DNA of 64,000 nucleotides from Chryseobacterium sp. MYb264 (GTDB taxonomy: Bacteria; Bacteroidota; Bacteroidia; Flavobacteriales; Weeksellaceae). Location of the stretch: assembly GCF_035974275.1 (NCBI RefSeq), contig NZ_CP142422.1, forward strand, positions 4,402,001-4,466,000, in the 5' to 3' direction. The position numbers and the translations under genes were made by a program. The notes beneath the pieces were generated by a model, which saw only the letters and a list, made by a program, of their open reading frames with translations, did not search any database and was not told where the DNA came from. Positions 1 through 64,000 of this stretch are shown in pieces; position 1 is the first letter of the stretch, and each line of letters starts with the position of its first letter.

Positions 1-1079
1 TTTACAAGATTGGTTTCATTCGCAAATAACGGATCGAAATCGTCCACATTTACATTAGATCCACCTTCAAACGGCTGGTATCTCACGGCATTTCTCAATC
101 TGTTTGTTCCTTGAGAACCTGTAGAAGATGTTCCTGCCCCGAAAATCGTTTGTCTGCTGTATCTGGCATTCAAAGTCATGCTCAACTTCTTCGAAATATC
201 ATAATCGTATTTGAAGTTGGCCATGTTTCTTTTAAATCCGGAACCAATCATGATTCCGTCTTCCTGCATATTATTTAATGATAATGAGAACGATGAATTA
301 TCTGATCCTCCGGTTACAGAAAGATTGTGCGTAAAGTTGAAGGCTTCTCTTCCGAATACTTCATCCTGCCAGTCTCTTGTTTTTAGTTTTTTGTAGTCTT
401 CAAGTTTATCATAAGTACCATATCGTGTGACAAATGCATCCATATCGGTCTGTACTCCGCCTCTGTTATACGCTTCATATTGATAGAGCACATATTGGTA
501 AGGATCTAATACATCAATTGTGTTTTGTATTTTTCTTACTCCTAGAAACCCGTTATAGTTGATTGATGTTTTGGCTCTCTTACGTCCTCCTTTGGTCGTG
601 ATCAAAACAACACCGTTCGCCCCTCTTGCACCATAAATATTGGTGGAAGACGCGTCTTTTAGTACCTCAATAGATTCAATTTCTTTTGGAGATAAGATAG
701 ATAGTGCATTATCCATCTGTACCCCATCTACTATATAGAGTGGTGCATTACTCCCCGTGATAGAGTTTCCTCCACGGATAACGATATCCACGTCCGCGCC
801 AGGAGAACCTTCACTTAACGAAACCTGTACTCCGGCCATTCTTCCCTGGATAGCTTCGGCAGCATTGGTGGAAGGCATATCTTTAATTGCATCTGCCTTT
901 ACAGAAGCAACAGAATTGGTAACATCCTTTTTAGAAACTTTGGTATATCCTACCAAAACCACTTCGTCGATTTTAGTTTCTTTTTCCTTTTTCGGTTCTT
1001 TTTCTTGAGCCATAGCAAGGACTGGAAGTAGAAAAACAGTTAAATATAACCACTTTATTGATTGTACTCTTTTATCCAT
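1..1079 (-). CDS. SusC/RagA-family TonB-dependent outer-membrane receptor (N-terminal part)
   Basis: The reverse strand is open from ATG at 1079 to the window edge, so about 360 N-terminal residues are present and the C-terminal barrel lies outside. The protein starts with a signal peptide (MDKRVQSIKWLYLTVFLLPV, then AMAQ). Next come a TonB-box-like segment (IDEVVLVGYT) and a plug domain with the SusC signatures PLYIVDG and ASSTNIYGARGANG. It lacks the usual N-terminal carboxypeptidase-like domain. SusC proteins import oligosaccharides through the outer membrane together with a SusD lipoprotein, which would lie downstream outside the window. Divergent position to kduI and a shared operator suggest a pectin- or uronate-derived glycan substrate (inference). 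Confidence 0.93.
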   Translation of the reverse strand, partial: MDKRVQSIKWLYLTVFLLPVLAMAQEKEPKKEKETKIDEVVLVGYTKVSKKDVTNSVASVKADAIKDMPSTNAAEAIQGRMAGVQVSLSEGSPGADVDIVIRGGNSITGSNAPLYIVDGVQMDNALSILSPKEIESIEVLKDASSTNIYGARGANGVVLITTKGGRKRAKTSINYNGFLGVRKIQNTIDVLDPYQYVLYQYEAYNRGGVQTDMDAFVTRYGTYDKLEDYKKLKTRDWQDEVFGREAFNFTHNLSVTGGSDNSSFSLSLNNMQEDGIMIGSGFKRNMANFKYDYDISKKLSMTLNARYSRQTIFGAGTSSTGSQGTNRLRNAVRYQPFEGGSNVNVDDFDPLFANETNLV

Positions 1080-1208
1080 TTTGTATCCTTATAGTTTTAA
1101 TTCTTGGTTGAAAGTTTTATCTCTGTCTTTTGTGTTTTTAGTGGATTTGTACGTATTCTACAGGGTTTCTAGTGGTCAATATTCTCCGAAAGAATTACGC
1201 ATTTAGAG

Positions 1209-1224
1209 TGCAATCGATTGCGTA
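1209..1224. promoter_or_regulatory. LacI-type operator upstream of susC
   Basis: TGCAATCGATTGCGTA is a near-perfect palindrome centred on CG, as is typical of LacI/GalR-family operators. The same core recurs at 1895 and 18465. The likely ligand protein is the LacI-family regulator encoded at 13223-14257 (inference). Confidence 0.75.
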
Positions 1225-1894
1225 AGTTTTCATTATAAAATATCTTGGCTTCTAAACTAATATTATTTTCCATTACACAAAGAAAAAAATATTATTTTTT
1301 CATTAAATTGATTGCTTAAGTGTGGAAATTTAATAAAACATTTGTTAGTTAGTTTTTTGTAATTAATTGAATATTAATTAATTGTTGTTATCGTGTTAAT
1401 TGATAACTATTGTTAATAAGTTTTCAATTTAAGCGCTGTTTAATGATTTAAAACTTAAAATTTTCTTAAAAATATCACTTTTTTTGCCTGAATAAAATCC
1501 CCAAATTAATGCTCAAGAGTAAAAAAAATACAGTTTTCCTGATTTTTGTCACCTTTTTGGGTGAATATTTCTAACCTTATTTTGTACTTATTAAAGATTG
1601 AACTTAATATCTATTAGATGTAGAGTATATTTAGATATTTATTGTCGATTCGGTAGCTGTTGTTTTACAGTTTTATTTTGGCACGATTTTATATTTAAAC
1701 CATAGTTAAGCATTAATTTTGGTTAAACAAAACCTTACTATTTTCGTGAAAATTTTCTTAATTTCTTGTGGATTTAAATTTTATTATATTGTTTTTCAGT
1801 TAATTACAAATTAAAATGAATTTATTGTTAACTAATTGAAGAATAATTATATATTTATCCCACAAGTATTTCTACAGAATTTTAGTGTAATTTA

Positions 1895-1910
1895 TGCAAT
1901 CGATTACGCA
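1895..1910. promoter_or_regulatory. LacI-type operator upstream of kduI
   Basis: TGCAATCGATTACGCA matches the 1209 operator except for one base in the right arm. It ends 49 bp before the kduI start codon, a position where a repressor would block the promoter or the transcription start. Confidence 0.75.
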
Positions 1911-1959
1911 GTGTTTAACAGGTTTTCACAAAACCGCAAAAGAAAAAGTATAAAGTAGT

Positions 1960-2796
1960 ATGACAAAATCAGAATTTCGTTACGCCCATCATCCGGATGA
2001 TGTAAAAAAATACACAACTGAAGACTTGAGAAGGGAGTTTTTGATGAATGATTTATTTAATGAAGATCAGATCAATGTAGTATATTCTATGTACGACAGA
2101 ATGATCGTTGGAGGAGCAATGCCTGTAAAAAGTGCTTTGAAACTGGAGCCAACAGACGATCTTAAAGCTGAAAATTTCTTAGACAGAAGAGAATTGGGAA
2201 TCATCAATGTAGGTGCTGCCGGAAAGGTGACTGTTGATGGTGAAGTTTTCGAACTGGGAAATAAAGAAGCTTTATACATCGGAAAAGGAGCAAAAGATGT
2301 TATTTTTGAAAACGGAAATGAAGGTCAGACTTTATTTTATTTCAATTCTGCACCGGCTCATCACGCTTATCCTACAAAGAAAATCACAAAAAACGAAGCT
2401 GAAATTGTAGAATTAGGCGAAACAAAATATGCCAACAGACGAACAATCAATAAACTGATTGTGAACAGTGTATTGGAAACTTGCCAGCTGCAAATGGGAA
2501 TGACCGAACTGCATGAAGGAAGCGTTTGGAACACCATGCCTTCTCACACGCACACCAGAAGAATGGAAGCTTATTTCTATTTTGATCTGGAGGAAGGTCA
2601 GGCAGTAAGCCATTTCCTGGGTCAGCCGAATGAAACCCGTCATATCTTTATGAAAAACAATGAAGCGGTATTATCTCCGGAATGGTCTATTCACTCAGGG
2701 GTTGGAACTTCCAACTACACTTTTATCTGGGGAATGGCAGGAGAAAATATGGATTACGGCGATATGGACGCTGTTAAAACTAACGAACTAAAGTAA
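1960..2796 (+). CDS. kduI: 5-dehydro-4-deoxy-D-glucuronate isomerase (KduI)
   Basis: This 278-residue cytosolic isomerase converts 5-keto-4-deoxyuronate, the product of unsaturated oligogalacturonides, to 2,5-diketo-3-deoxygluconate. Its length equals that of the E. coli enzyme. The zinc ligands are visible at the canonical positions: H196 and H198 in PSHTHTRR, E203, and H245 in WSIHSG. It starts the hexuronate operon, 8 bp before kduD, with a LacI-type operator just upstream. Its presence shows that the organism handles lyase-generated, unsaturated pectin products as well as free uronic acids. Confidence 0.97.
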   Translation: MTKSEFRYAHHPDDVKKYTTEDLRREFLMNDLFNEDQINVVYSMYDRMIVGGAMPVKSALKLEPTDDLKAENFLDRRELGIINVGAAGKVTVDGEVFELGNKEALYIGKGAKDVIFENGNEGQTLFYFNSAPAHHAYPTKKITKNEAEIVELGETKYANRRTINKLIVNSVLETCQLQMGMTELHEGSVWNTMPSHTHTRRMEAYFYFDLEEGQAVSHFLGQPNETRHIFMKNNEAVLSPEWSIHSGVGTSNYTFIWGMAGENMDYGDMDAVKTNELK

Positions 2797-2804
2797 TTTT
2801 TCTA

Positions 2805-3587
2805 ATGAATTTATTTGATTTATCCGGTAAAGTTGCCGTTGTTACAGGCGGTACTCACGGATTAGGAATGGCAATGGCAGAAGGTCTTGCCGCTGCAGGT
2901 GCTGAATTGGCGATTACAAGCACAACACCTTCAAAATTAGAGGAAGCTTTAAACTATTATCATTCTAAAGGATATAGCGCAACCGGTTATCTTTTTGATG
3001 TCACTGACGAGTTGGAGGCAGCTCAGAAAGTTGCTTTAATGGAAGCTACCCATGGAAAAATAGACATCTTGGTCAACAACGCAGGAATCATCAAAAGAAT
3101 TCCGGCTTTGGAGATGGAGGTGGAAGACTTTAGAAAAGTAATTGATGTGGATCTTACGGGACCTTTTATCATGTCCAAATTAGTTGGAAAACACATGATC
3201 AAAAGAAAATCCGGAAAGATCATCAACATCTGCTCAATGATGAGTGAGCTCGGGCGTGATAATGTAGTGGCGTACGCTTCTGCAAAAGGCGGACTGAAAA
3301 TGCTTACCAAAAATCTGGCGACAGAATGGGCAAAACACAATATCCAGGTGAACGGAATAGGTCCGGGATATTTTGCGACCTCTCAGACAGAACCAATCCG
3401 GGTAGATGGTAATCCTTTTAACGATTTTATCATCAGCAGAACACCGGAAGGAAGATGGGGAAATCCAGAAGATCTTGCAGGAACGGCTATTTTCTTAGCT
3501 TCTGACGCAAGCAGATTCATCAACGGACAGATTATTTACGTAGATGGCGGAATTTTGGCAACCATCGGAAAACCTTCTAACGAGTAA
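2805..3587 (+). CDS. kduD: 2-deoxy-D-gluconate / 2,5-diketo-3-deoxygluconate 3-dehydrogenase (KduD)
   Basis: This 260-residue short-chain dehydrogenase reduces the KduI product to 2-keto-3-deoxygluconate (KDG). It has the Rossmann motif TGGTHGLG at residues 14-21, NNAG at 91-94, a catalytic serine near 144, and the YASAK catalytic pair Y157/K161. It follows kduI by 8 bp and precedes uxaC by 18 bp, so the three are co-transcribed. KDG then feeds KdgK and Eda encoded downstream. Confidence 0.95.
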   Translation: MNLFDLSGKVAVVTGGTHGLGMAMAEGLAAAGAELAITSTTPSKLEEALNYYHSKGYSATGYLFDVTDELEAAQKVALMEATHGKIDILVNNAGIIKRIPALEMEVEDFRKVIDVDLTGPFIMSKLVGKHMIKRKSGKIINICSMMSELGRDNVVAYASAKGGLKMLTKNLATEWAKHNIQVNGIGPGYFATSQTEPIRVDGNPFNDFIISRTPEGRWGNPEDLAGTAIFLASDASRFINGQIIYVDGGILATIGKPSNE

Positions 3588-3605
3588 CACCACAACTGAA
3601 CAACA

Positions 3606-5003
3606 ATGAAATCTTTTATTACAGATAATTTTTTATTACAAAATAAATACGCGGAAGAATTATACTTCAAATACGCAGAAAAACAACCCATCATTGATTA
3701 TCACAATCACCTAACGCCTAATGATATTGCCGAAGATACCGTTTTCGAAAATATTTCAAAGGTTTGGATTGCGGGTGACCATTACAAATGGAGAGCCATG
3801 CGTACGATGGGCGTGAATGAAAAATTCATTACGGGAGACGCTTCAGACAAAGAGAAATTTGAAGCTTGGGCTAAAACAGTTCCTTATACATTGAGAAATC
3901 CTTTGTATCACTGGACGCATTTGGAACTGAAAAGATATTTCGGAATCGATGAGTTATTGAATGAAAATAATGCGTCAGAAATCTACGATAACATCTCTTC
4001 TCAGCTTCAGACTCCTGAAAAATCAACAAGAGGTTTATTAAAAATGATGAATGTAGAATCTCTGTGCACAACGGAAGACCCTACAGATATTTTGAATTAT
4101 CACCAGGATTTAGCGAAAAGCGATTTCTCGATTAAAGTAAGCACCGCTTTCCGCCCTGATAAAGCGATTTTAATTGAAAACCACAACTTTGCAGATTACA
4201 TTTCTAAATTAGGTGAATCTGCCGGAATTGAAATCAATTCTTATCAGACTTTGTGTGATGCTTTAACTAAAAGAATTGAATATTTCCACGAAAACGGATG
4301 CAGACTGTGCGACCACGGATTGAACAATATTTCTTTCGAAGAAGCTTCAGAAGCAGAAGTAAACGCTATTTTCAATGATAAAATTTCAGGAAAAGTAATC
4401 GCTGCAAAGCAGGTGAATCAATTTAAAACTGCAATCCTTTTATTCTTAGGTGAAGCTTACCATAAATTCGGGTGGGTTCAGCAATTCCATTTAGGAGCGT
4501 TGAGAAATAATAATGAAAGAATGCACAGAATTTTAGGTCCGGATACGGGTTGGGATTCTATCGGTGACTTCGTTCAGGCTGAAACGCTGTCTAAATTACT
4601 GAATGCTTTAGACGGAAAAGATAAGTTGGCTAAAACTATTTTATATAATCTAAATCCTGCTGACAACGAAATTTTCGCAACAATGATCGGAAATTTCAAT
4701 GATGGAAGCATCAAAGGAAAAGTACAGTTCGGTTCAGGATGGTGGTTCCTGGATCAGAAAGATGGAATGATCAAGCAGATGAATGCCCTTTCCAATATGG
4801 GATTAATCAGCTGCTTCGTTGGAATGCTAACAGATTCCAGAAGTTTCCTCTCTTTCCCGAGACACGAATATTTCAGAAGAGTATTGTGTAACTTATTCGG
4901 TGAAGAAATGAAAAATGGAGAGCTACCTGATGATATTGAGCATGTTGGGAAAATAATTTCTGATATTTGTTATCATAATGCTAAAAATTATTTTGATTTT
5001 TAA
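3606..5003 (+). CDS. uxaC: glucuronate/galacturonate isomerase (uronate isomerase)
   Basis: This 465-residue amidohydrolase-superfamily enzyme converts D-galacturonate to D-tagaturonate, or D-glucuronate to D-fructuronate. The metal-binding DYHNHL motif is at residues 31-36, and the length is typical of UxaC. It sits between kduD and kdgK in one orientation. UxaB and UxaA for the galacturonate branch follow in the cluster. No mannonate-branch uxuA/uxuB is seen, so galacturonate is the more likely main substrate. Confidence 0.96.
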   Translation: MKSFITDNFLLQNKYAEELYFKYAEKQPIIDYHNHLTPNDIAEDTVFENISKVWIAGDHYKWRAMRTMGVNEKFITGDASDKEKFEAWAKTVPYTLRNPLYHWTHLELKRYFGIDELLNENNASEIYDNISSQLQTPEKSTRGLLKMMNVESLCTTEDPTDILNYHQDLAKSDFSIKVSTAFRPDKAILIENHNFADYISKLGESAGIEINSYQTLCDALTKRIEYFHENGCRLCDHGLNNISFEEASEAEVNAIFNDKISGKVIAAKQVNQFKTAILLFLGEAYHKFGWVQQFHLGALRNNNERMHRILGPDTGWDSIGDFVQAETLSKLLNALDGKDKLAKTILYNLNPADNEIFATMIGNFNDGSIKGKVQFGSGWWFLDQKDGMIKQMNALSNMGLISCFVGMLTDSRSFLSFPRHEYFRRVLCNLFGEEMKNGELPDDIEHVGKIISDICYHNAKNYFDF

Positions 5004-5245
5004 ATTTAAATAATGTCCCTCGCAGATTCAGCAGATTACGCAAATTATTTAAATTGGCAAAATTTGCTTAATCTGTGAGAGATTTAAAATAATGAGATCC
5101 TCGAAAGTTAAAGAAACGTATAAAAATCTTTGATTTTTAAACTTATGTGATCTTCATATTTTCAATATATTAAACTTCAAGATGACTAAAGTGTCAAAAA
5201 CTTTTGTGCCTTTTGTGGTTAAAATAAAGAGAGTTAATTAAAACT

Positions 5246-6253
5246 ATGAGCAACAAAATAATCACATTCGGAGAAGTCATCATGCGACTTTCGCCACCCG
5301 GCAACAGAACCATGAAGCAAAGCCACGAAATGGAATTCTTTTTCGGCGGAACAGAGCTGAATGTAGCCTCTTCATTGGCAACAATGGGTTGTGATGTGAG
5401 ACATATCAGTAGTGTTTCTGATGATTTTGTAGGTGAATCTGCGCTTTCTTTTGTAAAAAGCTTTGGAATTGATACCTATTTTATTTCTAAAAATGAACAT
5501 CCTCTGGGGCTGTACTTTTTAGAAGTAGGATCTTCAGTTCGTGCCAGCAGAATTGCTTACAACAGATTGAACGGTTCTTTCGCCAATATTCAGCCAGATA
5601 AAATCGACTGGAAGAAAGCATTGGAAGGCTGCCGGTATTTCCACTGGACAGGCATTAGCCCGGGAATTTCTGAAACGGCTTATGAAGCTTTGAAAGAAGG
5701 TTTACAGACCGCCCGTGAATTGGGAATTGAAGTGACAACTGATCCCGCATACCGTTCCAACCTTTGGAAATATGGTAAAAACGGAAATGAAGTGTTGAAA
5801 GAACTGGTTTCTTTATCAACAATATTTATCGGTGGTGTGAATGAAATCAATGAAATTCTCGGAACTCAGTTTTCATCAGATCAACAAGGTTTCCTGGAAG
5901 CTTGTGAAGAATTAAAAAGACAATGTCCATCAATCCATAAAATTTTCGATAAAATAAGAATCGGGGTTACGGCAAGTTCTCAGCAAACACAGGGAAGAGC
6001 TTTGATCAACGGAAATTATGTTGAAACGGTATTTTTAGAAATAGACAATGTAGTCGACAGAATCGGTACGGGAGATGCTTTTGCCGCGGGTTTAATTTAT
6101 GGCCTGATTAATTTTGATGACGAAAAAGCCCTGAATTTTGCCAATGCAGCCTGTGCGATCAAACACACGATTTTAGGAGATATCAACTACAGCAGCGCGG
6201 AAGATATTCTGGAAGTAATGGCTGGAAACTCGGGAGGACGAATCAAGAGATAG
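5246..6253 (+). CDS. kdgK: 2-dehydro-3-deoxygluconokinase
   Basis: This 335-residue PfkB-family sugar kinase phosphorylates KDG to KDPG with ATP. The N-terminus (MSNKIITFGEVIMRLSPP) and the C-terminal ATP-site signature DRIGTGDAFAAGL (catalytic Asp in GTGD) are typical. It lies 242 bp after uxaC, and its product is the substrate of the next gene. The gap contains an imperfect inverted repeat that may be a processing or terminator-like hairpin. Confidence 0.95.
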   Translation: MSNKIITFGEVIMRLSPPGNRTMKQSHEMEFFFGGTELNVASSLATMGCDVRHISSVSDDFVGESALSFVKSFGIDTYFISKNEHPLGLYFLEVGSSVRASRIAYNRLNGSFANIQPDKIDWKKALEGCRYFHWTGISPGISETAYEALKEGLQTARELGIEVTTDPAYRSNLWKYGKNGNEVLKELVSLSTIFIGGVNEINEILGTQFSSDQQGFLEACEELKRQCPSIHKIFDKIRIGVTASSQQTQGRALINGNYVETVFLEIDNVVDRIGTGDAFAAGLIYGLINFDDEKALNFANAACAIKHTILGDINYSSAEDILEVMAGNSGGRIKR

Positions 6254-6339
6254 AGACTTTGTTGTTAGTTGCTGGTTGATAGTTTTTAGCAACCCTTTCA
6301 AAGAAAGTCTAAGCCATAGCTATTATGATCTTTTGTAAG

Positions 6340-6415
6340 CGAAGCGGCTTTGTGAAACTTACAAACAGTTAGTAATTATAAAAATCTTTGTGAACTCCGT
6401 GTTCAAAAAAGATAA
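6340..6415. repeat. intergenic repeat, copy 1 of 3 in the uronate cluster
   Basis: The segment runs from 'ctttgtgaaacttacaaaca' through 'gttagtaattataaaaatct' to 'ttgtgaactccgtgttcaaa'. It resembles the sequences between eda and exuT and between exuT and uxaB. It is non-coding and of unknown role. Confidence 0.55.
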
Positions 6416-6491
6416 AAAAATTAAGTAACAGCACACTAAAGGATGGATAGAACCCTATCAAAGATTATTTTAACAAAATAATTCAAACAAA

Positions 6492-7151
6492 ATGACAAAA
6501 ATTCAATCAGTTACCAATACCATCATTAGTCAGGGCGCTTTGCCACTGTATTATAATGCTGATGAAACGGTAACGTTAGATATATTAAGAGCACTTTACA
6601 AAGCGGGAATCCGTGCAGTGGAATATACAAGCCGTGGCGAATCGGCGTTGAGTAATTTCACCAAAATGGTGGAAATCCGTAATGCAGAAATGCCGGAAAT
6701 GCTTTTAGGAATCGGAACTATTAAGAATTTACAGCAGGCAGAAGCCTATTACAATGCAGGAGCAGATTTCTTTATCAGTCCGGGTTTTGTAGCAGAAGTG
6801 GCGGAATTTTTAATTCCTAAAGATCTACTGTACAGTCCGGGTTGTATGACACCAACTGAAATCATCACGGCTGAAGCAGCAGGAGTAAGTTTTATTAAAT
6901 TATTCCCCGGAAATGCTTTGGGAGCAGGATTTATGAGTGCGATCAAAGATGTTTTTCCAAATCTGAAATTTATGCCGACCGGTGGAGTAGATACCACGAA
7001 AGAAAGTATCGAAAGCTGGTTCAAAGCCGGAGTTTCTGCGGTAGGAATGGGAAGCAAGCTTGTGAGTAAAGAGTTGATGGCTGCAAAAGACTATGTAACG
7101 ATTGAAAACGAAACAAAAAAAGTACTTGATATCATTCAGACTTTAAAATAA
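6492..7151 (+). CDS. eda: KDPG/KHG aldolase
   Basis: This 219-residue class I aldolase splits KDPG to pyruvate and glyceraldehyde-3-phosphate, the last step of the Entner-Doudoroff-like lower uronate pathway. The Schiff-base lysine is K136 in FIKLFPG, the catalytic glutamate is E44 in AVEYTSRG, and the conserved YSPGCMTP segment is at residues 114-121. The chain length matches the bacterial trimeric enzyme. It follows kdgK, consistent with consecutive reactions. Confidence 0.95.
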   Translation: MTKIQSVTNTIISQGALPLYYNADETVTLDILRALYKAGIRAVEYTSRGESALSNFTKMVEIRNAEMPEMLLGIGTIKNLQQAEAYYNAGADFFISPGFVAEVAEFLIPKDLLYSPGCMTPTEIITAEAAGVSFIKLFPGNALGAGFMSAIKDVFPNLKFMPTGGVDTTKESIESWFKAGVSAVGMGSKLVSKELMAAKDYVTIENETKKVLDIIQTLK

Positions 7152-7186
7152 TAATGATAACGTAAAGCAAAAGACTTTGCTGTCTT

Positions 7187-7266
7187 GGTTAACAGAGCGC
7201 CTTTGTGAACTTAAAAACAGTTAGTAGTCAAGAAAAATCTTTGCGGACTTTGCGTTAAAAACAAGA
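7187..7266. repeat. intergenic repeat, copy 2 of 3
   Basis: 'gcgcctttgtgaacttaaaa', 'acagttagtagtcaagaaaa' and 'tctttgcggactttgcgtta' are closely matched by the 8898 copy before uxaB. The spread of this repeat through intergenic gaps suggests a dispersed genomic element, not a cluster-specific regulator. Confidence 0.65.
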
Positions 7267-7313
7267 ATCATTATTAAAAAATATTCAAAAAACTAACTAA
7301 TTCTAAAACTAAT

Positions 7314-8840
7314 ATGAGTTCAGTTAAATCTCTTAAACCTACAAAATACAGATGGACGATATGTCTGCTCTTGTTTTTGGCGACCACCATTAATTATCTG
7401 GATCGTCAGGTTTTATCTTTAACATGGAAAGATTTCATTGCTCCGGAATTTCACTGGAACAATAATGATTACGGAAATATTACCGCATTATTCTCTATTT
7501 TCTATGCCGTGGGAATGCTTTTCGCAGGAAAATTCGTAGACTGGATGGATACCAAAAAAGGTTTCCTTTGGGCAATCGGAGTTTGGTCTGTTGGTGCGGT
7601 TTTACATGCATTCTGTGGAATTGCCACTTCGGGAATTCTTACAGGAAATTGGTTTGCCGGTTTTCATGGTTCTAAAGAATTGATCGGTACGATATCCAAT
7701 ACTTCAGCGATTATCAGTACGAGTGTAACACTATTTATTTTTGCACGTTTTGTATTGGCGATCGGAGAAGCTGGAAATTTTCCGGCAGCAATTAAAACGA
7801 CCGCTGAATATTTCCCTAAAAAAGACAGAGCATTTTCTACAAGTATCTGGAATGCAGGAGCTACCGTTGGAGCTTTGGCAGCACCGCTTACAATCCCCTT
7901 CATTGCAAAAGCAATGGGCTGGGAATGGGCATTTATCATCATTGGGGCGTTAGGATTTGTATGGATGGGACTTTGGGTATTTGTATATAAAAAACCTCAC
8001 GAACATAAAAGAGTAAACGAACATGAACTGAAATATATCAATCAGGATCAGGATGATCTTCCCGTTGAAGAAACATCAGCGCCTGAAAAAGTGTTCACAT
8101 TCAAAGAATGTTTCAGCTACAGACAGACCTGGGCTTTTGCTTTCGGAAAATTCATGACAGACGGTGTCTGGTGGTTCTTTTTATTCTGGACTCCGGCTTA
8201 TCTAAGCTCGGTATACAAAATGGATTCCACGCAAAGTGCATTCCCATTATTCATTCTTTATATGATCACTTTATTGTCGATTATCGGAGGATGGCTACCA
8301 AAATATTTTGTGGAAAAGAAAGGAATGAACGCCTACTCAGGAAGAATGAGAGCCATGTTGATCTTTGCATTTTTCCCTTTATTAGCATTATTAGCACAAC
8401 CTCTTGGTTCAGCAACCTACTGGATTCCTGTTTTAATCATTGGCGTAGCGGGAGCGGCACACCAAGCCTGGTCGGCAAACATATTCTCAACAGTGGGCGA
8501 TATGTTCCCGAAAAAAGCGATTGCAACGATCACCGGAATTGGTGGAATGGCAGGTGGAATTGGTTCATTTATCATCAATAAATCCTCAGGAGTTTTGTTC
8601 GATCATGCTCACAAAGCTTGGTCAACGGTTGACGGAACACCTTTATTGGAAAAATATCCACAATACATCAACGAAAGATTACCAGATGGATTCTTTGAAC
8701 AATTAGAAAAATCAGGCGCAGTAGTCGTAGACGGAATTGATAAAGGATACATGATTATTTTCTCAGTGTGTGCTGTAGCATACCTGATCGCATGGAGCGT
8801 GATGAAAACATTGGTTCCAAAATATAAAGTAATTAAATAA
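7314..8840 (+). CDS. exuT: MFS hexuronate transporter (ACS family, ExuT-like)
   Basis: This 508-residue major-facilitator protein belongs to the anion:cation symporter family. TM1 contains the typical INYLDRQVLS segment, and about 12 membrane segments are evident with a long polar loop near residues 225-260. Its place between eda and uxaB makes it the inner-membrane importer of galacturonate or glucuronate. It is somewhat longer than E. coli ExuT because of insertions in loops (for example around residues 100-125 and the 430-470 region). Confidence 0.9.
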   Translation: MSSVKSLKPTKYRWTICLLLFLATTINYLDRQVLSLTWKDFIAPEFHWNNNDYGNITALFSIFYAVGMLFAGKFVDWMDTKKGFLWAIGVWSVGAVLHAFCGIATSGILTGNWFAGFHGSKELIGTISNTSAIISTSVTLFIFARFVLAIGEAGNFPAAIKTTAEYFPKKDRAFSTSIWNAGATVGALAAPLTIPFIAKAMGWEWAFIIIGALGFVWMGLWVFVYKKPHEHKRVNEHELKYINQDQDDLPVEETSAPEKVFTFKECFSYRQTWAFAFGKFMTDGVWWFFLFWTPAYLSSVYKMDSTQSAFPLFILYMITLLSIIGGWLPKYFVEKKGMNAYSGRMRAMLIFAFFPLLALLAQPLGSATYWIPVLIIGVAGAAHQAWSANIFSTVGDMFPKKAIATITGIGGMAGGIGSFIINKSSGVLFDHAHKAWSTVDGTPLLEKYPQYINERLPDGFFEQLEKSGAVVVDGIDKGYMIIFSVCAVAYLIAWSVMKTLVPKYKVIK

Positions 8841-8897
8841 AATATTCAGCCTTAAACCTTAAAGGTTTGATTAAGAAAAAACTTCGTGATCTTATTT

Positions 8898-8973
8898 AAG
8901 TGAAACGCCTTTGCGAACTTAAAAACGATTAGTAGTCGAAAAAAACTTTGCGCCCTTTGCGTTAAAAACAAGC
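8898..8973. repeat. intergenic repeat, copy 3 of 3
   Basis: 'cgcctttgcgaacttaaaaa' and 'ctttgcgccctttgcgttaa' match the copy at 7187-7266. It lies just before uxaB. Confidence 0.65.
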
Positions 8974-8992
8974 GCAAGCAACATTAGAAAAG

Positions 8993-10456
8993 ATGGAAAA
9001 TCAAATAAAACAAAAATTAAATCGTGAATTAAATGGTTCTCAGGAAAAATTACCAATCAAAATTGTACAGTTTGGTGGCGGAAATTTCATGAGAGGATTC
9101 ACCGATTATGTGATCGATAAATTAAACAAGGAAACTGATTTCAAAGGTGGAATTGTTAATGTACAACCCACTCCGAACGGTTCGGTTCATAAACTGGAAG
9201 AGCAGGATAATGTATATACGCTTTTTACAAGAGGAATTAAAAAAGGTGAAATTATTGATGAAAAGCAGGTGATTTCTGCAATTCAGAAATCGATTAACCC
9301 TTATGCAAATTATGATGAATTCTTAGCTTTAGCGAAAGAAGAAGAATTGGAATTTGTATTTTCAAATACCACTGAAACAGGAATAGCTTATGATGAAACG
9401 GAGACTTCTTACGAAGGTCCGCATAAGAATTTCCCTGCGAAAGTAACAGTTTTACTTTACGAAAGATTCAAGCATTTCAATGGTACAGCTGATAAAGGTT
9501 TGAGAATTATTCCTTGTGAATTAATTGAAAACAATGCCTTTGCATTAAGAGATATCATCCTAAAATATGCTCAGCTTTGGAATTTAGAAGAATCATTTGT
9601 GCAATGGATTAACCAAAATAATTATTTCCATAATACATTGGTTGACAGGATTGTTCCGGGTTATCCTAAAAACGATGCAGAAGCGTATGAAGATCAACTG
9701 GATTATGAAGATCAGATGATGGTGGTTTCAGAATGTTTCCTTCTTTTTGTAATTGAAGAAGCTGGAAATTTAAATGAAAGAATTCCATTCAACAAAATCA
9801 ACGAACAGATTTTGGTTGTTGATGATATCCAACCTTACCGTTTAAGAAAAGTAAGAATCCTGAATGGCGGCCATACCCTGATGTTGGCTCCGGCAGTTTT
9901 AGCAGGAAAAGAAACGGTAAAAGAATCTATTGATGATGCGTTTATCGGTCAATTTTTAAGTGAAACGGTATTTAATGAAGTTAATCCAACCTTAGGTTTA
10001 GATGAAACTGAATTAAAAGATTTTGCAGAAGAAGTTTTCGATAGATTCAGAAATCCTTTTATTAAACATTATCAGGCAAGTATCGCGCTGTATTTTGTTT
10101 CTAAATTTAAAGTGAGAATCCTTCCCAGCTTGTTAGGCTACGTAGAAATCAATAAAAAATTACCATTGAATCTGGTATTTTCCTTAGCAAGTTTGATCAG
10201 GTTCTATCAGGGAAGTTTTGGCGAAAAAGCTTTACCGATTAATGATGAAGAAGCTATTGTTGCTAAATTCAAAGAAATCTGGGCAAACGAAGATTACGGA
10301 AAAGTAGCAGAACTTTCATTAAGCGAAACTACTTTCTGGGATACAGACCTTACTCAGGTTGAAGGCCTGAAAGATGCAGTGGCAAAAGCTTTGTGGGAAA
10401 TAGACCAAAACGGCGTAGAAACTGCATATCATCATTTTATACAATTTTATTCTTAG
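8993..10456 (+). CDS. uxaB: tagaturonate reductase (altronate oxidoreductase)
   Basis: This 487-residue mannitol-dehydrogenase-family protein reduces D-tagaturonate to D-altronate with NAD(P)H. The N-terminal Rossmann region has KIVQFGGGNFMRGF, and the conserved family segment KVRILNGGHTL lies in the C-terminal catalytic domain. It is followed after 5 bp by uxaA, consistent with translational coupling. The pair defines the galacturonate branch. Confidence 0.95.
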   Translation: MENQIKQKLNRELNGSQEKLPIKIVQFGGGNFMRGFTDYVIDKLNKETDFKGGIVNVQPTPNGSVHKLEEQDNVYTLFTRGIKKGEIIDEKQVISAIQKSINPYANYDEFLALAKEEELEFVFSNTTETGIAYDETETSYEGPHKNFPAKVTVLLYERFKHFNGTADKGLRIIPCELIENNAFALRDIILKYAQLWNLEESFVQWINQNNYFHNTLVDRIVPGYPKNDAEAYEDQLDYEDQMMVVSECFLLFVIEEAGNLNERIPFNKINEQILVVDDIQPYRLRKVRILNGGHTLMLAPAVLAGKETVKESIDDAFIGQFLSETVFNEVNPTLGLDETELKDFAEEVFDRFRNPFIKHYQASIALYFVSKFKVRILPSLLGYVEINKKLPLNLVFSLASLIRFYQGSFGEKALPINDEEAIVAKFKEIWANEDYGKVAELSLSETTFWDTDLTQVEGLKDAVAKALWEIDQNGVETAYHHFIQFYS

Positions 10457-10461
10457 AAAAA

Positions 10462-12078
10462 ATGCAAAAGAAAGTACTAAAAGTAAATCCCAAGGATAAT
10501 GTAGTGGTGGCGCTGGTAGATCTGGCGCAGGGGGAAACGGTTACTTTGGGTGAACTTACTTACGAAATTATAAAAGACACGAAGGCGAAACACAAATTCG
10601 CGGCCGTAGACTTTGAAGATGGCGACCATATCATTATGTATGGCGTAATCGTTGGAAAGGCGAATCAGTCCATCAAAAAAGGAGAAGTCATTACAACTGA
10701 AAACGTAAAACACCAAAGCGCAAAAGTAGAAGGGAAAACGGCTACTTTAGGCTGGACTCCACCCAATGTTGATAAATGGAAAGACCGTACTTTCATGGGA
10801 TATCACCGTGAAGACGGACAGGTGGGAACAGAAAATGTCTGGCTTTTCTTTCCTTTGGTATTCTGCGAAAACAAGAATATCGAAACGCTGAAAAATATCT
10901 TCGAAAAAGAATTGCTTCACGATAAAGCAAGCAAACATCAACTGCTATTAAGATCATTATTAAATGGTGGCGAAACATCAGATGTGGCGGTGGAAGAGGA
11001 AGAAGATACCAGAGTTTTTAAAAATATTGATGTTAGATTTATCACACATCAAGGGGGCTGTGGCGGAATTCGTCAGGATGCCGAAGCATTGGGAAGATTG
11101 TTTGCCGGATATGTGAACAATCCAAATGTTGCGGGTGCAACGGTTCTCAGTTTGGGTTGTCAAAACCTTCAGGTGCAAATCTTTATGGATGCACTTCACG
11201 CTTTGGCCCCAAACAGCAAAAAACCGATTGTCGTATACGAACAGCAGAAATCCGGAACGATCGACGAAATGTTAACCGGTGTGATTAAAGATTCTTATGA
11301 AGGAATTAAAAAAGCCAACGATATTGAAAGAAAACCTGCACCCATCACCAAACTGAATATCGGTTTGGAATGTGGCGGTTCAGATGGTTTCTCAGGAATT
11401 TCAGCAAACCCTGTTTTAGGTGAAGTTTCCGATATTATGGCGGCAGTGGGCGGAACAACCATGCTTGCTGAATTCCCTGAATTGTGTGGAGTAGAGCAGG
11501 AGCTGGTGAACCGTTGTATCCACGATGAAGATGGTGTGAAATTCCTTAAACTGATGCAGGATTTTGAGAAATCTGTAGTCGCAGCAGGATCAGGTTTTGA
11601 TATGAATCCATCTCCCGGAAACATTAAAGACGGTTTAATAACCGATGCTATGAAATCTGCAGGAGCCGCTAAAAAAGGAGGAGCCGCACCGATTGTGGAA
11701 GTGTTGGATTTTACAGAATATGCTACTAAACCTGGGCTTAACCTTTTATGTACCCCCGGAAATGATGCCGAATGTACCACCGCTTTGGTCGGTTCAGGAG
11801 CAACAGTTGTACTTTTCACAACAGGTCTTGGAACACCCATGGGAAATCCTATTTCGCCGGTGGTGAAGATTTCTTCAAACACGATTTTATCTGAGAAAAT
11901 GTCAGATATCATCGATTTTAATGCAGGAACAGTGATTAGTGGAGACAAAACCATTCCTGAAGCAGCAGATGAATTGTTAGAATATATTATAAAAGTAGCA
12001 AGCGGCGAAGTAAAAACCAAAGCCGATCTACTGAATCAGAATGATTTCATCCCTTGGAGAAGGGGTGTTTCTTTATAA
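10462..12078 (+). CDS. uxaA: altronate dehydratase
   Basis: This 538-residue enzyme dehydrates D-altronate to KDG. It has an N-terminal SAF domain (about residues 1-90) and a C-terminal catalytic part with GGCGGIRQD, GLECGGSDGFSGISANP and LCTPGNDAECTT. An in-frame ATG at 10393 would overlap uxaB by 64 bp and add a non-homologous leader, so the start at 10462, 5 bp after the uxaB stop, is chosen. A long hairpin terminator follows. Confidence 0.95.
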   Translation: MQKKVLKVNPKDNVVVALVDLAQGETVTLGELTYEIIKDTKAKHKFAAVDFEDGDHIIMYGVIVGKANQSIKKGEVITTENVKHQSAKVEGKTATLGWTPPNVDKWKDRTFMGYHREDGQVGTENVWLFFPLVFCENKNIETLKNIFEKELLHDKASKHQLLLRSLLNGGETSDVAVEEEEDTRVFKNIDVRFITHQGGCGGIRQDAEALGRLFAGYVNNPNVAGATVLSLGCQNLQVQIFMDALHALAPNSKKPIVVYEQQKSGTIDEMLTGVIKDSYEGIKKANDIERKPAPITKLNIGLECGGSDGFSGISANPVLGEVSDIMAAVGGTTMLAEFPELCGVEQELVNRCIHDEDGVKFLKLMQDFEKSVVAAGSGFDMNPSPGNIKDGLITDAMKSAGAAKKGGAAPIVEVLDFTEYATKPGLNLLCTPGNDAECTTALVGSGATVVLFTTGLGTPMGNPISPVVKISSNTILSEKMSDIIDFNAGTVISGDKTIPEAADELLEYIIKVASGEVKTKADLLNQNDFIPWRRGVSL

Positions 12079-12109
12079 TTATTGTTTTAATTATATAAAT
12101 ATTAGGGTT

Positions 12110-12148
12110 GAAAATGCTTCTTACTTCGGTGAGGAGCATTTTCTTTTA
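12110..12148 (+). terminator. intrinsic terminator after uxaA
   Basis: GAAAATGCTTCTTAC and GTGAGGAGCATTTTC form a 15-bp stem (with two G-T pairs) closed by a TTCG tetraloop and followed by TTTT. It ends the uronate operon. Confidence 0.9.
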
Positions 12149-12218
12149 AACACGAGTAGCACTTTTTTACACGAATAAATATAAGTATAATCTAATCAAG
12201 ATATTTATATCAATAGAA

Positions 12219-12237
12219 ACGGGCTTTAGCCCGTTTA
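12219..12237. repeat. short palindromic element ACGGGCTTTAGCCCGT
   Basis: The palindrome AAACGGGCTTTAGCCCGTTT recurs in variant form near 24822-24842 (GGGACGGGCTTTATCCCGCC). A related TTGGCTTTAGCCAA lies at about 12258. These look like dispersed REP-like sequences. Confidence 0.6.
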
Positions 12238-12297
12238 ATGAATACACAATTCATATTGGCTTTAGCCAAAACTTAAATTAGTCCTCCATAATAAAAA

Positions 12298-12323
12298 TGT
12301 CACAGACTAAAAATCCGTGACAT
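12298..12323 (-). terminator. hairpin after the DUF3060-like gene
   Basis: TGTCAC and GTGACA flank a 14-nt loop just beyond the stop codon of the reverse-strand gene at 12351-12743. It could serve as its terminator. The short stem keeps confidence moderate. Confidence 0.5.
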
Positions 12324-12350
12324 AGGTATATTTTTAAGTGTTAATAATAT

Positions 12351-12743
12351 TTATTGCTTTGCTACTTTATTTCCTATCCCCGTCAGTGAAGTGTTGGGTT
12401 TCCCGCTTTTTGTACCTGAAGTTTTATAGAATATGGTATTGTTACCTCCTTCCATTTCGATGTTATCTACTCTATCGATGTATACCGTATTTCCGGTTCC
12501 TGAAACAGAAATTTTCTTTGCACTCCCTTTTATGGTGATCGTATTATCGCCTCCTTCCACATCAACAGTACCTCCGTTAAGGGTATAAGTAAGCTTATGA
12601 CCGATGCCTTCTACCTGTATTTTTTTATTGTTATCTGTTTTTTCTACCCCTTTAATGGATTCTGTTTTTCTGGATTGAGAAAAAACGGTTTCCGTTCCCA
12701 GAAAGAGAATCGCTAAGATTCCCGCTGTTTTCATCTTTTTCAT
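12351..12743 (-). CDS. exported DUF3060-like repeat protein
   Basis: This is a 130-residue protein with an N-terminal signal peptide ending near VFSQS. The rest consists of short repeats of the form G-x-x-N-x-[VI] (GGDNTITIKG, GTGNTVYIDR, GGNNTIFYK, GIGNKVAK). That pattern is typical of DUF3060 proteins, probably a small beta-solenoid in the periplasm or at the surface. The function is unknown. It is a single-gene unit between the uronate operon and the regulator and need not be connected with either. Confidence 0.8.
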   Translation of the reverse strand: MKKMKTAGILAILFLGTETVFSQSRKTESIKGVEKTDNNKKIQVEGIGHKLTYTLNGGTVDVEGGDNTITIKGSAKKISVSGTGNTVYIDRVDNIEMEGGNNTIFYKTSGTKSGKPNTSLTGIGNKVAKQ

Positions 12744-13222
12744 ATTGAATTTTAATTTAGTTGAAGGTAAATATAAGTATAAAATGAATTCTTATGGACT
12801 TTTTAAAAGTTAAATGATTATAAAATTGATGTAGACTTAGAATAAATAAGGTATGTTTTCATTTTAAATCAACGGCTATAGAATGCTCTTTTTTATATTT
12901 CCTCACAAGGGTGCGAACATACTGTCTAATATTTTAATCAGAAGTTCTAGGAGGATGTTTGTAAAAATCAACATCCGAAGCAGAGTGTAGATAAAAATAG
13001 TTTTGCGAGCGTAAAAAATCGTACTGCTCGTGTGTGAGACAAACAATTAATCATGTAGCTTATTTCCATTCGCAAAAGTTATGAGACTTTTAGAGAATAA
13101 AACTGTTCTTTAGTGGAAAATTCCAAGTATTGAATTTTTGTTTCTTAGGTTCCAAGACAAAAAAACAACTTTTTCTGAAGCTGTTTTTTATATAAGTTTA
13201 AATTCTTTTAGAATGATAATGA
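12744..13222. other. intergenic region containing a dispersed repeat
   Basis: No gene was recognised. The stretch at about 13080-13165 ('tagagaataaaactgttctt', 'ccaagtattgaatttttgtt') is closely similar to 46700-46793, upstream of array 2. A shared dispersed intergenic repeat is the simplest reading. Confidence 0.55.
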
Positions 13223-14257
13223 TTAAAGCTGCCCTTTTTTAGAAGACTTCCTGATATAAATCTGCGGTTCCAGAACCACTTTTTTCTCAATGGAAATACC
13301 TGAGCTGTTTTCTTTTACTCTTTCCAGAAAAACCTGTCCTGCCATTTTTCCCATGGTCACCGGGGTTTGGTCTACAGAACTTATCGGAAGTTCCATAAAC
13401 TGGGTAAATGGCTCATTGGAGAAACCGATCACGGCAACTTCTTCGGGAACTCTAATATGACGCTTTTTTAGTTCCTGACAGGCGCCCAATGCCGTAAAGT
13501 CACTCGACGAAAAGATAGCATCCGGAACCGATTTTTTATCCCATAGCTTTTTAATAGCATCAATTCCTGCATCGATAGAACTGCCTGTAGGCAAAATATT
13601 TTCTTCCTTTACAGGTAAATGGTGATCTACTAAGGCCTGTTTATAACCATTCAAACGGTTCTGATAGATTTCAAGATTCAGATCTCCCGCGAAATGACAA
13701 ATGTTTTTGTAGCCTTCTTTAATTAAATGTTCAGTCGCAATATACCCTCCTCTGTAGTCGTCAATCACCACCGTGCTGATTCCTGAAATATCCTTTTTAC
13801 GGTCAAAAAAGATAATCGGCGTATTGGTGGTATCTAAAATGTTCTGAATATGTTCTGTATCGATTGTCGTTTTAGAAACCGACATGAAAATGCCGTCCAC
13901 CTGAGCGTTGAGTAAAGTATTCAGATGCTTTTTTTCAATATTTACATCTTCGTGGCTTTGGCAGATAATAACGTGATAGCCGAAAGGCGAAAGTTCTTCT
14001 TCAATTCCGCGAATCACCGAGGAGAAGAAATTGGTATTTACAAAAGGAACAATAATTCCTACGTTTTTGGTTTCTCCACTTTTTAAGGCCTTAGCAAGAT
14101 TATTCTGCTTATAGTTCATTTCTTTTGCCGTCTTCTTTACAAGATCTTTTGTGGCCTGACTTATTCTCGGGTGATCGTTCAATGCTCTGGAAACAGTTGC
14201 CACACTGACATTTAGCTTCTTCGAAATATCATATATCGTGGCACTTTTTTTTATCAT
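13223..14257 (-). CDS. LacI/GalR-family transcriptional regulator
   Basis: This 344-residue protein has an N-terminal LacI helix-turn-helix (TIYDISKKLNVSVATVSRAL, then NDHPRIS, residues 8-34), a hinge helix ending in NNLAKAL, and a periplasmic-binding-protein-like effector domain (VGIIVPFVNTNFF ... FDRKKDISG ... GFSNEPFTQFM). It lies between the uronate and xylose genes. The palindromes at 1209, 1895 and 18465 are likely targets. The effector is probably a uronate-pathway or pentose intermediate (inference). Confidence 0.92.
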   Translation of the reverse strand: MIKKSATIYDISKKLNVSVATVSRALNDHPRISQATKDLVKKTAKEMNYKQNNLAKALKSGETKNVGIIVPFVNTNFFSSVIRGIEEELSPFGYHVIICQSHEDVNIEKKHLNTLLNAQVDGIFMSVSKTTIDTEHIQNILDTTNTPIIFFDRKKDISGISTVVIDDYRGGYIATEHLIKEGYKNICHFAGDLNLEIYQNRLNGYKQALVDHHLPVKEENILPTGSSIDAGIDAIKKLWDKKSVPDAIFSSSDFTALGACQELKKRHIRVPEEVAVIGFSNEPFTQFMELPISSVDQTPVTMGKMAGQVFLERVKENSSGISIEKKVVLEPQIYIRKSSKKGQL

Positions 14258-14469
14258 ATAAGTTTTTTTATTGCTGTTTTCTATCCATCGGATGGATATA
14301 CATTATTGACGTAAATTTAATCAAATAAAGCATATCTGTACTGTAAAAAAGTATTATTTTATAAGTAAATTTTCCGACGGGAAAACCTGATCATCATTTT
14401 TATCAATGCCGTCGGCTATTCGCTCGTTATTAACACGGATACTAATCCAGAAGGTACATTTTTTTATTC

Positions 14470-15279
14470 TTAAGGCTGATGCCTATTTTTTTTTCCGAAC
14501 CAGTTGATGCTCGTTTTTCCTTCATAAATAAGACCTTCCACAAACATCACTTTCGGATCCTTCAGGGTTACATATTTATTCGAAATAGATGACAAAGAAC
14601 CTTTAAAAAATTTTGTAACGACCTTTTCATCAAATTCACTTTTCTTTTCCAGAACTTGTAGTTTTTCTTTATCGATGTTTAAGGTTTTTATGAATTTATC
14701 ACTAATCCAGAACGAATCATTTCCCGCTCTGGAATCTAATAAAACCTGAATTTTATATTGATCATTAAGCATGATATACGTGAAAATATCCAACGATTTA
14801 TCCGCATTTGTGGTAATCTGAATATCAAATACCTTGGTGTTTTTTTCTTTGGAAAGATCAGTTAAATTAATTTCTTTTTTATCAAAATCAATAATAAAAT
14901 CGGTTTCGCTGAACATGGGAAGTGAGATCAGTCCGTCGATCCCATTGAGTTTCATATCAAAAGTAGAGTAGGGAATGTTGGCGAATTTTTTTCCGGCAAA
15001 CGAAACTTCACTGCTCTGAAATACCGGAATATCCATTCTTTCACCCGTTGCGCGGTAAGCAGTCAGGAAATTGTAGGTTGTTTTCTGTTTTAAATCTTTA
15101 GCAAAACTGTCAAAAAATAAATTGATTCCGCCTCCTGTGTCAAAAATAAAGTTCCCTTCTTTCCCTTCAATAGTAGCTTTCGCCACAATATGTCCGGAAG
15201 GAAGGAGCGTAATAGGTGTTTTTTGAGAAAATAAAAAACCGGATGCCGCAACAGCGAATAAGTAAAGTGTTTTTTTCAT
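14470..15279 (-). CDS. exported retropepsin-like aspartic protease domain protein
   Basis: This is a 269-residue protein with an N-terminal signal peptide (LFAVAASGFLFSQ). It has a retropepsin-like fold start, where FIFDTGGG gives the catalytic D47-T-G. A second half contains IDGLISLPMFSETDFIIDF and a later VLLDSRAGNDSF. It is probably a periplasmic or outer-membrane-associated aspartyl protease-like protein. The substrate is unknown. In the second half the expected DTGA motif reads DSRAG, so activity as a full two-site enzyme is uncertain. Confidence 0.7.
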   Translation of the reverse strand: MKKTLYLFAVAASGFLFSQKTPITLLPSGHIVAKATIEGKEGNFIFDTGGGINLFFDSFAKDLKQKTTYNFLTAYRATGERMDIPVFQSSEVSFAGKKFANIPYSTFDMKLNGIDGLISLPMFSETDFIIDFDKKEINLTDLSKEKNTKVFDIQITTNADKSLDIFTYIMLNDQYKIQVLLDSRAGNDSFWISDKFIKTLNIDKEKLQVLEKKSEFDEKVVTKFFKGSLSSISNKYVTLKDPKVMFVEGLIYEGKTSINWFGKKNRHQP

Positions 15280-15497
15280 GGCTTAGTTTAAATTTAGCTT
15301 AATTCAGATGTTTATATCCGATTGAATGAATGGTTTAAAAATAATAAAATTCAATGAGGTTTGATCATGAATTTTAGAGTATGTTTAAGTTTTAATTTAA
15401 ATGTAAAAAATATTCACGCGAGCAAAGAAGAACCAACAAATTGATTTGATAAAGCATGTTTTTAAGCTTAGTGAAGCAAATCGTAAGTAAAAATAAT

Positions 15498-15524
15498 GAA
15501 GGACATCAAAAAATGATGTCCTTC
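15498..15524 (-). terminator. intrinsic terminator after xylE
   Basis: GAAGGACATCA and TGATGTCCTTC form a perfect 11-bp stem with an AAAAA loop, 33 bp beyond the reverse-strand stop codon. The reverse strand continues into a T-rich run. Confidence 0.85.
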
Positions 15525-15556
15525 ACCTAACTAAGTGTGTATGATGTAAGAAATTT

Positions 15557-16978
15557 TTATTTTTTCCAAAGGGTTTCTATTTCCTCTAATGATTTTCCTT
15601 TCGTTTCAGGAACCATTTTCCAAACGAAAAGTAAGGATAAAACACTCATCACGCCGTAAAAGCCGTAAGTAAACGCCCCACTGAATTCCATCATGAAAGG
15701 ATAAGTGGATGAAATTAAATAGTTGGCTGCCCATTGTGCGGCAACGGCAATTGCAATCGCCCCTCCTCTGATTTTGTTAGGGAAGAGTTCTGAGATTAAA
15801 ACCCAGCAAATCGGCCCCCAGGACATCATGAAAGATGCCGTATAAACGATGATAAATACCAATGTTGCAATCCCGATTATATGCAGATAGGAGAAAATAG
15901 CAATGGCAAACATTCCGATCGCCATTCCGATGGAACCAACGATCAGTAAAGGTTTTCTTCCCCATTTATCAACGGTGAAAATCGCGACAACGGTAAAGAC
16001 TACGTTAACCAATCCCATCACTACAGTCTGTAACATGGAAGCATCTTTATGAACGCCCATGCTTTCAAAAATCCTCGGTGCGTAGTACAAAGCAACGTTA
16101 ATTCCCACAAACTGCTGAAAAACAGAAAGCAAAATCCCGATAATGATGACCGTTTTCCCGAAAGCGAAAATCTCACTTTTATGTTCGGCAACAGTGCCTT
16201 TTATTTCATTAAAAATCTGATGACCGCGAAGCTGACCATTGATTTTGGTTAAAATTTTAAGTGCTTCATCATCTTTTTTGATTAAGGTTAAATATCTCGG
16301 TGTTTCAGGAACAAAAAATAACAAAATTCCGAATAGCGCAGCAGGGATGGTTAATGATAAAAACATATAGCGCCAGCCGATATCATTAATCCACTCTACT
16401 GATTTTCCATCTGCGATTCCCCAGTTGACAAAATAAACCACCAGCATTCCGAAGATAATCGCAAACTGGTTTAATGAAACCAATCTTCCGCGAACTTCCG
16501 CCGGAGCAATCTCTCCGATATACATCGGGCAAACGGCTGAGGCTAACCCAACGCCGATTCCTCCGATAATTCGATAAAAGTTGAAGGCCAGCAAAACACC
16601 TATAGAATGTTCGCCGTGCTTGAAGAATAAAAATTCAGGATAAGCAGCTCCCAAAGCACTGATGAAAAATAAAAATGCAGCCAGCATCAAAGATTTTTTT
16701 CTTCCCAGTTTTGATGAAAAATATCCTGAAACAGCACCTCCGATAATACAGCCGATCAGTGCGCTCGAAATTGTGGCTCCGTGTGCCAGAGAACTCAATC
16801 CCAATGGGATGATCAGATATTCCTGAATAGACTTTTCTGCTCCGGAAATTACAGCCGTATCATAACCGAATAAAAGTCCGCCTAATGTCGCCACCAATGT
16901 CAGCACAGTAACATAGGTCATGTTGATCTCTGCTTTTGCTCCCGAAGAATATTGGGGTCCGGAATCTATTATTTGCAT
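15557..16978 (-). CDS. xylE: MFS sugar:proton symporter (XylE-like)
   Basis: This 473-residue sugar-porter-family protein has 12 predicted membrane segments. The family motifs are GGLLFGYDTAVISGA in TM1, G-[RK]-K as SKLGRKKSL, PESPR as PETPRYL, and VPETKGKSLEEIE at the C-terminus. It lies directly downstream of xylA in the same orientation (130 bp), so D-xylose is the most likely substrate. A start at the internal MTYVTVL, 19 residues later, is possible. Confidence 0.88.
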   Translation of the reverse strand: MQIIDSGPQYSSGAKAEINMTYVTVLTLVATLGGLLFGYDTAVISGAEKSIQEYLIIPLGLSSLAHGATISSALIGCIIGGAVSGYFSSKLGRKKSLMLAAFLFFISALGAAYPEFLFFKHGEHSIGVLLAFNFYRIIGGIGVGLASAVCPMYIGEIAPAEVRGRLVSLNQFAIIFGMLVVYFVNWGIADGKSVEWINDIGWRYMFLSLTIPAALFGILLFFVPETPRYLTLIKKDDEALKILTKINGQLRGHQIFNEIKGTVAEHKSEIFAFGKTVIIIGILLSVFQQFVGINVALYYAPRIFESMGVHKDASMLQTVVMGLVNVVFTVVAIFTVDKWGRKPLLIVGSIGMAIGMFAIAIFSYLHIIGIATLVFIIVYTASFMMSWGPICWVLISELFPNKIRGGAIAIAVAAQWAANYLISSTYPFMMEFSGAFTYGFYGVMSVLSLLFVWKMVPETKGKSLEEIETLWKK

Positions 16979-17108
16979 AGTTTCATGTAGTTTTAATTAT
17001 GGTTAAATTTTTTTTAAACACAAATAGCACAACTATTTTCACTGATGACACAAATATTTTAGTATTGATATCTGTGCAGTTATTCGTGTCATTTATGTTT
17101 TGAAAAAA

Positions 17109-18437
17109 CTATAAATACTGATTGATCAAACTTTCCAGATATTCCTGTTTTCCGCTTTCTCTGCCTACTTCTCCAAGACCTTCCGCGTGTGAAGCCAGAT
17201 CAGTTAAGGAAAGTTTTCCTTCTGCAAAATCTTTTCCCTTCCCTGAATCGAAAGATGAATATCTGTTGGTTCTGATTTCTGTATATTTTGATTTTTCTAA
17301 AATAGCATCTGCTGCCAGAAATGCTCTTGCAAAATTGTCCATTCCACTGATGTGAGCAATGAAAATATCTTCAAGATCGGTTGAGTTTCTTCTGATTTTT
17401 GCATCGAAATTCACCCCCCCGCCCTGGAAACCTCCGGCTTGGATAATCACTAACATAGCCTGTGTCATTTCATACAAATCAACAGGGAACTGGTCTGTAT
17501 CCCAACCATTTTGGTAGTCTCCACGGTTAGCATCAATGCTTCCCAATACGTTATTATCGGCAGCAACCTGCAGTTCATGTTCAAAAGTATGTTGAGCCAA
17601 AGTTGCGTGATTCACTTCAATATTAAGCTTAAAGTCATCCAATAAATCATATTGACGAAGGAAATTTAAGCAGGTTGCGGCATCAAAATCATATTGATGT
17701 TTTGTAGGTTCCATTGGCTTTGGTTCAAGGAAAAAGACGCCTTTAAATCCTTGTGAACGCGCGTAATCTTTGGACAAATGTAAAAATTGAGCCAAGTGTT
17801 CCTGCTCACGTTTCATATCGGTATTCAATAAAGACATATAGCCTTCACGACCACCCCAGAAAACGTAGTTTTCACCATTTAATTTAATGGTTGCATCCAA
17901 CGCATTTTTAACCTGACCTCCCGCGTAAGCCAAAACATCAAAAGAGGGATTGGTAGCCGCCCCGTTCATAAATCTCGGATTTGAAAAGCAGTTGGAAGTT
18001 CCCCACAATAGTTTAACACCGGAAGCCGCCTGTTTTTCTTTAGCGTAATCGGTGATGAATTCTAATCTCTTTGTAGATTCAATGAAATTATCAGCTTCAT
18101 CAATCAAATCATAATCATGGAAACAGTAGTAAGGAACGCCTAGTTTTGTGAAAAATTCGAATGCAGCATCCATTTTTTCGGTTGCTTTTTGCTTAACATC
18201 GCTGGACGTTAACCAATCAAATTGCTGAGTTCCCACACCGAACGGATCTCCCCCTGTTGCGCAGAATGTATGCCAGTAAGCGGTTGCAAATTTGAAATAT
18301 TCCTTCATCGTTTTTCCGCGAACGATTTTATTTTCATCATAAAATTTAAAAGCCAGCGGATTATCAGATTCTCTTCCTTCAAACTGAATCTTTCCAATGC
18401 CTTTAAAATATTCTTTGTTGCCTGTTATAATAGCCAT
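17109..18437 (-). CDS. xylA: xylose isomerase
   Basis: This 442-residue enzyme converts D-xylose to D-xylulose. Metal-binding and catalytic segments are visible: [53 protein letters not shown] and GSIDANRGD. The gene begins 28 bp from a LacI-type palindrome at 18465-18479. Xylulokinase is not in this window. Confidence 0.97.
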
Positions 18438-18868
18438 TATAGTGTTGTTTAATTTTTATTCTCATGCAATCGATTGCGCTTTTTGAACGATGTGATCCTA
18501 AAATTGAATTTGATCAAAATGTTTATTTTAGAAATTCTGGCTCAAAAAGAGTTTTCAATATAAAATGTTAATCAATGTTCATGATTTATTAATAATTGAA
18601 AGTCCCTAAATGTAATAATTTTATATAATATGCAATGAGATTTTTTAAATATCTTATTTTGTATGATAAGGGTGCTGTTATTTGATTATTTTACAAGTGG
18701 ATAAGACTTGATTTACCTGTTATTTTTTACGATAAAAAATGAATTTTACACGGTTTTAATGGAGTTTGTTTTTCCCGATTTTATCACTGACTTTCTAATT
18801 TTTGGAAATTGACGGAAAATTTTGAATGGTCTCCTCTGCATTTTTCTTTAAATATTCTATTTTTGGGT
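18438..18868. other. divergent intergenic region xylA / DUF434-like gene
   Basis: The region is AT-rich. It holds the third LacI-type operator (18465-18479) close to xylA. The rest carries no recognisable feature apart from presumed promoter sequence for the flanking genes. Confidence 0.6.
18465..18479. promoter_or_regulatory. LacI-type operator upstream of xylA
   Basis: TGCAATCGATTGCGC has the same 14-base core as the operator at 1209. It is placed 28 bp before the xylA start codon on the reverse strand. Confidence 0.75.
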
Positions 18869-19582
18869 ATGAATAATAGGAACCGCGGGAAAAATACGGG
18901 TGATGATGATCTTTTTGGTTCAGAAAAACAGATCGAAAAGCTAAAAAAGGCTGTTCGCGATGTAAAATATCTTCTGAGCCACGGATACGCTGAAAAAGCG
19001 AGCTGTGATCTGGCGGGAAACCGATATCGATTGAAAACGAGACAGATTCAGGCTTTTCGGGGAGCTGCGGCTTCGGAAGCTCAAATTATAGAGAGAAAAG
19101 CAAAAGAATTAGGTGCGTCGGACTTAGAAAATAAGACTGTTTATCTGGATGGATTTAACATTGTGATTCTACTGGAAAGTTTACTTTCAGGCGCATATAT
19201 TTTTCAGGGTTTGGATGGCTGTTATCGTGATCTTTCAGGGGTTCATGGGACTTATAAAAGGGTTAATCAGACTTTGGAAGTTATTGAAATGATCGGATCT
19301 CTTTTTCAACAGCTGAGACTGGGAAAAATAATCTGGATCTTTGATCAACCCGTTTCTAACAGCGGAAGAATAAAACAAATGATCGAGGAGTTTGCACAGG
19401 GAAAGGCTTTGAATTGGGAAGTATATTTAGAATTCAATCCGGATCGGTTTTTAGTTGAAAACGCGGGGATTGTCGTGTCTTCAGATGCCTGGATTCTGGA
19501 TAACTGTGGGCATTGGTTTAATCTTGCAGCATATTTAATTCAGAATGAAAATAGATCCGCAAATCTGATAAAGCTTTTTTAA
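18869..19582 (+). CDS. DUF434/DUF5616-type protein of unknown function
   Basis: The chosen start (MNNRNRGKN) gives 237 residues. An earlier in-frame ATG at 18809 adds a non-conserved leader. The N-terminal part (ALRDVKYLLS-like AVRDVKYLLSHGYAEKASCD) resembles DUF434. The C-terminal part (VYLDGFNIVILLESLLSGAY ... IIWIFDQPVSNSGR ... VVSSDAWILD) resembles DUF5616 and has a PIN/NYN-nuclease-like pattern of acidic residues after beta-strands. That resemblance is an inference. It is followed after 1 bp by an unknown gene, suggesting an operon. Confidence 0.7.
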   Translation: MNNRNRGKNTGDDDLFGSEKQIEKLKKAVRDVKYLLSHGYAEKASCDLAGNRYRLKTRQIQAFRGAAASEAQIIERKAKELGASDLENKTVYLDGFNIVILLESLLSGAYIFQGLDGCYRDLSGVHGTYKRVNQTLEVIEMIGSLFQQLRLGKIIWIFDQPVSNSGRIKQMIEEFAQGKALNWEVYLEFNPDRFLVENAGIVVSSDAWILDNCGHWFNLAAYLIQNENRSANLIKLF

Positions 19583-19583
19583 A

Positions 19584-20234
19584 ATGAATCTATTCGAACC
19601 TTATATTTCTTTTTTTTCTGAAGAATGGAAAGAAAAATATGCTCCTATTTTAGTGGATGAGCATTTGAGTGATTTAAGTAATACTATCAAACGGTTTAAA
19701 GATGGAATGAATGATTTTCAGCTGCCTCATTTCAATGAGGAAACTCTAATTCAAAGGTCTGAAAGTTTTAGTTTATTCATCGATATTCTTGACAGAAAAG
19801 CATCATCGGAAATGAAGACGATATCTCTCGAAAATCTTGCTTTTGAACATTGGCTGAATATTCTGGGACAGCGGATTACTTCTGCCAGTATCCGTGATGA
19901 ATCGGCTATCCCGCCATTAAGATCGATTTTAATTGATAGTTGTGAAAAACTTTTTAATCAGGAAATCACTACTGCACAACGCGCCTGGGAAAAGCATGTC
20001 GGAAGAATGGATGACCAATTTTGGGGTGAAGTAAAAGGGAATAATAAGCAAAAACAAGCAATGGTAATGGAAAAAATAAACCATATTTTAGATAACCGAA
20101 CATGGTGGAATGTCTTTTTTCATTACAAACATCAGCTTGTTTTTGAAATCCGTGAAAAAGAAGGGCATGGCATACGTTGGAGCCATGGAGGAACTCAACT
20201 CATCGGGTTTCTGGAACCTTTTATCAATGAATAA
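19584..20234 (+). CDS. hypothetical protein
   Basis: This 216-residue, mostly helical protein was not recognised. It is tightly coupled to the DUF434-like gene, with its start 1 bp after that stop. It has no signal peptide or membrane segment, and a Trp-rich C-terminal part (NRTWWNVFFHYKH ... IRWSHGG). Its stop meets the stop of the convergent glycosyltransferase gene with no gap. Confidence 0.65.
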   Translation: MNLFEPYISFFSEEWKEKYAPILVDEHLSDLSNTIKRFKDGMNDFQLPHFNEETLIQRSESFSLFIDILDRKASSEMKTISLENLAFEHWLNILGQRITSASIRDESAIPPLRSILIDSCEKLFNQEITTAQRAWEKHVGRMDDQFWGEVKGNNKQKQAMVMEKINHILDNRTWWNVFFHYKHQLVFEIREKEGHGIRWSHGGTQLIGFLEPFINE

Positions 20235-21065
20235 TTATCGTCCCAGAAAGAGTTTGGCCTTCGTTTTTAAACGATACAGAAACTTCGTCTGGTAGACCAG
20301 CAAATCAAATATCTCCGTTGAATTGTTATACGTCTGAGGAACCTTCACTTTGTTGATGGACTTTAATGAGCGCCTGTTCATTGTATCAAAGATGACTTTG
20401 GCAAAAGATTCTTTAGCACTGTTTTTAGATTTGAACTGAGAAATCCCCTGAGAATGAAGCCTGTATTTATAAAGGTTTTCATCAACAAAGGCCGGATCTC
20501 CGTGATCGAGGATTTTCAGATAAAGATCCTGATCTACCGCATTACAAAGATCGGGGTTAATACCTGAAGTTTTGTCGTATACTTCCTTTTTGAAAGTAAA
20601 AAAATGAGCCAACTGAATAGGATAATTAAAAAAATATTTGTCGTTATAAACCGCTTTTGTTTTTGTAAATACTGTGTCACCCTCCAACTTATCATTACAC
20701 ATCGTCATCCGCGAATAGGTAGCAACAATCTTAGGGTGGCGATTGTAGGCTTCGACAGATTTTTCTAAAGCCTGAGGATAGAGGGCATCATCAGGATCCA
20801 GATACCCGCATATTTCACCTGTGGCAAAATCCATACAGTGTCCTTTCGTAAAACCACAGCCTCTGTTATCTTTATTTTCATAGAGTTTGAAGCGGTTATC
20901 GTCTTTAATGATATTACGGATGGTCTCCACAGAGTCATCAGTCGACGCATCATCGACGATAATCACCTCCCAATTGGGATAGGACTGGGAAATGATGGAA
21001 TCGTAGCACTCTTTGAAGTACTTGCCGTTATTGTAATTAGCGATAAGAACTGAAAATTTTTTCAC
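20235..21065 (-). CDS. family 2 glycosyltransferase
   Basis: This 276-residue GT-A fold transferase begins with the hallmark FSVLIANYNNGKYFKECYDS and IIVDDASTDDS. It has a DXD-type motif in GYLDPDDALYP (residues about 92-102) and a C-terminal acceptor region. It probably adds a sugar to a cell-surface polysaccharide. Donor and acceptor are unknown. It is a single gene facing the previous pair. Confidence 0.9.
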   Translation of the reverse strand: MKKFSVLIANYNNGKYFKECYDSIISQSYPNWEVIIVDDASTDDSVETIRNIIKDDNRFKLYENKDNRGCGFTKGHCMDFATGEICGYLDPDDALYPQALEKSVEAYNRHPKIVATYSRMTMCNDKLEGDTVFTKTKAVYNDKYFFNYPIQLAHFFTFKKEVYDKTSGINPDLCNAVDQDLYLKILDHGDPAFVDENLYKYRLHSQGISQFKSKNSAKESFAKVIFDTMNRRSLKSINKVKVPQTYNNSTEIFDLLVYQTKFLYRLKTKAKLFLGR

Positions 21066-21419
21066 AGTGTGTATATATTTTAAAACGGGAAGGTTATTTT
21101 TTTACCTCTTCAACTTCCGATAAAATTAGAGTAAAAAAGGCTATAAACCGTTAAGTTATAATTAAATTTTTTAGTATCAGAGCGATTAGCTATATCTATT
21201 AAGCCTATCAAACTTACACAAAAATAAGAAATTTTGAAAAATGAAAGCGGAGGAGATTTAAAAAAAAATGACTTAGGAAGCCAAATATTCTTTAATTACG
21301 CAAATAGACTGCGCTGGGGTAAGATAAATTTGCCTGGTCAAAAAAAAAATGAGAAGTCGTATCTGCATCACGAAATATGGGCAGGCCGACCATCATTTAT
21401 GTAAAAATTAAATTAAAAA
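21066..21419. other. intergenic region with tatD promoter
   Basis: No gene was recognised. A Bacteroidota-type -7 element TAAATTTG (TAnnTTTG) at 21325-21332 would give an mRNA leader of about 80 nt for the TatD gene. Confidence 0.6.
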
Positions 21420-22205
21420 ATGAATACATTTATCGACATTGGGATTAATATAACCAATAAACAGTTTTATAATGATCAGGAGGAAATTATCAATCGCGCA
21501 GTGAATAACGGCGTGGAGCAGATTATCCTTACGGGAACCAGCGTCCGTGGAAGTAAAGAATCCGCAGAAATAGCAGAAGAATATCCGGAAATTCTGTATT
21601 CAACAGCAGGAATTCACCCTCACGACGCAAAATCGTTCAGCAATGAAGGCATGAATGAATTAAGAGCATTGCTCAAAAGAGATGCCACTGTTTCAGTGGG
21701 TGAATGCGGATTAGATTTCGACAGAGATTTTTCACCGCGATCTGTCCAGGAAAAGTGTTATCGTGCTCATCTCGAATTGTCAATTGAAGTTGATAAACCG
21801 CTTTTCCTGCACGAAAGAGGAGCTTTTAAAAGGTTTATGGCCATTACCGATGAATATTTAATGCAACTTCCCAAAGCAGTAATCCACTGTTTTACCGGGA
21901 CCTTAGATGAAGCGAAAATTTATTTGGATAAAGGGTTTTACCTGGGGCTTACCGGGGCAGTAAGTGATCAAAGCAGGTTTAAGCATCTGGAAGAAGTGGT
22001 TCGTTACGTACCGCTTGACCGGATGATGATTGAAACAGACGCTCCTTTCATGCTCCCGAAAAATATCTCCAGGCCGCAAAGCCGTAGAAATGAACCTTCA
22101 TTCCTTCCTTATGTTGCCCAAAGTATTGCCCATATAAAGAAAATAGGCATTTCTGAAGTTGCAGAGGAAACCACAGAGGTAGCCAAAAGTTTTTTCAGAC
22201 TATAG
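21420..22205 (+). CDS. tatD: TatD-family metal-dependent hydrolase / DNase
   Basis: This 261-residue TIM-barrel hydrolase starts with the family signature MNTFIDIGINITNKQF. It has metal and catalytic residues in TAGIHPHDAK, VGECGLDFDRDFSP, FLHERGAF, IHCFTGTLDEA and IETDAPFMLP. TatD proteins are 3'-5' exonucleases or deoxyribonucleases involved in DNA repair and oxidised-nucleic-acid clearance. It is monocistronic, with a terminator directly behind it. Confidence 0.93.
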   Translation: MNTFIDIGINITNKQFYNDQEEIINRAVNNGVEQIILTGTSVRGSKESAEIAEEYPEILYSTAGIHPHDAKSFSNEGMNELRALLKRDATVSVGECGLDFDRDFSPRSVQEKCYRAHLELSIEVDKPLFLHERGAFKRFMAITDEYLMQLPKAVIHCFTGTLDEAKIYLDKGFYLGLTGAVSDQSRFKHLEEVVRYVPLDRMMIETDAPFMLPKNISRPQSRRNEPSFLPYVAQSIAHIKKIGISEVAEETTEVAKSFFRL

Positions 22206-22240
22206 AAAAAGAGTTTTACATTTATTGCAAAACTCTTTTT
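22206..22240 (+). terminator. intrinsic terminator after tatD
   Basis: AAAGAGTTTT and AAAACTCTTT form a 10-bp stem with an 11-nt loop, followed by a T-run. It begins immediately after the stop codon. Confidence 0.85.
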
Positions 22241-22348
22241 TTATTTTTCAAGCGAGCTGATGACTCTGTTTAACGTGATATTAATGATACTTCACCTGAT
22301 TTTAAGTTTTTAAAAAGACAAAAGTACTTTAATGAAGTTCAGGTTATC

Positions 22349-23059
22349 TTATAAACTTTTAATGGCCGACTCCAAAGCCAGTTCAATCATTGGTTTTAAA
22401 GCCTTTTCTCTTTCGTCGGCTGAAATCTTTTCGTGAGTAGGGATAATATCGGTGACTGTAAGGATCGTAGCTGCATTTTTCCCCAGGTGTTGCGCATTTG
22501 CAAACAGTCCAAATGCCTCCATTTCTACCGCAGGGCAATTGTACTTCGATGCAATGGCCGGAATGGCCAGATCCTTTCTGTAGAAAATATCACTGCTGTG
22601 AACATTGATTGCCTTTGCTTTTAATGAAAGCTCGTGAGCTGTCTCATTGATAGTGCCAAAAATATTTCCCTGATGAGAAAGTATATCCCCATCAATCTCC
22701 CAGGCATATTTTGCATAGGTGCTCTCGCTGGCTGCATTTTCAACATTTAAAATATCAAACAGCTGAAGGTCGGTATCGTAGGCTCCACAGGTTCCTATTC
22801 TGATAATGGTTTCCACATCGTATTCCGTAAATAATTCAAAAGAATAGATACCGATGCTCGGAAAACCCATACCGCTGGCTCCCACAGAGATTTCCTTCCC
22901 TTTATAAAGTCCGGTATAATACAGAATACCTCTTGTTTTACTGACCAATGTCGCACCTTCCAGAAAATTTTCTGCAATATATTGTGCACGAAGCGGATCT
23001 CCGGGTTGCAACAATACTTTAGCTATTTCTCCTTTTTGGGCACTGATGTGAATACTCAT
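22349..23059 (-). CDS. deoD: purine-nucleoside phosphorylase (DeoD type)
   Basis: The start MSIHISAQKGEIAKV gives 236 residues, the usual DeoD length. An upstream in-frame ATG at 23113 adds 18 non-homologous residues. The phosphate-binding and base-binding segments are GDPLRAQYIAE, VGASGMGFPS, RIGTCGAYD and VEMEAFGLF, and the catalytic aspartate is in TVTDI. It phosphorolyses purine nucleosides in salvage. Confidence 0.94.
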   Translation of the reverse strand: MSIHISAQKGEIAKVLLQPGDPLRAQYIAENFLEGATLVSKTRGILYYTGLYKGKEISVGASGMGFPSIGIYSFELFTEYDVETIIRIGTCGAYDTDLQLFDILNVENAASESTYAKYAWEIDGDILSHQGNIFGTINETAHELSLKAKAINVHSSDIFYRKDLAIPAIASKYNCPAVEMEAFGLFANAQHLGKNAATILTVTDIIPTHEKISADEREKALKPMIELALESAIKSL

Positions 23060-23579
23060 AATTTTATTTTGAAGCAGCAAATATAATAACTTTTTGATTG
23101 ATAAAGCCATCACGATGATAATGATATACGATGGATTGCTTGTAGCTCAACATCCGATGATATCTCCATGATCTGTTTTGTTATGTCGGGGATTTTTTTA
23201 GGAGCTTGATCCTGCTTTCCGCTCATACTCCTCACGCCAGGCTCTCCAGCGCCCGCCATCCCTAAAGCCCCTGCATTCCTAAACCCTCCGACTCAGTTGC
23301 GGGGTATCCGCTGCAATCAGGGCTAGGTGGTAAGCCTGATCATCAGGATTTCTCATCAAAACAGCATTATTTTTTATCATGAAATATGTAAAGCTTCTAA
23401 AATTTTATGTCAGAAAAGAATGTAGCAGGAAGCTGGAAGAGAGGCTGGTAGCTCTTTATTTTATCATAATTCCAAAAGTCCAAAGAGAAATGGACCGACT
23501 TTGATTTTTACAACCTTACATAACCTCCATCTTCCAACCTTTAAAATAAAGAGTTGTTAAAATGTTAATCTGACTTTAA
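23060..23579. other. intergenic region with REP-like repeat
   Basis: About 23195-23335 carries 'ggagcttgatcctgctttcc', 'gctc', and later 'ggggtatccgctgcaatcag', 'ggctagg'. The same ends recur at 51421-51497, and a rearranged reverse copy seems present near 47380-47470. It is a dispersed intergenic repeat, not a gene. A second repeat type, GGAAGCTGGAAG ... CCATCTTCCAACC, lies at about 23425-23542. Confidence 0.6.
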
Positions 23580-24752
23580 ATGTTTACTTTTACTGCAAAA
23601 CATAAACAAATGATGAAACAGGTTATTAACGCTGTGCAGCCTAAGCCTCATTATGTAATTCTCGATGGTTTACGCGGGGTAGGCGCCATAATGGTACTTC
23701 TGGTACACCTTTTTGAAACTTTTTCCCTTGAGGATCATACCACCATGATCATTAATCACGGCTATCTGGCAGTAGATCTCTTCTTTATGCTTTCAGGATA
23801 TGTCATCAGCTATGCTTACGATAGCCGATGGAACAGGATGTCGATAAAAGGCTTTCTTACCCGTCGCTGGATAAGGCTGCAACCTATGATTATAATCGGA
23901 TCTCTGTTGGGGGCTTCCTTATTTTACTTTCAGCAGTCGGAGATTCTGGGCTGGGAAAGAATCGGAGAAACACCCGTGTGGAAATTATTGCTCGTTACGT
24001 TCATCGGCATGACGATTATTCCAGTAGGAAAAAGCCTGGATATCAGAGGATGGGATGAAATGTATCCGTTGAATGGTACGAACTGGACTCTCTTTTTCGA
24101 ATATATTGCTTATATTTTTTATGCGCTGATTCTCCGGAAAATATCAAAATTAGGATTGGGAATTTTATTGGGAATTGCTGCCGGTTTTATGGTTCATCAT
24201 GCCTTTACAAACTCAAGTGGTGTGGTTACCGGTGGTTGGTCTTTCAGTGATACTGTTCATTTGAGAATAGGATTTATCAGAATGTCTTTTTCTTTTCTCA
24301 GCGGGATGTTTCTGGCGAGAATTTTCAGCCTCAAATCCGTAAAATATGCCTTTTTTACAACCAGTGTCATTTTAATTGCAGCACTTTCTGTCCCTCATTT
24401 GGGTGCAGAGTACGGAAAAAATGCTTTCTACGAGTGTCTTGTATTGATGATGATCTTCCCACTACTTATTTTAATGAGTGCCGGCGGAAAAGTATCCAAT
24501 CCGACAGAGAAAAAAATATGTCTTTTTTTAGGTAATATCTCTTATCCCATGTATATTATTCATTTTCCCTTTATTTACGTTTTCAGAGCATGGGCAGCCA
24601 ATGAAAATAAAACGCTACAGGATACCGAATCCTGGATCTATGGCATTTTAATAATGATTATTTGTTTTGTCTCTGCCTATCTTTTCATGAGGTTTTATGA
24701 AAGGCCTCTCAGAAAATGGCTCAGTACCAAACTGCTGCCGGATCAACAGTAG
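23580..24752 (+). CDS. acyltransferase 3 family membrane protein (OafA/YrhL-like)
   Basis: This is a 390-residue integral membrane acyltransferase with about 10 hydrophobic segments. The family N-terminus is seen in YVILDGLRGVGAIMVLLVHLF, split by the catalytic histidine, followed by GYLAVDLFFMLSGYVI. The C-terminal half has YPMYIIHFPF and ends in ERPLRKWL. Such enzymes O-acetylate surface polysaccharides or related exported molecules. The acceptor is unknown. A start at the second Met (residue 11) is possible. Confidence 0.9.
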   Translation: MFTFTAKHKQMMKQVINAVQPKPHYVILDGLRGVGAIMVLLVHLFETFSLEDHTTMIINHGYLAVDLFFMLSGYVISYAYDSRWNRMSIKGFLTRRWIRLQPMIIIGSLLGASLFYFQQSEILGWERIGETPVWKLLLVTFIGMTIIPVGKSLDIRGWDEMYPLNGTNWTLFFEYIAYIFYALILRKISKLGLGILLGIAAGFMVHHAFTNSSGVVTGGWSFSDTVHLRIGFIRMSFSFLSGMFLARIFSLKSVKYAFFTTSVILIAALSVPHLGAEYGKNAFYECLVLMMIFPLLILMSAGGKVSNPTEKKICLFLGNISYPMYIIHFPFIYVFRAWAANENKTLQDTESWIYGILIMIICFVSAYLFMRFYERPLRKWLSTKLLPDQQ

Positions 24753-25067
24753 ACTAAAGGTTCAGCATCTGACTTGAAAAAAATGAGTTCATTCGATGAG
24801 TGTAATGTTTTGTAAATCAATAGGGACGGGCTTTATCCCGCCTGAGAAAGAGGATTGTTTTAAATGGTTGATTTTAATTGAACTTAAGTTGAAAACACGC
24901 TTTATCAAATTAACTTGTTGACTCTTCTTTACTTACTTGGATATTTTTACCTTTAAATTAAACAGACTCTTAATCTCCTGAGATTTTTCCCCAACTTTTG
25001 CAACTGATTCATAATATGTCTACTTTTGTTAGAGTCCGTGATAAAATTTTAAACGGACTCTTGGATC
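24753..25067. other. intergenic region before the MoxR operon
   Basis: It contains one copy of the short palindrome GGGACGGGCTTTATCCCGCC (24822-24842), related to the one at 12219. No gene was recognised. Confidence 0.55.
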
Positions 25068-25706
25068 ATGAACACGCAATCTCCTTTTTTAGATACGTTG
25101 TTAATGCTTCGCAAAGACGAATGCATTACTATTTTTACGGACATTCAGGAAATCTCAAAAAAAGAGGAGCAGGATGCCGCAGATTATTTTGAATCGGAGT
25201 TTGAAAAAGAACGTCTCGAATTTCTATCGGATAAGATAATTTGTGATAAAGAAACTGCCGTTTGGGCGGCAAAAGTGCTGTATCACAGTGCACAGTTACA
25301 TCTTATGAGAAAAGGGACAGGAAAAAATTTGGAAAAACTGATTCCAAAATTTAAAGGAAAAAAAGATGTTTCATCCATGTTGTCGTCTGATCTTTCGTTG
25401 AGGTTTTTACCACAAATTATTATCGTTCTTCAAAATGCAGATCCTGAAGATGCTTTGGTAAAAATGTTGGAAGAAATACTATTCCAATTTCATTATTCAG
25501 GAATTGGATATGATCTGAATCTGGAAAAAATAAATTGGGAAGAAGAACTGAAAGATAAAACCTACCGAAAACTGTATCTTGAAAGAATTGTAGAAAAAAA
25601 GGCCTATCAGCTTGCTGAAATTCCTTATATCAATCAGTTATTGATCGCCGAATTTGGAATGTATAAAGATATTTTCTGGAGAGAATTAAAAAATGTGAAT
25701 ATTTAG
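25068..25706 (+). CDS. first gene of MoxR-vWA-beta-propeller operon, unknown protein
   Basis: This is a 212-residue soluble, helical protein without recognised catalytic motifs. It lies 43 bp before the MoxR ATPase and is probably in the same operon. By position it would correspond to a small accessory component of MoxR-vWA-bpX ternary systems (inference). Confidence 0.65.
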   Translation: MNTQSPFLDTLLMLRKDECITIFTDIQEISKKEEQDAADYFESEFEKERLEFLSDKIICDKETAVWAAKVLYHSAQLHLMRKGTGKNLEKLIPKFKGKKDVSSMLSSDLSLRFLPQIIIVLQNADPEDALVKMLEEILFQFHYSGIGYDLNLEKINWEEELKDKTYRKLYLERIVEKKAYQLAEIPYINQLLIAEFGMYKDIFWRELKNVNI

Positions 25707-25749
25707 TAGTAAAAAATACGCTTTTTGCTTTCAAAAAAATAAAAAATTA

Positions 25750-26883
25750 ATGACTCAGAATATAGAAAAATTAAACAAAGTGCTGTCCTACGTAAAAGAC
25801 ACTTTTGTTGGAAAAAATGATGTCGTAGATCTATTGGGAATCTGCCTTCTGGCAAGAGAAAACGCCTTTTTGTACGGTCCTCCGGGAACGGCGAAATCTG
25901 CGATTGTAAGAACATTGGCCAATACCGTAAAAGATGGCAAAAACTTCGAATACCTTTTGACACGTTTTACCGAACCCAACGAAATTTTTGGTCCTTTTGA
26001 TATCCGAAAATTAAAGGAAGGCGAACTATTGACGAATACTGAAGGAATGATGCCGGAAGCTTCAATGGTTTTTCTGGATGAGATCTTCAATGCCAATTCA
26101 GCGATTTTGAACTCTCTGTTGATGGCTTTGAACGAAAAGATCTTCAAAAGAGGAAAGGAAACCAAGCAACTTCCTGCCTTAATGTTTGTTGGCGCAAGTA
26201 ATGTTCTTCCCGAAGATGAAGCGCTGAATGCTTTGTTCGATCGTTTTTTGATCAGAATTAATGTAGATTATGTACATCCTGATCTTCTTCAGCAGGTACT
26301 TTTAGCCGGAAGAAAACTGGAAAATCTTGTGGAAACAGAAAGTCCGGAAATTTTAGCTCATGAGATCAAAGAACTTCAGGGTTTGTGCAGAAGTATCGAT
26401 TTAAAGCCTATTTATGAAGTGTATTTAAACACGATTATCAGTCTTAGAAATACAGGAATTGCTATTTCCGACCGTAGAGCGGTGAAGTTGCAGAATCTGA
26501 TTGCTGCAAGTGCTTTGATTTGCGGAAGAAATGAAGCCATTCTATCTGATTTATGGGTGCTGAAACATATTTGGGACACCGAAGAGCAGATTGAAATTTT
26601 GGAAGGTATCATTAACAGGACGATTGAAAAAGATGAAAACCCTCAGTCTCATCCTCAGGCATTGCAAAATAAAACGCCGAACCCTGAAGAAGTAATGAAA
26701 GATGTTAAAGTTTTAATTGAAAAGTGGGAAAGCGGAGCATTAAGTTTTGAAGAGCAGAATGTTATCAAAGATAAATTAAGATACCTTCAAACGCGTTGCG
26801 ACTGGATCAAAAATCCTGAACAGAAACAATTTATTCAAAAAGAAATTGAAAGTCTATGGCAGAAGATTCTCCAAAGTGCATAA
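25750..26883 (+). CDS. MoxR-family AAA+ ATPase
   Basis: This 377-residue AAA+ protein has Walker A GPPGTAKS (residues 43-50), Walker B MVFLDEIF (106-113), a sensor/arginine-finger region (NALFDRFLIR) and a C-terminal lid. MoxR ATPases act as chaperones with vWA-domain partners. The gene overlaps the next by 28 bp, and a vWA-like protein is encoded two genes downstream. Confidence 0.92.
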   Translation: MTQNIEKLNKVLSYVKDTFVGKNDVVDLLGICLLARENAFLYGPPGTAKSAIVRTLANTVKDGKNFEYLLTRFTEPNEIFGPFDIRKLKEGELLTNTEGMMPEASMVFLDEIFNANSAILNSLLMALNEKIFKRGKETKQLPALMFVGASNVLPEDEALNALFDRFLIRINVDYVHPDLLQQVLLAGRKLENLVETESPEILAHEIKELQGLCRSIDLKPIYEVYLNTIISLRNTGIAISDRRAVKLQNLIAASALICGRNEAILSDLWVLKHIWDTEEQIEILEGIINRTIEKDENPQSHPQALQNKTPNPEEVMKDVKVLIEKWESGALSFEEQNVIKDKLRYLQTRCDWIKNPEQKQFIQKEIESLWQKILQSA

Positions 26884-27599
26884 AAGAATATTGGGCAGAA
26901 TTTCCGCGTTCGTCTGAAGATTTTCTGGGCTCGATTCGTGACTGGAAAAATGTTCAGATCGCGACGGATGATGAGATCATCTGGCTCAGAGGTTTTACCG
27001 AAGAGCAGGCAGTTTCTTCGGAGCTTCAGCAGTTGCCTGATTTTTTGCTTTACGAATTACGAGACGGACTTTTATTCAGAATAGAAGCTTTGGTTCCGAG
27101 TAAAAAAATACGAACAGGTTTGCTTTGGATGTCGATTCATAAAGCTTTGCAGCTTACTTTTCCTCCTTCCAATCAGAATTTTTTTGGTATTGACGGGAAA
27201 ATTGAAATTAAGCTAAAACCAAGCGAAGAAGAGCAGCCGGCAATCGCTTTGTTATGTTCAATGAAAGATATCAAAGAGATGTTGATTGCTATGCCAAAAT
27301 TTAAATTGGAAAAAATCAACTGGATTGTTATTCATGATAAAGCTTTATTCATGGGAAATCCTTTGTTGAGCTTTCCGGGAAAAACATTTTGGCTGAAAAA
27401 CGATCATCTGTTGCCGACAGGCTCTGATTTTGAATTTAAAAACGTAAGCACTTTACTGCAAAAAAAATATAATGAAGAACGCGGCAAATGGCTTTTATGG
27501 AACGAAGACGGAAGTTATCTTTCAATCGATAAAAATGATTTTCGAAAATTGTCCGTAAGCTCATTTCGCCTCACTGAAAAATCACAGGAATGGATATAA
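26856..27599 (+). CDS. bpX-like component of a MoxR-vWA-beta-propeller system
   Basis: This is a 247-residue protein of unknown activity, rich in aromatic residues and beta-prone segments (IIWLRGF, LFRIEALVPS, HLLPTGSDFEF). Its start overlaps the end of the moxR gene by 28 bp, and its own end overlaps the next gene by 10 bp. This indicates translational coupling and joint assembly. Assignment to the bpX group rests mainly on gene order. Confidence 0.6.
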   Translation: MAEDSPKCIKEYWAEFPRSSEDFLGSIRDWKNVQIATDDEIIWLRGFTEEQAVSSELQQLPDFLLYELRDGLLFRIEALVPSKKIRTGLLWMSIHKALQLTFPPSNQNFFGIDGKIEIKLKPSEEEQPAIALLCSMKDIKEMLIAMPKFKLEKINWIVIHDKALFMGNPLLSFPGKTFWLKNDHLLPTGSDFEFKNVSTLLQKKYNEERGKWLLWNEDGSYLSIDKNDFRKLSVSSFRLTEKSQEWI

Positions 27600-29983
27600 A
27601 TCAATATTTCCAATCGTATGAAAATTATTTCTGGGAATGGACGACTGATGAAGACGTTCCCGATGAATCCGGCTATCATGAAAACAACCTTATTTCGATC
27701 CCGAATATAGGACCGATTGCGTATAGAGCGTATGTGATCGAAGTTTTGAAAATGTTAAAGGTAGGTTTTCCGAGTTTTGGTTCTCTGCTTTTAACTTTGT
27801 ATGCTACGCAAGATGGGTATATTAATTTTAATGATGCATTGGCTCCGACAAAGAATTTTTATGGCGACGGAGACACTGTAAAAAAAACGGTGAATGTAAC
27901 GGTTGATTTTCTTGAACGCGTAAAAAGCTTAGATAACGTTTATAAAAAAGGTCAAAACAGAATTACCCTTTTACAAACCTTGTTTGGAAGCGTTTATCTT
28001 AGATTGTCACCTGGGAATTCTGAATTGATTTTAGGAAGATACCGAAAAAGAGCACACAAGATCAGTGAGAGTGCGGTAAAAAAATATGCAACGCCAAATT
28101 TTGTTTACAATGATTTAAGGATTTTTGAAAGTTTAAACATAAAATTTCCTACAACACAGTCTATTATTGATGCATTGCAGGGTAAAATTGATGATCTTGA
28201 ACTGGAAGATGAAATTGCCGAAGATGAAGCGACTGTAGAAAGTGGCGGAGATTTCATTCAGGAATTGATAGAAGAACCAAAAACATTTCAGGTAGGAAGT
28301 TTAATTAAACGAATCTGGAGCGGTTTAAAAATTCCGATGAAGCATCTTTCACCTGGGAAACAGCCCATTGGAGGCGTTTCTGATATGACAAATAAAGGTG
28401 AACTTCACAGAATGCTTTTGTCTGAATTTGCCAATGAAGATGAGGTTTTCATGAGTAGAATTGCCAATAACGAGGCATTGTACATTCAAAGGGAAATTCC
28501 GCCTGAAGAAAATATTTTTGAAAGAATTATTTTAATTGATACTTCCCTGAAAAATTGGGGAACGCCAAAAGTTTTGTCTTTTGCGTCCACCATTGCAATC
28601 ATCAAACATCCGAAAGCACACACAGAATGCAAAGTTTTTGCTTTGGGTAAAAATATCACGCCGATGTCTCTGGATAAAGTGGAAGAAGTGGTTGAAAATC
28701 TGAATCAGGTGAGTGGTTTATTAGACGTTTCACCTGCACTGAACGAGTTTTTCAGTAAAAAGCATTCTGAAAAAGATCTGGAAGTTTTCTTTGTTACGAA
28801 TGAGGAAAATGTAACCAATCCCAATCTTCAGAAAGTAATTCAGGAAAATCGCGATCAGCTGAAATTTATTGTCACGACTTCTCCCAATGGCGAACTGAAT
28901 TTTTATAAACATCATAACGGAGCCAGAAAACATATTCAGAAAATTATCTTGCCGTTGCAGGAATTATGGGCAAATACTCCAAAGAAAAAAGCGGTTCAGA
29001 ATAATAATGCTCAGAAAAGTGGATCCAAAACTCCGGTTCCGTTGAATTATCCGGTGCTGTTTCCAACGCCGAAAAGCAGAATTGCCACTTTTTTATATGA
29101 AGGAGAATTTTATATTCTAAGCAATAAAAAACAGCTGCTGCGAACGTATTTGTCAGACAATTATTACAACAAAAATATTTATGTAAGTTCTAGAATTCAT
29201 CGTGGTTCAGAGGTTTTGGTTGAAAATATTTCCATAAAACCGAAAGGACAGTTTGCGTTGGCTAAAGATAAACAGGGAAGTTATATTATTTGCCAGTATC
29301 AGCCGGATAAAAAATTACTTTCAAAACTAAATGTGATAACCGGAGAATATTCTGATCTGAATGTAACAGGACAAAATATTCCGTTGAACTTTAATCTTAT
29401 TTATTTTAACCGAAATTTTTATCTGCATGAAGATGATTTTCCGATGATTTTTAAAATCAATATTGAAGGTAAAATCTCTATAGAACAGGTAGAAAATAAT
29501 GAAGAAATAAGCCGACGATTTATCCGAAATACCGCAGAGCTGGCGAGGCTTCATAATGGTGGAGAAAATATTTTGAGCAATTTCGGAATCATAGGAATTA
29601 ACGAAGCACAAGAATTGGTGGTTTCCAAATTGGCATTGTCGCGTAGGTTTGATAATGTTTATAGTTTTAATAAAAATATTACAGATTTAGACATTATAGC
29701 CAGCCAGAATAAGAACAAATATACTTTTGGAGACGGCAGCGAAATTATCACTGATACGCGTGGAATGCTTACTTTTAAAAGCAGCAACAAGCATATTCCT
29801 ACTTTTTATATACCTTCCACGCAATACGGTTATCTCGCGTTGGCAACGGGAAAAGATTTTGGCGGTTCAGAATATTACCTGCCGAAAAATACACAGTTGA
29901 AGATTAAAGAAATGGACGAAATGTATACGGATTATATGAAGAATTTCATTAAACATATTTTGGATTATGGAACTAAGAATTAA
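27590..29983 (+). CDS. vWA-like / beta-propeller protein of MoxR system
   Basis: This 797-residue protein has an N-terminal helical region (1-230) and a vWA-like core around residues 310-430. The MIDAS motif is degenerate: LIDTSLKNWG (D317, S319) has Lys where the second Ser is expected. Residues about 480-790 form a run of short beta-strand repeats with YxLxxGxxF-like blades, consistent with a beta-propeller. It is the likely client or partner of the MoxR ATPase. It overlaps its neighbours by 10 and 17 bp. Confidence 0.72.
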   Translation: MDINQYFQSYENYFWEWTTDEDVPDESGYHENNLISIPNIGPIAYRAYVIEVLKMLKVGFPSFGSLLLTLYATQDGYINFNDALAPTKNFYGDGDTVKKTVNVTVDFLERVKSLDNVYKKGQNRITLLQTLFGSVYLRLSPGNSELILGRYRKRAHKISESAVKKYATPNFVYNDLRIFESLNIKFPTTQSIIDALQGKIDDLELEDEIAEDEATVESGGDFIQELIEEPKTFQVGSLIKRIWSGLKIPMKHLSPGKQPIGGVSDMTNKGELHRMLLSEFANEDEVFMSRIANNEALYIQREIPPEENIFERIILIDTSLKNWGTPKVLSFASTIAIIKHPKAHTECKVFALGKNITPMSLDKVEEVVENLNQVSGLLDVSPALNEFFSKKHSEKDLEVFFVTNEENVTNPNLQKVIQENRDQLKFIVTTSPNGELNFYKHHNGARKHIQKIILPLQELWANTPKKKAVQNNNAQKSGSKTPVPLNYPVLFPTPKSRIATFLYEGEFYILSNKKQLLRTYLSDNYYNKNIYVSSRIHRGSEVLVENISIKPKGQFALAKDKQGSYIICQYQPDKKLLSKLNVITGEYSDLNVTGQNIPLNFNLIYFNRNFYLHEDDFPMIFKINIEGKISIEQVENNEEISRRFIRNTAELARLHNGGENILSNFGIIGINEAQELVVSKLALSRRFDNVYSFNKNITDLDIIASQNKNKYTFGDGSEIITDTRGMLTFKSSNKHIPTFYIPSTQYGYLALATGKDFGGSEYYLPKNTQLKIKEMDEMYTDYMKNFIKHILDYGTKN

Positions 29984-31739
29984 ACCTTTTCCGAAAAACA
30001 GCTATCCGAAGAAAGGAATTTTGATAAAAGGTTCTTCGCCTTTGCTATGGTTTCAGGAAATGGAAGGATTGGGAATTGATCTGAATGAGGTGAAATCTTT
30101 TGCGATTCCGTCTGATGAACCGAATATTTTATACGGTTGTTTTCTGATTTTCAATGGCTCTGCTCCCAATGAAATTGGAAGGAATGCTTATTTTCAGTCG
30201 GTTGATGATCGATTGTTTATTCCGGAAAACACAATTTTTTATCCACAGATTTTACCTGAAGAATGGAAAACCGCCGGCTCGGAATATCTCATTATGCATC
30301 CCGATTTCGGTTTGGTTAAATTATCAGAGCAGATTGATTGGATGGAAGTGATTCAAAATCCTGTGTTGGACTTATCTAAAGTTCGGAAACCTTCAAATGG
30401 AGTTAAAATTCCTTCCGAAATTCAGAGTTATACCGTGGAAATGGATGATGAGAAAGTGTTGGAAGCATTGTCAAAACCAAAAACCGATGAAGAATGGATG
30501 AAAGATTTGCCATTCGATTTGAAAAAGGTACTGGCCGGAAATAAAAAAGAAATTGAAAAATATTTAAAATATATTGAACAGTATCCTGAAAGAATTGTTG
30601 ATCTGGGAGTACCGTTAGATGTGATGGGAACTTCGCGCGGCGATGGCTTTGAAAAGTTTCAGTTTGGAGGAAAAATGTTTGGCGGTGGCGGATTTTTGGG
30701 CAATCTTTTCGGAGGAAATGGAAAAAATATCTTTGGAAATCTTTTCGGCGGAAATAAAAATCCGGACGGTGCTTTTGCTGAAGAAAATGGTTCAGGAAAA
30801 AGAAGTTATTTCTGGATATTTTGGGTGATTTTGATTGTTTTTTCTGTGGTAAGATTAATCATTAAAGTGAATGACAGTTCCTCAAATGAAGTGCTTGGGA
30901 ATTCTGAGCATACCAATGCAGGAACCGTTTCGCCTATACCTCAGGACGCCTTGATTTTCCAATCCGGAGTGACTGAGATTGATATGAAAATTGACTCCAT
31001 TTATGGTAAGCAAAGGAATGAACTTTCAAAGGAAATGAACAAAACACGAAATGTGTATGCCAATAATAATGATGCCATGATAGAAGATCATCTTCACAGA
31101 GGTGGCAGAAAAATTGAGAAAGTAGAAGACGATGTTTTCTTCCTTAAAAACAGAATGAAAAGATCAAAAGATTCTTTAAAACAAATATATCGTGAGAAAA
31201 TTATAAATGAGATTGAATCAAAATCAAAAAATATTCAAAAAGAAATTTCAGATTCAATTAAAAAATCGAGCAACGGAAATCCTGTTGATAAAGCTGTGGT
31301 AAAAAGCGTCTGGAACAAAAAACAAATTTTAATGATCGATTCTTTAGGACGTTTTTACGGAACACTTGAAGAACCGGATTTACCGATTATTCACGATTCT
31401 AAGCTGAGAACCAATGATGCGGAAAATATTCCTGAAGAAAAAGGTTCTACGTTTATGGAGATTATCTGGTTGATTATTTTCATGGTCGGTGTTGTGGGAA
31501 TTTTAAATCTTTTGGTAGCAAAAAATAAAATTGATATTGGCGGAAGTAATGTTCCGGTGGGTGTGAAGGTTCTATTAATGACGATTCTCGCGGGTATGAT
31601 GATCTACATTTTTTATCCTTTGGTGGAAATGTTTGGTTACAACTGGTTTGTAGTTTTGCTGATCTGCTGCGTGATGGCGCTTCTTTATCATTTGTTCCGA
31701 AGAGATAAAACGATTTTAAAATCCAACAAAAATGAATAA
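29967..31739 (+). CDS. membrane-anchored bpX-like protein
   Basis: This 590-residue protein has an N-terminal soluble domain (1-200), a glycine/phenylalanine-rich linker (GGKMFGGGGFLGNLFGG around residues 228-265), one transmembrane segment (about 276-297), a charged, possibly coiled-coil region (330-470), and three hydrophobic segments at the C-terminus. It probably anchors the MoxR complex in the inner membrane (inference). It overlaps both neighbours. Confidence 0.65.
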   Translation: MELRIKPFPKNSYPKKGILIKGSSPLLWFQEMEGLGIDLNEVKSFAIPSDEPNILYGCFLIFNGSAPNEIGRNAYFQSVDDRLFIPENTIFYPQILPEEWKTAGSEYLIMHPDFGLVKLSEQIDWMEVIQNPVLDLSKVRKPSNGVKIPSEIQSYTVEMDDEKVLEALSKPKTDEEWMKDLPFDLKKVLAGNKKEIEKYLKYIEQYPERIVDLGVPLDVMGTSRGDGFEKFQFGGKMFGGGGFLGNLFGGNGKNIFGNLFGGNKNPDGAFAEENGSGKRSYFWIFWVILIVFSVVRLIIKVNDSSSNEVLGNSEHTNAGTVSPIPQDALIFQSGVTEIDMKIDSIYGKQRNELSKEMNKTRNVYANNNDAMIEDHLHRGGRKIEKVEDDVFFLKNRMKRSKDSLKQIYREKIINEIESKSKNIQKEISDSIKKSSNGNPVDKAVVKSVWNKKQILMIDSLGRFYGTLEEPDLPIIHDSKLRTNDAENIPEEKGSTFMEIIWLIIFMVGVVGILNLLVAKNKIDIGGSNVPVGVKVLLMTILAGMMIYIFYPLVEMFGYNWFVVLLICCVMALLYHLFRRDKTILKSNKNE

Positions 31740-32757
31740 GCAGAAGTTTACAGAAAAATTTATCGGAGCCTTTTGCATCTTGGTTCTGATTAAAATATTA
31801 GCCATTCTGGCTGAACTTTTCCATAAAAATTTCTGGGAAGTGGTGGGAACGCTGTTTCTATTCCTTGTCGTGGCGGCGATCTGTTTTCTGGTCATTGCCT
31901 TGCAGTCTAATAAAGAAAAAACGGATAATTTCGGAGGGCGTGGCGGCAGAAGCATGGCAGGCGGCAGTTCGTATGTGGAAACTTCGGTTTTCGACAGAAT
32001 CCATAATATGTACGAAGATCAGGCCCGGAAATTTATTGAAAATAACGATTACCGAAGTGCCGCAAAAGTATATATCAATCTTTTGAAAGATAATTATCGA
32101 GGAGCAAAAACCTTGGCTGATGGCGAATTATATAACGAAGCGGCTGTGATTTACCTTAAAAAATTAAATAATAAGTCGGATGCTGCCGATTGTTATGAAA
32201 AAGCAAAGCAGTACAAAAAGTCGATTGAATTATATAAGGAATTGGGACAGAAGGAAAAAGTGGGTGACTTGTATCGCGAAATTAACGAGGTTGAGAATGC
32301 CAACAATTATTATCAAATGGTGGTGGACGATTATGTAAAATACAGTCAAATGGTAAAAGCATCTTTGGTTTACCGTAAAAAAATGGAAAAGCCGGAAGCT
32401 GCTCAAAGAATTTTATTGCAAGGCTGGGAGGAAAATAAAGATACCTTTAACTGTCTGAATAATTATTTTGCCAATATTTTTGATGTTAAAGATCTCGATG
32501 TTGCCATTCGTGAGGTGTATAAAAAAACGCCTTCCGAGAAAAAGTCGATCTATCTGGATGCAATGAAACATGAATTTAAAAAAGATGTTCGCTTACAATC
32601 AACCACCCGAAATATTGCTTATGAAATTATTGCTGAAAAAATTAAGACCCATTCTGAAATTGTCAATGAATTGAAACATTTCAATCCTGAGGATGAGGTT
32701 ATTCTGAAGGATATTTCAAGATATAAAATGAATAGAAATAAAATATTTGGGCATTAA
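31732..32757 (+). CDS. membrane TPR protein, last gene of MoxR operon
   Basis: This 341-residue protein has two N-terminal membrane segments (about 10-30 and 35-56), a Gly/Arg-rich linker (FGGRGGRSMAGGSS), and then tandem TPR-like helices (SAAKVYINLLKDNYRGAKTL, AAVIYLKKLNNKSDAADCYE). It starts 8 bp inside the previous gene. The TPR part may scaffold the complex. The operon ends here, and an IS dimer follows about 110 bp downstream. Confidence 0.72.
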   Translation: MNKQKFTEKFIGAFCILVLIKILAILAELFHKNFWEVVGTLFLFLVVAAICFLVIALQSNKEKTDNFGGRGGRSMAGGSSYVETSVFDRIHNMYEDQARKFIENNDYRSAAKVYINLLKDNYRGAKTLADGELYNEAAVIYLKKLNNKSDAADCYEKAKQYKKSIELYKELGQKEKVGDLYREINEVENANNYYQMVVDDYVKYSQMVKASLVYRKKMEKPEAAQRILLQGWEENKDTFNCLNNYFANIFDVKDLDVAIREVYKKTPSEKKSIYLDAMKHEFKKDVRLQSTTRNIAYEIIAEKIKTHSEIVNELKHFNPEDEVILKDISRYKMNRNKIFGH

Positions 32758-32864
32758 CTTTTAAAGATAAAAATTGACAAATAATCAAACTTATAAGCTT
32801 GGCGATTCATACAACTGAAATCGCCATTTTTATTACCCGTCCCACTGAGAATTATGATTTAATT

Positions 32865-34333
32865 AGTCATTCCTTAAAAACCAAGTAATATTTTGATTAT
32901 CAGTTTTATGCACTTATATTTCGTAAAAAATCGTTGTAAAAAATTGCAATAAATTGTATTTTTAGGATATAAAAAGTGGCAAAATGTTAGGCAAAATAAG
33001 AGAGGATTTACAGCAGAATTTATTCAAGACCAGGCTTACGGAGCTTATTAATATGGAGCATCCGGTGGTAAAATTAGCTGGGGAGATTTCCTGGGATAAA
33101 ATGGAGTCAGAGTTTGAGAAATTATTTTCAGAAAACGGAAGACCTTCTATTGCTATCCGTAAAATAGCAGGAATGCTTTTGCTCAAGGAAATGTTTAAAG
33201 AAAGTGATGAAAGTGTAATAGAGAGATGGATTGAGAATGCGTATTGGCAATATTTTACCGGAGAAACCTTTTTCCAGACAGAGCAGCCTTTCGATCCGAG
33301 CAATTTTGTACACTTCAGAAAAAGAATTGGAGATAAGGGTTTGGAATTTCTTTTGGGACAAAGCGTTTCTCTCCATCCCAAAGCCAAAACAGAAGATGAA
33401 GTTCAGGTAGATACGACGGTTCAGGAGAAGAACATTACCTTTCCTACCGATGCCAAATTAGCAAAAAAAGTAATCGACAATTGTAGAAAAATAGCAGAAA
33501 AAGAGAGCGTTGTACAAAGACAAAGCTACAGAAGAGTGAGCAAACAATTATTGCGGGACGCTTTTTTTGGACATCATCCCAGAAGACAGAAGAAGGCAAA
33601 AATGGCGAGGAAAAAGCTCAGGACGATTGGTAAAAGAGTTCTTCGGGAATTGGAAAGAAAACTTCCTAAAGATGTTTTGAAAGGCTACGAAGACGTTTTT
33701 AAAATTTACCTTAAAGCACTCACCCAAGAACGTACCACGAAAGATAAAATTTACAGTCTTCACGAGCCACAAGTTGCGTGTATTGCGAAAGGAAAATCGG
33801 GAAAAGCATACGAGTTTGGGACAAAAGTAGCAGTAGTAAGAGGTCGGAAAACAGGGATCATCAGCTCGGTAAAGAGATTTTCTGGCAATCCTCACGATAG
33901 TAAAACTCTTGAAGAATCATTGGCACAGAGTGAGAGGGTAAGAAAATCCGTTGGCGGAACAAGACCTACGAAAGCCACTACAGACAGAGGATTTAAAGGA
34001 ATCAAAGAAGTGGAAGGAACAGCAATTTTGCTTCCCGCAAAAAAAGAAAAAACAAAATATGGGCAACAAGTAGCCAGATTAAGATTCCGGGCAAGAGCAG
34101 CCATAGAACCTTGTATCTCTCATTTAAAAAGAAACCACTCCTTAGGATTAAACTTCCTGAAAGGAGTGGCTGGAGATATTAATAATGCATTATTAGCAGG
34201 GATTGGATACAATTTGAAGATGAGATTGAATCAAATCAAACAACAAATTCTTCTTTGGCTCGAACTTGTTCTCCGAATCTTTTTAGGCAAATATAATTTT
34301 CAAAGTCAAAAAACAGCTTTTTAAGGAGCGACT
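32865..34333 (+). mobile_element. IS5-like insertion sequence, copy 1 of a tandem dimer
   Basis: The ends are inverted repeats: left AGTCATTCCTTAAAAA, and right (read inward) AGTCGCTCCTTAAAAA. The base stretch AATT (or the palindrome TAATTA) is present at the outer left end, between the copies and at the outer right end. The element is about 1.47 kb with one transposase gene. Copies 1 and 2 appear identical except for one T in the left leader (run of four T in this copy, five in the other). Confidence 0.9.
32984..34324 (+). CDS. IS5-family DDE transposase (copy 1)
   Basis: This 446-residue transposase has an N-terminal DUF772-like domain (PSIAIRKIAGMLLLKEMF, FDPSNFVHFRKRIG) and a DDE domain. 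Its catalytic residues fall in VQVDTTVQ, TTDRGFKG and RAAIEPCISHLKRNH. An intact ORF with a full-length product suggests current or recent activity. The encoded protein is identical to that of copy 2. Confidence 0.93.
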   Translation: MLGKIREDLQQNLFKTRLTELINMEHPVVKLAGEISWDKMESEFEKLFSENGRPSIAIRKIAGMLLLKEMFKESDESVIERWIENAYWQYFTGETFFQTEQPFDPSNFVHFRKRIGDKGLEFLLGQSVSLHPKAKTEDEVQVDTTVQEKNITFPTDAKLAKKVIDNCRKIAEKESVVQRQSYRRVSKQLLRDAFFGHHPRRQKKAKMARKKLRTIGKRVLRELERKLPKDVLKGYEDVFKIYLKALTQERTTKDKIYSLHEPQVACIAKGKSGKAYEFGTKVAVVRGRKTGIISSVKRFSGNPHDSKTLEESLAQSERVRKSVGGTRPTKATTDRGFKGIKEVEGTAILLPAKKEKTKYGQQVARLRFRARAAIEPCISHLKRNHSLGLNFLKGVAGDINNALLAGIGYNLKMRLNQIKQQILLWLELVLRIFLGKYNFQSQKTAF

Positions 34334-34337
34334 AATT

Positions 34338-35807
34338 AGTCATTCCTTAAAAACCAAGTAATATTTTGATTATCAGTTTTTATGCACTTATATTTCGTAA
34401 AAAATCGTTGTAAAAAATTGCAATAAATTGTATTTTTAGGATATAAAAAGTGGCAAAATGTTAGGCAAAATAAGAGAGGATTTACAGCAGAATTTATTCA
34501 AGACCAGGCTTACGGAGCTTATTAATATGGAGCATCCGGTGGTAAAATTAGCTGGGGAGATTTCCTGGGATAAAATGGAGTCAGAGTTTGAGAAATTATT
34601 TTCAGAAAACGGAAGACCTTCTATTGCTATCCGTAAAATAGCAGGAATGCTTTTGCTCAAGGAAATGTTTAAAGAAAGTGATGAAAGTGTAATAGAGAGA
34701 TGGATTGAGAATGCGTATTGGCAATATTTTACCGGAGAAACCTTTTTCCAGACAGAGCAGCCTTTCGATCCGAGCAATTTTGTACACTTCAGAAAAAGAA
34801 TTGGAGATAAGGGTTTGGAATTTCTTTTGGGACAAAGCGTTTCTCTCCATCCCAAAGCCAAAACAGAAGATGAAGTTCAGGTAGATACGACGGTTCAGGA
34901 GAAGAACATTACCTTTCCTACCGATGCCAAATTAGCAAAAAAAGTAATCGACAATTGTAGAAAAATAGCAGAAAAAGAGAGCGTTGTACAAAGACAAAGC
35001 TACAGAAGAGTGAGCAAACAATTATTGCGGGACGCTTTTTTTGGACATCATCCCAGAAGACAGAAGAAGGCAAAAATGGCGAGGAAAAAGCTCAGGACGA
35101 TTGGTAAAAGAGTTCTTCGGGAATTGGAAAGAAAACTTCCTAAAGATGTTTTGAAAGGCTACGAAGACGTTTTTAAAATTTACCTTAAAGCACTCACCCA
35201 AGAACGTACCACGAAAGATAAAATTTACAGTCTTCACGAGCCACAAGTTGCGTGTATTGCGAAAGGAAAATCGGGAAAAGCATACGAGTTTGGGACAAAA
35301 GTAGCAGTAGTAAGAGGTCGGAAAACAGGGATCATCAGCTCGGTAAAGAGATTTTCTGGCAATCCTCACGATAGTAAAACTCTTGAAGAATCATTGGCAC
35401 AGAGTGAGAGGGTAAGAAAATCCGTTGGCGGAACAAGACCTACGAAAGCCACTACAGACAGAGGATTTAAAGGAATCAAAGAAGTGGAAGGAACAGCAAT
35501 TTTGCTTCCCGCAAAAAAAGAAAAAACAAAATATGGGCAACAAGTAGCCAGATTAAGATTCCGGGCAAGAGCAGCCATAGAACCTTGTATCTCTCATTTA
35601 AAAAGAAACCACTCCTTAGGATTAAACTTCCTGAAAGGAGTGGCTGGAGATATTAATAATGCATTATTAGCAGGGATTGGATACAATTTGAAGATGAGAT
35701 TGAATCAAATCAAACAACAAATTCTTCTTTGGCTCGAACTTGTTCTCCGAATCTTTTTAGGCAAATATAATTTTCAAAGTCAAAAAACAGCTTTTTAAGG
35801 AGCGACT
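34338..35807 (+). mobile_element. IS5-like insertion sequence, copy 2 of a tandem dimer
   Basis: It has the same ends and gene as copy 1, from which it is separated by only AATT. Its right end adjoins the first promoter-like element of the RNA-repair locus, so the insertion may have removed or replaced upstream control sequence of that locus. Confidence 0.9.
34458..35798 (+). CDS. IS5-family DDE transposase (copy 2)
   Basis: This 446-residue protein is identical to the product at 32984-34324 and has the same DDE motifs. Identity over 446 codons implies very recent duplication. Confidence 0.93.
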   Translation: MLGKIREDLQQNLFKTRLTELINMEHPVVKLAGEISWDKMESEFEKLFSENGRPSIAIRKIAGMLLLKEMFKESDESVIERWIENAYWQYFTGETFFQTEQPFDPSNFVHFRKRIGDKGLEFLLGQSVSLHPKAKTEDEVQVDTTVQEKNITFPTDAKLAKKVIDNCRKIAEKESVVQRQSYRRVSKQLLRDAFFGHHPRRQKKAKMARKKLRTIGKRVLRELERKLPKDVLKGYEDVFKIYLKALTQERTTKDKIYSLHEPQVACIAKGKSGKAYEFGTKVAVVRGRKTGIISSVKRFSGNPHDSKTLEESLAQSERVRKSVGGTRPTKATTDRGFKGIKEVEGTAILLPAKKEKTKYGQQVARLRFRARAAIEPCISHLKRNHSLGLNFLKGVAGDINNALLAGIGYNLKMRLNQIKQQILLWLELVLRIFLGKYNFQSQKTAF

Positions 35808-35822
35808 AATTAAGAAAAAGAT

Positions 35823-35830
35823 TTATCTTT
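35823..35830 (+). promoter_or_regulatory. -7 promoter element before the 42-codon leader ORF
   Basis: TATCTTTG matches the Bacteroidota TAnnTTTG element. It lies 14 bp before the ATG of the leader ORF at 35845, giving a very short 5' UTR. The -33 region would fall at the right end of the IS copy. Confidence 0.65.
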
Positions 35831-35844
35831 GCGCCAATATAATT

Positions 35845-35973
35845 ATGACAATACAAAGAGCACATATCAGTTTAAATCTATGCGATCGCCCTGCAGTAAA
35901 GGGATCGTTTGGATATGAATGGATGATATCAGATGAGGCGAAATGTGCTTGCTTTGGAAATTATTTACAATAA
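35845..35973 (+). CDS. 42-codon leader ORF using all 20 amino acids (attenuator candidate)
   Basis: The peptide (MTIQRAHISLNLCDRPAVKG ...) contains each of the 20 amino acids at least once in 42 residues, including Trp, His and three Cys. It is followed after 29 bp by an intrinsic terminator (36003-36029). GAGGCG inside the ORF (35935-35940) can pair with CGCCTC in the 5' arm of that terminator. This is the layout of a translational attenuator. No homologue is recognised. The role as a sensor of any uncharged or cleaved tRNA is inferred. Confidence 0.6.
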   Translation: MTIQRAHISLNLCDRPAVKGSFGYEWMISDEAKCACFGNYLQ

Positions 35974-36002
35974 ACCCGTAAAAATTTTATCAAGATACAG
36001 TA

Positions 36003-36029
36003 AAAACGCCTCGGTTGCCGGGGCGTTTT
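36003..36029 (+). terminator. intrinsic terminator after the 42-codon leader ORF
   Basis: AAAACGCCTCGG and CCGGGGCGTTTT form a 12-bp stem (one G-T pair) with a TTG loop, continuing in T-rich sequence. The competing pairing with GAGGCG at 35935-35940 is described under the leader ORF. Confidence 0.85.
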
Positions 36030-36259
36030 TTGTGTTTTTAAGGCAGAAATTATTTAGAATGAAAAAAAATAACCATAAAAGTGAAAATTATTTATACAAA
36101 AATGAACAATTAATAAGAAAATAAAGCGTGATCAATAACCCGATGAGAGACAGTCATTTAGGTATTTAAGACATCTGTAAAGTATTGCGGACGGAAATTC
36201 TCTATTCTAAAAACAAAGTTTAATTTATTGATTTTCAAATAGTTAATTAAAAAAATAAA

Positions 36260-36292
36260 TTTGCGAGTTAAAAAATTTCATCCTTACTTTGC
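36260..36292 (+). promoter_or_regulatory. shared promoter-like element before array 1
   Basis: TTTGCG ... CCTTACTTTGCA resembles the elements at 46804 and 49763 and, less closely, at 52288. The TTACTTTG part acts as the -7 region. The GCG motif lies further upstream here than in the other three. A perfect 7-bp hairpin (TTGAAAG / CTTTCAA, about 36303-36330) follows in the leader. Confidence 0.6.
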
Positions 36293-36361
36293 AACCGAAA
36301 ATTGAAAGCAACAAGTTTTCAAGCCTTTCAAAAGAACTTTTTTTAAAACAAGAAAAATAAA

Positions 36362-36499
36362 ATGAAACAATTACATAACATATCTAATTTACCTTCAAGA
36401 CAACGCGGTGTAGAACCGATGGGGCAGGGGTATGCTTGTATTATTCTTCTTGATAGTGAATTTGTGGGAAAAAGGTGCTTATATAAATGGGTCAGCTAA
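36362..36499 (+). CDS. 45-codon leader ORF using 19 of 20 amino acids (attenuator candidate)
   Basis: The peptide (MKQLHNISNLPSRQRGVEPM ... LYKWVS) lacks only threonine. A strong terminator starts 23 bp after its stop, and tRNA-like array 1 begins right behind that. AGGTGCTTATAT in the ORF's last codons (36473-36484) can pair with ATATAAAGCGCCT (36519-36531) through 12 pairs with one bulged A, masking the 5' terminator arm. This alternative pairing supports attenuation control of array 1 by leader translation (inference from visible structure). It is unrelated in sequence to the 42-codon leader. Confidence 0.65.
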   Translation: MKQLHNISNLPSRQRGVEPMGQGYACIILLDSEFVGKRCLYKWVS

Positions 36500-36522
36500 T
36501 GTAGCGACACGTCTAAAAATAT

Positions 36523-36555
36523 AAAGCGCCTCCCAAAAAGAGGCGCTTTTTTTTA
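36523..36555 (+). terminator. intrinsic terminator / attenuator in front of array 1
   Basis: AAAGCGCCTC and GAGGCGCTTT form a perfect 10-bp stem with a CCAAAAA loop and a long T-run. It separates the promoter and leader ORF from the tRNA-like array, so array expression from this promoter needs read-through. Confidence 0.92.
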
Positions 36556-36556
36556 T

Positions 36557-36629
36557 GGTTTCTTTAGCTTATTTGGTAAAGCGTCGGTTTGTGGCACCGG
36601 AGAATAGGGTTCGATCCCCGGAGATACCC
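36557..36629 (+). tRNA. tRNA-His(GTG)-like gene with acceptor mismatch
   Basis: The anticodon loop TTGTGGC (anticodon GTG) is on a TCGGT/ACCGG stem. The D-arm AGCTTATTTGGTAAAGC is normal. The acceptor GGTTTCT/AGATACC has a T-T mismatch, and the T-stem has an A-G mismatch. CCA is not encoded. It is the first element of array 1. The irregular stems suggest a relaxed or decoy tRNA, not a main cellular one. Confidence 0.75.
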
Positions 36630-36634
36630 AAAGA

Positions 36635-36720
36635 AGTGAATGGTGAATAGTGAATTTTGTTTCACAAGTGAATTTAAAAATTGACAAGCAAAGCGAATTG
36701 ACGCTTCACTATTCACTAAT
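36635..36720. repeat. palindromic spacer repeat, type A, copy 1
   Basis: AGTGAATGGTGAATAGTGAA, then TTTTG[CT]TTC and AAGTGAATTTAAAAATTGAC, AAGCAAAGCGAATTGAC, ending CACTATTCACTAA. Related copies lie at 38390-38475 and 39254-39333. The ends are inverted, so each can fold back. Confidence 0.65.
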
Positions 36721-36724
36721 AAAT

Positions 36725-36800
36725 AATCTCATAGCTCAATTGGATAGAGCGTCGGTTTACGACACCGAAGGTTGAGGGTTCGAATCCTTCTGAGATTACA
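36725..36800 (+). tRNA. tRNA-Arg(ACG)-like gene
   Basis: The acceptor AATCTCA/TGAGATT is fully paired, the D-arm is AGCTCAATTGGATAGAGC, the anticodon loop is TTACGAC (ACG), and the T-arm is GAGGGTTCGAATCCTTC. It is an AT-rich acceptor without encoded CCA. Confidence 0.82.
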
Positions 36801-36804
36801 AAAT

Positions 36805-36880
36805 AATCTCATGGCTCAAATGGTTAGAGCACCGGTCTTTTAAATCGGGGGTTGAAAGTTCGAATCTTTCTGGGATTACC
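36805..36880 (+). tRNA. tRNA-Lys(TTT)-like gene
   Basis: The acceptor AATCTCA/TGGGATT is paired with one G-T, the anticodon loop is CTTTTAA (TTT), and the T-arm GAAAGTTCGAATCTTTC is good. The acceptor is nearly identical to that of the preceding Arg-like gene, as if the two had recombined. Confidence 0.82.
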
Positions 36881-36882
36881 AA

Positions 36883-37010
36883 GGTTCCGTAGCTCAATTG
36901 GATAGAGCATGGGTTTTCTAAACCCAGGGTTACAGGTTCGAAATACGAAGTATTCGTGAATACCATAAAAATAAAATATGAAATTCATGAACAATCCTGT
37001 CGGAATCACA
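36883..37010 (+). tRNA. tRNA-Arg(TCT)-like gene with 52-nt T-loop insertion
   Basis: The acceptor GGTTCCG/CGGAATC, D-arm and anticodon loop TTTCTAA (TCT on TGGGT/ACCCA) are normal. The T-arm reads ACAGG TTCGA, then an insertion at about 36942-36993, then AT CCTGT. Without the insertion the loop becomes TTCGAAT. The insertion contains a short hairpin (AATAC/GTATT), the conserved CGTG, an A/T-rich stretch and ends in ATGAACA. Confidence 0.8.
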
Positions 37011-37015
37011 AAAAC

Positions 37016-37102
37016 GGAGAGTAGGCAAATATTGGTTTGTTGCGGCTTACTGCTAATGAGTTCTACGACAGTAGTGAAGGTTCAATTCCTTTGCTCTCCG
37101 CA
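37016..37102 (+). tRNA. tRNA-Ser(GCT)-like gene
   Basis: The acceptor GGAGAGT/GCTCTCC has seven pairs. The anticodon loop is CTGCTAA (GCT), there is a long variable arm hairpin (CTAC/GTAG) as expected for serine, and the T-arm is GAAGGTTCAATTCCTTT. The anticodon stem contains two G-T pairs. Confidence 0.75.
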
Positions 37103-37107
37103 AAAAA

Positions 37108-37232
37108 GGTTTATTGAGGTAATGGCTAACCTGCCTGACTGTCGCTCAGGCACTGCGAGTTCGAAATGCAAAGCATTCGTGTACGCAAATAAAAAAATAT
37201 AGGCGATGGTGAACAATCTCGCATAGACCGCA
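37108..37232 (+). tRNA. tRNA-Asp(GTC)-like gene with 51-nt T-loop insertion
   Basis: The acceptor GGTTTAT/ATAGACC is paired. The anticodon stem-loop GCCTGA CTGTCGC TCAGGC carries GTC. The T-arm GCGAG TTCGA ... AT CTCGC is interrupted by an insertion at about 37165-37215 of the same type as at 36942 (hairpin AATGC/GCATT, CGTG, A/T-rich, GGTGAACA). Confidence 0.8.
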
Positions 37233-37233
37233 A

Positions 37234-37294
37234 AGATTCACGGAAAATTTCGGATCCGACTGTCTCTCGGAGAAGAATTGAAAGTGAATCTACA
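37234..37294 (+). tRNA. truncated tRNA-like element lacking a T-arm
   Basis: AGATTCA/TGAATCT form a 7-bp acceptor-like stem. Inside is one hairpin, TCCGA CTGTCTC TCGGA, resembling an anticodon arm. No T-arm or TTCG motif is present, and the total length is only 61 nt. It may be a decayed or minimal mimic. Confidence 0.5.
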
Positions 37295-37297
37295 AAA

Positions 37298-37371
37298 CTG
37301 GAAAGATAACGGTGGTTGGTTACCCGTCTTGGACGCGGGAGGTCGCAAGTTCGAATCTTGCTTTCCAGACA
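37298..37371 (+). tRNA. tRNA-Pro(TGG)-like gene
   Basis: The acceptor CTGGAAA/TTTCCAG is perfect, the anticodon arm is CCCGT CTTGGAC GCGGG (TGG), and the T-arm GCAAGTTCGAATCTTGC is perfect. It is one of the most canonical members of the array. Confidence 0.85.
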
Positions 37372-37375
37372 GTTT

Positions 37376-37450
37376 GCTCCATTCGTCTAATGGTTTAGGA
37401 CGGCTGCCTTTCGAGCAGTAGATAAGAGTTCGATTCTCTTATGGAGTGCA
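37376..37450 (+). tRNA. tRNA-Glu(TTC)-like gene, first copy
   Basis: The acceptor GCTCCAT/ATGGAGT has one G-T pair, the anticodon loop is CTTTCGA (TTC), the D-arm contains TCGTCTAATGGTTTAGGACG, and the T-arm is AGAGTTCGATTCTCT. A similar gene lies at 38482. Confidence 0.85.
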
Positions 37451-37453
37451 AAA

Positions 37454-37527
37454 GATTTCGTAGCTCAATGGTAGAGCGCTGGTCTGTTAAACCAGAAGTT
37501 GAAAGTTCGAGCCTTTCCGGAATCGCA
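37454..37527 (+). tRNA. tRNA-Asn(GTT)-like gene
   Basis: The acceptor GATTTCG/CGGAATC has one T-G pair, the D-arm is AGCTCAATGGTAGAGC, the anticodon arm is CTGGT CTGTTAA ACCAG (GTT), and the T-arm is GAAAGTTCGAGCCTTTC. Confidence 0.85.
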
Positions 37528-37560
37528 AAAAACTAAATGTTAATTGTTTCAAAAGAGAAA

Positions 37561-37631
37561 AAGAAAAGGTTTGTCGAGAGCAGAAGATCTTTACGCCAAA
37601 AACACGATATAATATAGACAAGCTTTTTCTT
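37561..37631 (+). ncRNA. array-1 hairpin element, copy 1
   Basis: AAGAAAAGGTTTGTC and GACAAGCTTTTTCTT form a 15-bp stem around a conserved core (GCAGAAGATCTTTACG) and an A/T-rich loop. Three further copies keep the stem while changing its sequence, so base pairing is conserved. Confidence 0.7.
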
Positions 37632-37708
37632 AACTCAATTAAAAAACAAGTAATAATAGGCTGGAAGATGGATGGTGGAAGTTTTAAACATAATATAAAT
37701 TTTTAGGT

Positions 37709-37774
37709 AAAATAAAGTTTGTCAAAGCGCAGGAGTTCTTATATCAAACAAAAATTAAGACAGACTTTATTTTT
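37709..37774 (+). ncRNA. array-1 hairpin element, copy 2
   Basis: The stem AAAATAAAGTTTGTC / GACAGACTTTATTTT encloses the core GCGCAGGAGTTCTTATATC. It differs from copy 1 in both stem strands with pairing preserved. Confidence 0.7.
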
Positions 37775-37844
37775 TAATAGAATTTAAAGATGAAATATTA
37801 TCTAAAGACTATCAACTATCAACCAACAACTAGTTGCAAAAAAT

Positions 37845-37979
37845 GATGGTTCGCCGAAGTGGAAGAGTCGGGGCGGTCTGCAAAACCGTTGTGAAAACTG
37901 AGTGGGTTTTGAAATGTGAAACATTCGTGAATTCAAAATAAAAAATAAAAAGGTTATGAACACTCCCATGACCATCTCA
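37845..37979 (+). tRNA. tRNA-Cys(GCA)-like gene with T-loop insertion
   Basis: The acceptor GATGGTT/GACCATC has seven pairs. The D-arm CGCCGAAGTGGAAGAGTCGG is shared with the Tyr-like gene. The anticodon arm is GCGGT CTGCAAA ACCGT (GCA). The T-arm GTGGG ... CCCAT carries an insertion from about 37913 to 37960 with hairpin AATGT/ACATT, then CGTGAATTC, A/T-rich sequence and TTATGAAC. Confidence 0.78.
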
Positions 37980-38003
37980 AATAACTAAAATGAGATTAGT
38001 TCC

Positions 38004-38081
38004 GAAGAAAAAGAAAAAGTTTGTCGAGCGAAGAAGTTCTTATATCAAACAAAAAATTAAAGACAGGCTTTATTTTTCTTC
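38004..38081 (+). ncRNA. array-1 hairpin element, copy 3
   Basis: A long stem between GAAGAAAAAGAAAAAGTTTG (then TC) and GACAGGCTTTATTTTTCTTC encloses the core GAGCGAAGAAGTTCTTATATC. It is placed between the Cys-like and Tyr-like genes. Confidence 0.7.
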
Positions 38082-38170
38082 ACAAGAAAGAAGTTAGATG
38101 CTAGAAATTAGAAGTTAGAGATTTAGTATGATCTAAAAACTATCAACCAGCAACTATCAACTAAAAATCC

Positions 38171-38311
38171 GGAAGTACGCCGAAGTTGGAGAGTCGGGGC
38201 AGACTGACATGAGGAACGAATTGAACGATTCCTAAAAAAATAAATAGAAAAAACAGAGTTAAAATCTGTTGTTTCATTGCTGAGTAGGTTCGAATCCTAC
38301 TACTTCCACCA
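38171..38311 (+). tRNA. tRNA-Tyr(GTA)-like gene with ~53-nt insertion in the anticodon loop, CCA encoded
   Basis: The acceptor GGAAGTA/TACTTCC and T-arm GTAGGTTCGAATCCTAC are perfect and an encoded ACCA follows, unlike its neighbours. The anticodon region reads GGCAGACTG, then about 53 nt (roughly 38207-38259), then TAAAATCTGTTG. Bacterial tRNA-Tyr has GCAGACTGTAAATCTG, so the interruption falls inside or next to the GTA anticodon. The variable arm is Tyr-like. The insertion contains AGGAA/TTCCT and CGATTCCT. Confidence 0.78.
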
Positions 38312-38314
38312 ACA

Positions 38315-38388
38315 CCGCTGATAATGTAATGGCAGCATGCAGGAAATGTACTCTTGTTGTTCAGGTTCGACTCCTGGTCAGATGGTCA
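38315..38388 (+). tRNA. degenerate tRNA-like element
   Basis: A Gly-like D-arm (ATAATGTAATGGCAGCAT), a possible anticodon arm CAGGA AATGTAC TCTTG (TGT, Thr, but without T33) and the T-arm TTCAGGTTCGACTCCTGG are visible. The acceptor CCGCTGA/TCAGATGG pairs only with a bulge. The isotype is uncertain. Confidence 0.5.
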
Positions 38389-38389
38389 A

Positions 38390-38475
38390 AAAAAGTGAAT
38401 GGTGAATAGTGAATTTTGCTCCGCAAGTGAATTTAAAATTGACTGCAAAGCAAATCGACAATTCAGAATTCACAC
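38390..38475. repeat. palindromic spacer repeat, type A, copy 2
   Basis: It has the same sequence family as 36635-36720 (GAATGGTGAATAGTGAATTT, GCAAGTGAATTTAAAATTGA). Confidence 0.65.
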
Positions 38476-38481
38476 AAAAAT

Positions 38482-38556
38482 GCTCTATTCGTCTAACGGT
38501 TCAGGACGCCTGCCTTTCGAGCAGAAAACAAGGGTTCGATTCCCTTATAGAGTACT
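38482..38556 (+). tRNA. tRNA-Glu(TTC)-like gene, second copy
   Basis: The acceptor is GCTCTAT/ATAGAGT, the anticodon loop CTTTCGA (TTC) and the T-arm AAGGGTTCGATTCCCTT. It is similar to but not identical with the 37376 gene. Confidence 0.85.
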
Positions 38557-38570
38557 GGTTAAATGGGAAC

Positions 38571-38645
38571 GAGAAAGGTTTTGTCAAGCGCAGAAGATCT
38601 TTACAAAAAATTACAGGCATAGTTTTATAATAGACAAGCCTTCTC
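38571..38645 (+). ncRNA. array-1 hairpin element, copy 4
   Basis: The stem GAGAAAGGTTTTGTC / GACAAGCCTTCTC encloses the core AAGCGCAGAAGATCTTTAC. Compensatory differences from copies 1-3 keep the stem. Confidence 0.7.
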
Positions 38646-38659
38646 AGACCTAAAATATA

Positions 38660-38765
38660 AGTAATGAGTAATGTGCAATGAGTAATTATTGCGATGGTTA
38701 TAATGAATTATGAATTTTAAAAATAATTTTTTATTACTGATTACCAATTACTCATTACTTATAAA
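38660..38765. repeat. palindromic spacer repeat, type B, copy 1
   Basis: AAGTAATGAGTAATGTGCAA and ACCAATTACTCATTACTTAT form the two ends of an imperfect inverted repeat. Related copies occupy 38846-38958 and 39040-39122, one between each of the last tRNA-like genes. Confidence 0.7.
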
Positions 38766-38769
38766 ATCC

Positions 38770-38845
38770 GCGGGAATGGTGGAAATGGTAGACACACTTG
38801 ATTTAGGCTCAAGGTTTTGGGGGTTCGAGTCCCTCTTTCTGTACA
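38770..38845 (+). tRNA. tRNA-Leu(TAG)-like gene with wobble-rich acceptor
   Basis: The anticodon arm is CTTGA TTTAGGC TCAAG (TAG). The D-arm ATGGTGGAAATGGTAGACAC is typical of leucine. The acceptor GCGGGAA/TTTCTGT has three G-T pairs of seven. The long variable arm expected for Leu is almost absent. Confidence 0.7.
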
Positions 38846-38963
38846 AAATATAAGTAATAAGTAATAAGTAATAAGTAATAAGTAATCAGCAATGAGTAAT
38901 TATAAAGCATGATTTTAATATTACTAATTACCAATTACCAATTACTCATTACCTATAAAACTT

Positions 38964-39038
38964 GGAAGAGTGGTGTAGCAGGTCTGCACGTTAGTCTGAA
39001 AAACTAAAGGTACAGGTTCGATTCCTGTCTGTTCCGCA
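38964..39038 (+). tRNA. tRNA-Phe(GAA)-like gene with acceptor mismatch
   Basis: The anticodon arm is TTAGT CTGAAAA ACTAA (GAA), and the T-arm ACAGGTTCGATTCCTGT is perfect. The acceptor GGAAGAG/CTGTTCC contains one G-G mismatch. Confidence 0.78.
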
Positions 39039-39125
39039 GAATATGAGCAATAAGTAATGTGCAATGAGTAATTATGAAACATGATTTTAATATTACTCAT
39101 TACCTATTACTCATTACTTATAAAT

Positions 39126-39250
39126 TGATTCATAGTGTAATTGGTCAGCACACAAGACTTTGACTCTTGTTGTTCAGGTTCGAAATGCAGAGCATTCGTG
39201 AATTCATTAAATAAAATATAAAATTCATGAACAATCCTGATGAATCAACG
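39126..39250 (+). tRNA. tRNA-Gln(TTG)-like gene with 50-nt T-loop insertion
   Basis: The acceptor TGATTCA/TGAATCA is perfect, and the anticodon arm is CAAGA CTTTGAC TCTTG (TTG). The T-arm TCAGG TTCGA ... AT CCTGA is split by an insertion at about 39184-39233 (hairpin AATGC/GCATT, CGTGAATTCATT, A/T-rich, AATTCATGAACA). Confidence 0.8.
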
Positions 39251-39378
39251 AAAAGATGAATGATCAAAGGTAAATTTTGCTTCGCAAGTGAATTTAAAAA
39301 AATTGACAAGCAAAGCGAATTGACTATTCACAATTGAAATTATTAACAAATAAGTATTTAAACAAACATGTAGAAAAA

Positions 39379-39864
39379 ATGGAAACGCAACAACAAACAT
39401 GGCAGAACATGACGGGAAAAATTTTCCAACACTCTATCACACAGTTGGTAGAAGAAGCCATCATCCGCGAACAGGCAAATGGGCACCGACTGAAAGTGTG
39501 TGTGGGTTCAGACTCCCACGTTTACGGTGATGCCATTAATTATGCTACGGCAGTTGTCTTTATTCGTGAGGGAAAAGGAGCGTTTACCTTTATCAGAAAA
39601 GAAAGAGAAATACAGAATATCAGTATCAAAGAGCGAATGCTGAACGAGGTGAACAAATCCGTGGAAATCGCTTATGCCATTTGCTCTATTCTGGAAACTT
39701 ATGATGTGGAAATGGAGGTACACGCAGACATTAACACCGACCCGGATTTCAAATCCAACGTCGCTTTGAGAGACGCTATGGGATATATTCTGGGAATGGG
39801 ATATGTGTTTAAAGCAAAACCTTACGCATTCGCAAGTTCAAATTGTGCTGATATGATGGTGTAA
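39379..39864 (+). CDS. DUF458 / RNase H-fold protein (YkuK-like)
   Basis: The start METQQQTWQN gives 161 residues. An in-frame start at 39334 would add 15 residues from the array border. Acidic residues in KVCVGSDSHVYGD and EVHADINTDPDFKSN fit an RNase H-like metal site. DUF458 proteins occur in RNA-repair operons, probably as nucleases or RNA-binding factors. It opens the protein-coding part directly behind array 1. Confidence 0.82.
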   Translation: METQQQTWQNMTGKIFQHSITQLVEEAIIREQANGHRLKVCVGSDSHVYGDAINYATAVVFIREGKGAFTFIRKEREIQNISIKERMLNEVNKSVEIAYAICSILETYDVEMEVHADINTDPDFKSNVALRDAMGYILGMGYVFKAKPYAFASSNCADMMV

Positions 39865-39945
39865 AATAGCTGGAAGCGGGATTTAGGATGCAGGAAGTTT
39901 AAAACGCTTCGATTACTTCCAGCTTCCATTCAAAAAAATAAAACA

Positions 39946-40758
39946 ATGAAAACAATTTTAATCATTAACGGAGAAAAATACTGGAAAGATTATTTTGCAG
40001 GATTTAATGTGGTTCAGAAGAAAGTTCAGACCTCAGAATTTATTGTAAAAGATGCTGAATTATATGTGATTGATGCAGATGGAGCCTGCAAACCGGATGT
40101 GATTTTTTGGAGATTGGGAGCGATAAATCCTGAAGCAAAACACAGAAATATTTTAGAATTAATCGAATATTCAGGAATTCCTTGTGTAAACTCAGCTTCA
40201 ACATTATTAATGGGTTACGAAAGATTATCAATGTTAAACAGATTGAAAAAACTAGGATTACCTGTTATTGATTTTAATGTAGCAACCAATACAGACCAAT
40301 TGAAAAATCTGGAAATGCAATTTCCTTTTGTGGTTAAAGTTGGAAATCATCACGGTGGATACGGAAAAAGTCTGGTTTCGACTGAAGAACAATGGGAAGA
40401 ACTGAAAGATTTGCTGTTTATCCATCAGGATTATGTGACGACAGAGAAATTTATTAATTATAAATATGACATCCGTTATCTGGCTGTAAATGATAAAGTT
40501 TGGGCAATGAAAAGAAAAGGCAAATATTGGAAAGCCAATTCTTTAACCCAAGAATATCAAATCATCGAGCCGGAGAAAGAATGGATAGAAAAAGTAAAAC
40601 TGTTACAGAAAAACATTAAAGCAGATATTGTTGCGATTGATGTTCTGGAAACAGAAAACGGAGAAAAAGTGATTTTAGAATACAATGATATTCCCGGACT
40701 TTCAGGATTTCCTGAAGATGCAAAGCTGGAATTAGCGAATATTGTAAAAAGTAAATAA
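39946..40758 (+). CDS. RimK-type ATP-grasp protein
   Basis: This 270-residue ATP-grasp enzyme has nucleotide-binding segments in FPFVVKVGNHHGGYGKSLV, YVTTEKFI and DIRYLAVNDK, and metal ligands in IAIDVLETENG and ILEYNDIPGL. ATP-grasp proteins of this type ligate an amino group to a carboxylate. RimK-like members are found in RNA-repair neighbourhoods with unknown substrates. It is followed by the cREC gene after 9 bp. Confidence 0.85.
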   Translation: MKTILIINGEKYWKDYFAGFNVVQKKVQTSEFIVKDAELYVIDADGACKPDVIFWRLGAINPEAKHRNILELIEYSGIPCVNSASTLLMGYERLSMLNRLKKLGLPVIDFNVATNTDQLKNLEMQFPFVVKVGNHHGGYGKSLVSTEEQWEELKDLLFIHQDYVTTEKFINYKYDIRYLAVNDKVWAMKRKGKYWKANSLTQEYQIIEPEKEWIEKVKLLQKNIKADIVAIDVLETENGEKVILEYNDIPGLSGFPEDAKLELANIVKSK

Positions 40759-40767
40759 AATAAAGTA

Positions 40768-41139
40768 ATGGAACTCACAAAAAGATTATTATTTCTGGAT
40801 GATATAAGATATCCGAACGAGGCATATCAATATACCAAGCAGGATATTTTCCTCAGAAAAGATTGGCATATCGTTCGAAATTATGAGCAGTTTGTCAATA
40901 GGATTTTGGAAAAAGGACTTCCTGAAATGATCTCTTTTGACCACGACCTTGCTGATGAACATTATTTGGAACCGAATTCTCAGGAATTTGTCGAAAAAAC
41001 AGGCTACGATTGTGCAAAATGGCTGGTAGAATATTGTATGGATAACTATCTAGACTTACCAAAATTCTATTGCCACTCAATGAATCCTGTGGGAAAGGAA
41101 AATATTGAAAGCTTTTTAAAGAACTTTAAAAATTTGTAA
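40768..41139 (+). CDS. cREC: cyclic-phosphate-processing receiver-like protein
   Basis: This 123-residue receiver-like fold protein has the acidic pair D11-D12 in LLFLDDIRYP and a second cluster in MISFDHDLADEH. This pattern belongs to the cREC family, proposed to process 2',3'-cyclic phosphate RNA ends in repair operons. It overlaps the next gene's ATG by 1 bp. Confidence 0.85.
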   Translation: MELTKRLLFLDDIRYPNEAYQYTKQDIFLRKDWHIVRNYEQFVNRILEKGLPEMISFDHDLADEHYLEPNSQEFVEKTGYDCAKWLVEYCMDNYLDLPKFYCHSMNPVGKENIESFLKNFKNL

Positions 41140-41702
41140 TGAACATTTTTAGATTAATTCAAGATATAAAAACGCATTTAAAACTAAGTTTTGATGAGGC
41201 TGACCGATGGTTTGATAAAGATAATGAAACGTTGAATTTTCAGCCTTCAAACGGAGGTTGGACGGTTCGACAGATTTTAGAACATATTTATCTCACAAAT
41301 TTTTATTTGTTGATTCTCATTGAAAAGGGTTCAAAAAAAGCAATGCGGAATCATCTCGATCTTGATTTAAATCTTGAAATAGAAAATTATACTTTCGATC
41401 AGGAAAAGTTTGAAAAAGTAGGTGAGTACGGTGCTTTTGAATGGATAAGACCCGAACACATGGAACCGAAAGGAGAATTGAATTTAACTGAAATCAGAAG
41501 TTTAATTTCTCAGCAATATCATCAATGTTTACATTATTTAGAGTTGATGAAAAATGGCGAAGGTCTTCTCTGTAAAACGACAATGACAGTGAATGAATTA
41601 GGGAAAATCAATGTGTATGAATACATTTATTTCCTTTCACTTCACGCTCAGAGACACGTTACTCAGATGAAAAATAATGAATTAGAAACTATTAAAAATT
41701 AA
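41139..41702 (+). CDS. DinB-family protein
   Basis: This is a 187-residue four-helix-bundle protein of the DinB superfamily with candidate metal histidines in ILEHIYLTNFY and SLHAQRHVTQM. It is probably a metal-dependent enzyme of unknown substrate. It is translationally coupled to cREC and precedes the Rnl2-like gene by 5 bp, so it belongs to the repair operon. Confidence 0.8.
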   Translation: MNIFRLIQDIKTHLKLSFDEADRWFDKDNETLNFQPSNGGWTVRQILEHIYLTNFYLLILIEKGSKKAMRNHLDLDLNLEIENYTFDQEKFEKVGEYGAFEWIRPEHMEPKGELNLTEIRSLISQQYHQCLHYLELMKNGEGLLCKTTMTVNELGKINVYEYIYFLSLHAQRHVTQMKNNELETIKN

Positions 41703-41707
41703 AAGAA

Positions 41708-42724
41708 ATGATTTTCAAAACATATAACTCTATAGAAAACGCTTACCAAGCCCGCGTGATCGATCAGATCAGGATGCATGGGTTTGGGGATGAGGTTTTT
41801 ATTGTGCAGGAGAAGGTTCATGGTGCTAATTTCTCTTTCTTTACCGACGGAAAGGAGATTAAAATCGGGAAGAGAACCGCTTTCATCGAAAAGAATGAAA
41901 AGTTCTTCAATGCACATCAGATTTTAGAACATTACAGAAAAAATGTAATGGAAGTTTTCGAAAAGATGAAAACGATGCATCCCGATATTGAAACTGTAGT
42001 GATTTACGGTGAATTGTTCGGTGGCGGTTACAAACATAAAGAAGTGGAACCTGTAAAAGATGCAATAAAAGTTCAAAAAGGTATTGAATACGCACCTCAC
42101 AATGAGTTTTACGCATTTGATATTAAGTTGAATGGAACTACTTATTTGGATACAGATTTAGTTAATCAAATTTTTGAAGAAACCGGATTTTTCTATGCAA
42201 AGATTTTGTTTCAAGGAACTTTGGAAGATGCTTTAAATTATCCGAATGTTTTCGATTCTAAAATTCCGACTTGGTTGGGATTGCCTGAAATCGAGAACAA
42301 TATGTGTGAAGGAACCATTGTGAAAACTTTGAAAACCAAATATTTTGGAAATGGTTCAAGAGTCATTTTGAAAAATAAAAATGAAAAATGGGTCGAAAAA
42401 TCTAAAGTGGTAAGAAAACAGAATAAAACTGTTCACAAGCAAATCAACTTTAGCGAAAAAGCTCAAAATATTTGGGAAGAAATCCAAAAATATGCAACTG
42501 TAAACAGATTAAATAATGTGGTAAGCAAGATTGGTGAATTCGAACCCAAAATGATTGGGAAAGTAATCGGTCTTTTTGCACAGGATATTTTAGAGGATTT
42601 TGAAAAGGACTTTCCAGATATTTTCACAACCATAGAAAAAGAAGAACAAAAAAGAATCAATAAGAAATTGAATTCTTTGGTGATTGATATTGTAAAAGAA
42701 GAATTAATTACAGCAAAAGTTTAG
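41708..42724 (+). CDS. Rnl2-family RNA ligase
   Basis: This 338-residue ATP-dependent RNA ligase has motif I EKVHGANF with nucleophile K36, almost the same position as in T4 Rnl2. It also has YGELFGGG (motif III region), EGTIVKTL (motif IV) and ILKNKNEKW (motif V). A C-terminal helical domain (about 235-338) is present as in Rnl2. It seals 3'-OH/5'-phosphate nicks in duplex RNA, a fitting activity for tRNAs cut in a loop and held by a stem. Confidence 0.93.
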   Translation: MIFKTYNSIENAYQARVIDQIRMHGFGDEVFIVQEKVHGANFSFFTDGKEIKIGKRTAFIEKNEKFFNAHQILEHYRKNVMEVFEKMKTMHPDIETVVIYGELFGGGYKHKEVEPVKDAIKVQKGIEYAPHNEFYAFDIKLNGTTYLDTDLVNQIFEETGFFYAKILFQGTLEDALNYPNVFDSKIPTWLGLPEIENNMCEGTIVKTLKTKYFGNGSRVILKNKNEKWVEKSKVVRKQNKTVHKQINFSEKAQNIWEEIQKYATVNRLNNVVSKIGEFEPKMIGKVIGLFAQDILEDFEKDFPDIFTTIEKEEQKRINKKLNSLVIDIVKEELITAKV

Positions 42725-42796
42725 TTTTAATCTTTAAGAACTAAAATATTTTCAAAGTCGTAAACCTGAAAAACTTTTGTGATTAAATTTATTAAA

Positions 42797-43387
42797 ATGA
42801 AAAAAATAAGTACATTATTCAAAAAAGATATACATAATTTAGGAAGAGTTATTAACGAAATTAATCCTAAAAACAACTGGGTTTTTGATGGGAAAGCGAT
42901 TGCTACACAAAAGTTTGATGGTTCTGCGTGTGCAGTGATCAACGGTAAATTATTCAAAAGATACGATGCTAAGAAAGGAAAAACAGCTCCAGCAGGTGCA
43001 ATTCCGTGTCAGGAAGCAGATCTTATTACCGGTCATCATCCGCATTGGGTAGCGTGTGATATGAATAAAAAAGAAGATCAATACTTTTGGGAAGGCTTCA
43101 ACGCTTTGGCTGAATTGGGCAAGGTGGAAGATGGAACGTACGAACTCATTGGCGAGAAAATACAAGGAAATCCTGAAAATATTAAAGGTCATTTATTGGT
43201 AAAACATGGAGATCATATTCTTAGTTTGGAAAGTTTGGATTTTGAATTTATCAAGAACTTTTTGAGCAATCCTGAGAATAATATGGAAGGTATTGTTTTC
43301 CATCATCCCGCTGATCATCGTATGTGTAAGATTAGAAAGTCTGATTTTGGCGTGCGCAGAAAAGAGGTAAAAGAACTTGTTGTTTAA
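42797..43387 (+). CDS. second RNA ligase (RNA ligase 1-like, DUF5565 type)
   Basis: The start MKKISTLFKKD gives 196 residues. A GTG at 42779 is an alternative. Motif I is TQKFDGSA (K39), with YELIGEKIQGNP (motif III), NMEGIVFHHP (motif IV) and CKIRKSDFG (motif V). It is a compact nucleotidyltransferase core without an added domain. Two ligases in one operon suggest different substrates or end chemistries. Confidence 0.88.
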   Translation: MKKISTLFKKDIHNLGRVINEINPKNNWVFDGKAIATQKFDGSACAVINGKLFKRYDAKKGKTAPAGAIPCQEADLITGHHPHWVACDMNKKEDQYFWEGFNALAELGKVEDGTYELIGEKIQGNPENIKGHLLVKHGDHILSLESLDFEFIKNFLSNPENNMEGIVFHHPADHRMCKIRKSDFGVRRKEVKELVV

Positions 43388-43507
43388 AATAAAGATTAAG
43401 TTTCGGTAATTCATTTTATCGAAACTTTTTTACGTGTTAAATTAAACCATAAAATTTTCCATCGAGTTTGTCATTCCGTAGGAACCTAGTCATGCAAAAG
43501 GGAAAAT

Positions 43508-44476
43508 ATGGTTAATAAAAAATTAGAAAAAATGTTACAAGCAGAAATAAAAAGTCTTTTAAAAGAAGACATCAGCATATTAATAAAAGTTCCAAATTCA
43601 GCAAAACACTATCTGTGTGATTGCGGTGAAGCGAGTTTGTTGACGGTGAAAGAAGTTCAATCTGTTTCGGCGGTTTTCATCAGTCATACTCATATTGATC
43701 ATTTTTCAAATTTTGATGGAATTTTCAGACATCAGATTGGAAGCGGCGAAAAAATCGTGATTTGCGGACCGAAAAATATTCATCAACAAATTGAAGCAAG
43801 ATTAAAATCTTACACATGGAATTTAATTGATGAAAATGCGATTGAATATGAGATCCGAGAAATCGTTTCAAAGGAAGAAATTAATGTTTATCAACTTCGT
43901 CCGCCGCATTGGAATCTTGAATTTTTAAAAACTCAGAATTTCCTTTTTGAAAATGAATATGTGAATGTTGATTTCGCAATTTTGGATCACAAAACAGATT
44001 CTATCGCTTATTTATTCAAGGAAAAAGATTCAGTGACTTTCAATGAAAACGGTTCTGAATTTAAGAAAGGAAAATGGATCAGCGAATTGAAAACTGCTTT
44101 TGAAAATAATGATTCCGACAAAGAAATTGAGGTTGAAAAAACAGTGTACAAAGCTTCTGAATTATTTCATTTATTGACAAAAAATATTGGTTATAAGCTA
44201 GGAGTCATTATGGATCATTCCGTTAGTGAAGACAATTATGAAAAAATCAAAACGGTTTTCAAAGAAGCGGATTTGGTCTATATCGAAACATTTTATAAAG
44301 ATGAAGATCAGGAATTTGCGAAGATCAATTATCACAGCTTTGCATCTGCATCCGGAAAAATTATGAATGAGTGTAAAGTAAAAGATGCGATTCCAATTCA
44401 CTTTTCAAGACGATATGTTGAAAGTGATAAACTGGAAATCGAAACGGCTTTTTATAAAGCGTTTCAAAGAAATTAA
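43508..44476 (+). CDS. MBL-fold RNA-processing hydrolase (RNase Z-like)
   Basis: This 322-residue metallo-beta-lactamase-fold protein has the metal motif SHTHIDHF (H60, H62, D64, H65) and further ligands in IMDHS and PIHFSRRY. The sequence style resembles RNase Z and ElaC-like RNA hydrolases. It may trim or open ends of damaged RNA. Confidence 0.85.
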   Translation: MVNKKLEKMLQAEIKSLLKEDISILIKVPNSAKHYLCDCGEASLLTVKEVQSVSAVFISHTHIDHFSNFDGIFRHQIGSGEKIVICGPKNIHQQIEARLKSYTWNLIDENAIEYEIREIVSKEEINVYQLRPPHWNLEFLKTQNFLFENEYVNVDFAILDHKTDSIAYLFKEKDSVTFNENGSEFKKGKWISELKTAFENNDSDKEIEVEKTVYKASELFHLLTKNIGYKLGVIMDHSVSEDNYEKIKTVFKEADLVYIETFYKDEDQEFAKINYHSFASASGKIMNECKVKDAIPIHFSRRYVESDKLEIETAFYKAFQRN

Positions 44477-44539
44477 TTAAAAATATGTATTAAACTAAAA
44501 CTGCAAAAGTTACGAAAGAATTTATTCATTAAACACTCA

Positions 44540-44626
44540 ATTTGTCATTCCGGTAGGAATCTAAGCAAAGTTTTTAGAATAAAGATTTTAACAATCAACA
44601 TTTAGATTCTTTCAGAATGACAAATA
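44540..44626. repeat. long inverted repeat TTTGTCATTCCGG ... AGAATGACAAAT
   Basis: TTTGTCATTCCGGTAGGAAT at the left pairs with ATTCTTTCAGAATGACAAAT at the right. Related sequences are at 43470-43495 (partial) and 49505-49590. It is a dispersed intergenic palindrome with possible terminator-like folding. Confidence 0.65.
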
Positions 44627-44665
44627 TAACGTTTAGCTTTTGTCGTTTAAAAAACAATTAAAAAA

Positions 44666-45229
44666 ATGAAACCCAATATATTTTTCACAGCAGACCATCA
44701 TTTTGGTCACGAAAATATTATAAAATTTTCCGAAAGACCTTTTGGGTCTTTGGAACAAATGAACGAAGAACTCATCAAAAGATGGAATGAAAGAATCGGC
44801 AAGGACGATACGGTCTACCATTTGGGTGATATGAGTTTAGGTAAACCAGATTTCACAAAAGAAATTTTGGATAAATTGAATGGAAATATTCACCTGATAA
44901 AAGGTAATCACGAAGGAGCAGCTCTGACTTATCCTAAACGATTCGCTTCGATCAGAGATTATCACGAATTGAAAATTGATGAGCCTGAGAACAGCACTGG
45001 TAAACAAAAAATCATTCTTTTTCATTACGCCATGAGAACCTGGAACGGCTCACACCGAGGAGTTTGGCAACTCTACGGTCATTCACACGGAACTTTGCCG
45101 GATGATGAAATGGCTTTGAGCTTCGATGTCGGTGTAGATTGTCATAATTTCTATCCAATTTCTTACGAAGAAGTCAAGGAATTGATGAAAAAGAAAAAAT
45201 GGACGCCTCCTTTTGCTCCAAGAAATTAG
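44666..45229 (+). CDS. calcineurin-like metallophosphoesterase
   Basis: This 187-residue phosphoesterase has the classical motifs TADHHFGHENI, YHLGDMSLG, LIKGNHEG and LYGHSHG. In RNA-repair clusters such enzymes heal RNA ends by removing 2',3'-cyclic or 2'-phosphates before ligation. That role here is inferred from context. Confidence 0.88.
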   Translation: MKPNIFFTADHHFGHENIIKFSERPFGSLEQMNEELIKRWNERIGKDDTVYHLGDMSLGKPDFTKEILDKLNGNIHLIKGNHEGAALTYPKRFASIRDYHELKIDEPENSTGKQKIILFHYAMRTWNGSHRGVWQLYGHSHGTLPDDEMALSFDVGVDCHNFYPISYEEVKELMKKKKWTPPFAPRN

Positions 45230-45231
45230 TA

Positions 45232-45316
45232 AGCTGGAAGTCTGAAGCTGGAGGCTGGAGGTAAATTGCGCACTGCAAAAACTTCCCTCTTCCCGCATCC
45301 ATCTTCCAACCTTTAA
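45232..45316. repeat. intergenic repeat GCTGGAAG ... CTTCCAACC, copy before exonuclease 1
   Basis: GCTGGAAGTCTGAAGCTGGA ... CACTGCAAAAACTTCC ... CATCTTCCAACCTTTAA recurs at 45879-45951 before exonuclease 2. Partial copies occur near 39868, 37660 and 23425. The complementary ends can form a hairpin. Confidence 0.7.
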
Positions 45317-45326
45317 ACCAAAAATT

Positions 45327-45872
45327 ATGAAAACAACCAATGAAATTGTAATCATCGATTTGGAAGCCACATGTTGGGAAAACGACAGAATTCCCGCCGG
45401 ACAAAAAGTCGATATTATAGAAATAGGAATTTGCGAATTAAACAGAACAACACAGGCAATTTCCAAGAAACAAAGCATTTATGTAATTCCTGAAAGGTCT
45501 AAAATTAATAAATTTTGTACAAATCTGACCGGAATTACGCCGCAATTAATTGAAGAAAAAGGAATCTATTTCGAGGAAGCCTGTGAGAAAATCAGAGATG
45601 AATATGATTCAACTCAGCTTACCTGGGCAGGTTTTGGAAATTTTGATAAAGAACAAATCATGGAGCAATGTGATTATCTCGGCATTGAAAATCCGTTTTC
45701 CGAAAATTATATCAATGTGATGTATCAATTCAAAAATTATATCGGATTCCATAAAATGATGGGTTTAAAAAGAGCCCTGAATTATATGAATATGGATTTT
45801 GACGGCAATCATCACAGTGGAGCAGACGATGCTTACAACGCCGCCAAAATTTTGAGGGAAATTTTGCGGTGA
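45327..45872 (+). CDS. ERI1-like DEDDh 3'-5' exonuclease, copy 1
   Basis: This 181-residue DnaQ/ERI1-like exonuclease has Exo I IIDLEATCWEN (D11, E13), Exo II in LTWAGFGNFDKEQ, and Exo III HHSGADDAYNAAKI. The TCW motif after the acidic residues is typical of the ERI1 (3'hExo) group, which trims structured RNA 3' ends, including rRNA and histone mRNA in eukaryotes. A paralogue follows directly. Confidence 0.9.
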   Translation: MKTTNEIVIIDLEATCWENDRIPAGQKVDIIEIGICELNRTTQAISKKQSIYVIPERSKINKFCTNLTGITPQLIEEKGIYFEEACEKIRDEYDSTQLTWAGFGNFDKEQIMEQCDYLGIENPFSENYINVMYQFKNYIGFHKMMGLKRALNYMNMDFDGNHHSGADDAYNAAKILREILR

Positions 45873-45878
45873 ATTTGG

Positions 45879-45951
45879 GCTGGAAGTCTGAAGCTGGAGG
45901 CAGGAAGTAAATTAAACACTGCAAAAACTTCCATCTTCCAACCTTTAACAA
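45879..45951. repeat. intergenic repeat, copy before exonuclease 2
   Basis: It is very similar to 45232-45316 (GCTGGAAGTCTGAAGCTGGA, ACACTGCAAAAACTTCCATC). Gene and upstream repeat may have duplicated together. Confidence 0.65.
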
Positions 45952-45966
45952 TTAAATATTACAACA

Positions 45967-46515
45967 ATGAAAACAACAGACAATATATTAATTATAGACC
46001 TCGAAGCAACGTGTTGGGAAGACCGACCGCCGAGAGGACAGGAAAGTGAAATTATAGAAATCGGAGTTTGCATAATGGATGCAAAAACCGGTAAGATTTC
46101 CAAAAATGAGGGAATTTTAGTGAGGCCTCAATACTCGAAAGTGAGTCCGTTTTGTACGGAACTGACTTCTATTACCCAGAAAATGCTTGATGATGAAGGC
46201 ATTTTACTGGAAGACGCATTAGATATTCTGAGAGTAGAATACGATTCTGAAAACCTGACCTGGGCAAGTTACGGAAACTATGATTTGAACATGCTTCAAA
46301 ATCAAGCAAGAAGATTTCATGTAGACTATCCGTTGAGTGATGATCATATCAACGTGAAAACGTTATTCGGAGAATTGCATCCGACGGTTCGCAAAAGTGT
46401 TGGTATGGCAAGAGCTTTAGGTGAACTTAATCTCAAACTTGAAGGTACTCACCACAGAGGTGTGGATGATGCCAAAAATATTGCGAAAATATTGCATTGG
46501 TGTCTGCAGCAATAA
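45967..46515 (+). CDS. ERI1-like DEDDh 3'-5' exonuclease, copy 2
   Basis: This is a 182-residue paralogue of the preceding gene with the same motifs (IIDLEATCWED, LTWASYGNYDLN, HHRGVDDAKNIAKI). Divergence is considerable, so this is not a recent duplication and the two may have distinct substrates. A terminator follows. Confidence 0.9.
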   Translation: MKTTDNILIIDLEATCWEDRPPRGQESEIIEIGVCIMDAKTGKISKNEGILVRPQYSKVSPFCTELTSITQKMLDDEGILLEDALDILRVEYDSENLTWASYGNYDLNMLQNQARRFHVDYPLSDDHINVKTLFGELHPTVRKSVGMARALGELNLKLEGTHHRGVDDAKNIAKILHWCLQQ

Positions 46516-46549
46516 TGTAACAATTTAGCAATCTAAAAATGTAACGATG

Positions 46550-46577
46550 ACTTCCTTTTGAAAAGGGAGTTTTTTTA
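46550..46577 (+). terminator. intrinsic terminator of the repair operon
   Basis: ACTTCCTTT and AAAGGGAGT form a 9-bp stem with a TGA loop followed by seven T. It lies 34 bp after the second exonuclease. Confidence 0.85.
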
Positions 46578-46699
46578 TTGATATGACACAGGAAAATGGA
46601 GCGTTAAGAAAATTAATTCTGTGAACGTTAAGAAAATTCTACTGTTTGAGCGCGAGACAAATATTTAATCGAAGACCAAATATCAAATTCGCGCGAGTT

Positions 46700-46793
46700 T
46701 TAGAATTTTTAGAGAATAGAAATAATTTTTAGCGGAAGTTTCCAAGTCTTGAACTTTTGTTTCTTTTGTTTCAAGACAAAAGAAAATTAATAA
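46700..46793. repeat. dispersed intergenic repeat also found at 13080
   Basis: 'tagagaatagaaataatttt' and 'ccaagtcttgaacttttgtt' match the region at 13080-13165 downstream of lacI. No coding potential was recognised. Confidence 0.6.
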
Positions 46794-46803
46794 AAAAAAT
46801 ACA

Positions 46804-46840
46804 ACGCAAAAACATTGCGCAATTCCCTTTTTACTTTGCA
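46804..46840 (+). promoter_or_regulatory. shared promoter-like element before array 2 and slipin
   Basis: ACGCAAAAACATTGCGCA followed 16 nt from the TTGCG start by TTACTTTGC. The same arrangement, with the same spacing, is found before TROVE (49763) and array 3 (52288). Confidence 0.7.
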
Positions 46841-46898
46841 TTATCAAAATAAAACAACACTAAAATTTTGAAAAACAGATTTTAGTCAAAATATCAGG

Positions 46899-46982
46899 CA
46901 GGTCTTGTTGGGTGTTTCTGTACAGCACTATTGCAGGAGAATTTGTTGAGAAACATGATTTCGTTCTGTTCAGCTTGACCTG
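46899..46982 (+). ncRNA. Y-RNA-like stem at the start of array 2
   Basis: CAGGTC-TT-GTTG pairs with CAGC-TT-GACCTG: six pairs, a symmetric TT/TT internal loop, then four pairs. An inner stem GTTTCT/AGAAAC lies within. The 3' strand CTTGACC resembles the conserved 3' strand of the Ro60-binding stem of Y RNAs. Bacterial Y RNAs also carry tRNA-like domains, and permuted tRNA units follow immediately here. A TROVE protein is encoded 3 kb downstream. Assignment is inferred. Confidence 0.5.
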
Positions 46983-47014
46983 AAGGTTTGAGGAGTTTGC
47001 CAAAAAACTTCTAC

Positions 47015-47092
47015 CATGTGCTATGGGTCGGAGGTTCAAATCCTTCTATTTCCGCAAGGGAATATAACTCAGTTCGGTTAGAGTAATAGCTT
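47015..47092 (+). ncRNA. circularly permuted tRNA-like unit with CAT anticodon
   Basis: The order is 3' half then 5' half. CATGT + GCTAT (anticodon loop and stem), T-arm GGAGGTTCAAATCCTTC and acceptor TATTTCC come first. Then a GCAA tetraloop, acceptor GGGAATA (seven pairs with TATTTCC), D-arm ACTC ... GAGT and anticodon stem ATAGC (five pairs with GCTAT) follow. All four tRNA stems form only in the permuted reading. The open ends fall inside the anticodon loop. Confidence 0.75.
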
Positions 47093-47094
47093 TT

Positions 47095-47180
47095 TTTGGA
47101 TGCGTGGGTTCGACTCCCACTCTCGTTATGCACGGGATAGCTCAGTTGGTTAGAGCACTACATTTTTAACGTAGGTTGAA
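47095..47180 (+). ncRNA. circularly permuted tRNA-Lys(TTT)-like unit
   Basis: The T-arm GTGGGTTCGACTCCCAC and acceptor TCTCGT come first, then a TATGC loop, acceptor ACGGGA (six pairs), D-arm GCTCAGTTGGTTAGAGC, and the anticodon arm CTACA TTTTTAA CGTAG with TTT (one mismatch). The opening lies in the variable region, not the anticodon loop. An extra hairpin AAAATAGA/TCTATTTT and GAATATT/AATATTC follow up to about 47235. Confidence 0.65.
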
Positions 47181-47239
47181 AATAGACTCAAAATCTATTT
47201 TTTTTCGAGTTTGAATATTCTTATTAAAAATATTCATGG

Positions 47240-47636
47240 AAAAGTCTGGGATGTTTTCAGTTGTTAAATCAACATTTTGAAAAAGCCTGTAAGAAAAGAT
47301 GTTTTCTGAAAATGAAATCGAGAGGAAGAATTAATAATTCTTGGATGAATTTTCTAAAAAGGACGGTTTTCCGCGTGAGCGATGGTAACGGATACCCCGC
47401 AGTGAAGAGCGAAAGCGATGAACGAGGAGTAGAAGTGAACGTAGCGACCCAAGCTGCTGGTAAAGCGATGGCGAGGGACACGCCCAAAATCTGACTCATT
47501 AGAAACTGAATTTGAAAATTAAAATTCCGAACTCAATGAATTTTTCTGAATTGCTTTCCTTCCGCCGTTTTTGGAAGAAGAGATTCCGGATTTTCCTTTT
47601 TTATTGAAATTAATAACCATTTAAAATAGTAAAACG
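47240..47636. other. non-coding region between array 2 and slipin
   Basis: It includes a GC-richer segment (about 47370-47480: GGATACCCCGCAGTGAAGAG, GAACGTAGCGACCCAAGC) resembling a reverse, rearranged copy of the REP-like sequence at 23195. A GGAAG/CTTCC hairpin lies near 47566. A 77-codon frame here is not convincing. Confidence 0.5.
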
Positions 47637-48734
47637 ATGATAAAGAATGTACAAATTAAAGCGTATGAAACAGGTTTGGTTTTCAAAAACGGAAACCTGA
47701 TTGAGATTTTGAGAGAAGGTAATTTCTGGATTTTCGGAAGTAAATCTGTGGAAATTTATGATATGAAGTCTTTGTTTAAATCTAATACTGATCTTAATCT
47801 TTTATTGAAAAATGAAAGCCTGAAATCTCTATTGGAAGTCGTTGAAGTAAAAGACGGAGAAATCGTTCTGATGTACGAAAATGGTATTTTCAAAGAAGTG
47901 TTGAATGTTGGTCAGTATGCTTTCTGGAAAGGAATTATGAACAGAGAATTTCAAAAAATCGACTTAACGAAAGTTGAGATCACCGAGAAAATCTCCAAAA
48001 CAATCCTTGAAAATATGAAGTTGAAAAATTTCGTAAGAAAGTTCATAGTAACGAATCAATATAAAGGTATTTTGCTGATTGATGGAAAATTAATCAAAAT
48101 TCTGGAAGCCGGAACGTACTATTTCTGGAACAACGAAATTTCCATCGAAGTAAAATCTGTTGATACAAGAATGCAGCAAATGGAAATCGCGGGTCAAGAA
48201 CTGTTGACAAAAGATAAAGCGATGCTTCGTATCAATTTCTATGTGCGTTTTCAGGTGGAAAACATCGAAAAAGCGTTGATGGAAAATAAAGAATATGATA
48301 AGCAATTATATATTCTGATGCAATTGGCTTTGCGTGAATTCGTTGGAGCTTTGACATTGGATGAATTGCTTGTGAAAAAAGATTCTGTAGGAAAAGAAAT
48401 CCTTGAGAATCTGGGAAACAAAGCCGAAGATCTTGGTTTGAAAGCTTCCGATGCGGGAATCAGAGATGTTATTTTGACGGGAGAAATGAAGGAAATCATG
48501 AATCAGGTTTTGATTGCCGAGAAAAAAGCGCAGGCGAACAGCATTATGAGACGTGAAGAAACCGCTTCCACAAGAAGCTTGCTGAATACAGCGAAATTAA
48601 TGGAAGAAAACGAAACGCTTTGGAAGCTGAAAGAAATGGAATATATGGAGAAAATCGCCGACAAAATTGGAGATATCACCGTTTCCGGAAACAGCAATAT
48701 CGTTTCTCAATTGAAGGAAATCTTCGCAAAATAG
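47637..48734 (+). CDS. SPFH/Band-7 (slipin-like) protein of the RNA-repair locus
   Basis: This 365-residue protein has an SPFH domain from about 170 to 320 (FYVRFQVENIEKAL, LALREFVGALTLDELL) and a C-terminal coiled coil. No clear N-terminal membrane anchor is present. Instead a motif of the form NG-x-[LF]-x-[KE]-[IV]-L-x-x-G-x-[YF]-x-F-W repeats three times (residues about 18-34, 82-98, 149-164). Band-7 proteins of this kind are known companions of bacterial RNA-repair ligases and TROVE proteins, probably as oligomeric scaffolds. Confidence 0.88.
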   Translation: MIKNVQIKAYETGLVFKNGNLIEILREGNFWIFGSKSVEIYDMKSLFKSNTDLNLLLKNESLKSLLEVVEVKDGEIVLMYENGIFKEVLNVGQYAFWKGIMNREFQKIDLTKVEITEKISKTILENMKLKNFVRKFIVTNQYKGILLIDGKLIKILEAGTYYFWNNEISIEVKSVDTRMQQMEIAGQELLTKDKAMLRINFYVRFQVENIEKALMENKEYDKQLYILMQLALREFVGALTLDELLVKKDSVGKEILENLGNKAEDLGLKASDAGIRDVILTGEMKEIMNQVLIAEKKAQANSIMRREETASTRSLLNTAKLMEENETLWKLKEMEYMEKIADKIGDITVSGNSNIVSQLKEIFAK

Positions 48735-48756
48735 AAACTAATAACCATTACTATAG

Positions 48757-48793
48757 AGACGGGTTTTGTGAAAGCAAAGCCTGTCTTGTTTTT
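48757..48793 (+). terminator. intrinsic terminator after slipin gene
   Basis: AGACGGGTTTTG and CAAAGCCTGTCT form a 12-bp stem (two G-T pairs) with a TGAAAG loop and a T-run. Confidence 0.88.
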
Positions 48794-48924
48794 TTATATA
48801 AAGAATTAATAATTTTTTTGTTTTCCCACAGATTTCTCAGATTTACACAGATCGAATTAAAAAAGCTCAGATTAATTTCATCAAAATCTGCGTAATCTGC
48901 TAAATCAGCGAGAAATGAAATGTT

Positions 48925-49371
48925 TTATTTTTTCTCCAGCCATTCCTCATAAGAAAGCACACCCAATTCCGGTTTTCCGTTACCTTCCAAAATTGAGATA
49001 AATTCTAATTGATTTCCATCGGGATCATTAAAGTAAATTGCCAAAGCAGGCATCCATGCGAAAACCATCGGCTGAAGATTCCCGTCTTTTAAGAAATTGT
49101 AAGGTTTTAAATTTTTATTTTTTAAAAACTCAACAGAATAATTCAAAATATCTTCTATATCAGCGGTAAAAGCAAAATGTCTGGTCTGCAAATTTTCTTT
49201 CTGCTCCCATAAACCCAACATCGCTTCTTTATTTTTTCCAATCCATAAAAAAGCAATCGGACGGGTTTCGTCTCGGTGAGCCAATTCCAATCCTAAAACT
49301 TTTGTATAAAATTCGATTGCATTTTCCAAATCACTTACTTGAACATGCGTTTCATATAATCCTCTAATCAT
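48925..49371 (-). CDS. VOC-superfamily (glyoxalase/bleomycin-resistance) protein
   Basis: This 148-residue VOC protein has the pattern ETHVQVSDLENAIEFYTKVLG and the second metal-site half in AIYFNDPDGNQLEFI (His/Glu ligands). The substrate is unknown. It lies on the opposite strand between slipin and TROVE genes and is probably not part of the repair system. Confidence 0.88.
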   Translation of the reverse strand: MIRGLYETHVQVSDLENAIEFYTKVLGLELAHRDETRPIAFLWIGKNKEAMLGLWEQKENLQTRHFAFTADIEDILNYSVEFLKNKNLKPYNFLKDGNLQPMVFAWMPALAIYFNDPDGNQLEFISILEGNGKPELGVLSYEEWLEKK

Positions 49372-49762
49372 AGTTTAAAATTTTAATGAAACAAAGCTAG
49401 AAAAGAGATTCTCAAAAACTTCATCGTTCCAATTCCTTTATATAAAATGAATGATAGATAGATTGTATTTGGTTGCTGGTTGATAGTTGTTGGTTCAGCG
49501 GTATGTTTGTCATTCAGAGCGAAACGAAGTGGAGCGCGGAATCTCTGTCGCTAATAAAATTGTCTGGATTCCTACAGAATGACAAACTTTGTGTATATTT
49601 TTTAAGATTTCTTCATCATACATTTCTCTGAAAGATTATATCACAAAATTTTTATTGCAAATAAAAATCCTTGCACCTTAAAAGCAGCCTGAATTAAAAA
49701 AAACTTAGCGCCTTTGGGATTTACCAACAAAAAAATAAAAACTTTTTTACAAAAATATTAAC
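49372..49762. other. intergenic region with dispersed palindrome
   Basis: About 49505-49590 runs from GTTTGTCATTCAGAGCGAAA to GATTCCTACAGAATGACAAA, an inverted repeat related to that at 44540. No gene was recognised. Confidence 0.6.
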
Positions 49763-49800
49763 TACGCGAAAACATTGCGCAAATGCCACCTTACTTTGCA
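49763..49800 (+). promoter_or_regulatory. shared promoter-like element before TROVE gene
   Basis: ACGCGAAAACATTGCGCA, then TTACTTTGC starting 16 nt after TTGCG. It is nearly identical to the element before array 2. Confidence 0.72.
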
Positions 49801-49858
49801 TAAGAAATCAGAGAGGAAGTGATAATCCTCCAAAAATGTTTAACTAAAAACAGTAACC

Positions 49859-51376
49859 ATGAAATTTAATTTTTTAAGAAAAGAGAATAAAGTAGTAACG
49901 AACTACGAAGGTGCAAAGGCTTACACCATGACGCCTGCAGAAGAATTGTACAGTGCTGTTGTTACAACAGGATTATCAAACGCAACCTATGAAAAAGGAA
50001 ATGACAGATTGGCGAGAATTCAGTCTCTGATTCTGAAAAACGACCCGGAATTCGTTGCAAAATTAGCAATTTATGCAAGAAAAGAGATGTACTTGCGTTC
50101 GATTCCATTGGTTTTGACGACCGAATTGGCGAAACAAGCTTCGGGTACAGACTTGGTAAGCAGAACCGTTGACGGAGTTATCCAAAGAGCAGACGAAATC
50201 ACAGAATTGCTGGCATATTACCAATTGGCAAACGAAAGAACAGATTTGAAAAAATTGAACAAACTTTCAAAACAAATCCAGAAAGGTTTGGTAAAATCAT
50301 TCAATAAATTTGATGAATATCAGTTCGCAAAATACAACAGAAAAGCAGAAGTTACCTTGAAAGACGCTTTGTTTCTGGTTCACCCAAAAGCAAAAGATGA
50401 AAATCAACAGGCAATTTTCAACAAAATAGTCAACGATTCCTTGGAAACTCCATATACCTGGGAAGTTGAGCTTTCGGTGTTGGGTCAGACCAAATTTGCG
50501 GATGATGCAGAAAGAAAATCAGCTTTCAAAAGTAAATGGGAAGAATTGATTTTCAGTAACAAATTGGGTTATATGGCCACTTTGAGAAACCTTAGAAATA
50601 TTCTGGAAGCAGATGTTTCTCCTGAAGCGATGAACAAAGTGTGCAACTATTTGTCAGATGAAAGAGCGGTGAGAAATTCAAAACAATTGCCATTCAGATT
50701 TTTGGCTGCATATAGAGAATTGAAAAATATCGATTCAAAATACACTTCATCCATCATGGAAGCATTGGAAAATGCAGTGATGGTGAGTGCGAAAAACATC
50801 AAAGGTTTTGGTTTTGATACTTCGGTCGTGATCGCGGCAGACGTTTCAGGTTCGATGCAGCAACCGGTTTCTCCGAAATCTAAAGTATTGTTGTACGATA
50901 TCGGTTTGCTGATGTCGATGATGTTGCAGTCACAATGCAAAAACGTGATTACTGGTATGTTCGGTGACACCTGGAAGAGAGTTCCGATACCTAAAAGCGG
51001 CATTTTGACCAACGTAGATGCTTTCTATAAAAGAGAAGGTGAGGTGGGGTATTCCACAAACGGTTATCTGGTGATCGAAGATTTGCTGAACAGACGTGAA
51101 AAAGTGGATAAAATAATGCTATTCACCGATACTCAACTATGGAACAGCAACGGAGGTAGAAATTCTTTTGAAAATTCATGGAATCAGTATAAAAGTTTCA
51201 ACCCGAATGCAAAACTATATATCTTTGACTTGGCGGGTTACGGAAAACAGCCGTTGGATGTCAGAAAAAATGAGGTATACCTTATCGCAGGTTGGTCCGA
51301 TAAAATTTTCGATGTACTGAATGCTTTGGAAGACCGAAAATCTGCTGTAGAAATGATTAAAAAAGTAGTGCTGTAA
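49859..51376 (+). CDS. TROVE/Ro60-like RNA-binding protein with vWA domain
   Basis: This is a 505-residue Ro60 orthologue-type protein. The N-terminal HEAT-repeat ring (about 20-310) forms the RNA-binding TROVE domain. The C-terminal vWA domain (about 320-500) has the intact MIDAS motif DVSGS (328-332). Ro proteins bind Y RNAs on the outside of the ring and single-stranded ends of misfolded RNA in the central hole. In bacteria they assist rRNA maturation and RNA decay with exonucleases. It has its own copy of the shared promoter-like element. The arrays offer candidate cognate RNAs. Confidence 0.93.
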   Translation: MKFNFLRKENKVVTNYEGAKAYTMTPAEELYSAVVTTGLSNATYEKGNDRLARIQSLILKNDPEFVAKLAIYARKEMYLRSIPLVLTTELAKQASGTDLVSRTVDGVIQRADEITELLAYYQLANERTDLKKLNKLSKQIQKGLVKSFNKFDEYQFAKYNRKAEVTLKDALFLVHPKAKDENQQAIFNKIVNDSLETPYTWEVELSVLGQTKFADDAERKSAFKSKWEELIFSNKLGYMATLRNLRNILEADVSPEAMNKVCNYLSDERAVRNSKQLPFRFLAAYRELKNIDSKYTSSIMEALENAVMVSAKNIKGFGFDTSVVIAADVSGSMQQPVSPKSKVLLYDIGLLMSMMLQSQCKNVITGMFGDTWKRVPIPKSGILTNVDAFYKREGEVGYSTNGYLVIEDLLNRREKVDKIMLFTDTQLWNSNGGRNSFENSWNQYKSFNPNAKLYIFDLAGYGKQPLDVRKNEVYLIAGWSDKIFDVLNALEDRKSAVEMIKKVVL

Positions 51377-51394
51377 AAGGCACTGCTTTTAAAA
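51361..51394 (+). terminator. hairpin spanning the TROVE stop codon
   Basis: AAAAGTAGTGC and GCACTGCTTTT form an 11-bp stem (one T-G pair). The TAA stop lies in the loop. The following sequence is A-rich, so it may be a weak terminator. Confidence 0.55.
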
Positions 51395-51420
51395 TAAAAA
51401 ACTAATAACTATATTTTTTA

Positions 51421-51497
51421 GGAGCTATTTCCCGCTTTCCACTATATCTTTTGTTTCGCTTTGCTACACAAAAGGATGTCGTTGCAATCGGGGCTAG
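51421..51497. repeat. REP-like intergenic repeat, second copy
   Basis: GGAGCTATTTCCCGCTTTCC ... GTCGTTGCAATCGGGGCTAG shares both ends with the repeat at 23195-23335. It is immediately upstream of the HEPN-like gene. Confidence 0.65.
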
Positions 51498-51520
51498 AAC
51501 AAAAAAACTGTATAATTATT

Positions 51521-52123
51521 ATGAATAACGAGAATATAAAAAAGAATATTGATGACTGGCTAAAGTTTCTTAATCCTGATGAAGTGAAAAATGAACTTAT
51601 TTCTGCTTCATTATATATAATGTCTTATGATGTTTTAATTAATACAATAGTTGAAAAAATAAAAGATTTTTATACTGATGGACATGATGGAAAAAAGTTT
51701 ACTTTAAGTTCAGCATACAGAAGAGATGTTAAAGGCTTATGTAAAAAAGATATAATATTAGCTTCTTTACTTTGGCTAAAGAAAAATGAGGTTATTACTG
51801 AGGAAGAGATTGAATTAGTTAAAATTTTTAAAACTCATAGGAATGAAATTGCTCACGAAATAATGTACTTTCTTACTGATAGTAGTAAATCAATAAAATC
51901 AGAATATATAGAAGAAATAAAAAAAATAAATTTCAAAATTTTAAAATGGTGGTTTATTGAAGTCGAGATGCAAGTTAATGAAGATTTAAGTAAACTTAAA
52001 ATTGAAGAATTAGACTTTAATCAAGTACTAATAATGGGAATGTTACCTCTTAATATGGCATCCAATATTTTAATTGATGAAAAAGAAAAATTCGATAAGC
52101 GAAAAAACAAACCGATGCCGTAA
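51521..52123 (+). CDS. HEPN-like helical protein
   Basis: The start MNNENIKKNID gives 200 residues. An in-frame start at 51461 lies within the REP-like repeat and is rejected. The protein is all-helical with THRNEIAHEI, an R-x4-H motif (R107, H112) as in HEPN domains, many of which are metal-independent RNases or RNA-binding toxin and defence proteins. The gene is more AT-rich than its neighbours, suggesting transfer. Whether it is an RNase linked to the repair system is inference. Confidence 0.6.
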   Translation: MNNENIKKNIDDWLKFLNPDEVKNELISASLYIMSYDVLINTIVEKIKDFYTDGHDGKKFTLSSAYRRDVKGLCKKDIILASLLWLKKNEVITEEEIELVKIFKTHRNEIAHEIMYFLTDSSKSIKSEYIEEIKKINFKILKWWFIEVEMQVNEDLSKLKIEELDFNQVLIMGMLPLNMASNILIDEKEKFDKRKNKPMP

Positions 52124-52287
52124 GAAAAGAATTCCTTCGATTTCCACTTGAACAAGAGTCTTTTCGCTATATCGCTCGGTTTCACTAACCAATGTCGTTA
52201 TCATAAGAGTTTCATCGTCAAACTTCCAATTTGAAAACATTCAAAAACTCTTAAAAATTGTTACTTGGTTTTTAAAATAAATTTTAA
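52124..52287. other. intergenic region before array 3
   Basis: No feature was recognised beyond a TCATAAGAGTTTCATCGTCA segment. The promoter-like element of array 3 follows at 52288. Confidence 0.4.
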
Positions 52288-52324
52288 CTGCGTAAAAAGA
52301 ATGCGCACTGAGGTAATAATTTTG
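52288..52324 (+). promoter_or_regulatory. shared promoter-like element before array 3
   Basis: CTGCGTAAAAAGAATGCGCA, then TAATTTTG, a perfect TAnnTTTG, with the same 16-nt offset as the elements before array 2 and TROVE. Confidence 0.68.
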
Positions 52325-52345
52325 CTTCAACAAAAAACAATAACC

Positions 52346-52387
52346 ATGAATTATTATAAATCATTTCATAAAGGAGCACTGTATTGA
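52346..52387 (+). CDS. 13-codon leader ORF (MNYYKSFHKGALY)
   Basis: This short ORF lies directly behind the promoter-like element, with ACCATGAA start context as for the TROVE gene. Its stop codon falls in the left arm of a perfect 8-bp hairpin (52381-52404) that ends 2 bp before the next ATG. Such an arrangement could couple translation of the next ORF to that of this one. Confidence 0.4.
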   Translation: MNYYKSFHKGALY

Positions 52388-52404
52388 GTTTAAATACTCA
52401 ATAC
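52381..52404 (+). promoter_or_regulatory. hairpin in front of the 75-codon ORF
   Basis: GTATTGAG and CTCAATAC form a perfect 8-bp stem around TTTAAATA. It overlaps the stop of the 13-codon ORF and could occlude ribosome entry at the ATG at 52407. Confidence 0.55.
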
Positions 52405-52406
52405 TT

Positions 52407-52634
52407 ATGCAAAAATTAAAGTCATTAAGACAAGCTTTCGGAATTAATGAACAAGGATTAATTGATTTTCCGAAGAAAATTTCAAATGTCCGGATTTCCA
52501 GAATTTTGTATGGAAATGAAATGGGATGCTCCTGGTGTTTTCCACATGGTTTTGAGACTGTGAATGCGAAGCAGGATAAGTTTCAGCGAAATTGGAAAAA
52601 ATACAGAAAAACACAATGGAAACTAAAAAAGTAA
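52407..52634 (+). CDS. 75-codon basic ORF at the head of array 3
   Basis: This 75-residue, strongly basic peptide contains all 20 amino acids. It has a CSWCFPHG segment (C-x2-C-x2-H) that could bind zinc, and a basic, Trp-containing tail (RNWKKYRKTQWKLKK). Its stop codon overlaps the first array-3 repeat by 2 bp. It may be a real small RNA-binding protein or a third all-amino-acid leader. The sequence alone does not decide. Confidence 0.6.
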   Translation: MQKLKSLRQAFGINEQGLIDFPKKISNVRISRILYGNEMGCSWCFPHGFETVNAKQDKFQRNWKKYRKTQWKLKK

Positions 52635-52658
52635 GTGTCGTAGAACAGAATTTCTTCG

Positions 52659-52740
52659 TTTGGGAATGGTGATACAGGTTCGAGCCCTGTTTCTGGGAAA
52701 TCAGAATGGCGTAAATGGTAGCGCGCCGTTAGTAAGTCTC
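52659..52740 (+). ncRNA. array 3 unit 1: permuted tRNA-Pro(TGG)-like
   Basis: After repeat 1 come the complete anticodon loop TTTGGGA, stem strand ATGGT, T-arm ACAGGTTCGAGCCCTGT and acceptor TTCTGGG. Two or three A link to acceptor ATCAGAA (six pairs), D-arm GGCGTAAATGGTAGCGC and anticodon strand GCCGT (five pairs including G-T). All arms form only if the halves are exchanged. Confidence 0.75.
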
Positions 52741-52798
52741 TGTTTGATTTTTTTACCTTACTTAAAAACAATCGATGCCGTAAAAAAGAGTTACTTCT

Positions 52799-52856
52799 AC
52801 TTTACATTGAAACCTAATCTCTTTTTGAAAATTGCTCGATTTTAAAATTATCTTAC
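52799..52856 (+). other. array 3 unit 2: no recognisable RNA
   Basis: This short AT-rich segment between repeats 2 and 3 shows no tRNA arms. Confidence 0.5.
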
Positions 52857-52882
52857 AAGTGCCGTGGATAAAAGTTACTTCG

Positions 52883-52965
52883 ATTTTTTACAAAGGTTCG
52901 AATCCTTTCGCCGAAAGGTGTGGTCGAGTGGCTAGACGAGTTTTAAGACAACTTTTATTAAAATT
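52883..52965 (+). ncRNA. array 3 unit 3: permuted tRNA-like with GAAA-closed acceptor
   Basis: The T-arm AAAGGTTCGAATCCTTT is followed by CGCC-GAAA-GGTG, a 4-bp acceptor stub closed by a GNRA tetraloop, and a D-arm-like TGGTCGAGTGGCTAGACGA. Anticodon pairing is not clear. Confidence 0.65.
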
Positions 52966-53032
52966 TGCCTTGTACTTTAAAAAAATAGTATTTAAACATA
53001 AAAATCAAGTGTCGTTTTAGAATCATACTTCG

Positions 53033-53135
53033 AGATTGAGTAAACATTGGGTCGCAGGTTCGATTCCTGCCTTTTCCCTCGAAAAGGAGAAGTAGCTCAG
53101 ACGGTAGAGCAAATGCACGGAAGATTCTGCAATTA
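53033..53135 (+). ncRNA. array 3 unit 4: permuted tRNA-like with 8-nt acceptor loop
   Basis: The T-arm GCAGGTTCGATTCCTGC and acceptor CTTTTCC come first, then the loop CTCGAAAA, acceptor GGAGAAG (seven pairs, one G-T), TA and D-arm GCTCAGACGGTAGAGC. Anticodon strands AATG and CATT can pair. AGATT occurs at both ends of the unit (5' half ...GGAAGATTC, 3' half ...CGAGATTGA). Confidence 0.78.
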
Positions 53136-53184
53136 TTACCTTGATTTAAAAAACAAAAGAGTGCCGTAGAAAAGGCTTACTTCG

Positions 53185-53285
53185 AGTCAGAATTTAGACC
53201 TCAAAAATCTAAGAAAAAGTGCAATTTCCTGAATAATAGTAAGGATCGGGTGCATGTCTGTCTTTTCGCCTTTTGCCTCTTTTTT
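53185..53285 (+). other. array 3 unit 5: unrecognised sequence
   Basis: It contains a TTAGA/TCTAA hairpin and GGATCGGGTGCATGTCTGTC, but no T-arm or D-arm. It may mimic an RNA that I do not recognise. Confidence 0.4.
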
Positions 53286-53333
53286 AATAAAGAATATAAA
53301 CAAAATCAGGTGTCGTAGTATAGAAATACTTCG

Positions 53334-53415
53334 TCCACGCTTAAGACGCAGGTTCGAATCCTGCCTGTGAAAACAGTCGTCTAAAGGTAAGATGTAAGCC
53401 ATAAGTGTCTGTACG
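53334..53415 (+). ncRNA. array 3 unit 6: permuted tRNA-Gly(TCC)-like with GAAA-closed acceptor
   Basis: TCCAC + GCTTA (3' anticodon loop and stem), T-arm GCAGGTTCGAATCCTGC and CTGT-GAAA-ACAG (closed acceptor) come first. D-arm CGTCTAAAGGTAAGATG and anticodon strand TAAGC follow, with five perfect pairs to GCTTA. The TCC reading assumes opening at positions 33/34. Confidence 0.75.
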
Positions 53416-53466
53416 AAATTTACCTTGATTTAAAATAAAGAGTGCCGTTAGAGAAAACTTACTTCG

Positions 53467-53530
53467 GTTAATCTTATGATGTTGGTTCGACTCCAGAAAA
53501 TAGGTCTGGCAAGACTTATTATTTCGTGGT
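53467..53530 (+). ncRNA. array 3 unit 7: minimal permuted tRNA-like
   Basis: A reduced T-hairpin (TTGGTTCGACTCCAG) is followed by an A-rich linker and a small D-like hairpin (GTC TGGCAA GAC). Acceptor and anticodon stems are not evident. The weak assignment rests on TTCGA and its position between repeats 7 and 8. Confidence 0.45.
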
Positions 53531-53600
53531 TTTCTCGTCCTTTGCCTCTTTTTTAATTTTAAAATTTAACAGATAAGTGTCGTAGAAAAAGGTTACTTCG

Positions 53601-53780
53601 TAACTATAACGGTCCTAAGGTAGCGTAATTCGGGCGACCGAACTAGCGAGGTTGGGTTGAAAACCAACTGGGCAAAAGTTTTCGTAAGAAAGCGCAAGTC
53701 TCTCGTAGATGTAGAATTGCCGGCTCACTGCCCAAATCGGGTAAGAGCGGCGCTCTGAAAAGAGCACACCTTTTTCGCCT
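53601..53780 (+). ncRNA. array 3 unit 8: 23S rRNA helix 69-71 mimic
   Basis: Right after repeat 8 comes TAACTATAACGGTCCTAAGG followed by TAGCG, 25 nt identical to the universally conserved 23S rRNA domain IV segment that is also the I-CeuI recognition site. Next, where rRNA helix 71 is expected, a shortened stem TTCGG-GCGA-CCGAA occurs, then further GNRA hairpins (GGTT-GAAA-AACC and GCGCTCT-GAAA-AGAGCAC). The 5' strand of helix 69 is missing, so the unit is open within that helix. Confidence 0.8.
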
Positions 53781-53837
53781 TTTACCTTATCTGTTTTGAA
53801 AATATAAGAACAAGTGCCGTAGAATAGTGTTACTTCG

Positions 53838-54000
53838 CTCATTACGACGGGGTCGCGGGTTCGAAATGCACGGCATTCGTGAATACAAAAATAAAATATA
53901 AAAGGACAATGAACAATCCTGCCTTTTCCACAAGCAAAAAACACATTTTAAATAGGAAAAGTAGCTCAGTTGGTTAGAGCACGACATTACGCTTTTTGGT
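53838..54000 (+). ncRNA. array 3 unit 9: permuted tRNA (CAT-like) with T-loop insertion
   Basis: T-stem GCGGG ... CCTGC is interrupted in its loop by an insertion (about 53865-53915) of the array-1 type. Acceptor CTTTTCC and GGAAAAG (seven perfect pairs) are joined by a 25-nt A-rich linker, then D-arm GCTCAGTTGGTTAGAGC and CGACATT. CATTACG occurs at both ends of the unit. Comparison with common Met/Ile tRNAs (CGACATTCATAATGTCG) suggests a CAT anticodon. Confidence 0.72.
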
Positions 54001-54055
54001 TGTTGCCTTGTTTTAAAAATAAAAGTGTCGTAGAGAAAAAATACATCGTGAACAT

Positions 54056-54130
54056 TTTGAAGGGGAGGAATAATGAAGTCGGTAACTCCGGCAAGATTAT
54101 CCGGTTCGATTCCGGCATCACGCTGCCCCA
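54056..54130 (+). ncRNA. array 3 terminal tRNA-like element, linear
   Basis: GGGG at the 5' side pairs with CCCC at the 3' side. The T-arm ATCCGGTTCGATTCCGGCA is good, and the middle is irregular. It lies between the last repeat and the terminator and is not permuted. Confidence 0.5.
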
Positions 54131-54163
54131 ATTATTTTTTCGAGTGTGACTTTTTACAATGAG

Positions 54164-54195
54164 AAGCTGTCCTTAGAGGACAGCTTTTTTTTCGT
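54164..54195 (+). terminator. intrinsic terminator of array 3
   Basis: AAGCTGTCCT and AGGACAGCTT form a perfect 10-bp stem with a TAG loop and eight T. It closes the RNA locus. Confidence 0.93.
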
Positions 54196-56687
54196 AAAAA
54201 AAATCTCATTGTGTTTTTAAATTTTTGAATACAGATTCCTGCATTCCTTTCATCACTTGTGCCTTGAAATTAATTAAAGGTTTGTTTAGTTTTATAGTCG
54301 TTAAAGGAAATGGGGGCACATTTCCAGTCGGTCATTATTGTCACTTGTGTTTTTTAACCTTCGATTGATTTACATTGGCAAAGAGAAAGAAAAAAATACA
54401 AAAAACCAAAAAATGACTATACCATTGGCATACTACTTTTATGTAATGTTTTGATTATTTGGTTTTTATGTGTTTTTTTATTCTGCGCTTCAAAAGAGAT
54501 ATGTTGATTTTTGAAAAATACTCGCTTGAGTATGGTAATAATCTATTTAGTTATTATACAGGTGTTTATAGAAATAGGGTGATTCTTTGTGTATGTCTTC
54601 CAGAATTACACAATTTGCTTTCATATTTATTTTATCCGATTTAAGCTTTCAAAAGTCATTATGGATCAGTTTCAAAACTTGGGGAGAAATTGTTTAGATG
54701 TATTTTTTGTCACGAATGCACGAATATTTTTATTCCCCACAGATCGCAGATTTTCAGATGCTGCTGTTTCTGTTGGTTTTTCGCAGAGACGCAAAGATTT
54801 TTTTTAATACTTGATGTTTTTAAGGCGCAAGGATTTTATCAAAGATAAAATTGAGAGCAGTATATTATCGCCACGGATACTCGAATATTTTTATTCCCCA
54901 CAGATCGTGCAGATTTTCAAAGATGCTGCTCTATTTGTTGGTTTTTCGCAAAGCCGCAAAGATATTTTTTAATGCTTTATGTTTTTAAGTCGCAAGAATT
55001 TTATCAAAGATAAAATTGAGGGCTGCATATTATCGCCACGGATACTCGAATATTTTTATTCCCCACAGATCGTGCAGATTTTAACAGATGCTGCTCTATT
55101 TGTTGGTTTTTCGCAAAGCTGCAAAGATATTTTTTAATGCTTTATGTTTTTAAGTCGCAAGGATTTTATCAAAGATAAAATTGAGGGCTGCATATTATCG
55201 CCACAGATACTCGAATATTTTTATTCCCCACAGATCGTGCAGATTTTAACAGATGCTGCTCTATTTGTTGGTTTTTCGCAAAGCCGCAAAGATATTTTTT
55301 AATGCTTTATGTTTTTAAGTCGCAAGAATTTTATCAAAGATAAAATTGAGGGATGCATATTATCGCCACGGATGCTCGAATATTTTTATTTCCCACAGAT
55401 CGCCTTTAGATTTTCCACAGATGGTATCGTTGATTTTCTTTGTTTAACCTTTGCGGTCTTTTATAGGTAGAAAGGTTTGGTGAGACTTAAAACGGGAGTT
55501 GTCAAAAAACTTGGTGGGGCTTCGTGTTCAATATGTAAAGTGTAAGGAAAAGAATCTGCAAAATCTGCGAGAGCAAAAAATCTCACCTTACATTATCTAA
55601 ACTCTTTTGCCTGGTCCCCAACTTTTGTACTTGATCCGTCATTATGATAGCTTTTTTACAAAGTACCTCGATTTTTACAGATGATCCTTTTTGGATCAGT
55701 TACAAGTTGGGGAGTATTTGTTTTAGATAATTTTTTGCCACGAATGTACGAATATTTTTATTTCCCGCAGATGGTACAGATTTTCACAGATGATGCTGTT
55801 GATTTTCTTTGTTTACCTTTTCCAGTCTTTTACAAGTGAAATCGAAGATTATCTCCTTTCAGTCGATAAATGATATTTCGACGGAGTCAAACGGCTTGGT
55901 GAGCCTTAAAGCGGGTAGTAGTAAATAACTTCCTAGAACTTTGTGTTCAAATAATAAAAGCATACAGCAAGGCTATCATTTGCTGAGTAGAACACCGTTG
56001 CGACTGAAAATATTTAAAAGGAGAGGTAAAGTTTCAGCGATTGATAGCATTAAAAAGAAAATGAAGAATGCTTCTCGTTCTGTTTTCTAATACGCTGCTT
56101 AGATCCCTACGGAGGTAAAAAACTTTATGGATATGAGCTTTTTGCCTACTCATCGGGTTTTGTACGGGATCCTTTAAACTTTCGAAAATTATTGAGAATA
56201 CGATAAGGGTAACGGCTTAACTTAATTTTTGAATGGGGCAAACTTCGTTATAGTAAATTTAAAATAAGGGGTTGTGAAAAATTTAGCAGATTTTATACTT
56301 CAAAATTGTAAGAAATTAAATCTTCACCATCTATATTCTTCGCTGCCTTTACCCATTGAAGTTGTAGAGTAAAAAGTCTGTTTTTTAAAAATAGTAGAGG
56401 GTAATGATAGGGGAGGGTATTACCCTTTTCTACTATCTGCTTTTTTCATCATGTTGTGTTTTGAAGCGTATTAAAATTTGGGGCAATTCTAATGCAGCTT
56501 CTTTTTTATTTACTCTTGAAAACTTTTAATGATTAATCGTGTTTGTGTTTATTTTTTTTAAATTTCAATTGATGTTTAATTGTGGTACAAATAGATAAAA
56601 AAAAGATGAAAAAACAAAAATTATACAATACCATCTTGATACTACTTTTGTTTAATGTTTTGATTTTTAATGTTTTGTATTTTGCTT
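54196..56687. other. 2.5-kb non-coding region
   Basis: No convincing gene was found. It contains the ~165-bp tandem repeats (54715-55410), a degenerate further copy at 55735-55815, and one of two related segments (54388-54465, similar to 56600-56690; both hold ATACTACTTTT and TAATGTTTTGAT). A dyad TACCCTCTACT-like segment lies near 56395-56445 (TAGTAGAGGGTAAT ... ATTACCCTTTTCTACTA), a possible terminator. Confidence 0.6.
54715..55410. repeat. ~165-bp tandem direct repeats (four units)
   Basis: CGAATATTTTTATT recurs at 54721, 54882, 55047, 55212 and 55377, that is, at periods of 161, 165, 165 and 165. Each unit contains CACAGATCG, GATGCTGCT, GTTGGTTTTTCGCA, TGTTTTTAAG and ATAAAATTGAG. Copies 2-4 are nearly identical, which suggests recent expansion. 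Confidence 0.85.
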
Positions 56688-58208
56688 CTAATGCCCGTAA
56701 ATTGTGGTTTTTAACCATACCTGCATATCTGTTTCTGTGGGAATGCTGAATTTTTTTCGTAAATTTTGCTTTCTGTTCCGAATGGTATTAACAGATTTGA
56801 ATGTATATTCAGCAATATCTTTTATGGTAAATCCTAAAAAAATATAAGCACAGAGAATGAGTTCGGTATTTCTTAATCCGGGATAAAGTTCAAGCATTTT
56901 TTTCTGGAATTCAGGGTAAACTTCCTGAAATCTGAAATAAAAAGATGGATCATTTTTTTGGGCAAGGATGGATACTTCTTTATAGACATCTCCTATTTTT
57001 ATCTGGAGTTCTTCTTTTTCCATACTTTTCTGCTGGATAAGGTCGTCTTTCATCTGTAAGCTGCTTTCTGCTTCGTTAATAAGTGTTTCTTTTAGCTGTA
57101 AATTTTTTTGTAGAATTCTGAAAAGGATAAAAAATAATAGGAGAAGCACAGTAATACCTCCAATAATCCAGAGTCGTTTTTTTTCCTGCGAAAACTGATA
57201 TTCATCCTGCTTGTCTGTTAAGACCGTATTGATGGCCGCATCTACATTGTTGATTCGTTCAGTTCTTATTTTAGATTCACTGTTTGAGTAAATTTCCTGG
57301 TATTCATTATATTTATCTTCATCCCCCAGTTCTTCATAAAGATTAGCGGTTTTAAGGTAAACGTCATTAAAAAGTATAGTATTGATCCCGTGATTTTTGA
57401 TATTTTCAATCGCGTTGAGATAATGAGCTAGCGCCTGCTGTTTATCACTCATTGAAAAGTAATAGTCTCCCAGCTTAATATGCTCCAAAACAAGAATGGA
57501 ATCTTTGTATTTTTTTCGCAATTCAAGACTTTTCTGAAAGCAGCTCCATGCCGAATCCATTTCTTTCCTTTCAAGAAATGCGGTTCCTTTAAATATATTT
57601 AAATTACAAAGGTCTTTATAGACTAGTTTTTCCGGAAGATTTTTTAAAATATCTGATGATTTCTGGTAATAGTAAAATGCAGAGTCCTTTTTCTCTTCAG
57701 GCAGATTACCCGCTATATTTACATATACCCTTTGAAGAAGACGAAGTGACGGAAGATCCTTTTTATCCTTAAGTAAATGAATGATACCAGAGATCTCTCT
57801 TTTATATTGAGAGATAAGGTTGAGATTGAGGTAATTGTTGGCTTTAATATCTTTCAGCTGTGCCTGAAGAAAAATATTTTTCCTGGTGTACTTTTCTTCA
57901 GAAGCTTTTTTTATATACATAAAACTCTCCCTTTGAAGTTCCAGCGACGAAAGCGCACAGGATAATCTGTAGTAGCTTTCAGCTTTTCTTTTGGAATCAT
58001 CTGATTTTTCGGCCATTGAAGCCGCTTTTTTAGCATATTCCAACTCTTTAAGATCATTATACTTTTTATGATATTCAAATGATCTTTCCAATAGTTGATC
58101 TGCTTCTTCAGCAGAATGGTGTTGTGAATAAACAAAACAGTATAATAAGCTGAAAAATAGTATTTTCAATTTTATGATGCAGACTTTCTTGCCCCCGTAA
58201 ATTCCCAT
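56688..58208 (-). CDS. TPR / membrane / HTH transcriptional regulator, paralogue 1
   Basis: This 506-residue protein has an N-terminal signal or anchor segment (LKILFFSLLYCFVYSQ), TPR-like helices (about 40-320), one transmembrane segment (about 348-368), a coiled coil, and a C-terminal LuxR-like HTH (LILCAYIFLGFTIKDIAEYT, then FKSVNTIRNRKQNLRKKF). This flavobacterial architecture suggests a membrane-bound regulator with periplasmic TPR sensing. Two paralogues follow in the same orientation. Confidence 0.85.
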   Translation of the reverse strand: MGIYGGKKVCIIKLKILFFSLLYCFVYSQHHSAEEADQLLERSFEYHKKYNDLKELEYAKKAASMAEKSDDSKRKAESYYRLSCALSSLELQRESFMYIKKASEEKYTRKNIFLQAQLKDIKANNYLNLNLISQYKREISGIIHLLKDKKDLPSLRLLQRVYVNIAGNLPEEKKDSAFYYYQKSSDILKNLPEKLVYKDLCNLNIFKGTAFLERKEMDSAWSCFQKSLELRKKYKDSILVLEHIKLGDYYFSMSDKQQALAHYLNAIENIKNHGINTILFNDVYLKTANLYEELGDEDKYNEYQEIYSNSESKIRTERINNVDAAINTVLTDKQDEYQFSQEKKRLWIIGGITVLLLLFFILFRILQKNLQLKETLINEAESSLQMKDDLIQQKSMEKEELQIKIGDVYKEVSILAQKNDPSFYFRFQEVYPEFQKKMLELYPGLRNTELILCAYIFLGFTIKDIAEYTFKSVNTIRNRKQNLRKKFSIPTETDMQVWLKTTIYGH

Positions 58209-58498
58209 CGTAAAAAGGTTTGTGCTTTTGTTTAATTTAGAACTTTGAATTTAAGCAAAAATAATGAGGTAGAAGAGGAGGGCGAAGATTTTTTTACCAT
58301 ACCGATGCGTTTTGAGAACCGCGATCGAAGAGTCTGTTTAAAATTTTATCTACTATTCAGCCTGGTTCGTCATCTTAGCCTCATACTTTTTTGAATGTAT
58401 TTTTGATTTCCCCTCTTTGAGGTGAGGCCCGTCACATATTCTGATACAAATAAAAAAGATTGTACTATAGTCCCAAATTGGTCTATTTCTTTAGGTTT

Positions 58499-60004
58499 TT
58501 ATTTGTTGTCTGCGAGGTTTCTCATCCATACGCCGAAGTCCTGATCTGTGGGAACCCCAAATTTTTTTCGTAAATTTTGCTTTCTGTTTCTTACGGTATG
58601 GACTGATTTAAGTGTATAGTCCGCAATATCTTTTATATTGAAACCTAAATAGGTGTAGGCACAAAGAATCAGTTCTGAAATGCGGAGGTTGGGCTGTAAA
58701 TCCTTTAATTTATTCTCGAATTCCGGATACAGCTCTTTAAATTGCTGATAAAAATTAGGTGCATTTATTTTGGCAAGATGTACGAGATCTTGATATGAAT
58801 GATTTATTTTTTGCTGAAGTTCTTTGGCTTCTATCGATTTTTCTGAAATTGCCTTTTCTTTTTCTTGCAGCGTGTTGGTGACATTAAAGATCATGGATTC
58901 TCTTTCCTTTATTCTCTTTCTCAATACTCTGTATATCGACAAAAGGGATAAAAATAAGATCGCAACAAAGGCGATGATCAGGAGGTAATTCTTTTTCTGA
59001 GATTCCCTGAACTGTGTTTCATTATCTTTAAGTAGGATTTCCAGGGCGAGTTCGGCATTCCTGCTACTGAGCTCGGCATTGGCAATTTGTTGGTTTGTGT
59101 ACATTTTTTTATAAGCCGTATGAAGCTTTTTATCTCCCAAAAGGCCGTATTGTGCGGCAATATCCTGATAGATATATAAGAAAGGATCTATATTCGTGTG
59201 ATTTTCCTTCATGTTATGAAGGCTTCTCAAATAGTAATCCAATGCTTTTGCATGATCATTCTTATCACTATAATAATCGCCAAGAGCCATGAGTTCTAAA
59301 AAAACGGATGAATTACGGTTTTTTATTTTTAACTGGTAGGCTTTCTGAAAATAATAGAGTGTGGAATCTTGTTTTTTCTTTATCCGATATACTTCTCCCA
59401 TATTACCGTAATACTCAGGGATGCGTATCACGCGGTACTTTTCAGGCAAATCCTTGATAATACCGTAAATTTTGGCGTAATAATACTGGGCTGAATCCGG
59501 TTTACCGTTTTCAAGGTAATAATTTCCAATATTTCCGTATATACTGGTTATCGCTTGTCGGCTCTCAGAATCATTCCGGTGCTCCAACAGCTTTTGTGCT
59601 CCGAAAAGTTCTTTCATACTTTGAGTCCTGAGCCCCAGTAATGCATAATTATAGTACTTGACTTCCTTGATTCTGGCCTGAAAAGGAATGTTTTTGCGGG
59701 TATAAGACTCAGCTTCTGCTTTGCCTATATAAAGCAGGCTCTGCTTCTGTAATTCAGGAGTAATGGTAAGAAGTGCTATTTCATAACAGCTTTTTGCTAT
59801 TCTTTCAGAATTTTTTGATTGTAGCGCCAAAATATTCGCAAGTTTTGCCTGCTTTAATGCTTCGATCGTGTTGTATTCAGATCTGTATTGAAAGGTTTTT
59901 TTCAACAAATCATCTATTTCCTTTAATTCTTTATCCTGACAGATGATAATTCCTGAACATAGAATAAATATTATCTGTAAACTTTTTCTGATAACTGCTT
60001 CCAT
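58499..60004 (-). CDS. TPR / membrane / HTH transcriptional regulator, paralogue 2
   Basis: The start MEAVIRKSLQIIFILCSGII gives 501 residues with a signal-anchor. An in-frame start at 60112 would add 36 residues before this segment. TPRs, a transmembrane helix (about 340-360), a coiled coil and the HTH (LGFNIKDIADYTLKSVHTVR, then NRKQNLRKKFG) are in the same order as in paralogue 1. Confidence 0.85.
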   Translation of the reverse strand: MEAVIRKSLQIIFILCSGIIICQDKELKEIDDLLKKTFQYRSEYNTIEALKQAKLANILALQSKNSERIAKSCYEIALLTITPELQKQSLLYIGKAEAESYTRKNIPFQARIKEVKYYNYALLGLRTQSMKELFGAQKLLEHRNDSESRQAITSIYGNIGNYYLENGKPDSAQYYYAKIYGIIKDLPEKYRVIRIPEYYGNMGEVYRIKKKQDSTLYYFQKAYQLKIKNRNSSVFLELMALGDYYSDKNDHAKALDYYLRSLHNMKENHTNIDPFLYIYQDIAAQYGLLGDKKLHTAYKKMYTNQQIANAELSSRNAELALEILLKDNETQFRESQKKNYLLIIAFVAILFLSLLSIYRVLRKRIKERESMIFNVTNTLQEKEKAISEKSIEAKELQQKINHSYQDLVHLAKINAPNFYQQFKELYPEFENKLKDLQPNLRISELILCAYTYLGFNIKDIADYTLKSVHTVRNRKQNLRKKFGVPTDQDFGVWMRNLADNK

Positions 60005-60401
60005 TGGTTCTGTTTTTTTTGATCCCGAAAATGCTTGTGTAACGCTAAAATACTTGGTACCACAAAAGTAGACTACTTTGTTGATTACTACCAAAAAAAT
60101 ATTGTATCTCACGGAATTGTAGATCTTGTTTACATTTTGTAGGTATTCCCGTTTAATGCAAAAAGAAGTAAGATTTTGCCGTTAAGTGAAAGGTGCGGGC
60201 TATTTTTTTAACTATTTGAGCTGGATGAATGGAGTATTTTCTTAAAAAAGAAAACAGAAGGGTGTAATTATAGCAGAAAATTATTCTCCTTTCATCCTCT
60301 GCTCATGCATATAGAATGAAAGATGCTTACTGCCGGCTAGCCTGATTACTAAGTTGGAACCTGGCTTGAGCTCTAGACAATACGCCAGAAAACCGACTTA
60401 C
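60005..60401. other. intergenic region between regulators 2 and 3
   Basis: It holds the presumed promoter of regulator 2. No other feature was recognised. Confidence 0.4.
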
Positions 60402-61961
60402 TTAATTCTCTGATTGTGGATGCGTAAGAGCCCTCAGCCAGATTCCCATGTCCTGATTGGTTGGAATATTGAATTTTTTTCTTAGGTTCTGTTTTCTATT
60501 GCGGATGGTGTTAACCGATTTGAAGGTATATTCCGCAACATCCTTCGTACTGAATCCCAGAAAAATGTAAGCACAGAGAATCAGTTCAGAAGTTCTTAAT
60601 CCCGGGAAGTGCTTGGTAAGTATTTTTTGAAATTCGGGATAGACTTCGCAGAATCTTGAATAAAAAGTAGGATCATTTTTTTTGGCCAGTTCAGTGACTT
60701 CGTTATAGGAGTCATTGACCTTAAGTTTAAGTTCCTTCGCCTCTACATTTTTCTGAGTGATGATTTCGTCTTTTTTATTTAAGGAATGGGTGACTTCTGT
60801 AATGACTGTATTCTTATGGCGGAGTTTTTTCCTTAGAAATAGAGATACTATGGTTAATGACAGAACAACAGAAATCAGAATGAGGGTCATCCAAAGATAG
60901 CTGCTCCTGTGTTTTTTGTCATTTTCTTTTTGCTGGTCTTCAACAATAGCTTTTACAATATAATCCATGTTTTTAGCATTTCGTCTGTCGTTGTCGCTAA
61001 TTTTTTTTTCGAAGATCTTTTTATATTTATTGTAATTGGCTTTATCATCCTTTATCTCGTAAAGCTCAGCTACATTTCTGTAAGTTCTCACTGCATACGG
61101 ATCGGAGGTAGGCTGGCGCTCATTTAATGATTTTAGATAATATTCCAGAGCCTGAGCATACTGGTCTGTGCTGTAGTAATAATCTCCCATCGCCTGATAC
61201 TCCGGCTGCAGGGAGCCTGCATTGTATTTTCTGGAGAGTGCTAACGCTTTATTATAAAATACATACCCGGAATCATAATTTTTTTTCCTGATTTCTTCAC
61301 TCACTTCAGGATGATCATTTCTTTTGATAGCAATCGTTCCCAATCGGATGTAAAAGTTGGACAGGTCTTCACGTATTTTTTTTTCAGGGACTTTATTAAA
61401 CTCTCTCTCTGCCATTTTATAATAAATTGCAGCAGAATCAAAATTTCCTTTGGTATTTTCATAAAAACCGGCTATGTCCCTGTAAAAGGTTGCTTTTACT
61501 ATCGTAGATGCTTGTGCAGTATCTTTTTTAATAAGTTCTACTGCTTCAAACAGTTCTTTGATGTCTTGTGAATAAAGTTCCGCGGTGTAGTAATTATACG
61601 ATTTTACACCCTTAAGCTTCGCCTGGAGCAGCGCATTTTTTTCTGTATAATTTTGCTGGTAGGCTTTTTTGATATAATAGAGACTCTCTTTCTGGAGACC
61701 GAGTTGTGATAAAACGAAAGAAAGTTGATAATAAGATTTTGCAAGATCCTCAGAATTCTGACTTTTTTCAGAAACAGCTTTTGCCTGTAATGCATAATTA
61801 AATGCTTTGAGGTCTTCAAAGTTATCAAATGCTTTTTCAGAAAGGGATAATAGTTTTTCTGTTTTTTGATGTTTTTTCTGACTGCAGGATAAAATGAACA
61901 CCAAAAGCGCAGCGATTAAAATAATAATTTTCTTCTCCGATAACAGTTTAAATTTGATCAT
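60402..61961 (-). CDS. TPR / membrane / HTH regulator, paralogue 3 (lipoprotein-type signal)
   Basis: The start MIKFKLLSEKK gives 519 residues. A longer in-frame start at 62012 is less likely. The N-terminus ends in a lipobox-like FILSCSQKK, so the protein may be lipid-anchored as well as membrane-spanning (TM about 310-330). TPRs and a C-terminal HTH (LGFSTKDVAEYTFKSVNTIR, NRKQNLRKKFN) match paralogues 1 and 2. Confidence 0.84.
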   Translation of the reverse strand: MIKFKLLSEKKIIILIAALLVFILSCSQKKHQKTEKLLSLSEKAFDNFEDLKAFNYALQAKAVSEKSQNSEDLAKSYYQLSFVLSQLGLQKESLYYIKKAYQQNYTEKNALLQAKLKGVKSYNYYTAELYSQDIKELFEAVELIKKDTAQASTIVKATFYRDIAGFYENTKGNFDSAAIYYKMAEREFNKVPEKKIREDLSNFYIRLGTIAIKRNDHPEVSEEIRKKNYDSGYVFYNKALALSRKYNAGSLQPEYQAMGDYYYSTDQYAQALEYYLKSLNERQPTSDPYAVRTYRNVAELYEIKDDKANYNKYKKIFEKKISDNDRRNAKNMDYIVKAIVEDQQKENDKKHRSSYLWMTLILISVVLSLTIVSLFLRKKLRHKNTVITEVTHSLNKKDEIITQKNVEAKELKLKVNDSYNEVTELAKKNDPTFYSRFCEVYPEFQKILTKHFPGLRTSELILCAYIFLGFSTKDVAEYTFKSVNTIRNRKQNLRKKFNIPTNQDMGIWLRALTHPQSEN

Positions 61962-62053
61962 ATTAACTTTTTGCCCCTTAAAGCTTTTAATGATTGTGAT
62001 TTGTAGGTGCAAAAATAGAATACTTTTTTAAAAAAAATAAAAAAAACCGATAA

Positions 62054-62398
62054 TTAATTATCGGCTGTTATCTTTTCGAAATCCTCTTCAAAGGTTTTTT
62101 TCCATTTTGCAATGGTTGTCCTGCTGATTTTGTACTTTTTTGACATATAGCTGGTTGAAAAACCATGTTTGTGCTGATATTCGAGCAGCTTTAACATCGT
62201 TTTCTTATCGTAGGTCTTTAGTTTCTGATTGTCTCTTTCGCTCTCCTTGGACTGCTGAAAAATCTTCTCATTGAAATTCAATACATCTTCCGTTGTATTA
62301 AGCTTCTTCATAAGTTCCTGAATTTTAGGATCCTTTAATTTATCAGGGTAGTCCATGGTAAGCATGTCATGATAAATCTTTTTGTAATTGGGTTTCAT
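62054..62398 (-). CDS. transposase-like helix-turn-helix protein
   Basis: This 114-residue protein has a C-terminal HTH (FSTSYMSKKYKISRTTIAKW KKTF region) resembling the DNA-binding part of IS3-type OrfA. No catalytic domain or IS ends are visible nearby, so it is probably a domesticated regulator. It pairs with a similar gene 25 bp upstream on the same strand. Confidence 0.7.
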   Translation of the reverse strand: MKPNYKKIYHDMLTMDYPDKLKDPKIQELMKKLNTTEDVLNFNEKIFQQSKESERDNQKLKTYDKKTMLKLLEYQHKHGFSTSYMSKKYKISRTTIAKWKKTFEEDFEKITADN

Positions 62399-62423
62399 AG
62401 GGTAGCTGTGTATTGGTTTTTTT

Positions 62424-62849
62424 TTATTCTACGTCATTTCTTTTTTGCAGCCATCGGTGCAGTGTACTTTTAGGAATAGAATATTCTTTAATGACTTCAC
62501 TTTGGGTCATTTCCCCCGAAATAATTCTTTTCATAATGAAATCTTTGATCTCCTGGGTGTAAATATTCTTTCTGAAATAAGGGATTTTTTCAGATTTATT
62601 AGGGTTTTTATGTACAGCAGAAGGAGGCGAATAAAGAATAAGATGAGAACTGTAAAGTCTGAAAAAATCGTATTCGAGGAGTTTACACCATCTCAATAAA
62701 ATATCGGTGTCTATCGATTTGCTGGTGTAGACATTTTCAATGAATTCTTCATCCTTATTTAAAAAATTACAAATTCTTTCAATGCTGATCTCCTTTTCAT
62801 CCACCCTTTCTTTAATGAATTTTCCTATGTGTATTTCTTTGTATAACAT
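62424..62849 (-). CDS. transposase-like helix-turn-helix protein with N-terminal extension
   Basis: This 141-residue protein has an N-terminal helical XRE-like part (KFIKERVDEKEISIERICNF) and a C-terminal HTH (GEMTQSEVIKEYSIPKSTLH RWL). It resembles common flavobacterial stand-alone OrfA-like proteins. It is followed closely by the 62054 gene, possibly as an operon. Confidence 0.68.
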   Translation of the reverse strand: MLYKEIHIGKFIKERVDEKEISIERICNFLNKDEEFIENVYTSKSIDTDILLRWCKLLEYDFFRLYSSHLILYSPPSAVHKNPNKSEKIPYFRKNIYTQEIKDFIMKRIISGEMTQSEVIKEYSIPKSTLHRWLQKRNDVE

Positions 62850-63797
62850 TTGTTTAAACGATGTTTATAATTAAACAGTTATACATGTTAGGCGATATAG
62901 ATCAATGATTTTCAGACGGCACAACAACACGTACCTTATTATGAAAATAAAGAAAAATTAGAATTATGATATATTTTAGTCAGTATATTATATAATACAG
63001 GATATATGAAATATCCAAAAGAACTTATCCTACAAACAGCATTTCGATCCTATCGGTATCGTAGCGATCATCTTTTTATTTTTATCTTGTAAAACTTCAT
63101 ATTTCCAAACTTTTCCCCATAAGTCTGAATAATATTATTGCCTATTAAAGCTCTCTCATGTATTCTTATATAATTTAGTTGTTAATTTTTCCTTTGTACT
63201 GCGTCTATACAGCGATTTATTATTTCCAGTCAAGAATTAATTGATAAAAATTAAGCAACATTTGTTCTTCAAATATAGAAAATACAAATTAATTGTGACG
63301 AAAAAATAATTAAAAAATATCGTTAAAATTTAGTTTGCATTTAAAATTATACCATAAACTAACGGTTACGTGAAATATTATAAGGTTGAAATGGCTGTAA
63401 AATCGATGGTGCTGCTTCAGTTATAAAGTTGGTAAGATGACTGTTTTCAGGATACGGTTATGACCCCATACCTAAAGATATCATGGTGGCCGATTCCGAT
63501 TATTATTGAGAAGTATGGATATAAAAGCTAACCGGTATTTTAAGATGTTAGCAATTGTTTATTTCAGTTCTTGATCTTTTATTTTTTTGATGGTTCTTAA
63601 AAAATGCTGTCCATTTCTTATTGAAGTCTTCCCTTCTTCCGCTTCAAAATATTAAAATAACTAAAGAATGAATCCAATAAAATCTAGACATGTTCTTAAA
63701 AACAAAATAGGCACATCATCAGGACACTGATGTAATTTTAAGACGCTAACCGTATTGTATCCGTTAAAGTCTTTACCTTTGTATTTCATTTTGTCAC
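62850..63797. other. intergenic region before SulP gene
   Basis: No gene was recognised in 948 bp. A -7 promoter element TACCTTTG lies at 63774-63781, 16 bp before the SulP start codon. Confidence 0.5.
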
Positions 63798-64000
63798 ATG
63801 AAACTATTTGAATTTTCACATAAAATAAATTATAAAAACGAATTGTTGGCAGGGCTTACCGTCGCAATGACCATGATCCCCGAATCTCTGTCTTTTGCTA
63901 TTCTTGCGGGCCTTTCTCCACTCACAGGACTTTATGCCGCCTTTATAATGGGGCTGGTAACCGCAGTTTTCGGGGGACGACCCGGAATGGTTTCCGGGGG
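63798..64000 (+). CDS. SulP-family anion transporter (N-terminal fragment)
   Basis: The gene is open from ATG at 63798 to the window end (67 residues). MKLFEFSHKINYKNELLAG, then LTVAMTMIPESLSFAILAGL and PLTGLYAAFIMGLVTAVFGG, matches the first membrane segments of SulP/SLC26 transporters (sulfate, bicarbonate or other anions). The substrate cannot be told from the fragment. Confidence 0.9.
   Translation, partial: MKLFEFSHKINYKNELLAGLTVAMTMIPESLSFAILAGLSPLTGLYAAFIMGLVTAVFGGRPGMVSG

Follow-up and report, generated by a model that had tools for sequence, protein, structure and literature searches.

Upstream of a tRNA array in this Chryseobacterium locus stand two leader ORFs in tandem, both with an intrinsic terminator behind them, and this leader–terminator pair is the most specific and testable logic of the locus. 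As the two peptides jointly spell all 20 amino acids, the leaders are read from their sequence as attenuators that a stall for want of any tRNA would probably open. A wider reading, which we favour by a small measure, is that the locus serves as a universal checker of the tRNA pool: a codon for every amino acid would be read before an RNA switch, so that loss of any single tRNA would open transcription of the kit, with replacement tRNAs, RNA-end repair and a Ro60 protein with a dozen Y RNAs as joint output. Features are listed in Table 1, with positions counted in the window (the whole 64,000-nucleotide stretch of DNA that was analysed). Both leader ORFs sit inside the interval, beginning at 35812, that the initial annotation had marked, and went unmentioned there. 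Immediately to the left of the locus are two transposase genes whose predicted proteins are identical.

Table 1. Coordinates of features of the locus in the window
Feature	Position	Strand	Remarks
Bacteroidetes-type −7 box TATCTTTG (presumed)	35824..35831	+	before leader 1; sequence
Leader ORF1	35845..35973	+	42 codons, all 20 amino acids
Predicted antiterminator TGAGGCG	35934..35940	+	inside ORF1, from codon 30
Intrinsic terminator 1	36004..36031	+	−16.6 kcal/mol
Conserved motif GATGAGAGACAGTCA	36142..36156	+	between leaders; exact match in 44/84 loci
Leader ORF2	36362..36499	+	45 codons, 19 amino-acid kinds
Predicted antiterminator AGGTGCTT	36473..36480	+	inside ORF2, Arg-Cys-Leu codons
Intrinsic terminator 2	36523..36554	+	−15.5 kcal/mol; ends right before tRNA-His
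Array 1	36557..39249	+	order: tRNA-His, Arg-ACG, Lys, Arg-TCT, Ser-GCT, Asp, Pro, Glu, Asn, Cys, Tyr, Thr, Glu, Leu-TAG, Phe, Gln; several with inserts
tRNA-Arg(TCT)	36883..37009	+	hairpin insert in T-loop; intact ortholog
F2 hairpin RNA, first of four	37563..37640	+	cores 37570, 37717, 38019, 38580
tRNA-Tyr	38171..38310	+	anticodon-loop insert; intact ortholog
DUF458/RNaseH_like protein	39334..39864	+	steady neighbour of array 1; Pfam
ATP-grasp protein	39946..40758	+	variable member; Pfam
cREC cyclic-phosphate-processing receiver domain	40768..41139	+	Pfam
DinB-like protein	41139..41702	+	variable member; Pfam
Rnl2-family RNA ligase	41708..42724	+	Pfam, NCBIfam
RLIG1-like RNA ligase	42797..43387	+	Pfam
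RNase Z-like MBL hydrolase	43508..44476	+	Pfam, NCBIfam
Calcineurin-like phosphoesterase	44666..45229	+	Pfam
DEDDh-type exonuclease 1	45327..45872	+	Pfam
DEDDh-type exonuclease 2	45967..46515	+	Pfam, NCBIfam
Array 2	46890..47500	+	noncoding but conserved; contains permuted tRNA modules; read from sequence
SPFH/Band-7 protein	47637..48734	+	Pfam
TROVE (Ro60-like) protein	49859..51376	+	Pfam
Array 3	52100..54165	+	twelve copies of Y-like 5' motif, some with permuted tRNA modules
Y-like 5' motif, copies 1–6	52114, 52191, 52634, 52774, 52858, 53008	+	array 3
Y-like 5' motif, copies 7–12	53160, 53309, 53441, 53576, 53813, 54024	+	array 3
Y-like RNA with 23S mimic	53565..53806	+	presumed H69–H70 region

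Leader ORFs and their terminators

Both leaders were present in all 54 loci containing the region (four truncated contigs were set aside), 502–517 nt apart from start to start, and in 54/54 a short ORF is followed by an intrinsic terminator, although the ORF1 terminators of five loci missed the strict filter and are visible in their sequences; the loci are related, so these counts are not independent. A search of both strands of the 64 kb for ATG ORFs of 25–60 codons with at least 19 amino-acid kinds and a terminator within 90 nt returned only ORF1 and ORF2, and lowering the threshold to 18 kinds added one further ORF with a terminator. TAnnTTTG, which we take to be the consensus of the Bacteroidetes-type −7 box, occurs in the 130 nt that precede ORF1 in 54/54 loci and in those that precede ORF2 in 29/54 (counts made without a chance control). 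Of 173 Chryseobacterium genomes, 160 have the ORF1 start (up to two mismatches) a single time; 158 of these also have DUF458, and a backwards-pattern control gave 0. Twenty further genomes were chosen by the ORF1 start and the lack of a strong MBL match; downstream of that start, all of them carry ORF2 and then a tRNA array before DUF458. Beyond these, the motif between the leaders is also exact in L166, a locus from another family, and distant Rnl2 loci of a family different from that of the window have sequence-unrelated leaders before Rnl2 where tRNA-like genes are present (3/3); no leader was found near Rnl2 in the six distant loci without tRNA-like genes.

ORF1 and ORF2 jointly cover all 20 amino acids in 54/54 loci, and ORF1 alone has 19–20 kinds in 74/74 (the 54 loci and the 20 further genomes), compared with 3.7% of random 42-residue windows reaching at least 19. 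Codons 1–29 of ORF1, 5' of the predicted antiterminator, contain at least 19 kinds in 61/69 sequences, as against 1/10,359 windows. There are 14–18 kinds in the final 29 codons, and in ORF2 before its own antiterminator only 14–19. Cognate codons for at least 18 of the 19 array anticodon classes are present in ORF1 alone in 53/54 loci (1.1% of windows). With nearly every kind and codon class covered, the leader shows a generalised form of sensed-codon enrichment. Column shuffles within each ORF1 clade (P 0.07 and 0.53) did not show that more kinds are retained than column composition gives; only the pooled set, with clades mixed, did (0/2000). ORF1 evolves nearly like non-protein sequence (pN/pS 0.80 versus 0.10–0.15 in four neighbouring genes), and its first eight codons are nearly invariant, synonymous sites included. 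If the small ORFs encoded a functional peptide (a toxin, a signal or a protein partner) and the terminators merely ended transcripts, the conserved ORF1 start and the length of 42 codons in 67/69 would be accounted for, but the pN/pS value, clades that drift in sequence while keeping composition, the complementarity to the terminator and the site directly before the tRNA array make this very improbable.

An antiterminator that overlaps the ORF and excludes the terminator is predicted by computation, from complementarity, folds and one compensated change. TGAGGCG is complementary to the 5' arm of terminator 1, AGGTGCTT in ORF2 pairs with AAGCGCCT, and both alternative pairings appear in nascent-RNA folds of the window. 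The best complement of the terminator arm within ORF1 begins at codon 30 in 51/53 loci; once the spacer is included a better match on the ORF1 side lies elsewhere in 4/46. In three loci a synonymous GAG to GAA change accompanies an altered 5' arm, both arms being altered in two of the three. On average, 10% of synonymous shuffles of ORF1 and 4% of those of ORF2 were at least as complementary as the real sequence.

Under the proposed attenuation a ribosome running through the leader would cover the antiterminator, so that the terminator would form, and a ribosome held at an upstream hungry codon would leave the antiterminator free and let the polymerase read on. We infer toxin damage as the trigger; a stall sensor is blind to cause, and the leader would respond to starvation or antibiotics too. 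It is nearly an even chance that the leaders form a general attenuator for translation trouble, like the toiL and whiB7 uORFs, with a broad stress regulon and no special link to toxins. The blindness of the leader to what causes stalling suits this, as do the accounts drawn on here of toiL, which answers at least five antibiotic classes (PMC12121999), and of the 26-tRNA trn operon of Anabaena, which is induced by translation-targeting antibiotics (PMC10272220); against it, amino-acid starvation would not be cured by extra tRNAs, and sampling every codon class would exceed the needs of antibiotic sensing.

The tRNA array

ARAGORN predicts 10 tRNAs at 36557–39037, and comparison with intact orthologs indicates that T-loop inserts split Arg-TCT, Asp, Cys and Gln and an anticodon-loop insert splits Tyr. 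All 103 matches to the F2 pattern over the loci fall within array 1, on the strand of the array. Across loci the array has 19 main anticodon classes, whose order hardly changes; discriminator bases mostly agree with the housekeeping ones (in most classes), and Ala, Gly and Val are missing from the set in Chryseobacterium. These tRNAs are additional to the housekeeping set, from which they diverge strongly: each of the 19 main array anticodons also occurs among 54 tRNAs predicted elsewhere, in 31 stretches that lie outside the locus. Some look poor for translation, judging by A33 in Thr (12/12), G73 in Phe (20/40) and the inserts of the window. Pro has A37 in 45/45 (G37 in housekeeping) and Asp T37 in 27/33.

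The initial annotation had offered spare tRNAs, decoys and guide or substrate mimics as roles for the arrays. Spare tRNAs fit array 1 because of its 19 anticodon classes, housekeeping-type discriminators and codon-sampling leader, substrate mimics fit parts of arrays 2 and 3, and a guide role may apply to array RNAs. That the array RNAs are decoys, sacrificial or competing substrates of ribotoxins and not working tRNAs, seems unlikely, since an anticodon-loop decoy would need neither kept discriminator bases nor kept acceptor pairing; it draws on the conservation of the odd anticodon loops (Pro A37, Asp T37, Thr A33), the inserts, the permuted and rRNA-like forms, and the suggestion, in the part of the source used, that the YrlA tRNA-like domain may inhibit an anticodon nuclease by competition (PMC7790460). 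Less probable than any other reading is that array 1 came in by horizontal transfer (from a phage, for example) and is now a tRNA cluster in decay, without selected function. The transposase genes, the strong difference between array and housekeeping tRNAs and the inserts in the window's genome point that way, but order, anticodons, discriminators and leaders are maintained across the genus, DUF458 is found in 166/173 Chryseobacterium genomes, and a close-match scan of IMG/VR that started from Rnl2 turned up no relative.

Protein genes and Y-like RNAs

Pfam and NCBIfam support the protein families first named from the sequence (two RNA ligases, cREC, MBL, phosphoesterase, two exonucleases, DUF458, SPFH and TROVE); the two exonucleases, first labelled ERI1-like, are of DEDDh type (Pfam). 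Rnl2 passes the NCBIfam equivalog cut-off (TIGR02307, 211.9 bits versus 197.15) and matches T4 Rnl2 with E 2.4e-33, and the MBL scores 219 bits on an RNase Z-like model, below the model cut-off of 315. Among the 16 locus proteins scanned there was no Pfam match to the RtcB ligase or the RtcR activator. The three groups of tRNA-like RNAs that had been described hold up (ARAGORN tRNAs and insert-split tRNAs in array 1, permuted modules in arrays 2 and 3), lie among the ligase, exonuclease, SPFH and TROVE genes, and are kept across Chryseobacterium. The proposed check for co-occurrence found arrays and protein genes linked throughout the genus, and about 50 loci repeat the gene order and arrays, which is more than chance. 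‘RNA-repair locus’ is too narrow a name: in 13 of the 20 further genomes, which have leaders, tRNA array and DUF458, neither ligase is matched within the 10 kb examined. Leaders, tRNA array and DUF458 are the constant core and ligases are often missing; as the leaders persist where ligases are missing, they are not repair-specific.

Parts of arrays 2 and 3 resemble Y RNAs in which permuted tRNA or rRNA modules are set. The first permuted module of array 2 is at 47020–47090, with its acceptor closed by GCAA (UUCG in G176). Array 3 contains YrlA-like RNAs on a covarying basal stem: 5.87 of 7 positions pair versus a shuffled maximum of 4.61 (of 2000), with 67 distinct arm pairs (157 of 184 elements anchored, 27 dropped). 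One to 12 elements lie downstream of TROVE in 26/26 loci with a complete TROVE gene. The permuted tRNA forms proposed earlier are borne out by 53033–53138, which aligns to the full Rfam YrlA model (1–114) in the order T-arm, acceptor hairpin, D-arm at 35.6 bits, the best score and below the gathering score of 69 (RF02553); 52642–52749 gives a second full-model alignment at 19.7 bits. The rRNA mimic also holds up: the element at 53576 has an exact 27-nt block in common with 23S rRNA of its own genome, in what we take to be helices H69–H70, and scores 77 by Smith-Waterman against a maximum of 53 in 30 shuffles. None of nine other pieces tested beat its own shuffles. UUCCU, the stretch cut by some MazF toxins, is missing from the mimic, a further point against decoys.

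If the attenuators work as proposed, read-through would supply spare tRNAs for isotypes that anticodon nucleases attack. RNA ends would be trimmed by the RNase Z-like MBL and the exonucleases and healed by cREC and the phosphoesterase, and broken RNAs would be resealed by both ligases. The Ro60-like TROVE protein would carry the YrlA-like RNAs, whose modules, shaped like tRNA and rRNA, may serve as docking sites for damaged targets or for enzymes that handle tRNAs or ribosomes.

Comparison with known systems

The attenuators known to us respond to a single amino acid or to certain drugs. An all-amino-acid leader, if true, would sense the state of the tRNA pool as a whole, with replacement tRNA output closing the loop directly; it would explain how a bacterium could answer tRNA-cutting toxins without recognition of the toxin, assign a function to silent tRNA arrays and link bacterial Ro60–Y RNA biology to translation quality control. 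Trp-type attenuation, with its leader ORF, intrinsic terminator and alternative antiterminator overlapping the ORF, has these three elements in common with the locus; its leader repeats one amino acid, whereas that of the locus spells all of them, in two tandem units, with tRNAs and repair genes and not biosynthesis as output. Like the locus, toiL of Escherichia coli topAI uses one uORF for many translation stresses, but in the account used its targets are a ribosome-binding site and Rho-dependent termination (PMC12121999), where the locus has intrinsic terminators and a peptide that includes every amino acid. Anabaena trn is likewise a silent many-tRNA operon tied to translation stress with co-regulated RNA ligase and slipin, the TrcR repressor also acting on rtcB and on a slipin-containing operon; it differs in its protein repressor and scattered genes, and the portion of the paper drawn on mentions neither a leader peptide nor Y-like RNAs (PMC10272220), both of which the locus has. 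Salmonella rsr-yrlBA-rtcBA, linked to tRNA damage, similarly brings together a Ro60-like protein, tRNA-like Y RNAs and RNA repair, as far as the sources were used with RtcB/RtcA and RtcR (PMC7790460, PMC9879122), whereas the locus has ligases of the Rnl2 and RLIG1 types, some 12 Y-like RNAs, its tRNA array and control by leaders. YrlA (RF02553) shares with the locus RNAs the module of T-arm, acceptor hairpin and D-arm, the basal stem and an adjoining Ro60 gene, going by the part cited (PMC8394870); the locus RNAs fall below its gathering score and have many module types, including the 23S mimic. Phage tRNAs resemble the array in being extra, in their altered anticodon loops and in their proposed replacement of toxin-cut tRNAs, and some evade anticodon nucleases, according to the sections consulted (PMC10264068); the array, in contrast, is chromosomal and genus-wide in a bacterium, and its control is predicted to be stall-dependent.

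Two leader ORFs and a predicted switch

Two tandem leader ORFs lie upstream of array 1, the tRNA array that precedes the DUF458 gene, and each is followed by an intrinsic terminator (terminators 1 and 2; coordinates are collected in the table). A strict scan of 58 loci recovered ORF1 in 46 and ORF2 in 48, and a looser scan, which set aside four contigs ending short of the leader region, gave both leaders in 54 of the 54 loci in which that region is present. Jointly the two peptides contain all 20 amino acids in each of these 54 loci. The number of kinds (distinct amino acids per peptide) in ORF1 is 20 in 36 of them and 19 in the other 18, and 20 further genomes divide evenly (20 kinds in 10, 19 in 10); as a chance level, 42-residue windows taken from 30 proteins of the window have at least 19 kinds in 3.7% of cases. 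ORF2 is weaker in composition (17–20 kinds). When both strands of the 64-kb window were scanned for ATG ORFs of 25–60 codons that have 19 or more kinds and a terminator no more than 90 nt away, only ORF1 and ORF2 were returned, and relaxing the scan to 18 kinds added a single ORF, at 54073.

The kinds in ORF1 are packed ahead of the antiterminator, the leader segment complementary to the 5′ arm of the terminator. In 61 of 69 loci, 19 or more kinds already occur within codons 1–29, as against 1 of 10,359 windows of equal length (five loci failed the strict terminator filter in this count, and their terminators were seen on separate inspection), and the last 29 codons hold 14–18. ORF1 alone carries codons for at least 18 of the 19 main anticodon classes of the array in 53 of 54 loci (1.1% of random windows do so), and in 26 of 54 neither leader has a codon of the Arg-ACG class.

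ORF1 has a pN/pS of 0.80 (46 sequences), compared with 0.10–0.15 for DUF458, cREC, Rnl2 and exonuclease 2 of the same loci, and in 67 of 69 loci it is 42 codons long; its peptide sequence is therefore nearly free, with frame and composition kept. Against the composition being kept by selection we count the result of a column shuffle within two ORF1 clades, where kinds are not retained beyond column composition (P 0.07 and 0.53); such retention is seen in the pooled ORF1 set only. The first eight codons hardly vary, synonymous sites included (the search pattern fixes the residues here, not the codons).

In 51 of the 53 loci measured, the ORF1 segment that best complements the terminator 1 5′ arm (window sequence CGCCTCG) begins with codon 30, and when the spacer was included in the search a better match than that at codon 30 was found in 4 of 46. 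At the second leader, the terminator 2 arm reads AAGCGCCT, GAGCGCCT or AGCACCT and has its complement in the Arg-Cys-Leu codons of ORF2. Both pairings form when the window's nascent RNA is folded as far as the 5′ arm. Three loci have a synonymous GAG to GAA change in ORF1 together with CGCCTC to CGCTTC in the terminator 5′ arm, and in two of these both arms are changed. Because shuffles of synonymous codons match the observed complementarity in, on average, 10% and 4% of draws, each leader–terminator pairing taken alone is only suggestive. The architecture, conservation and geometry of the leaders were established by computation, and we predict that the leaders act as a stall-dependent attenuator. 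In this scheme the array tRNAs would replace damaged tRNAs, the enzymes of the locus would repair cut RNA and the Y-like RNAs would carry targets or enzymes. Among the papers listed by searches of the open-access literature, no title or abstract describes this locus or an all-amino-acid leader.

Between the leaders lies the motif GATGAGAGACAGTCA, a possible regulator site or RNA element. Exact copies are found in 44 of 84 loci, among them L166, a distant Rnl2 locus in another family.

Positions of features in the window
Feature	Position	Strand	Remarks
ORF1	35845–35973	+	42 codons, all 20 amino acids
ORF2	36362–36499	+	45 codons, 19 kinds
Tandem transposase genes	32984–35798		directly left of the locus; identical 446-aa predicted proteins
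Motif between leaders	36142–36156		
Palindromic spacer	36636–36720		between tRNAs
Hairpin inserts	36938–36990, 37160–37210, 37905–37960, 39180–39230, 53861–53915		T-loop positions
199-aa protein	51524–52120		no Pfam match
Small ORF	52407–52634		75 aa, CSWCFPHG stretch
Flavo-1 RNA match	51424–51499	−	67.5 bits (gathering score 42)
Flavo-1 RNA match	23204–23328	−	37.8 bits (gathering score 42)

Layout of the locus, its constant core and distant relatives

The genome is a single contig of 5.23 Mb, and its named relatives belong to Chryseobacterium. Gene and RNA calls along the window bore out the initial annotation, which had listed the RNA-repair genes together with three arrays; the order on the plus strand is ORF1, terminator, ORF2, terminator, array 1, DUF458, ATP-grasp, cREC, DinB-like, Rnl2, RLIG1-like ligase, RNase Z-like MBL, phosphoesterase, two DEDDh-type exonucleases, array 2, SPFH, TROVE and array 3. 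Of 320 genomes of the family, 81 have a strong MBL ortholog (E 7e-138 or better), every one of them in the same genus, and DUF458 is present in 166 of 173 genus genomes. As a further sample, 10 kb was fetched from each of 20 genomes that have the ORF1 start without a strong MBL match. ORF2, then 3–17 tRNAs, then DUF458 follow in 20 of 20, neither ligase of the window was matched within the 10-kb stretch in 13, and cREC or the exonucleases are absent from several of these stretches. The constant core therefore consists of the leaders, the tRNA array and DUF458, the repair enzymes being frequent and optional.

The 199-aa protein was unmatched in the other loci compared, and its RNEIAH stretch is reminiscent of HEPN nucleases. 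The small ORF stands ahead of the main run of Y-like RNAs and is also found in two of the compared loci, G176 and G082.

More distant Rnl2 loci include L166 (Rnl2 58%, second ligase 63%) and the near-identical pair L167/L168 (Rnl2 about 49%, with RlaP in L167), all from another family of the order. Their tRNA-like genes are accompanied by leaders whose sequences are unrelated to those of the window. One leader of L166 has 19 kinds in 31 residues (0.05% of windows) and one of L167, likewise of L168, 19 kinds in 37 (1.2% of windows), and a terminator follows each of them; the second leaders, with 16 kinds each, are unremarkable, and the hairpin after the second L166 leader is imperfect. In each of the four distant leaders examined (L166 and L167, two apiece), a segment of 6 nt or more complements the arm of the terminator, a raw match uncorrected for chance. 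Neither leaders near Rnl2 nor ARAGORN tRNAs were found in six Rnl2 loci (L165, L169, L177 and L181–L183), L169 having an ORF of 17 kinds and its hairpin some 4 kb from Rnl2. The annotation around three MBL homologs on Cytophagales plasmids lacks the other locus genes.

A phage origin was rejected, as scans of IMG/VR for close matches to Rnl2 and DUF458 gave no relative; 1373 phage records contain Rnl2 relatives, none of which reaches 60% identity (about 32–35% among the 20 matches listed). A known defence system was likewise rejected, PADLOC on ten proteins having matched exonuclease 2 only, to a generic DEDDh model.

RNAs of arrays 2 and 3

Downstream of TROVE, 1–12 elements with a common 5′ motif occur in 26 of 26 loci with a complete TROVE gene, and the 184 Y-like elements fall into 12 clusters. 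Their basal stem shows covariation (5.87 of 7 pairs, where shuffles reach 4.61 at most) in an anchored test that dropped the 27 of 184 elements lacking the anchor; it supersedes an earlier array 3 stem test biased like that of hairpin family F2. The modules of these elements include permuted tRNAs, short hairpins and a 23S mimic, the last as 12 elements in 12 loci with a 27-nt block that is exact in the window and slightly varied elsewhere. Mimicry of rRNA beyond this element was rejected, since nine other pieces (Y1, Y2, Y5, Y7, Y10, both array 2 halves, the first array 3 element and the Asp-Pro hairpin) scored no better than shuffles when compared with the genome's own rRNA operon, the array 2 tail coming near the shuffle limit (58 against 59). 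Array 2 reads as permuted modules with the acceptor closed by a GNRA or UUCG loop.

Array 1 tRNAs and their inserts

ARAGORN calls up to 18 tRNAs directly before DUF458 in an order that, judged by eye, is near-constant: His, Arg-ACG or Ile, Lys, Arg-TCT, Ser-GCT, Asp, Pro, Glu, Met or Ile or Leu, Asn, Cys, Tyr, Thr, Glu, Leu, Phe, Gln, Trp. No Ala, Gly or Val tRNA is found among 631 from 50 Chryseobacterium loci and 217 from the 20 further genomes, and one Gly-like tRNA is present in the distant L167. Toxins are only rarely known to target these three isotypes.

All 103 pattern hits of F2 lie within array 1, on the array strand. F2 was rejected as a known Rfam family, nothing coming near a gathering score, and it may resemble vertebrate Y3. 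Its stem is 9.47 of 10 paired against a shuffled maximum of 9.18, a figure that is biased because the 3′ arm was chosen by best pairing.

Hairpin inserts (AATGCnnnGCATTCGTG and variants) interrupt T-loops in array tRNAs and in one Y-like RNA; some occur in 15 of 58 loci, and one Pro tRNA-like element of L166 also has one. That they are a mobile element was rejected in its genome-wide form, as this locus accounts for 4 of the 5 places where the genome matches the exact pattern. Matches to the palindromic spacer number 18 across the genome; array 1 accounts for 3, the spacer itself included.

All 19 main array anticodons are also carried by housekeeping tRNAs elsewhere in the genome. The discriminator agrees with the housekeeping base in almost every class (G in Asn, Asp, Trp and Ser, T in Cys and C in His are examples), the exceptions being Phe (A 19, G 20, C 1) and Thr (T 6, G 4, C 2). 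Conserved differences in the anticodon loop are found at position 37 in Glu, Pro, Asp, Gln and Arg-ACG and at position 33 in Thr. Altered anticodon loops have been proposed for phage tRNAs (PMC10264068), and the changes in array 1 are reminiscent of those described there.
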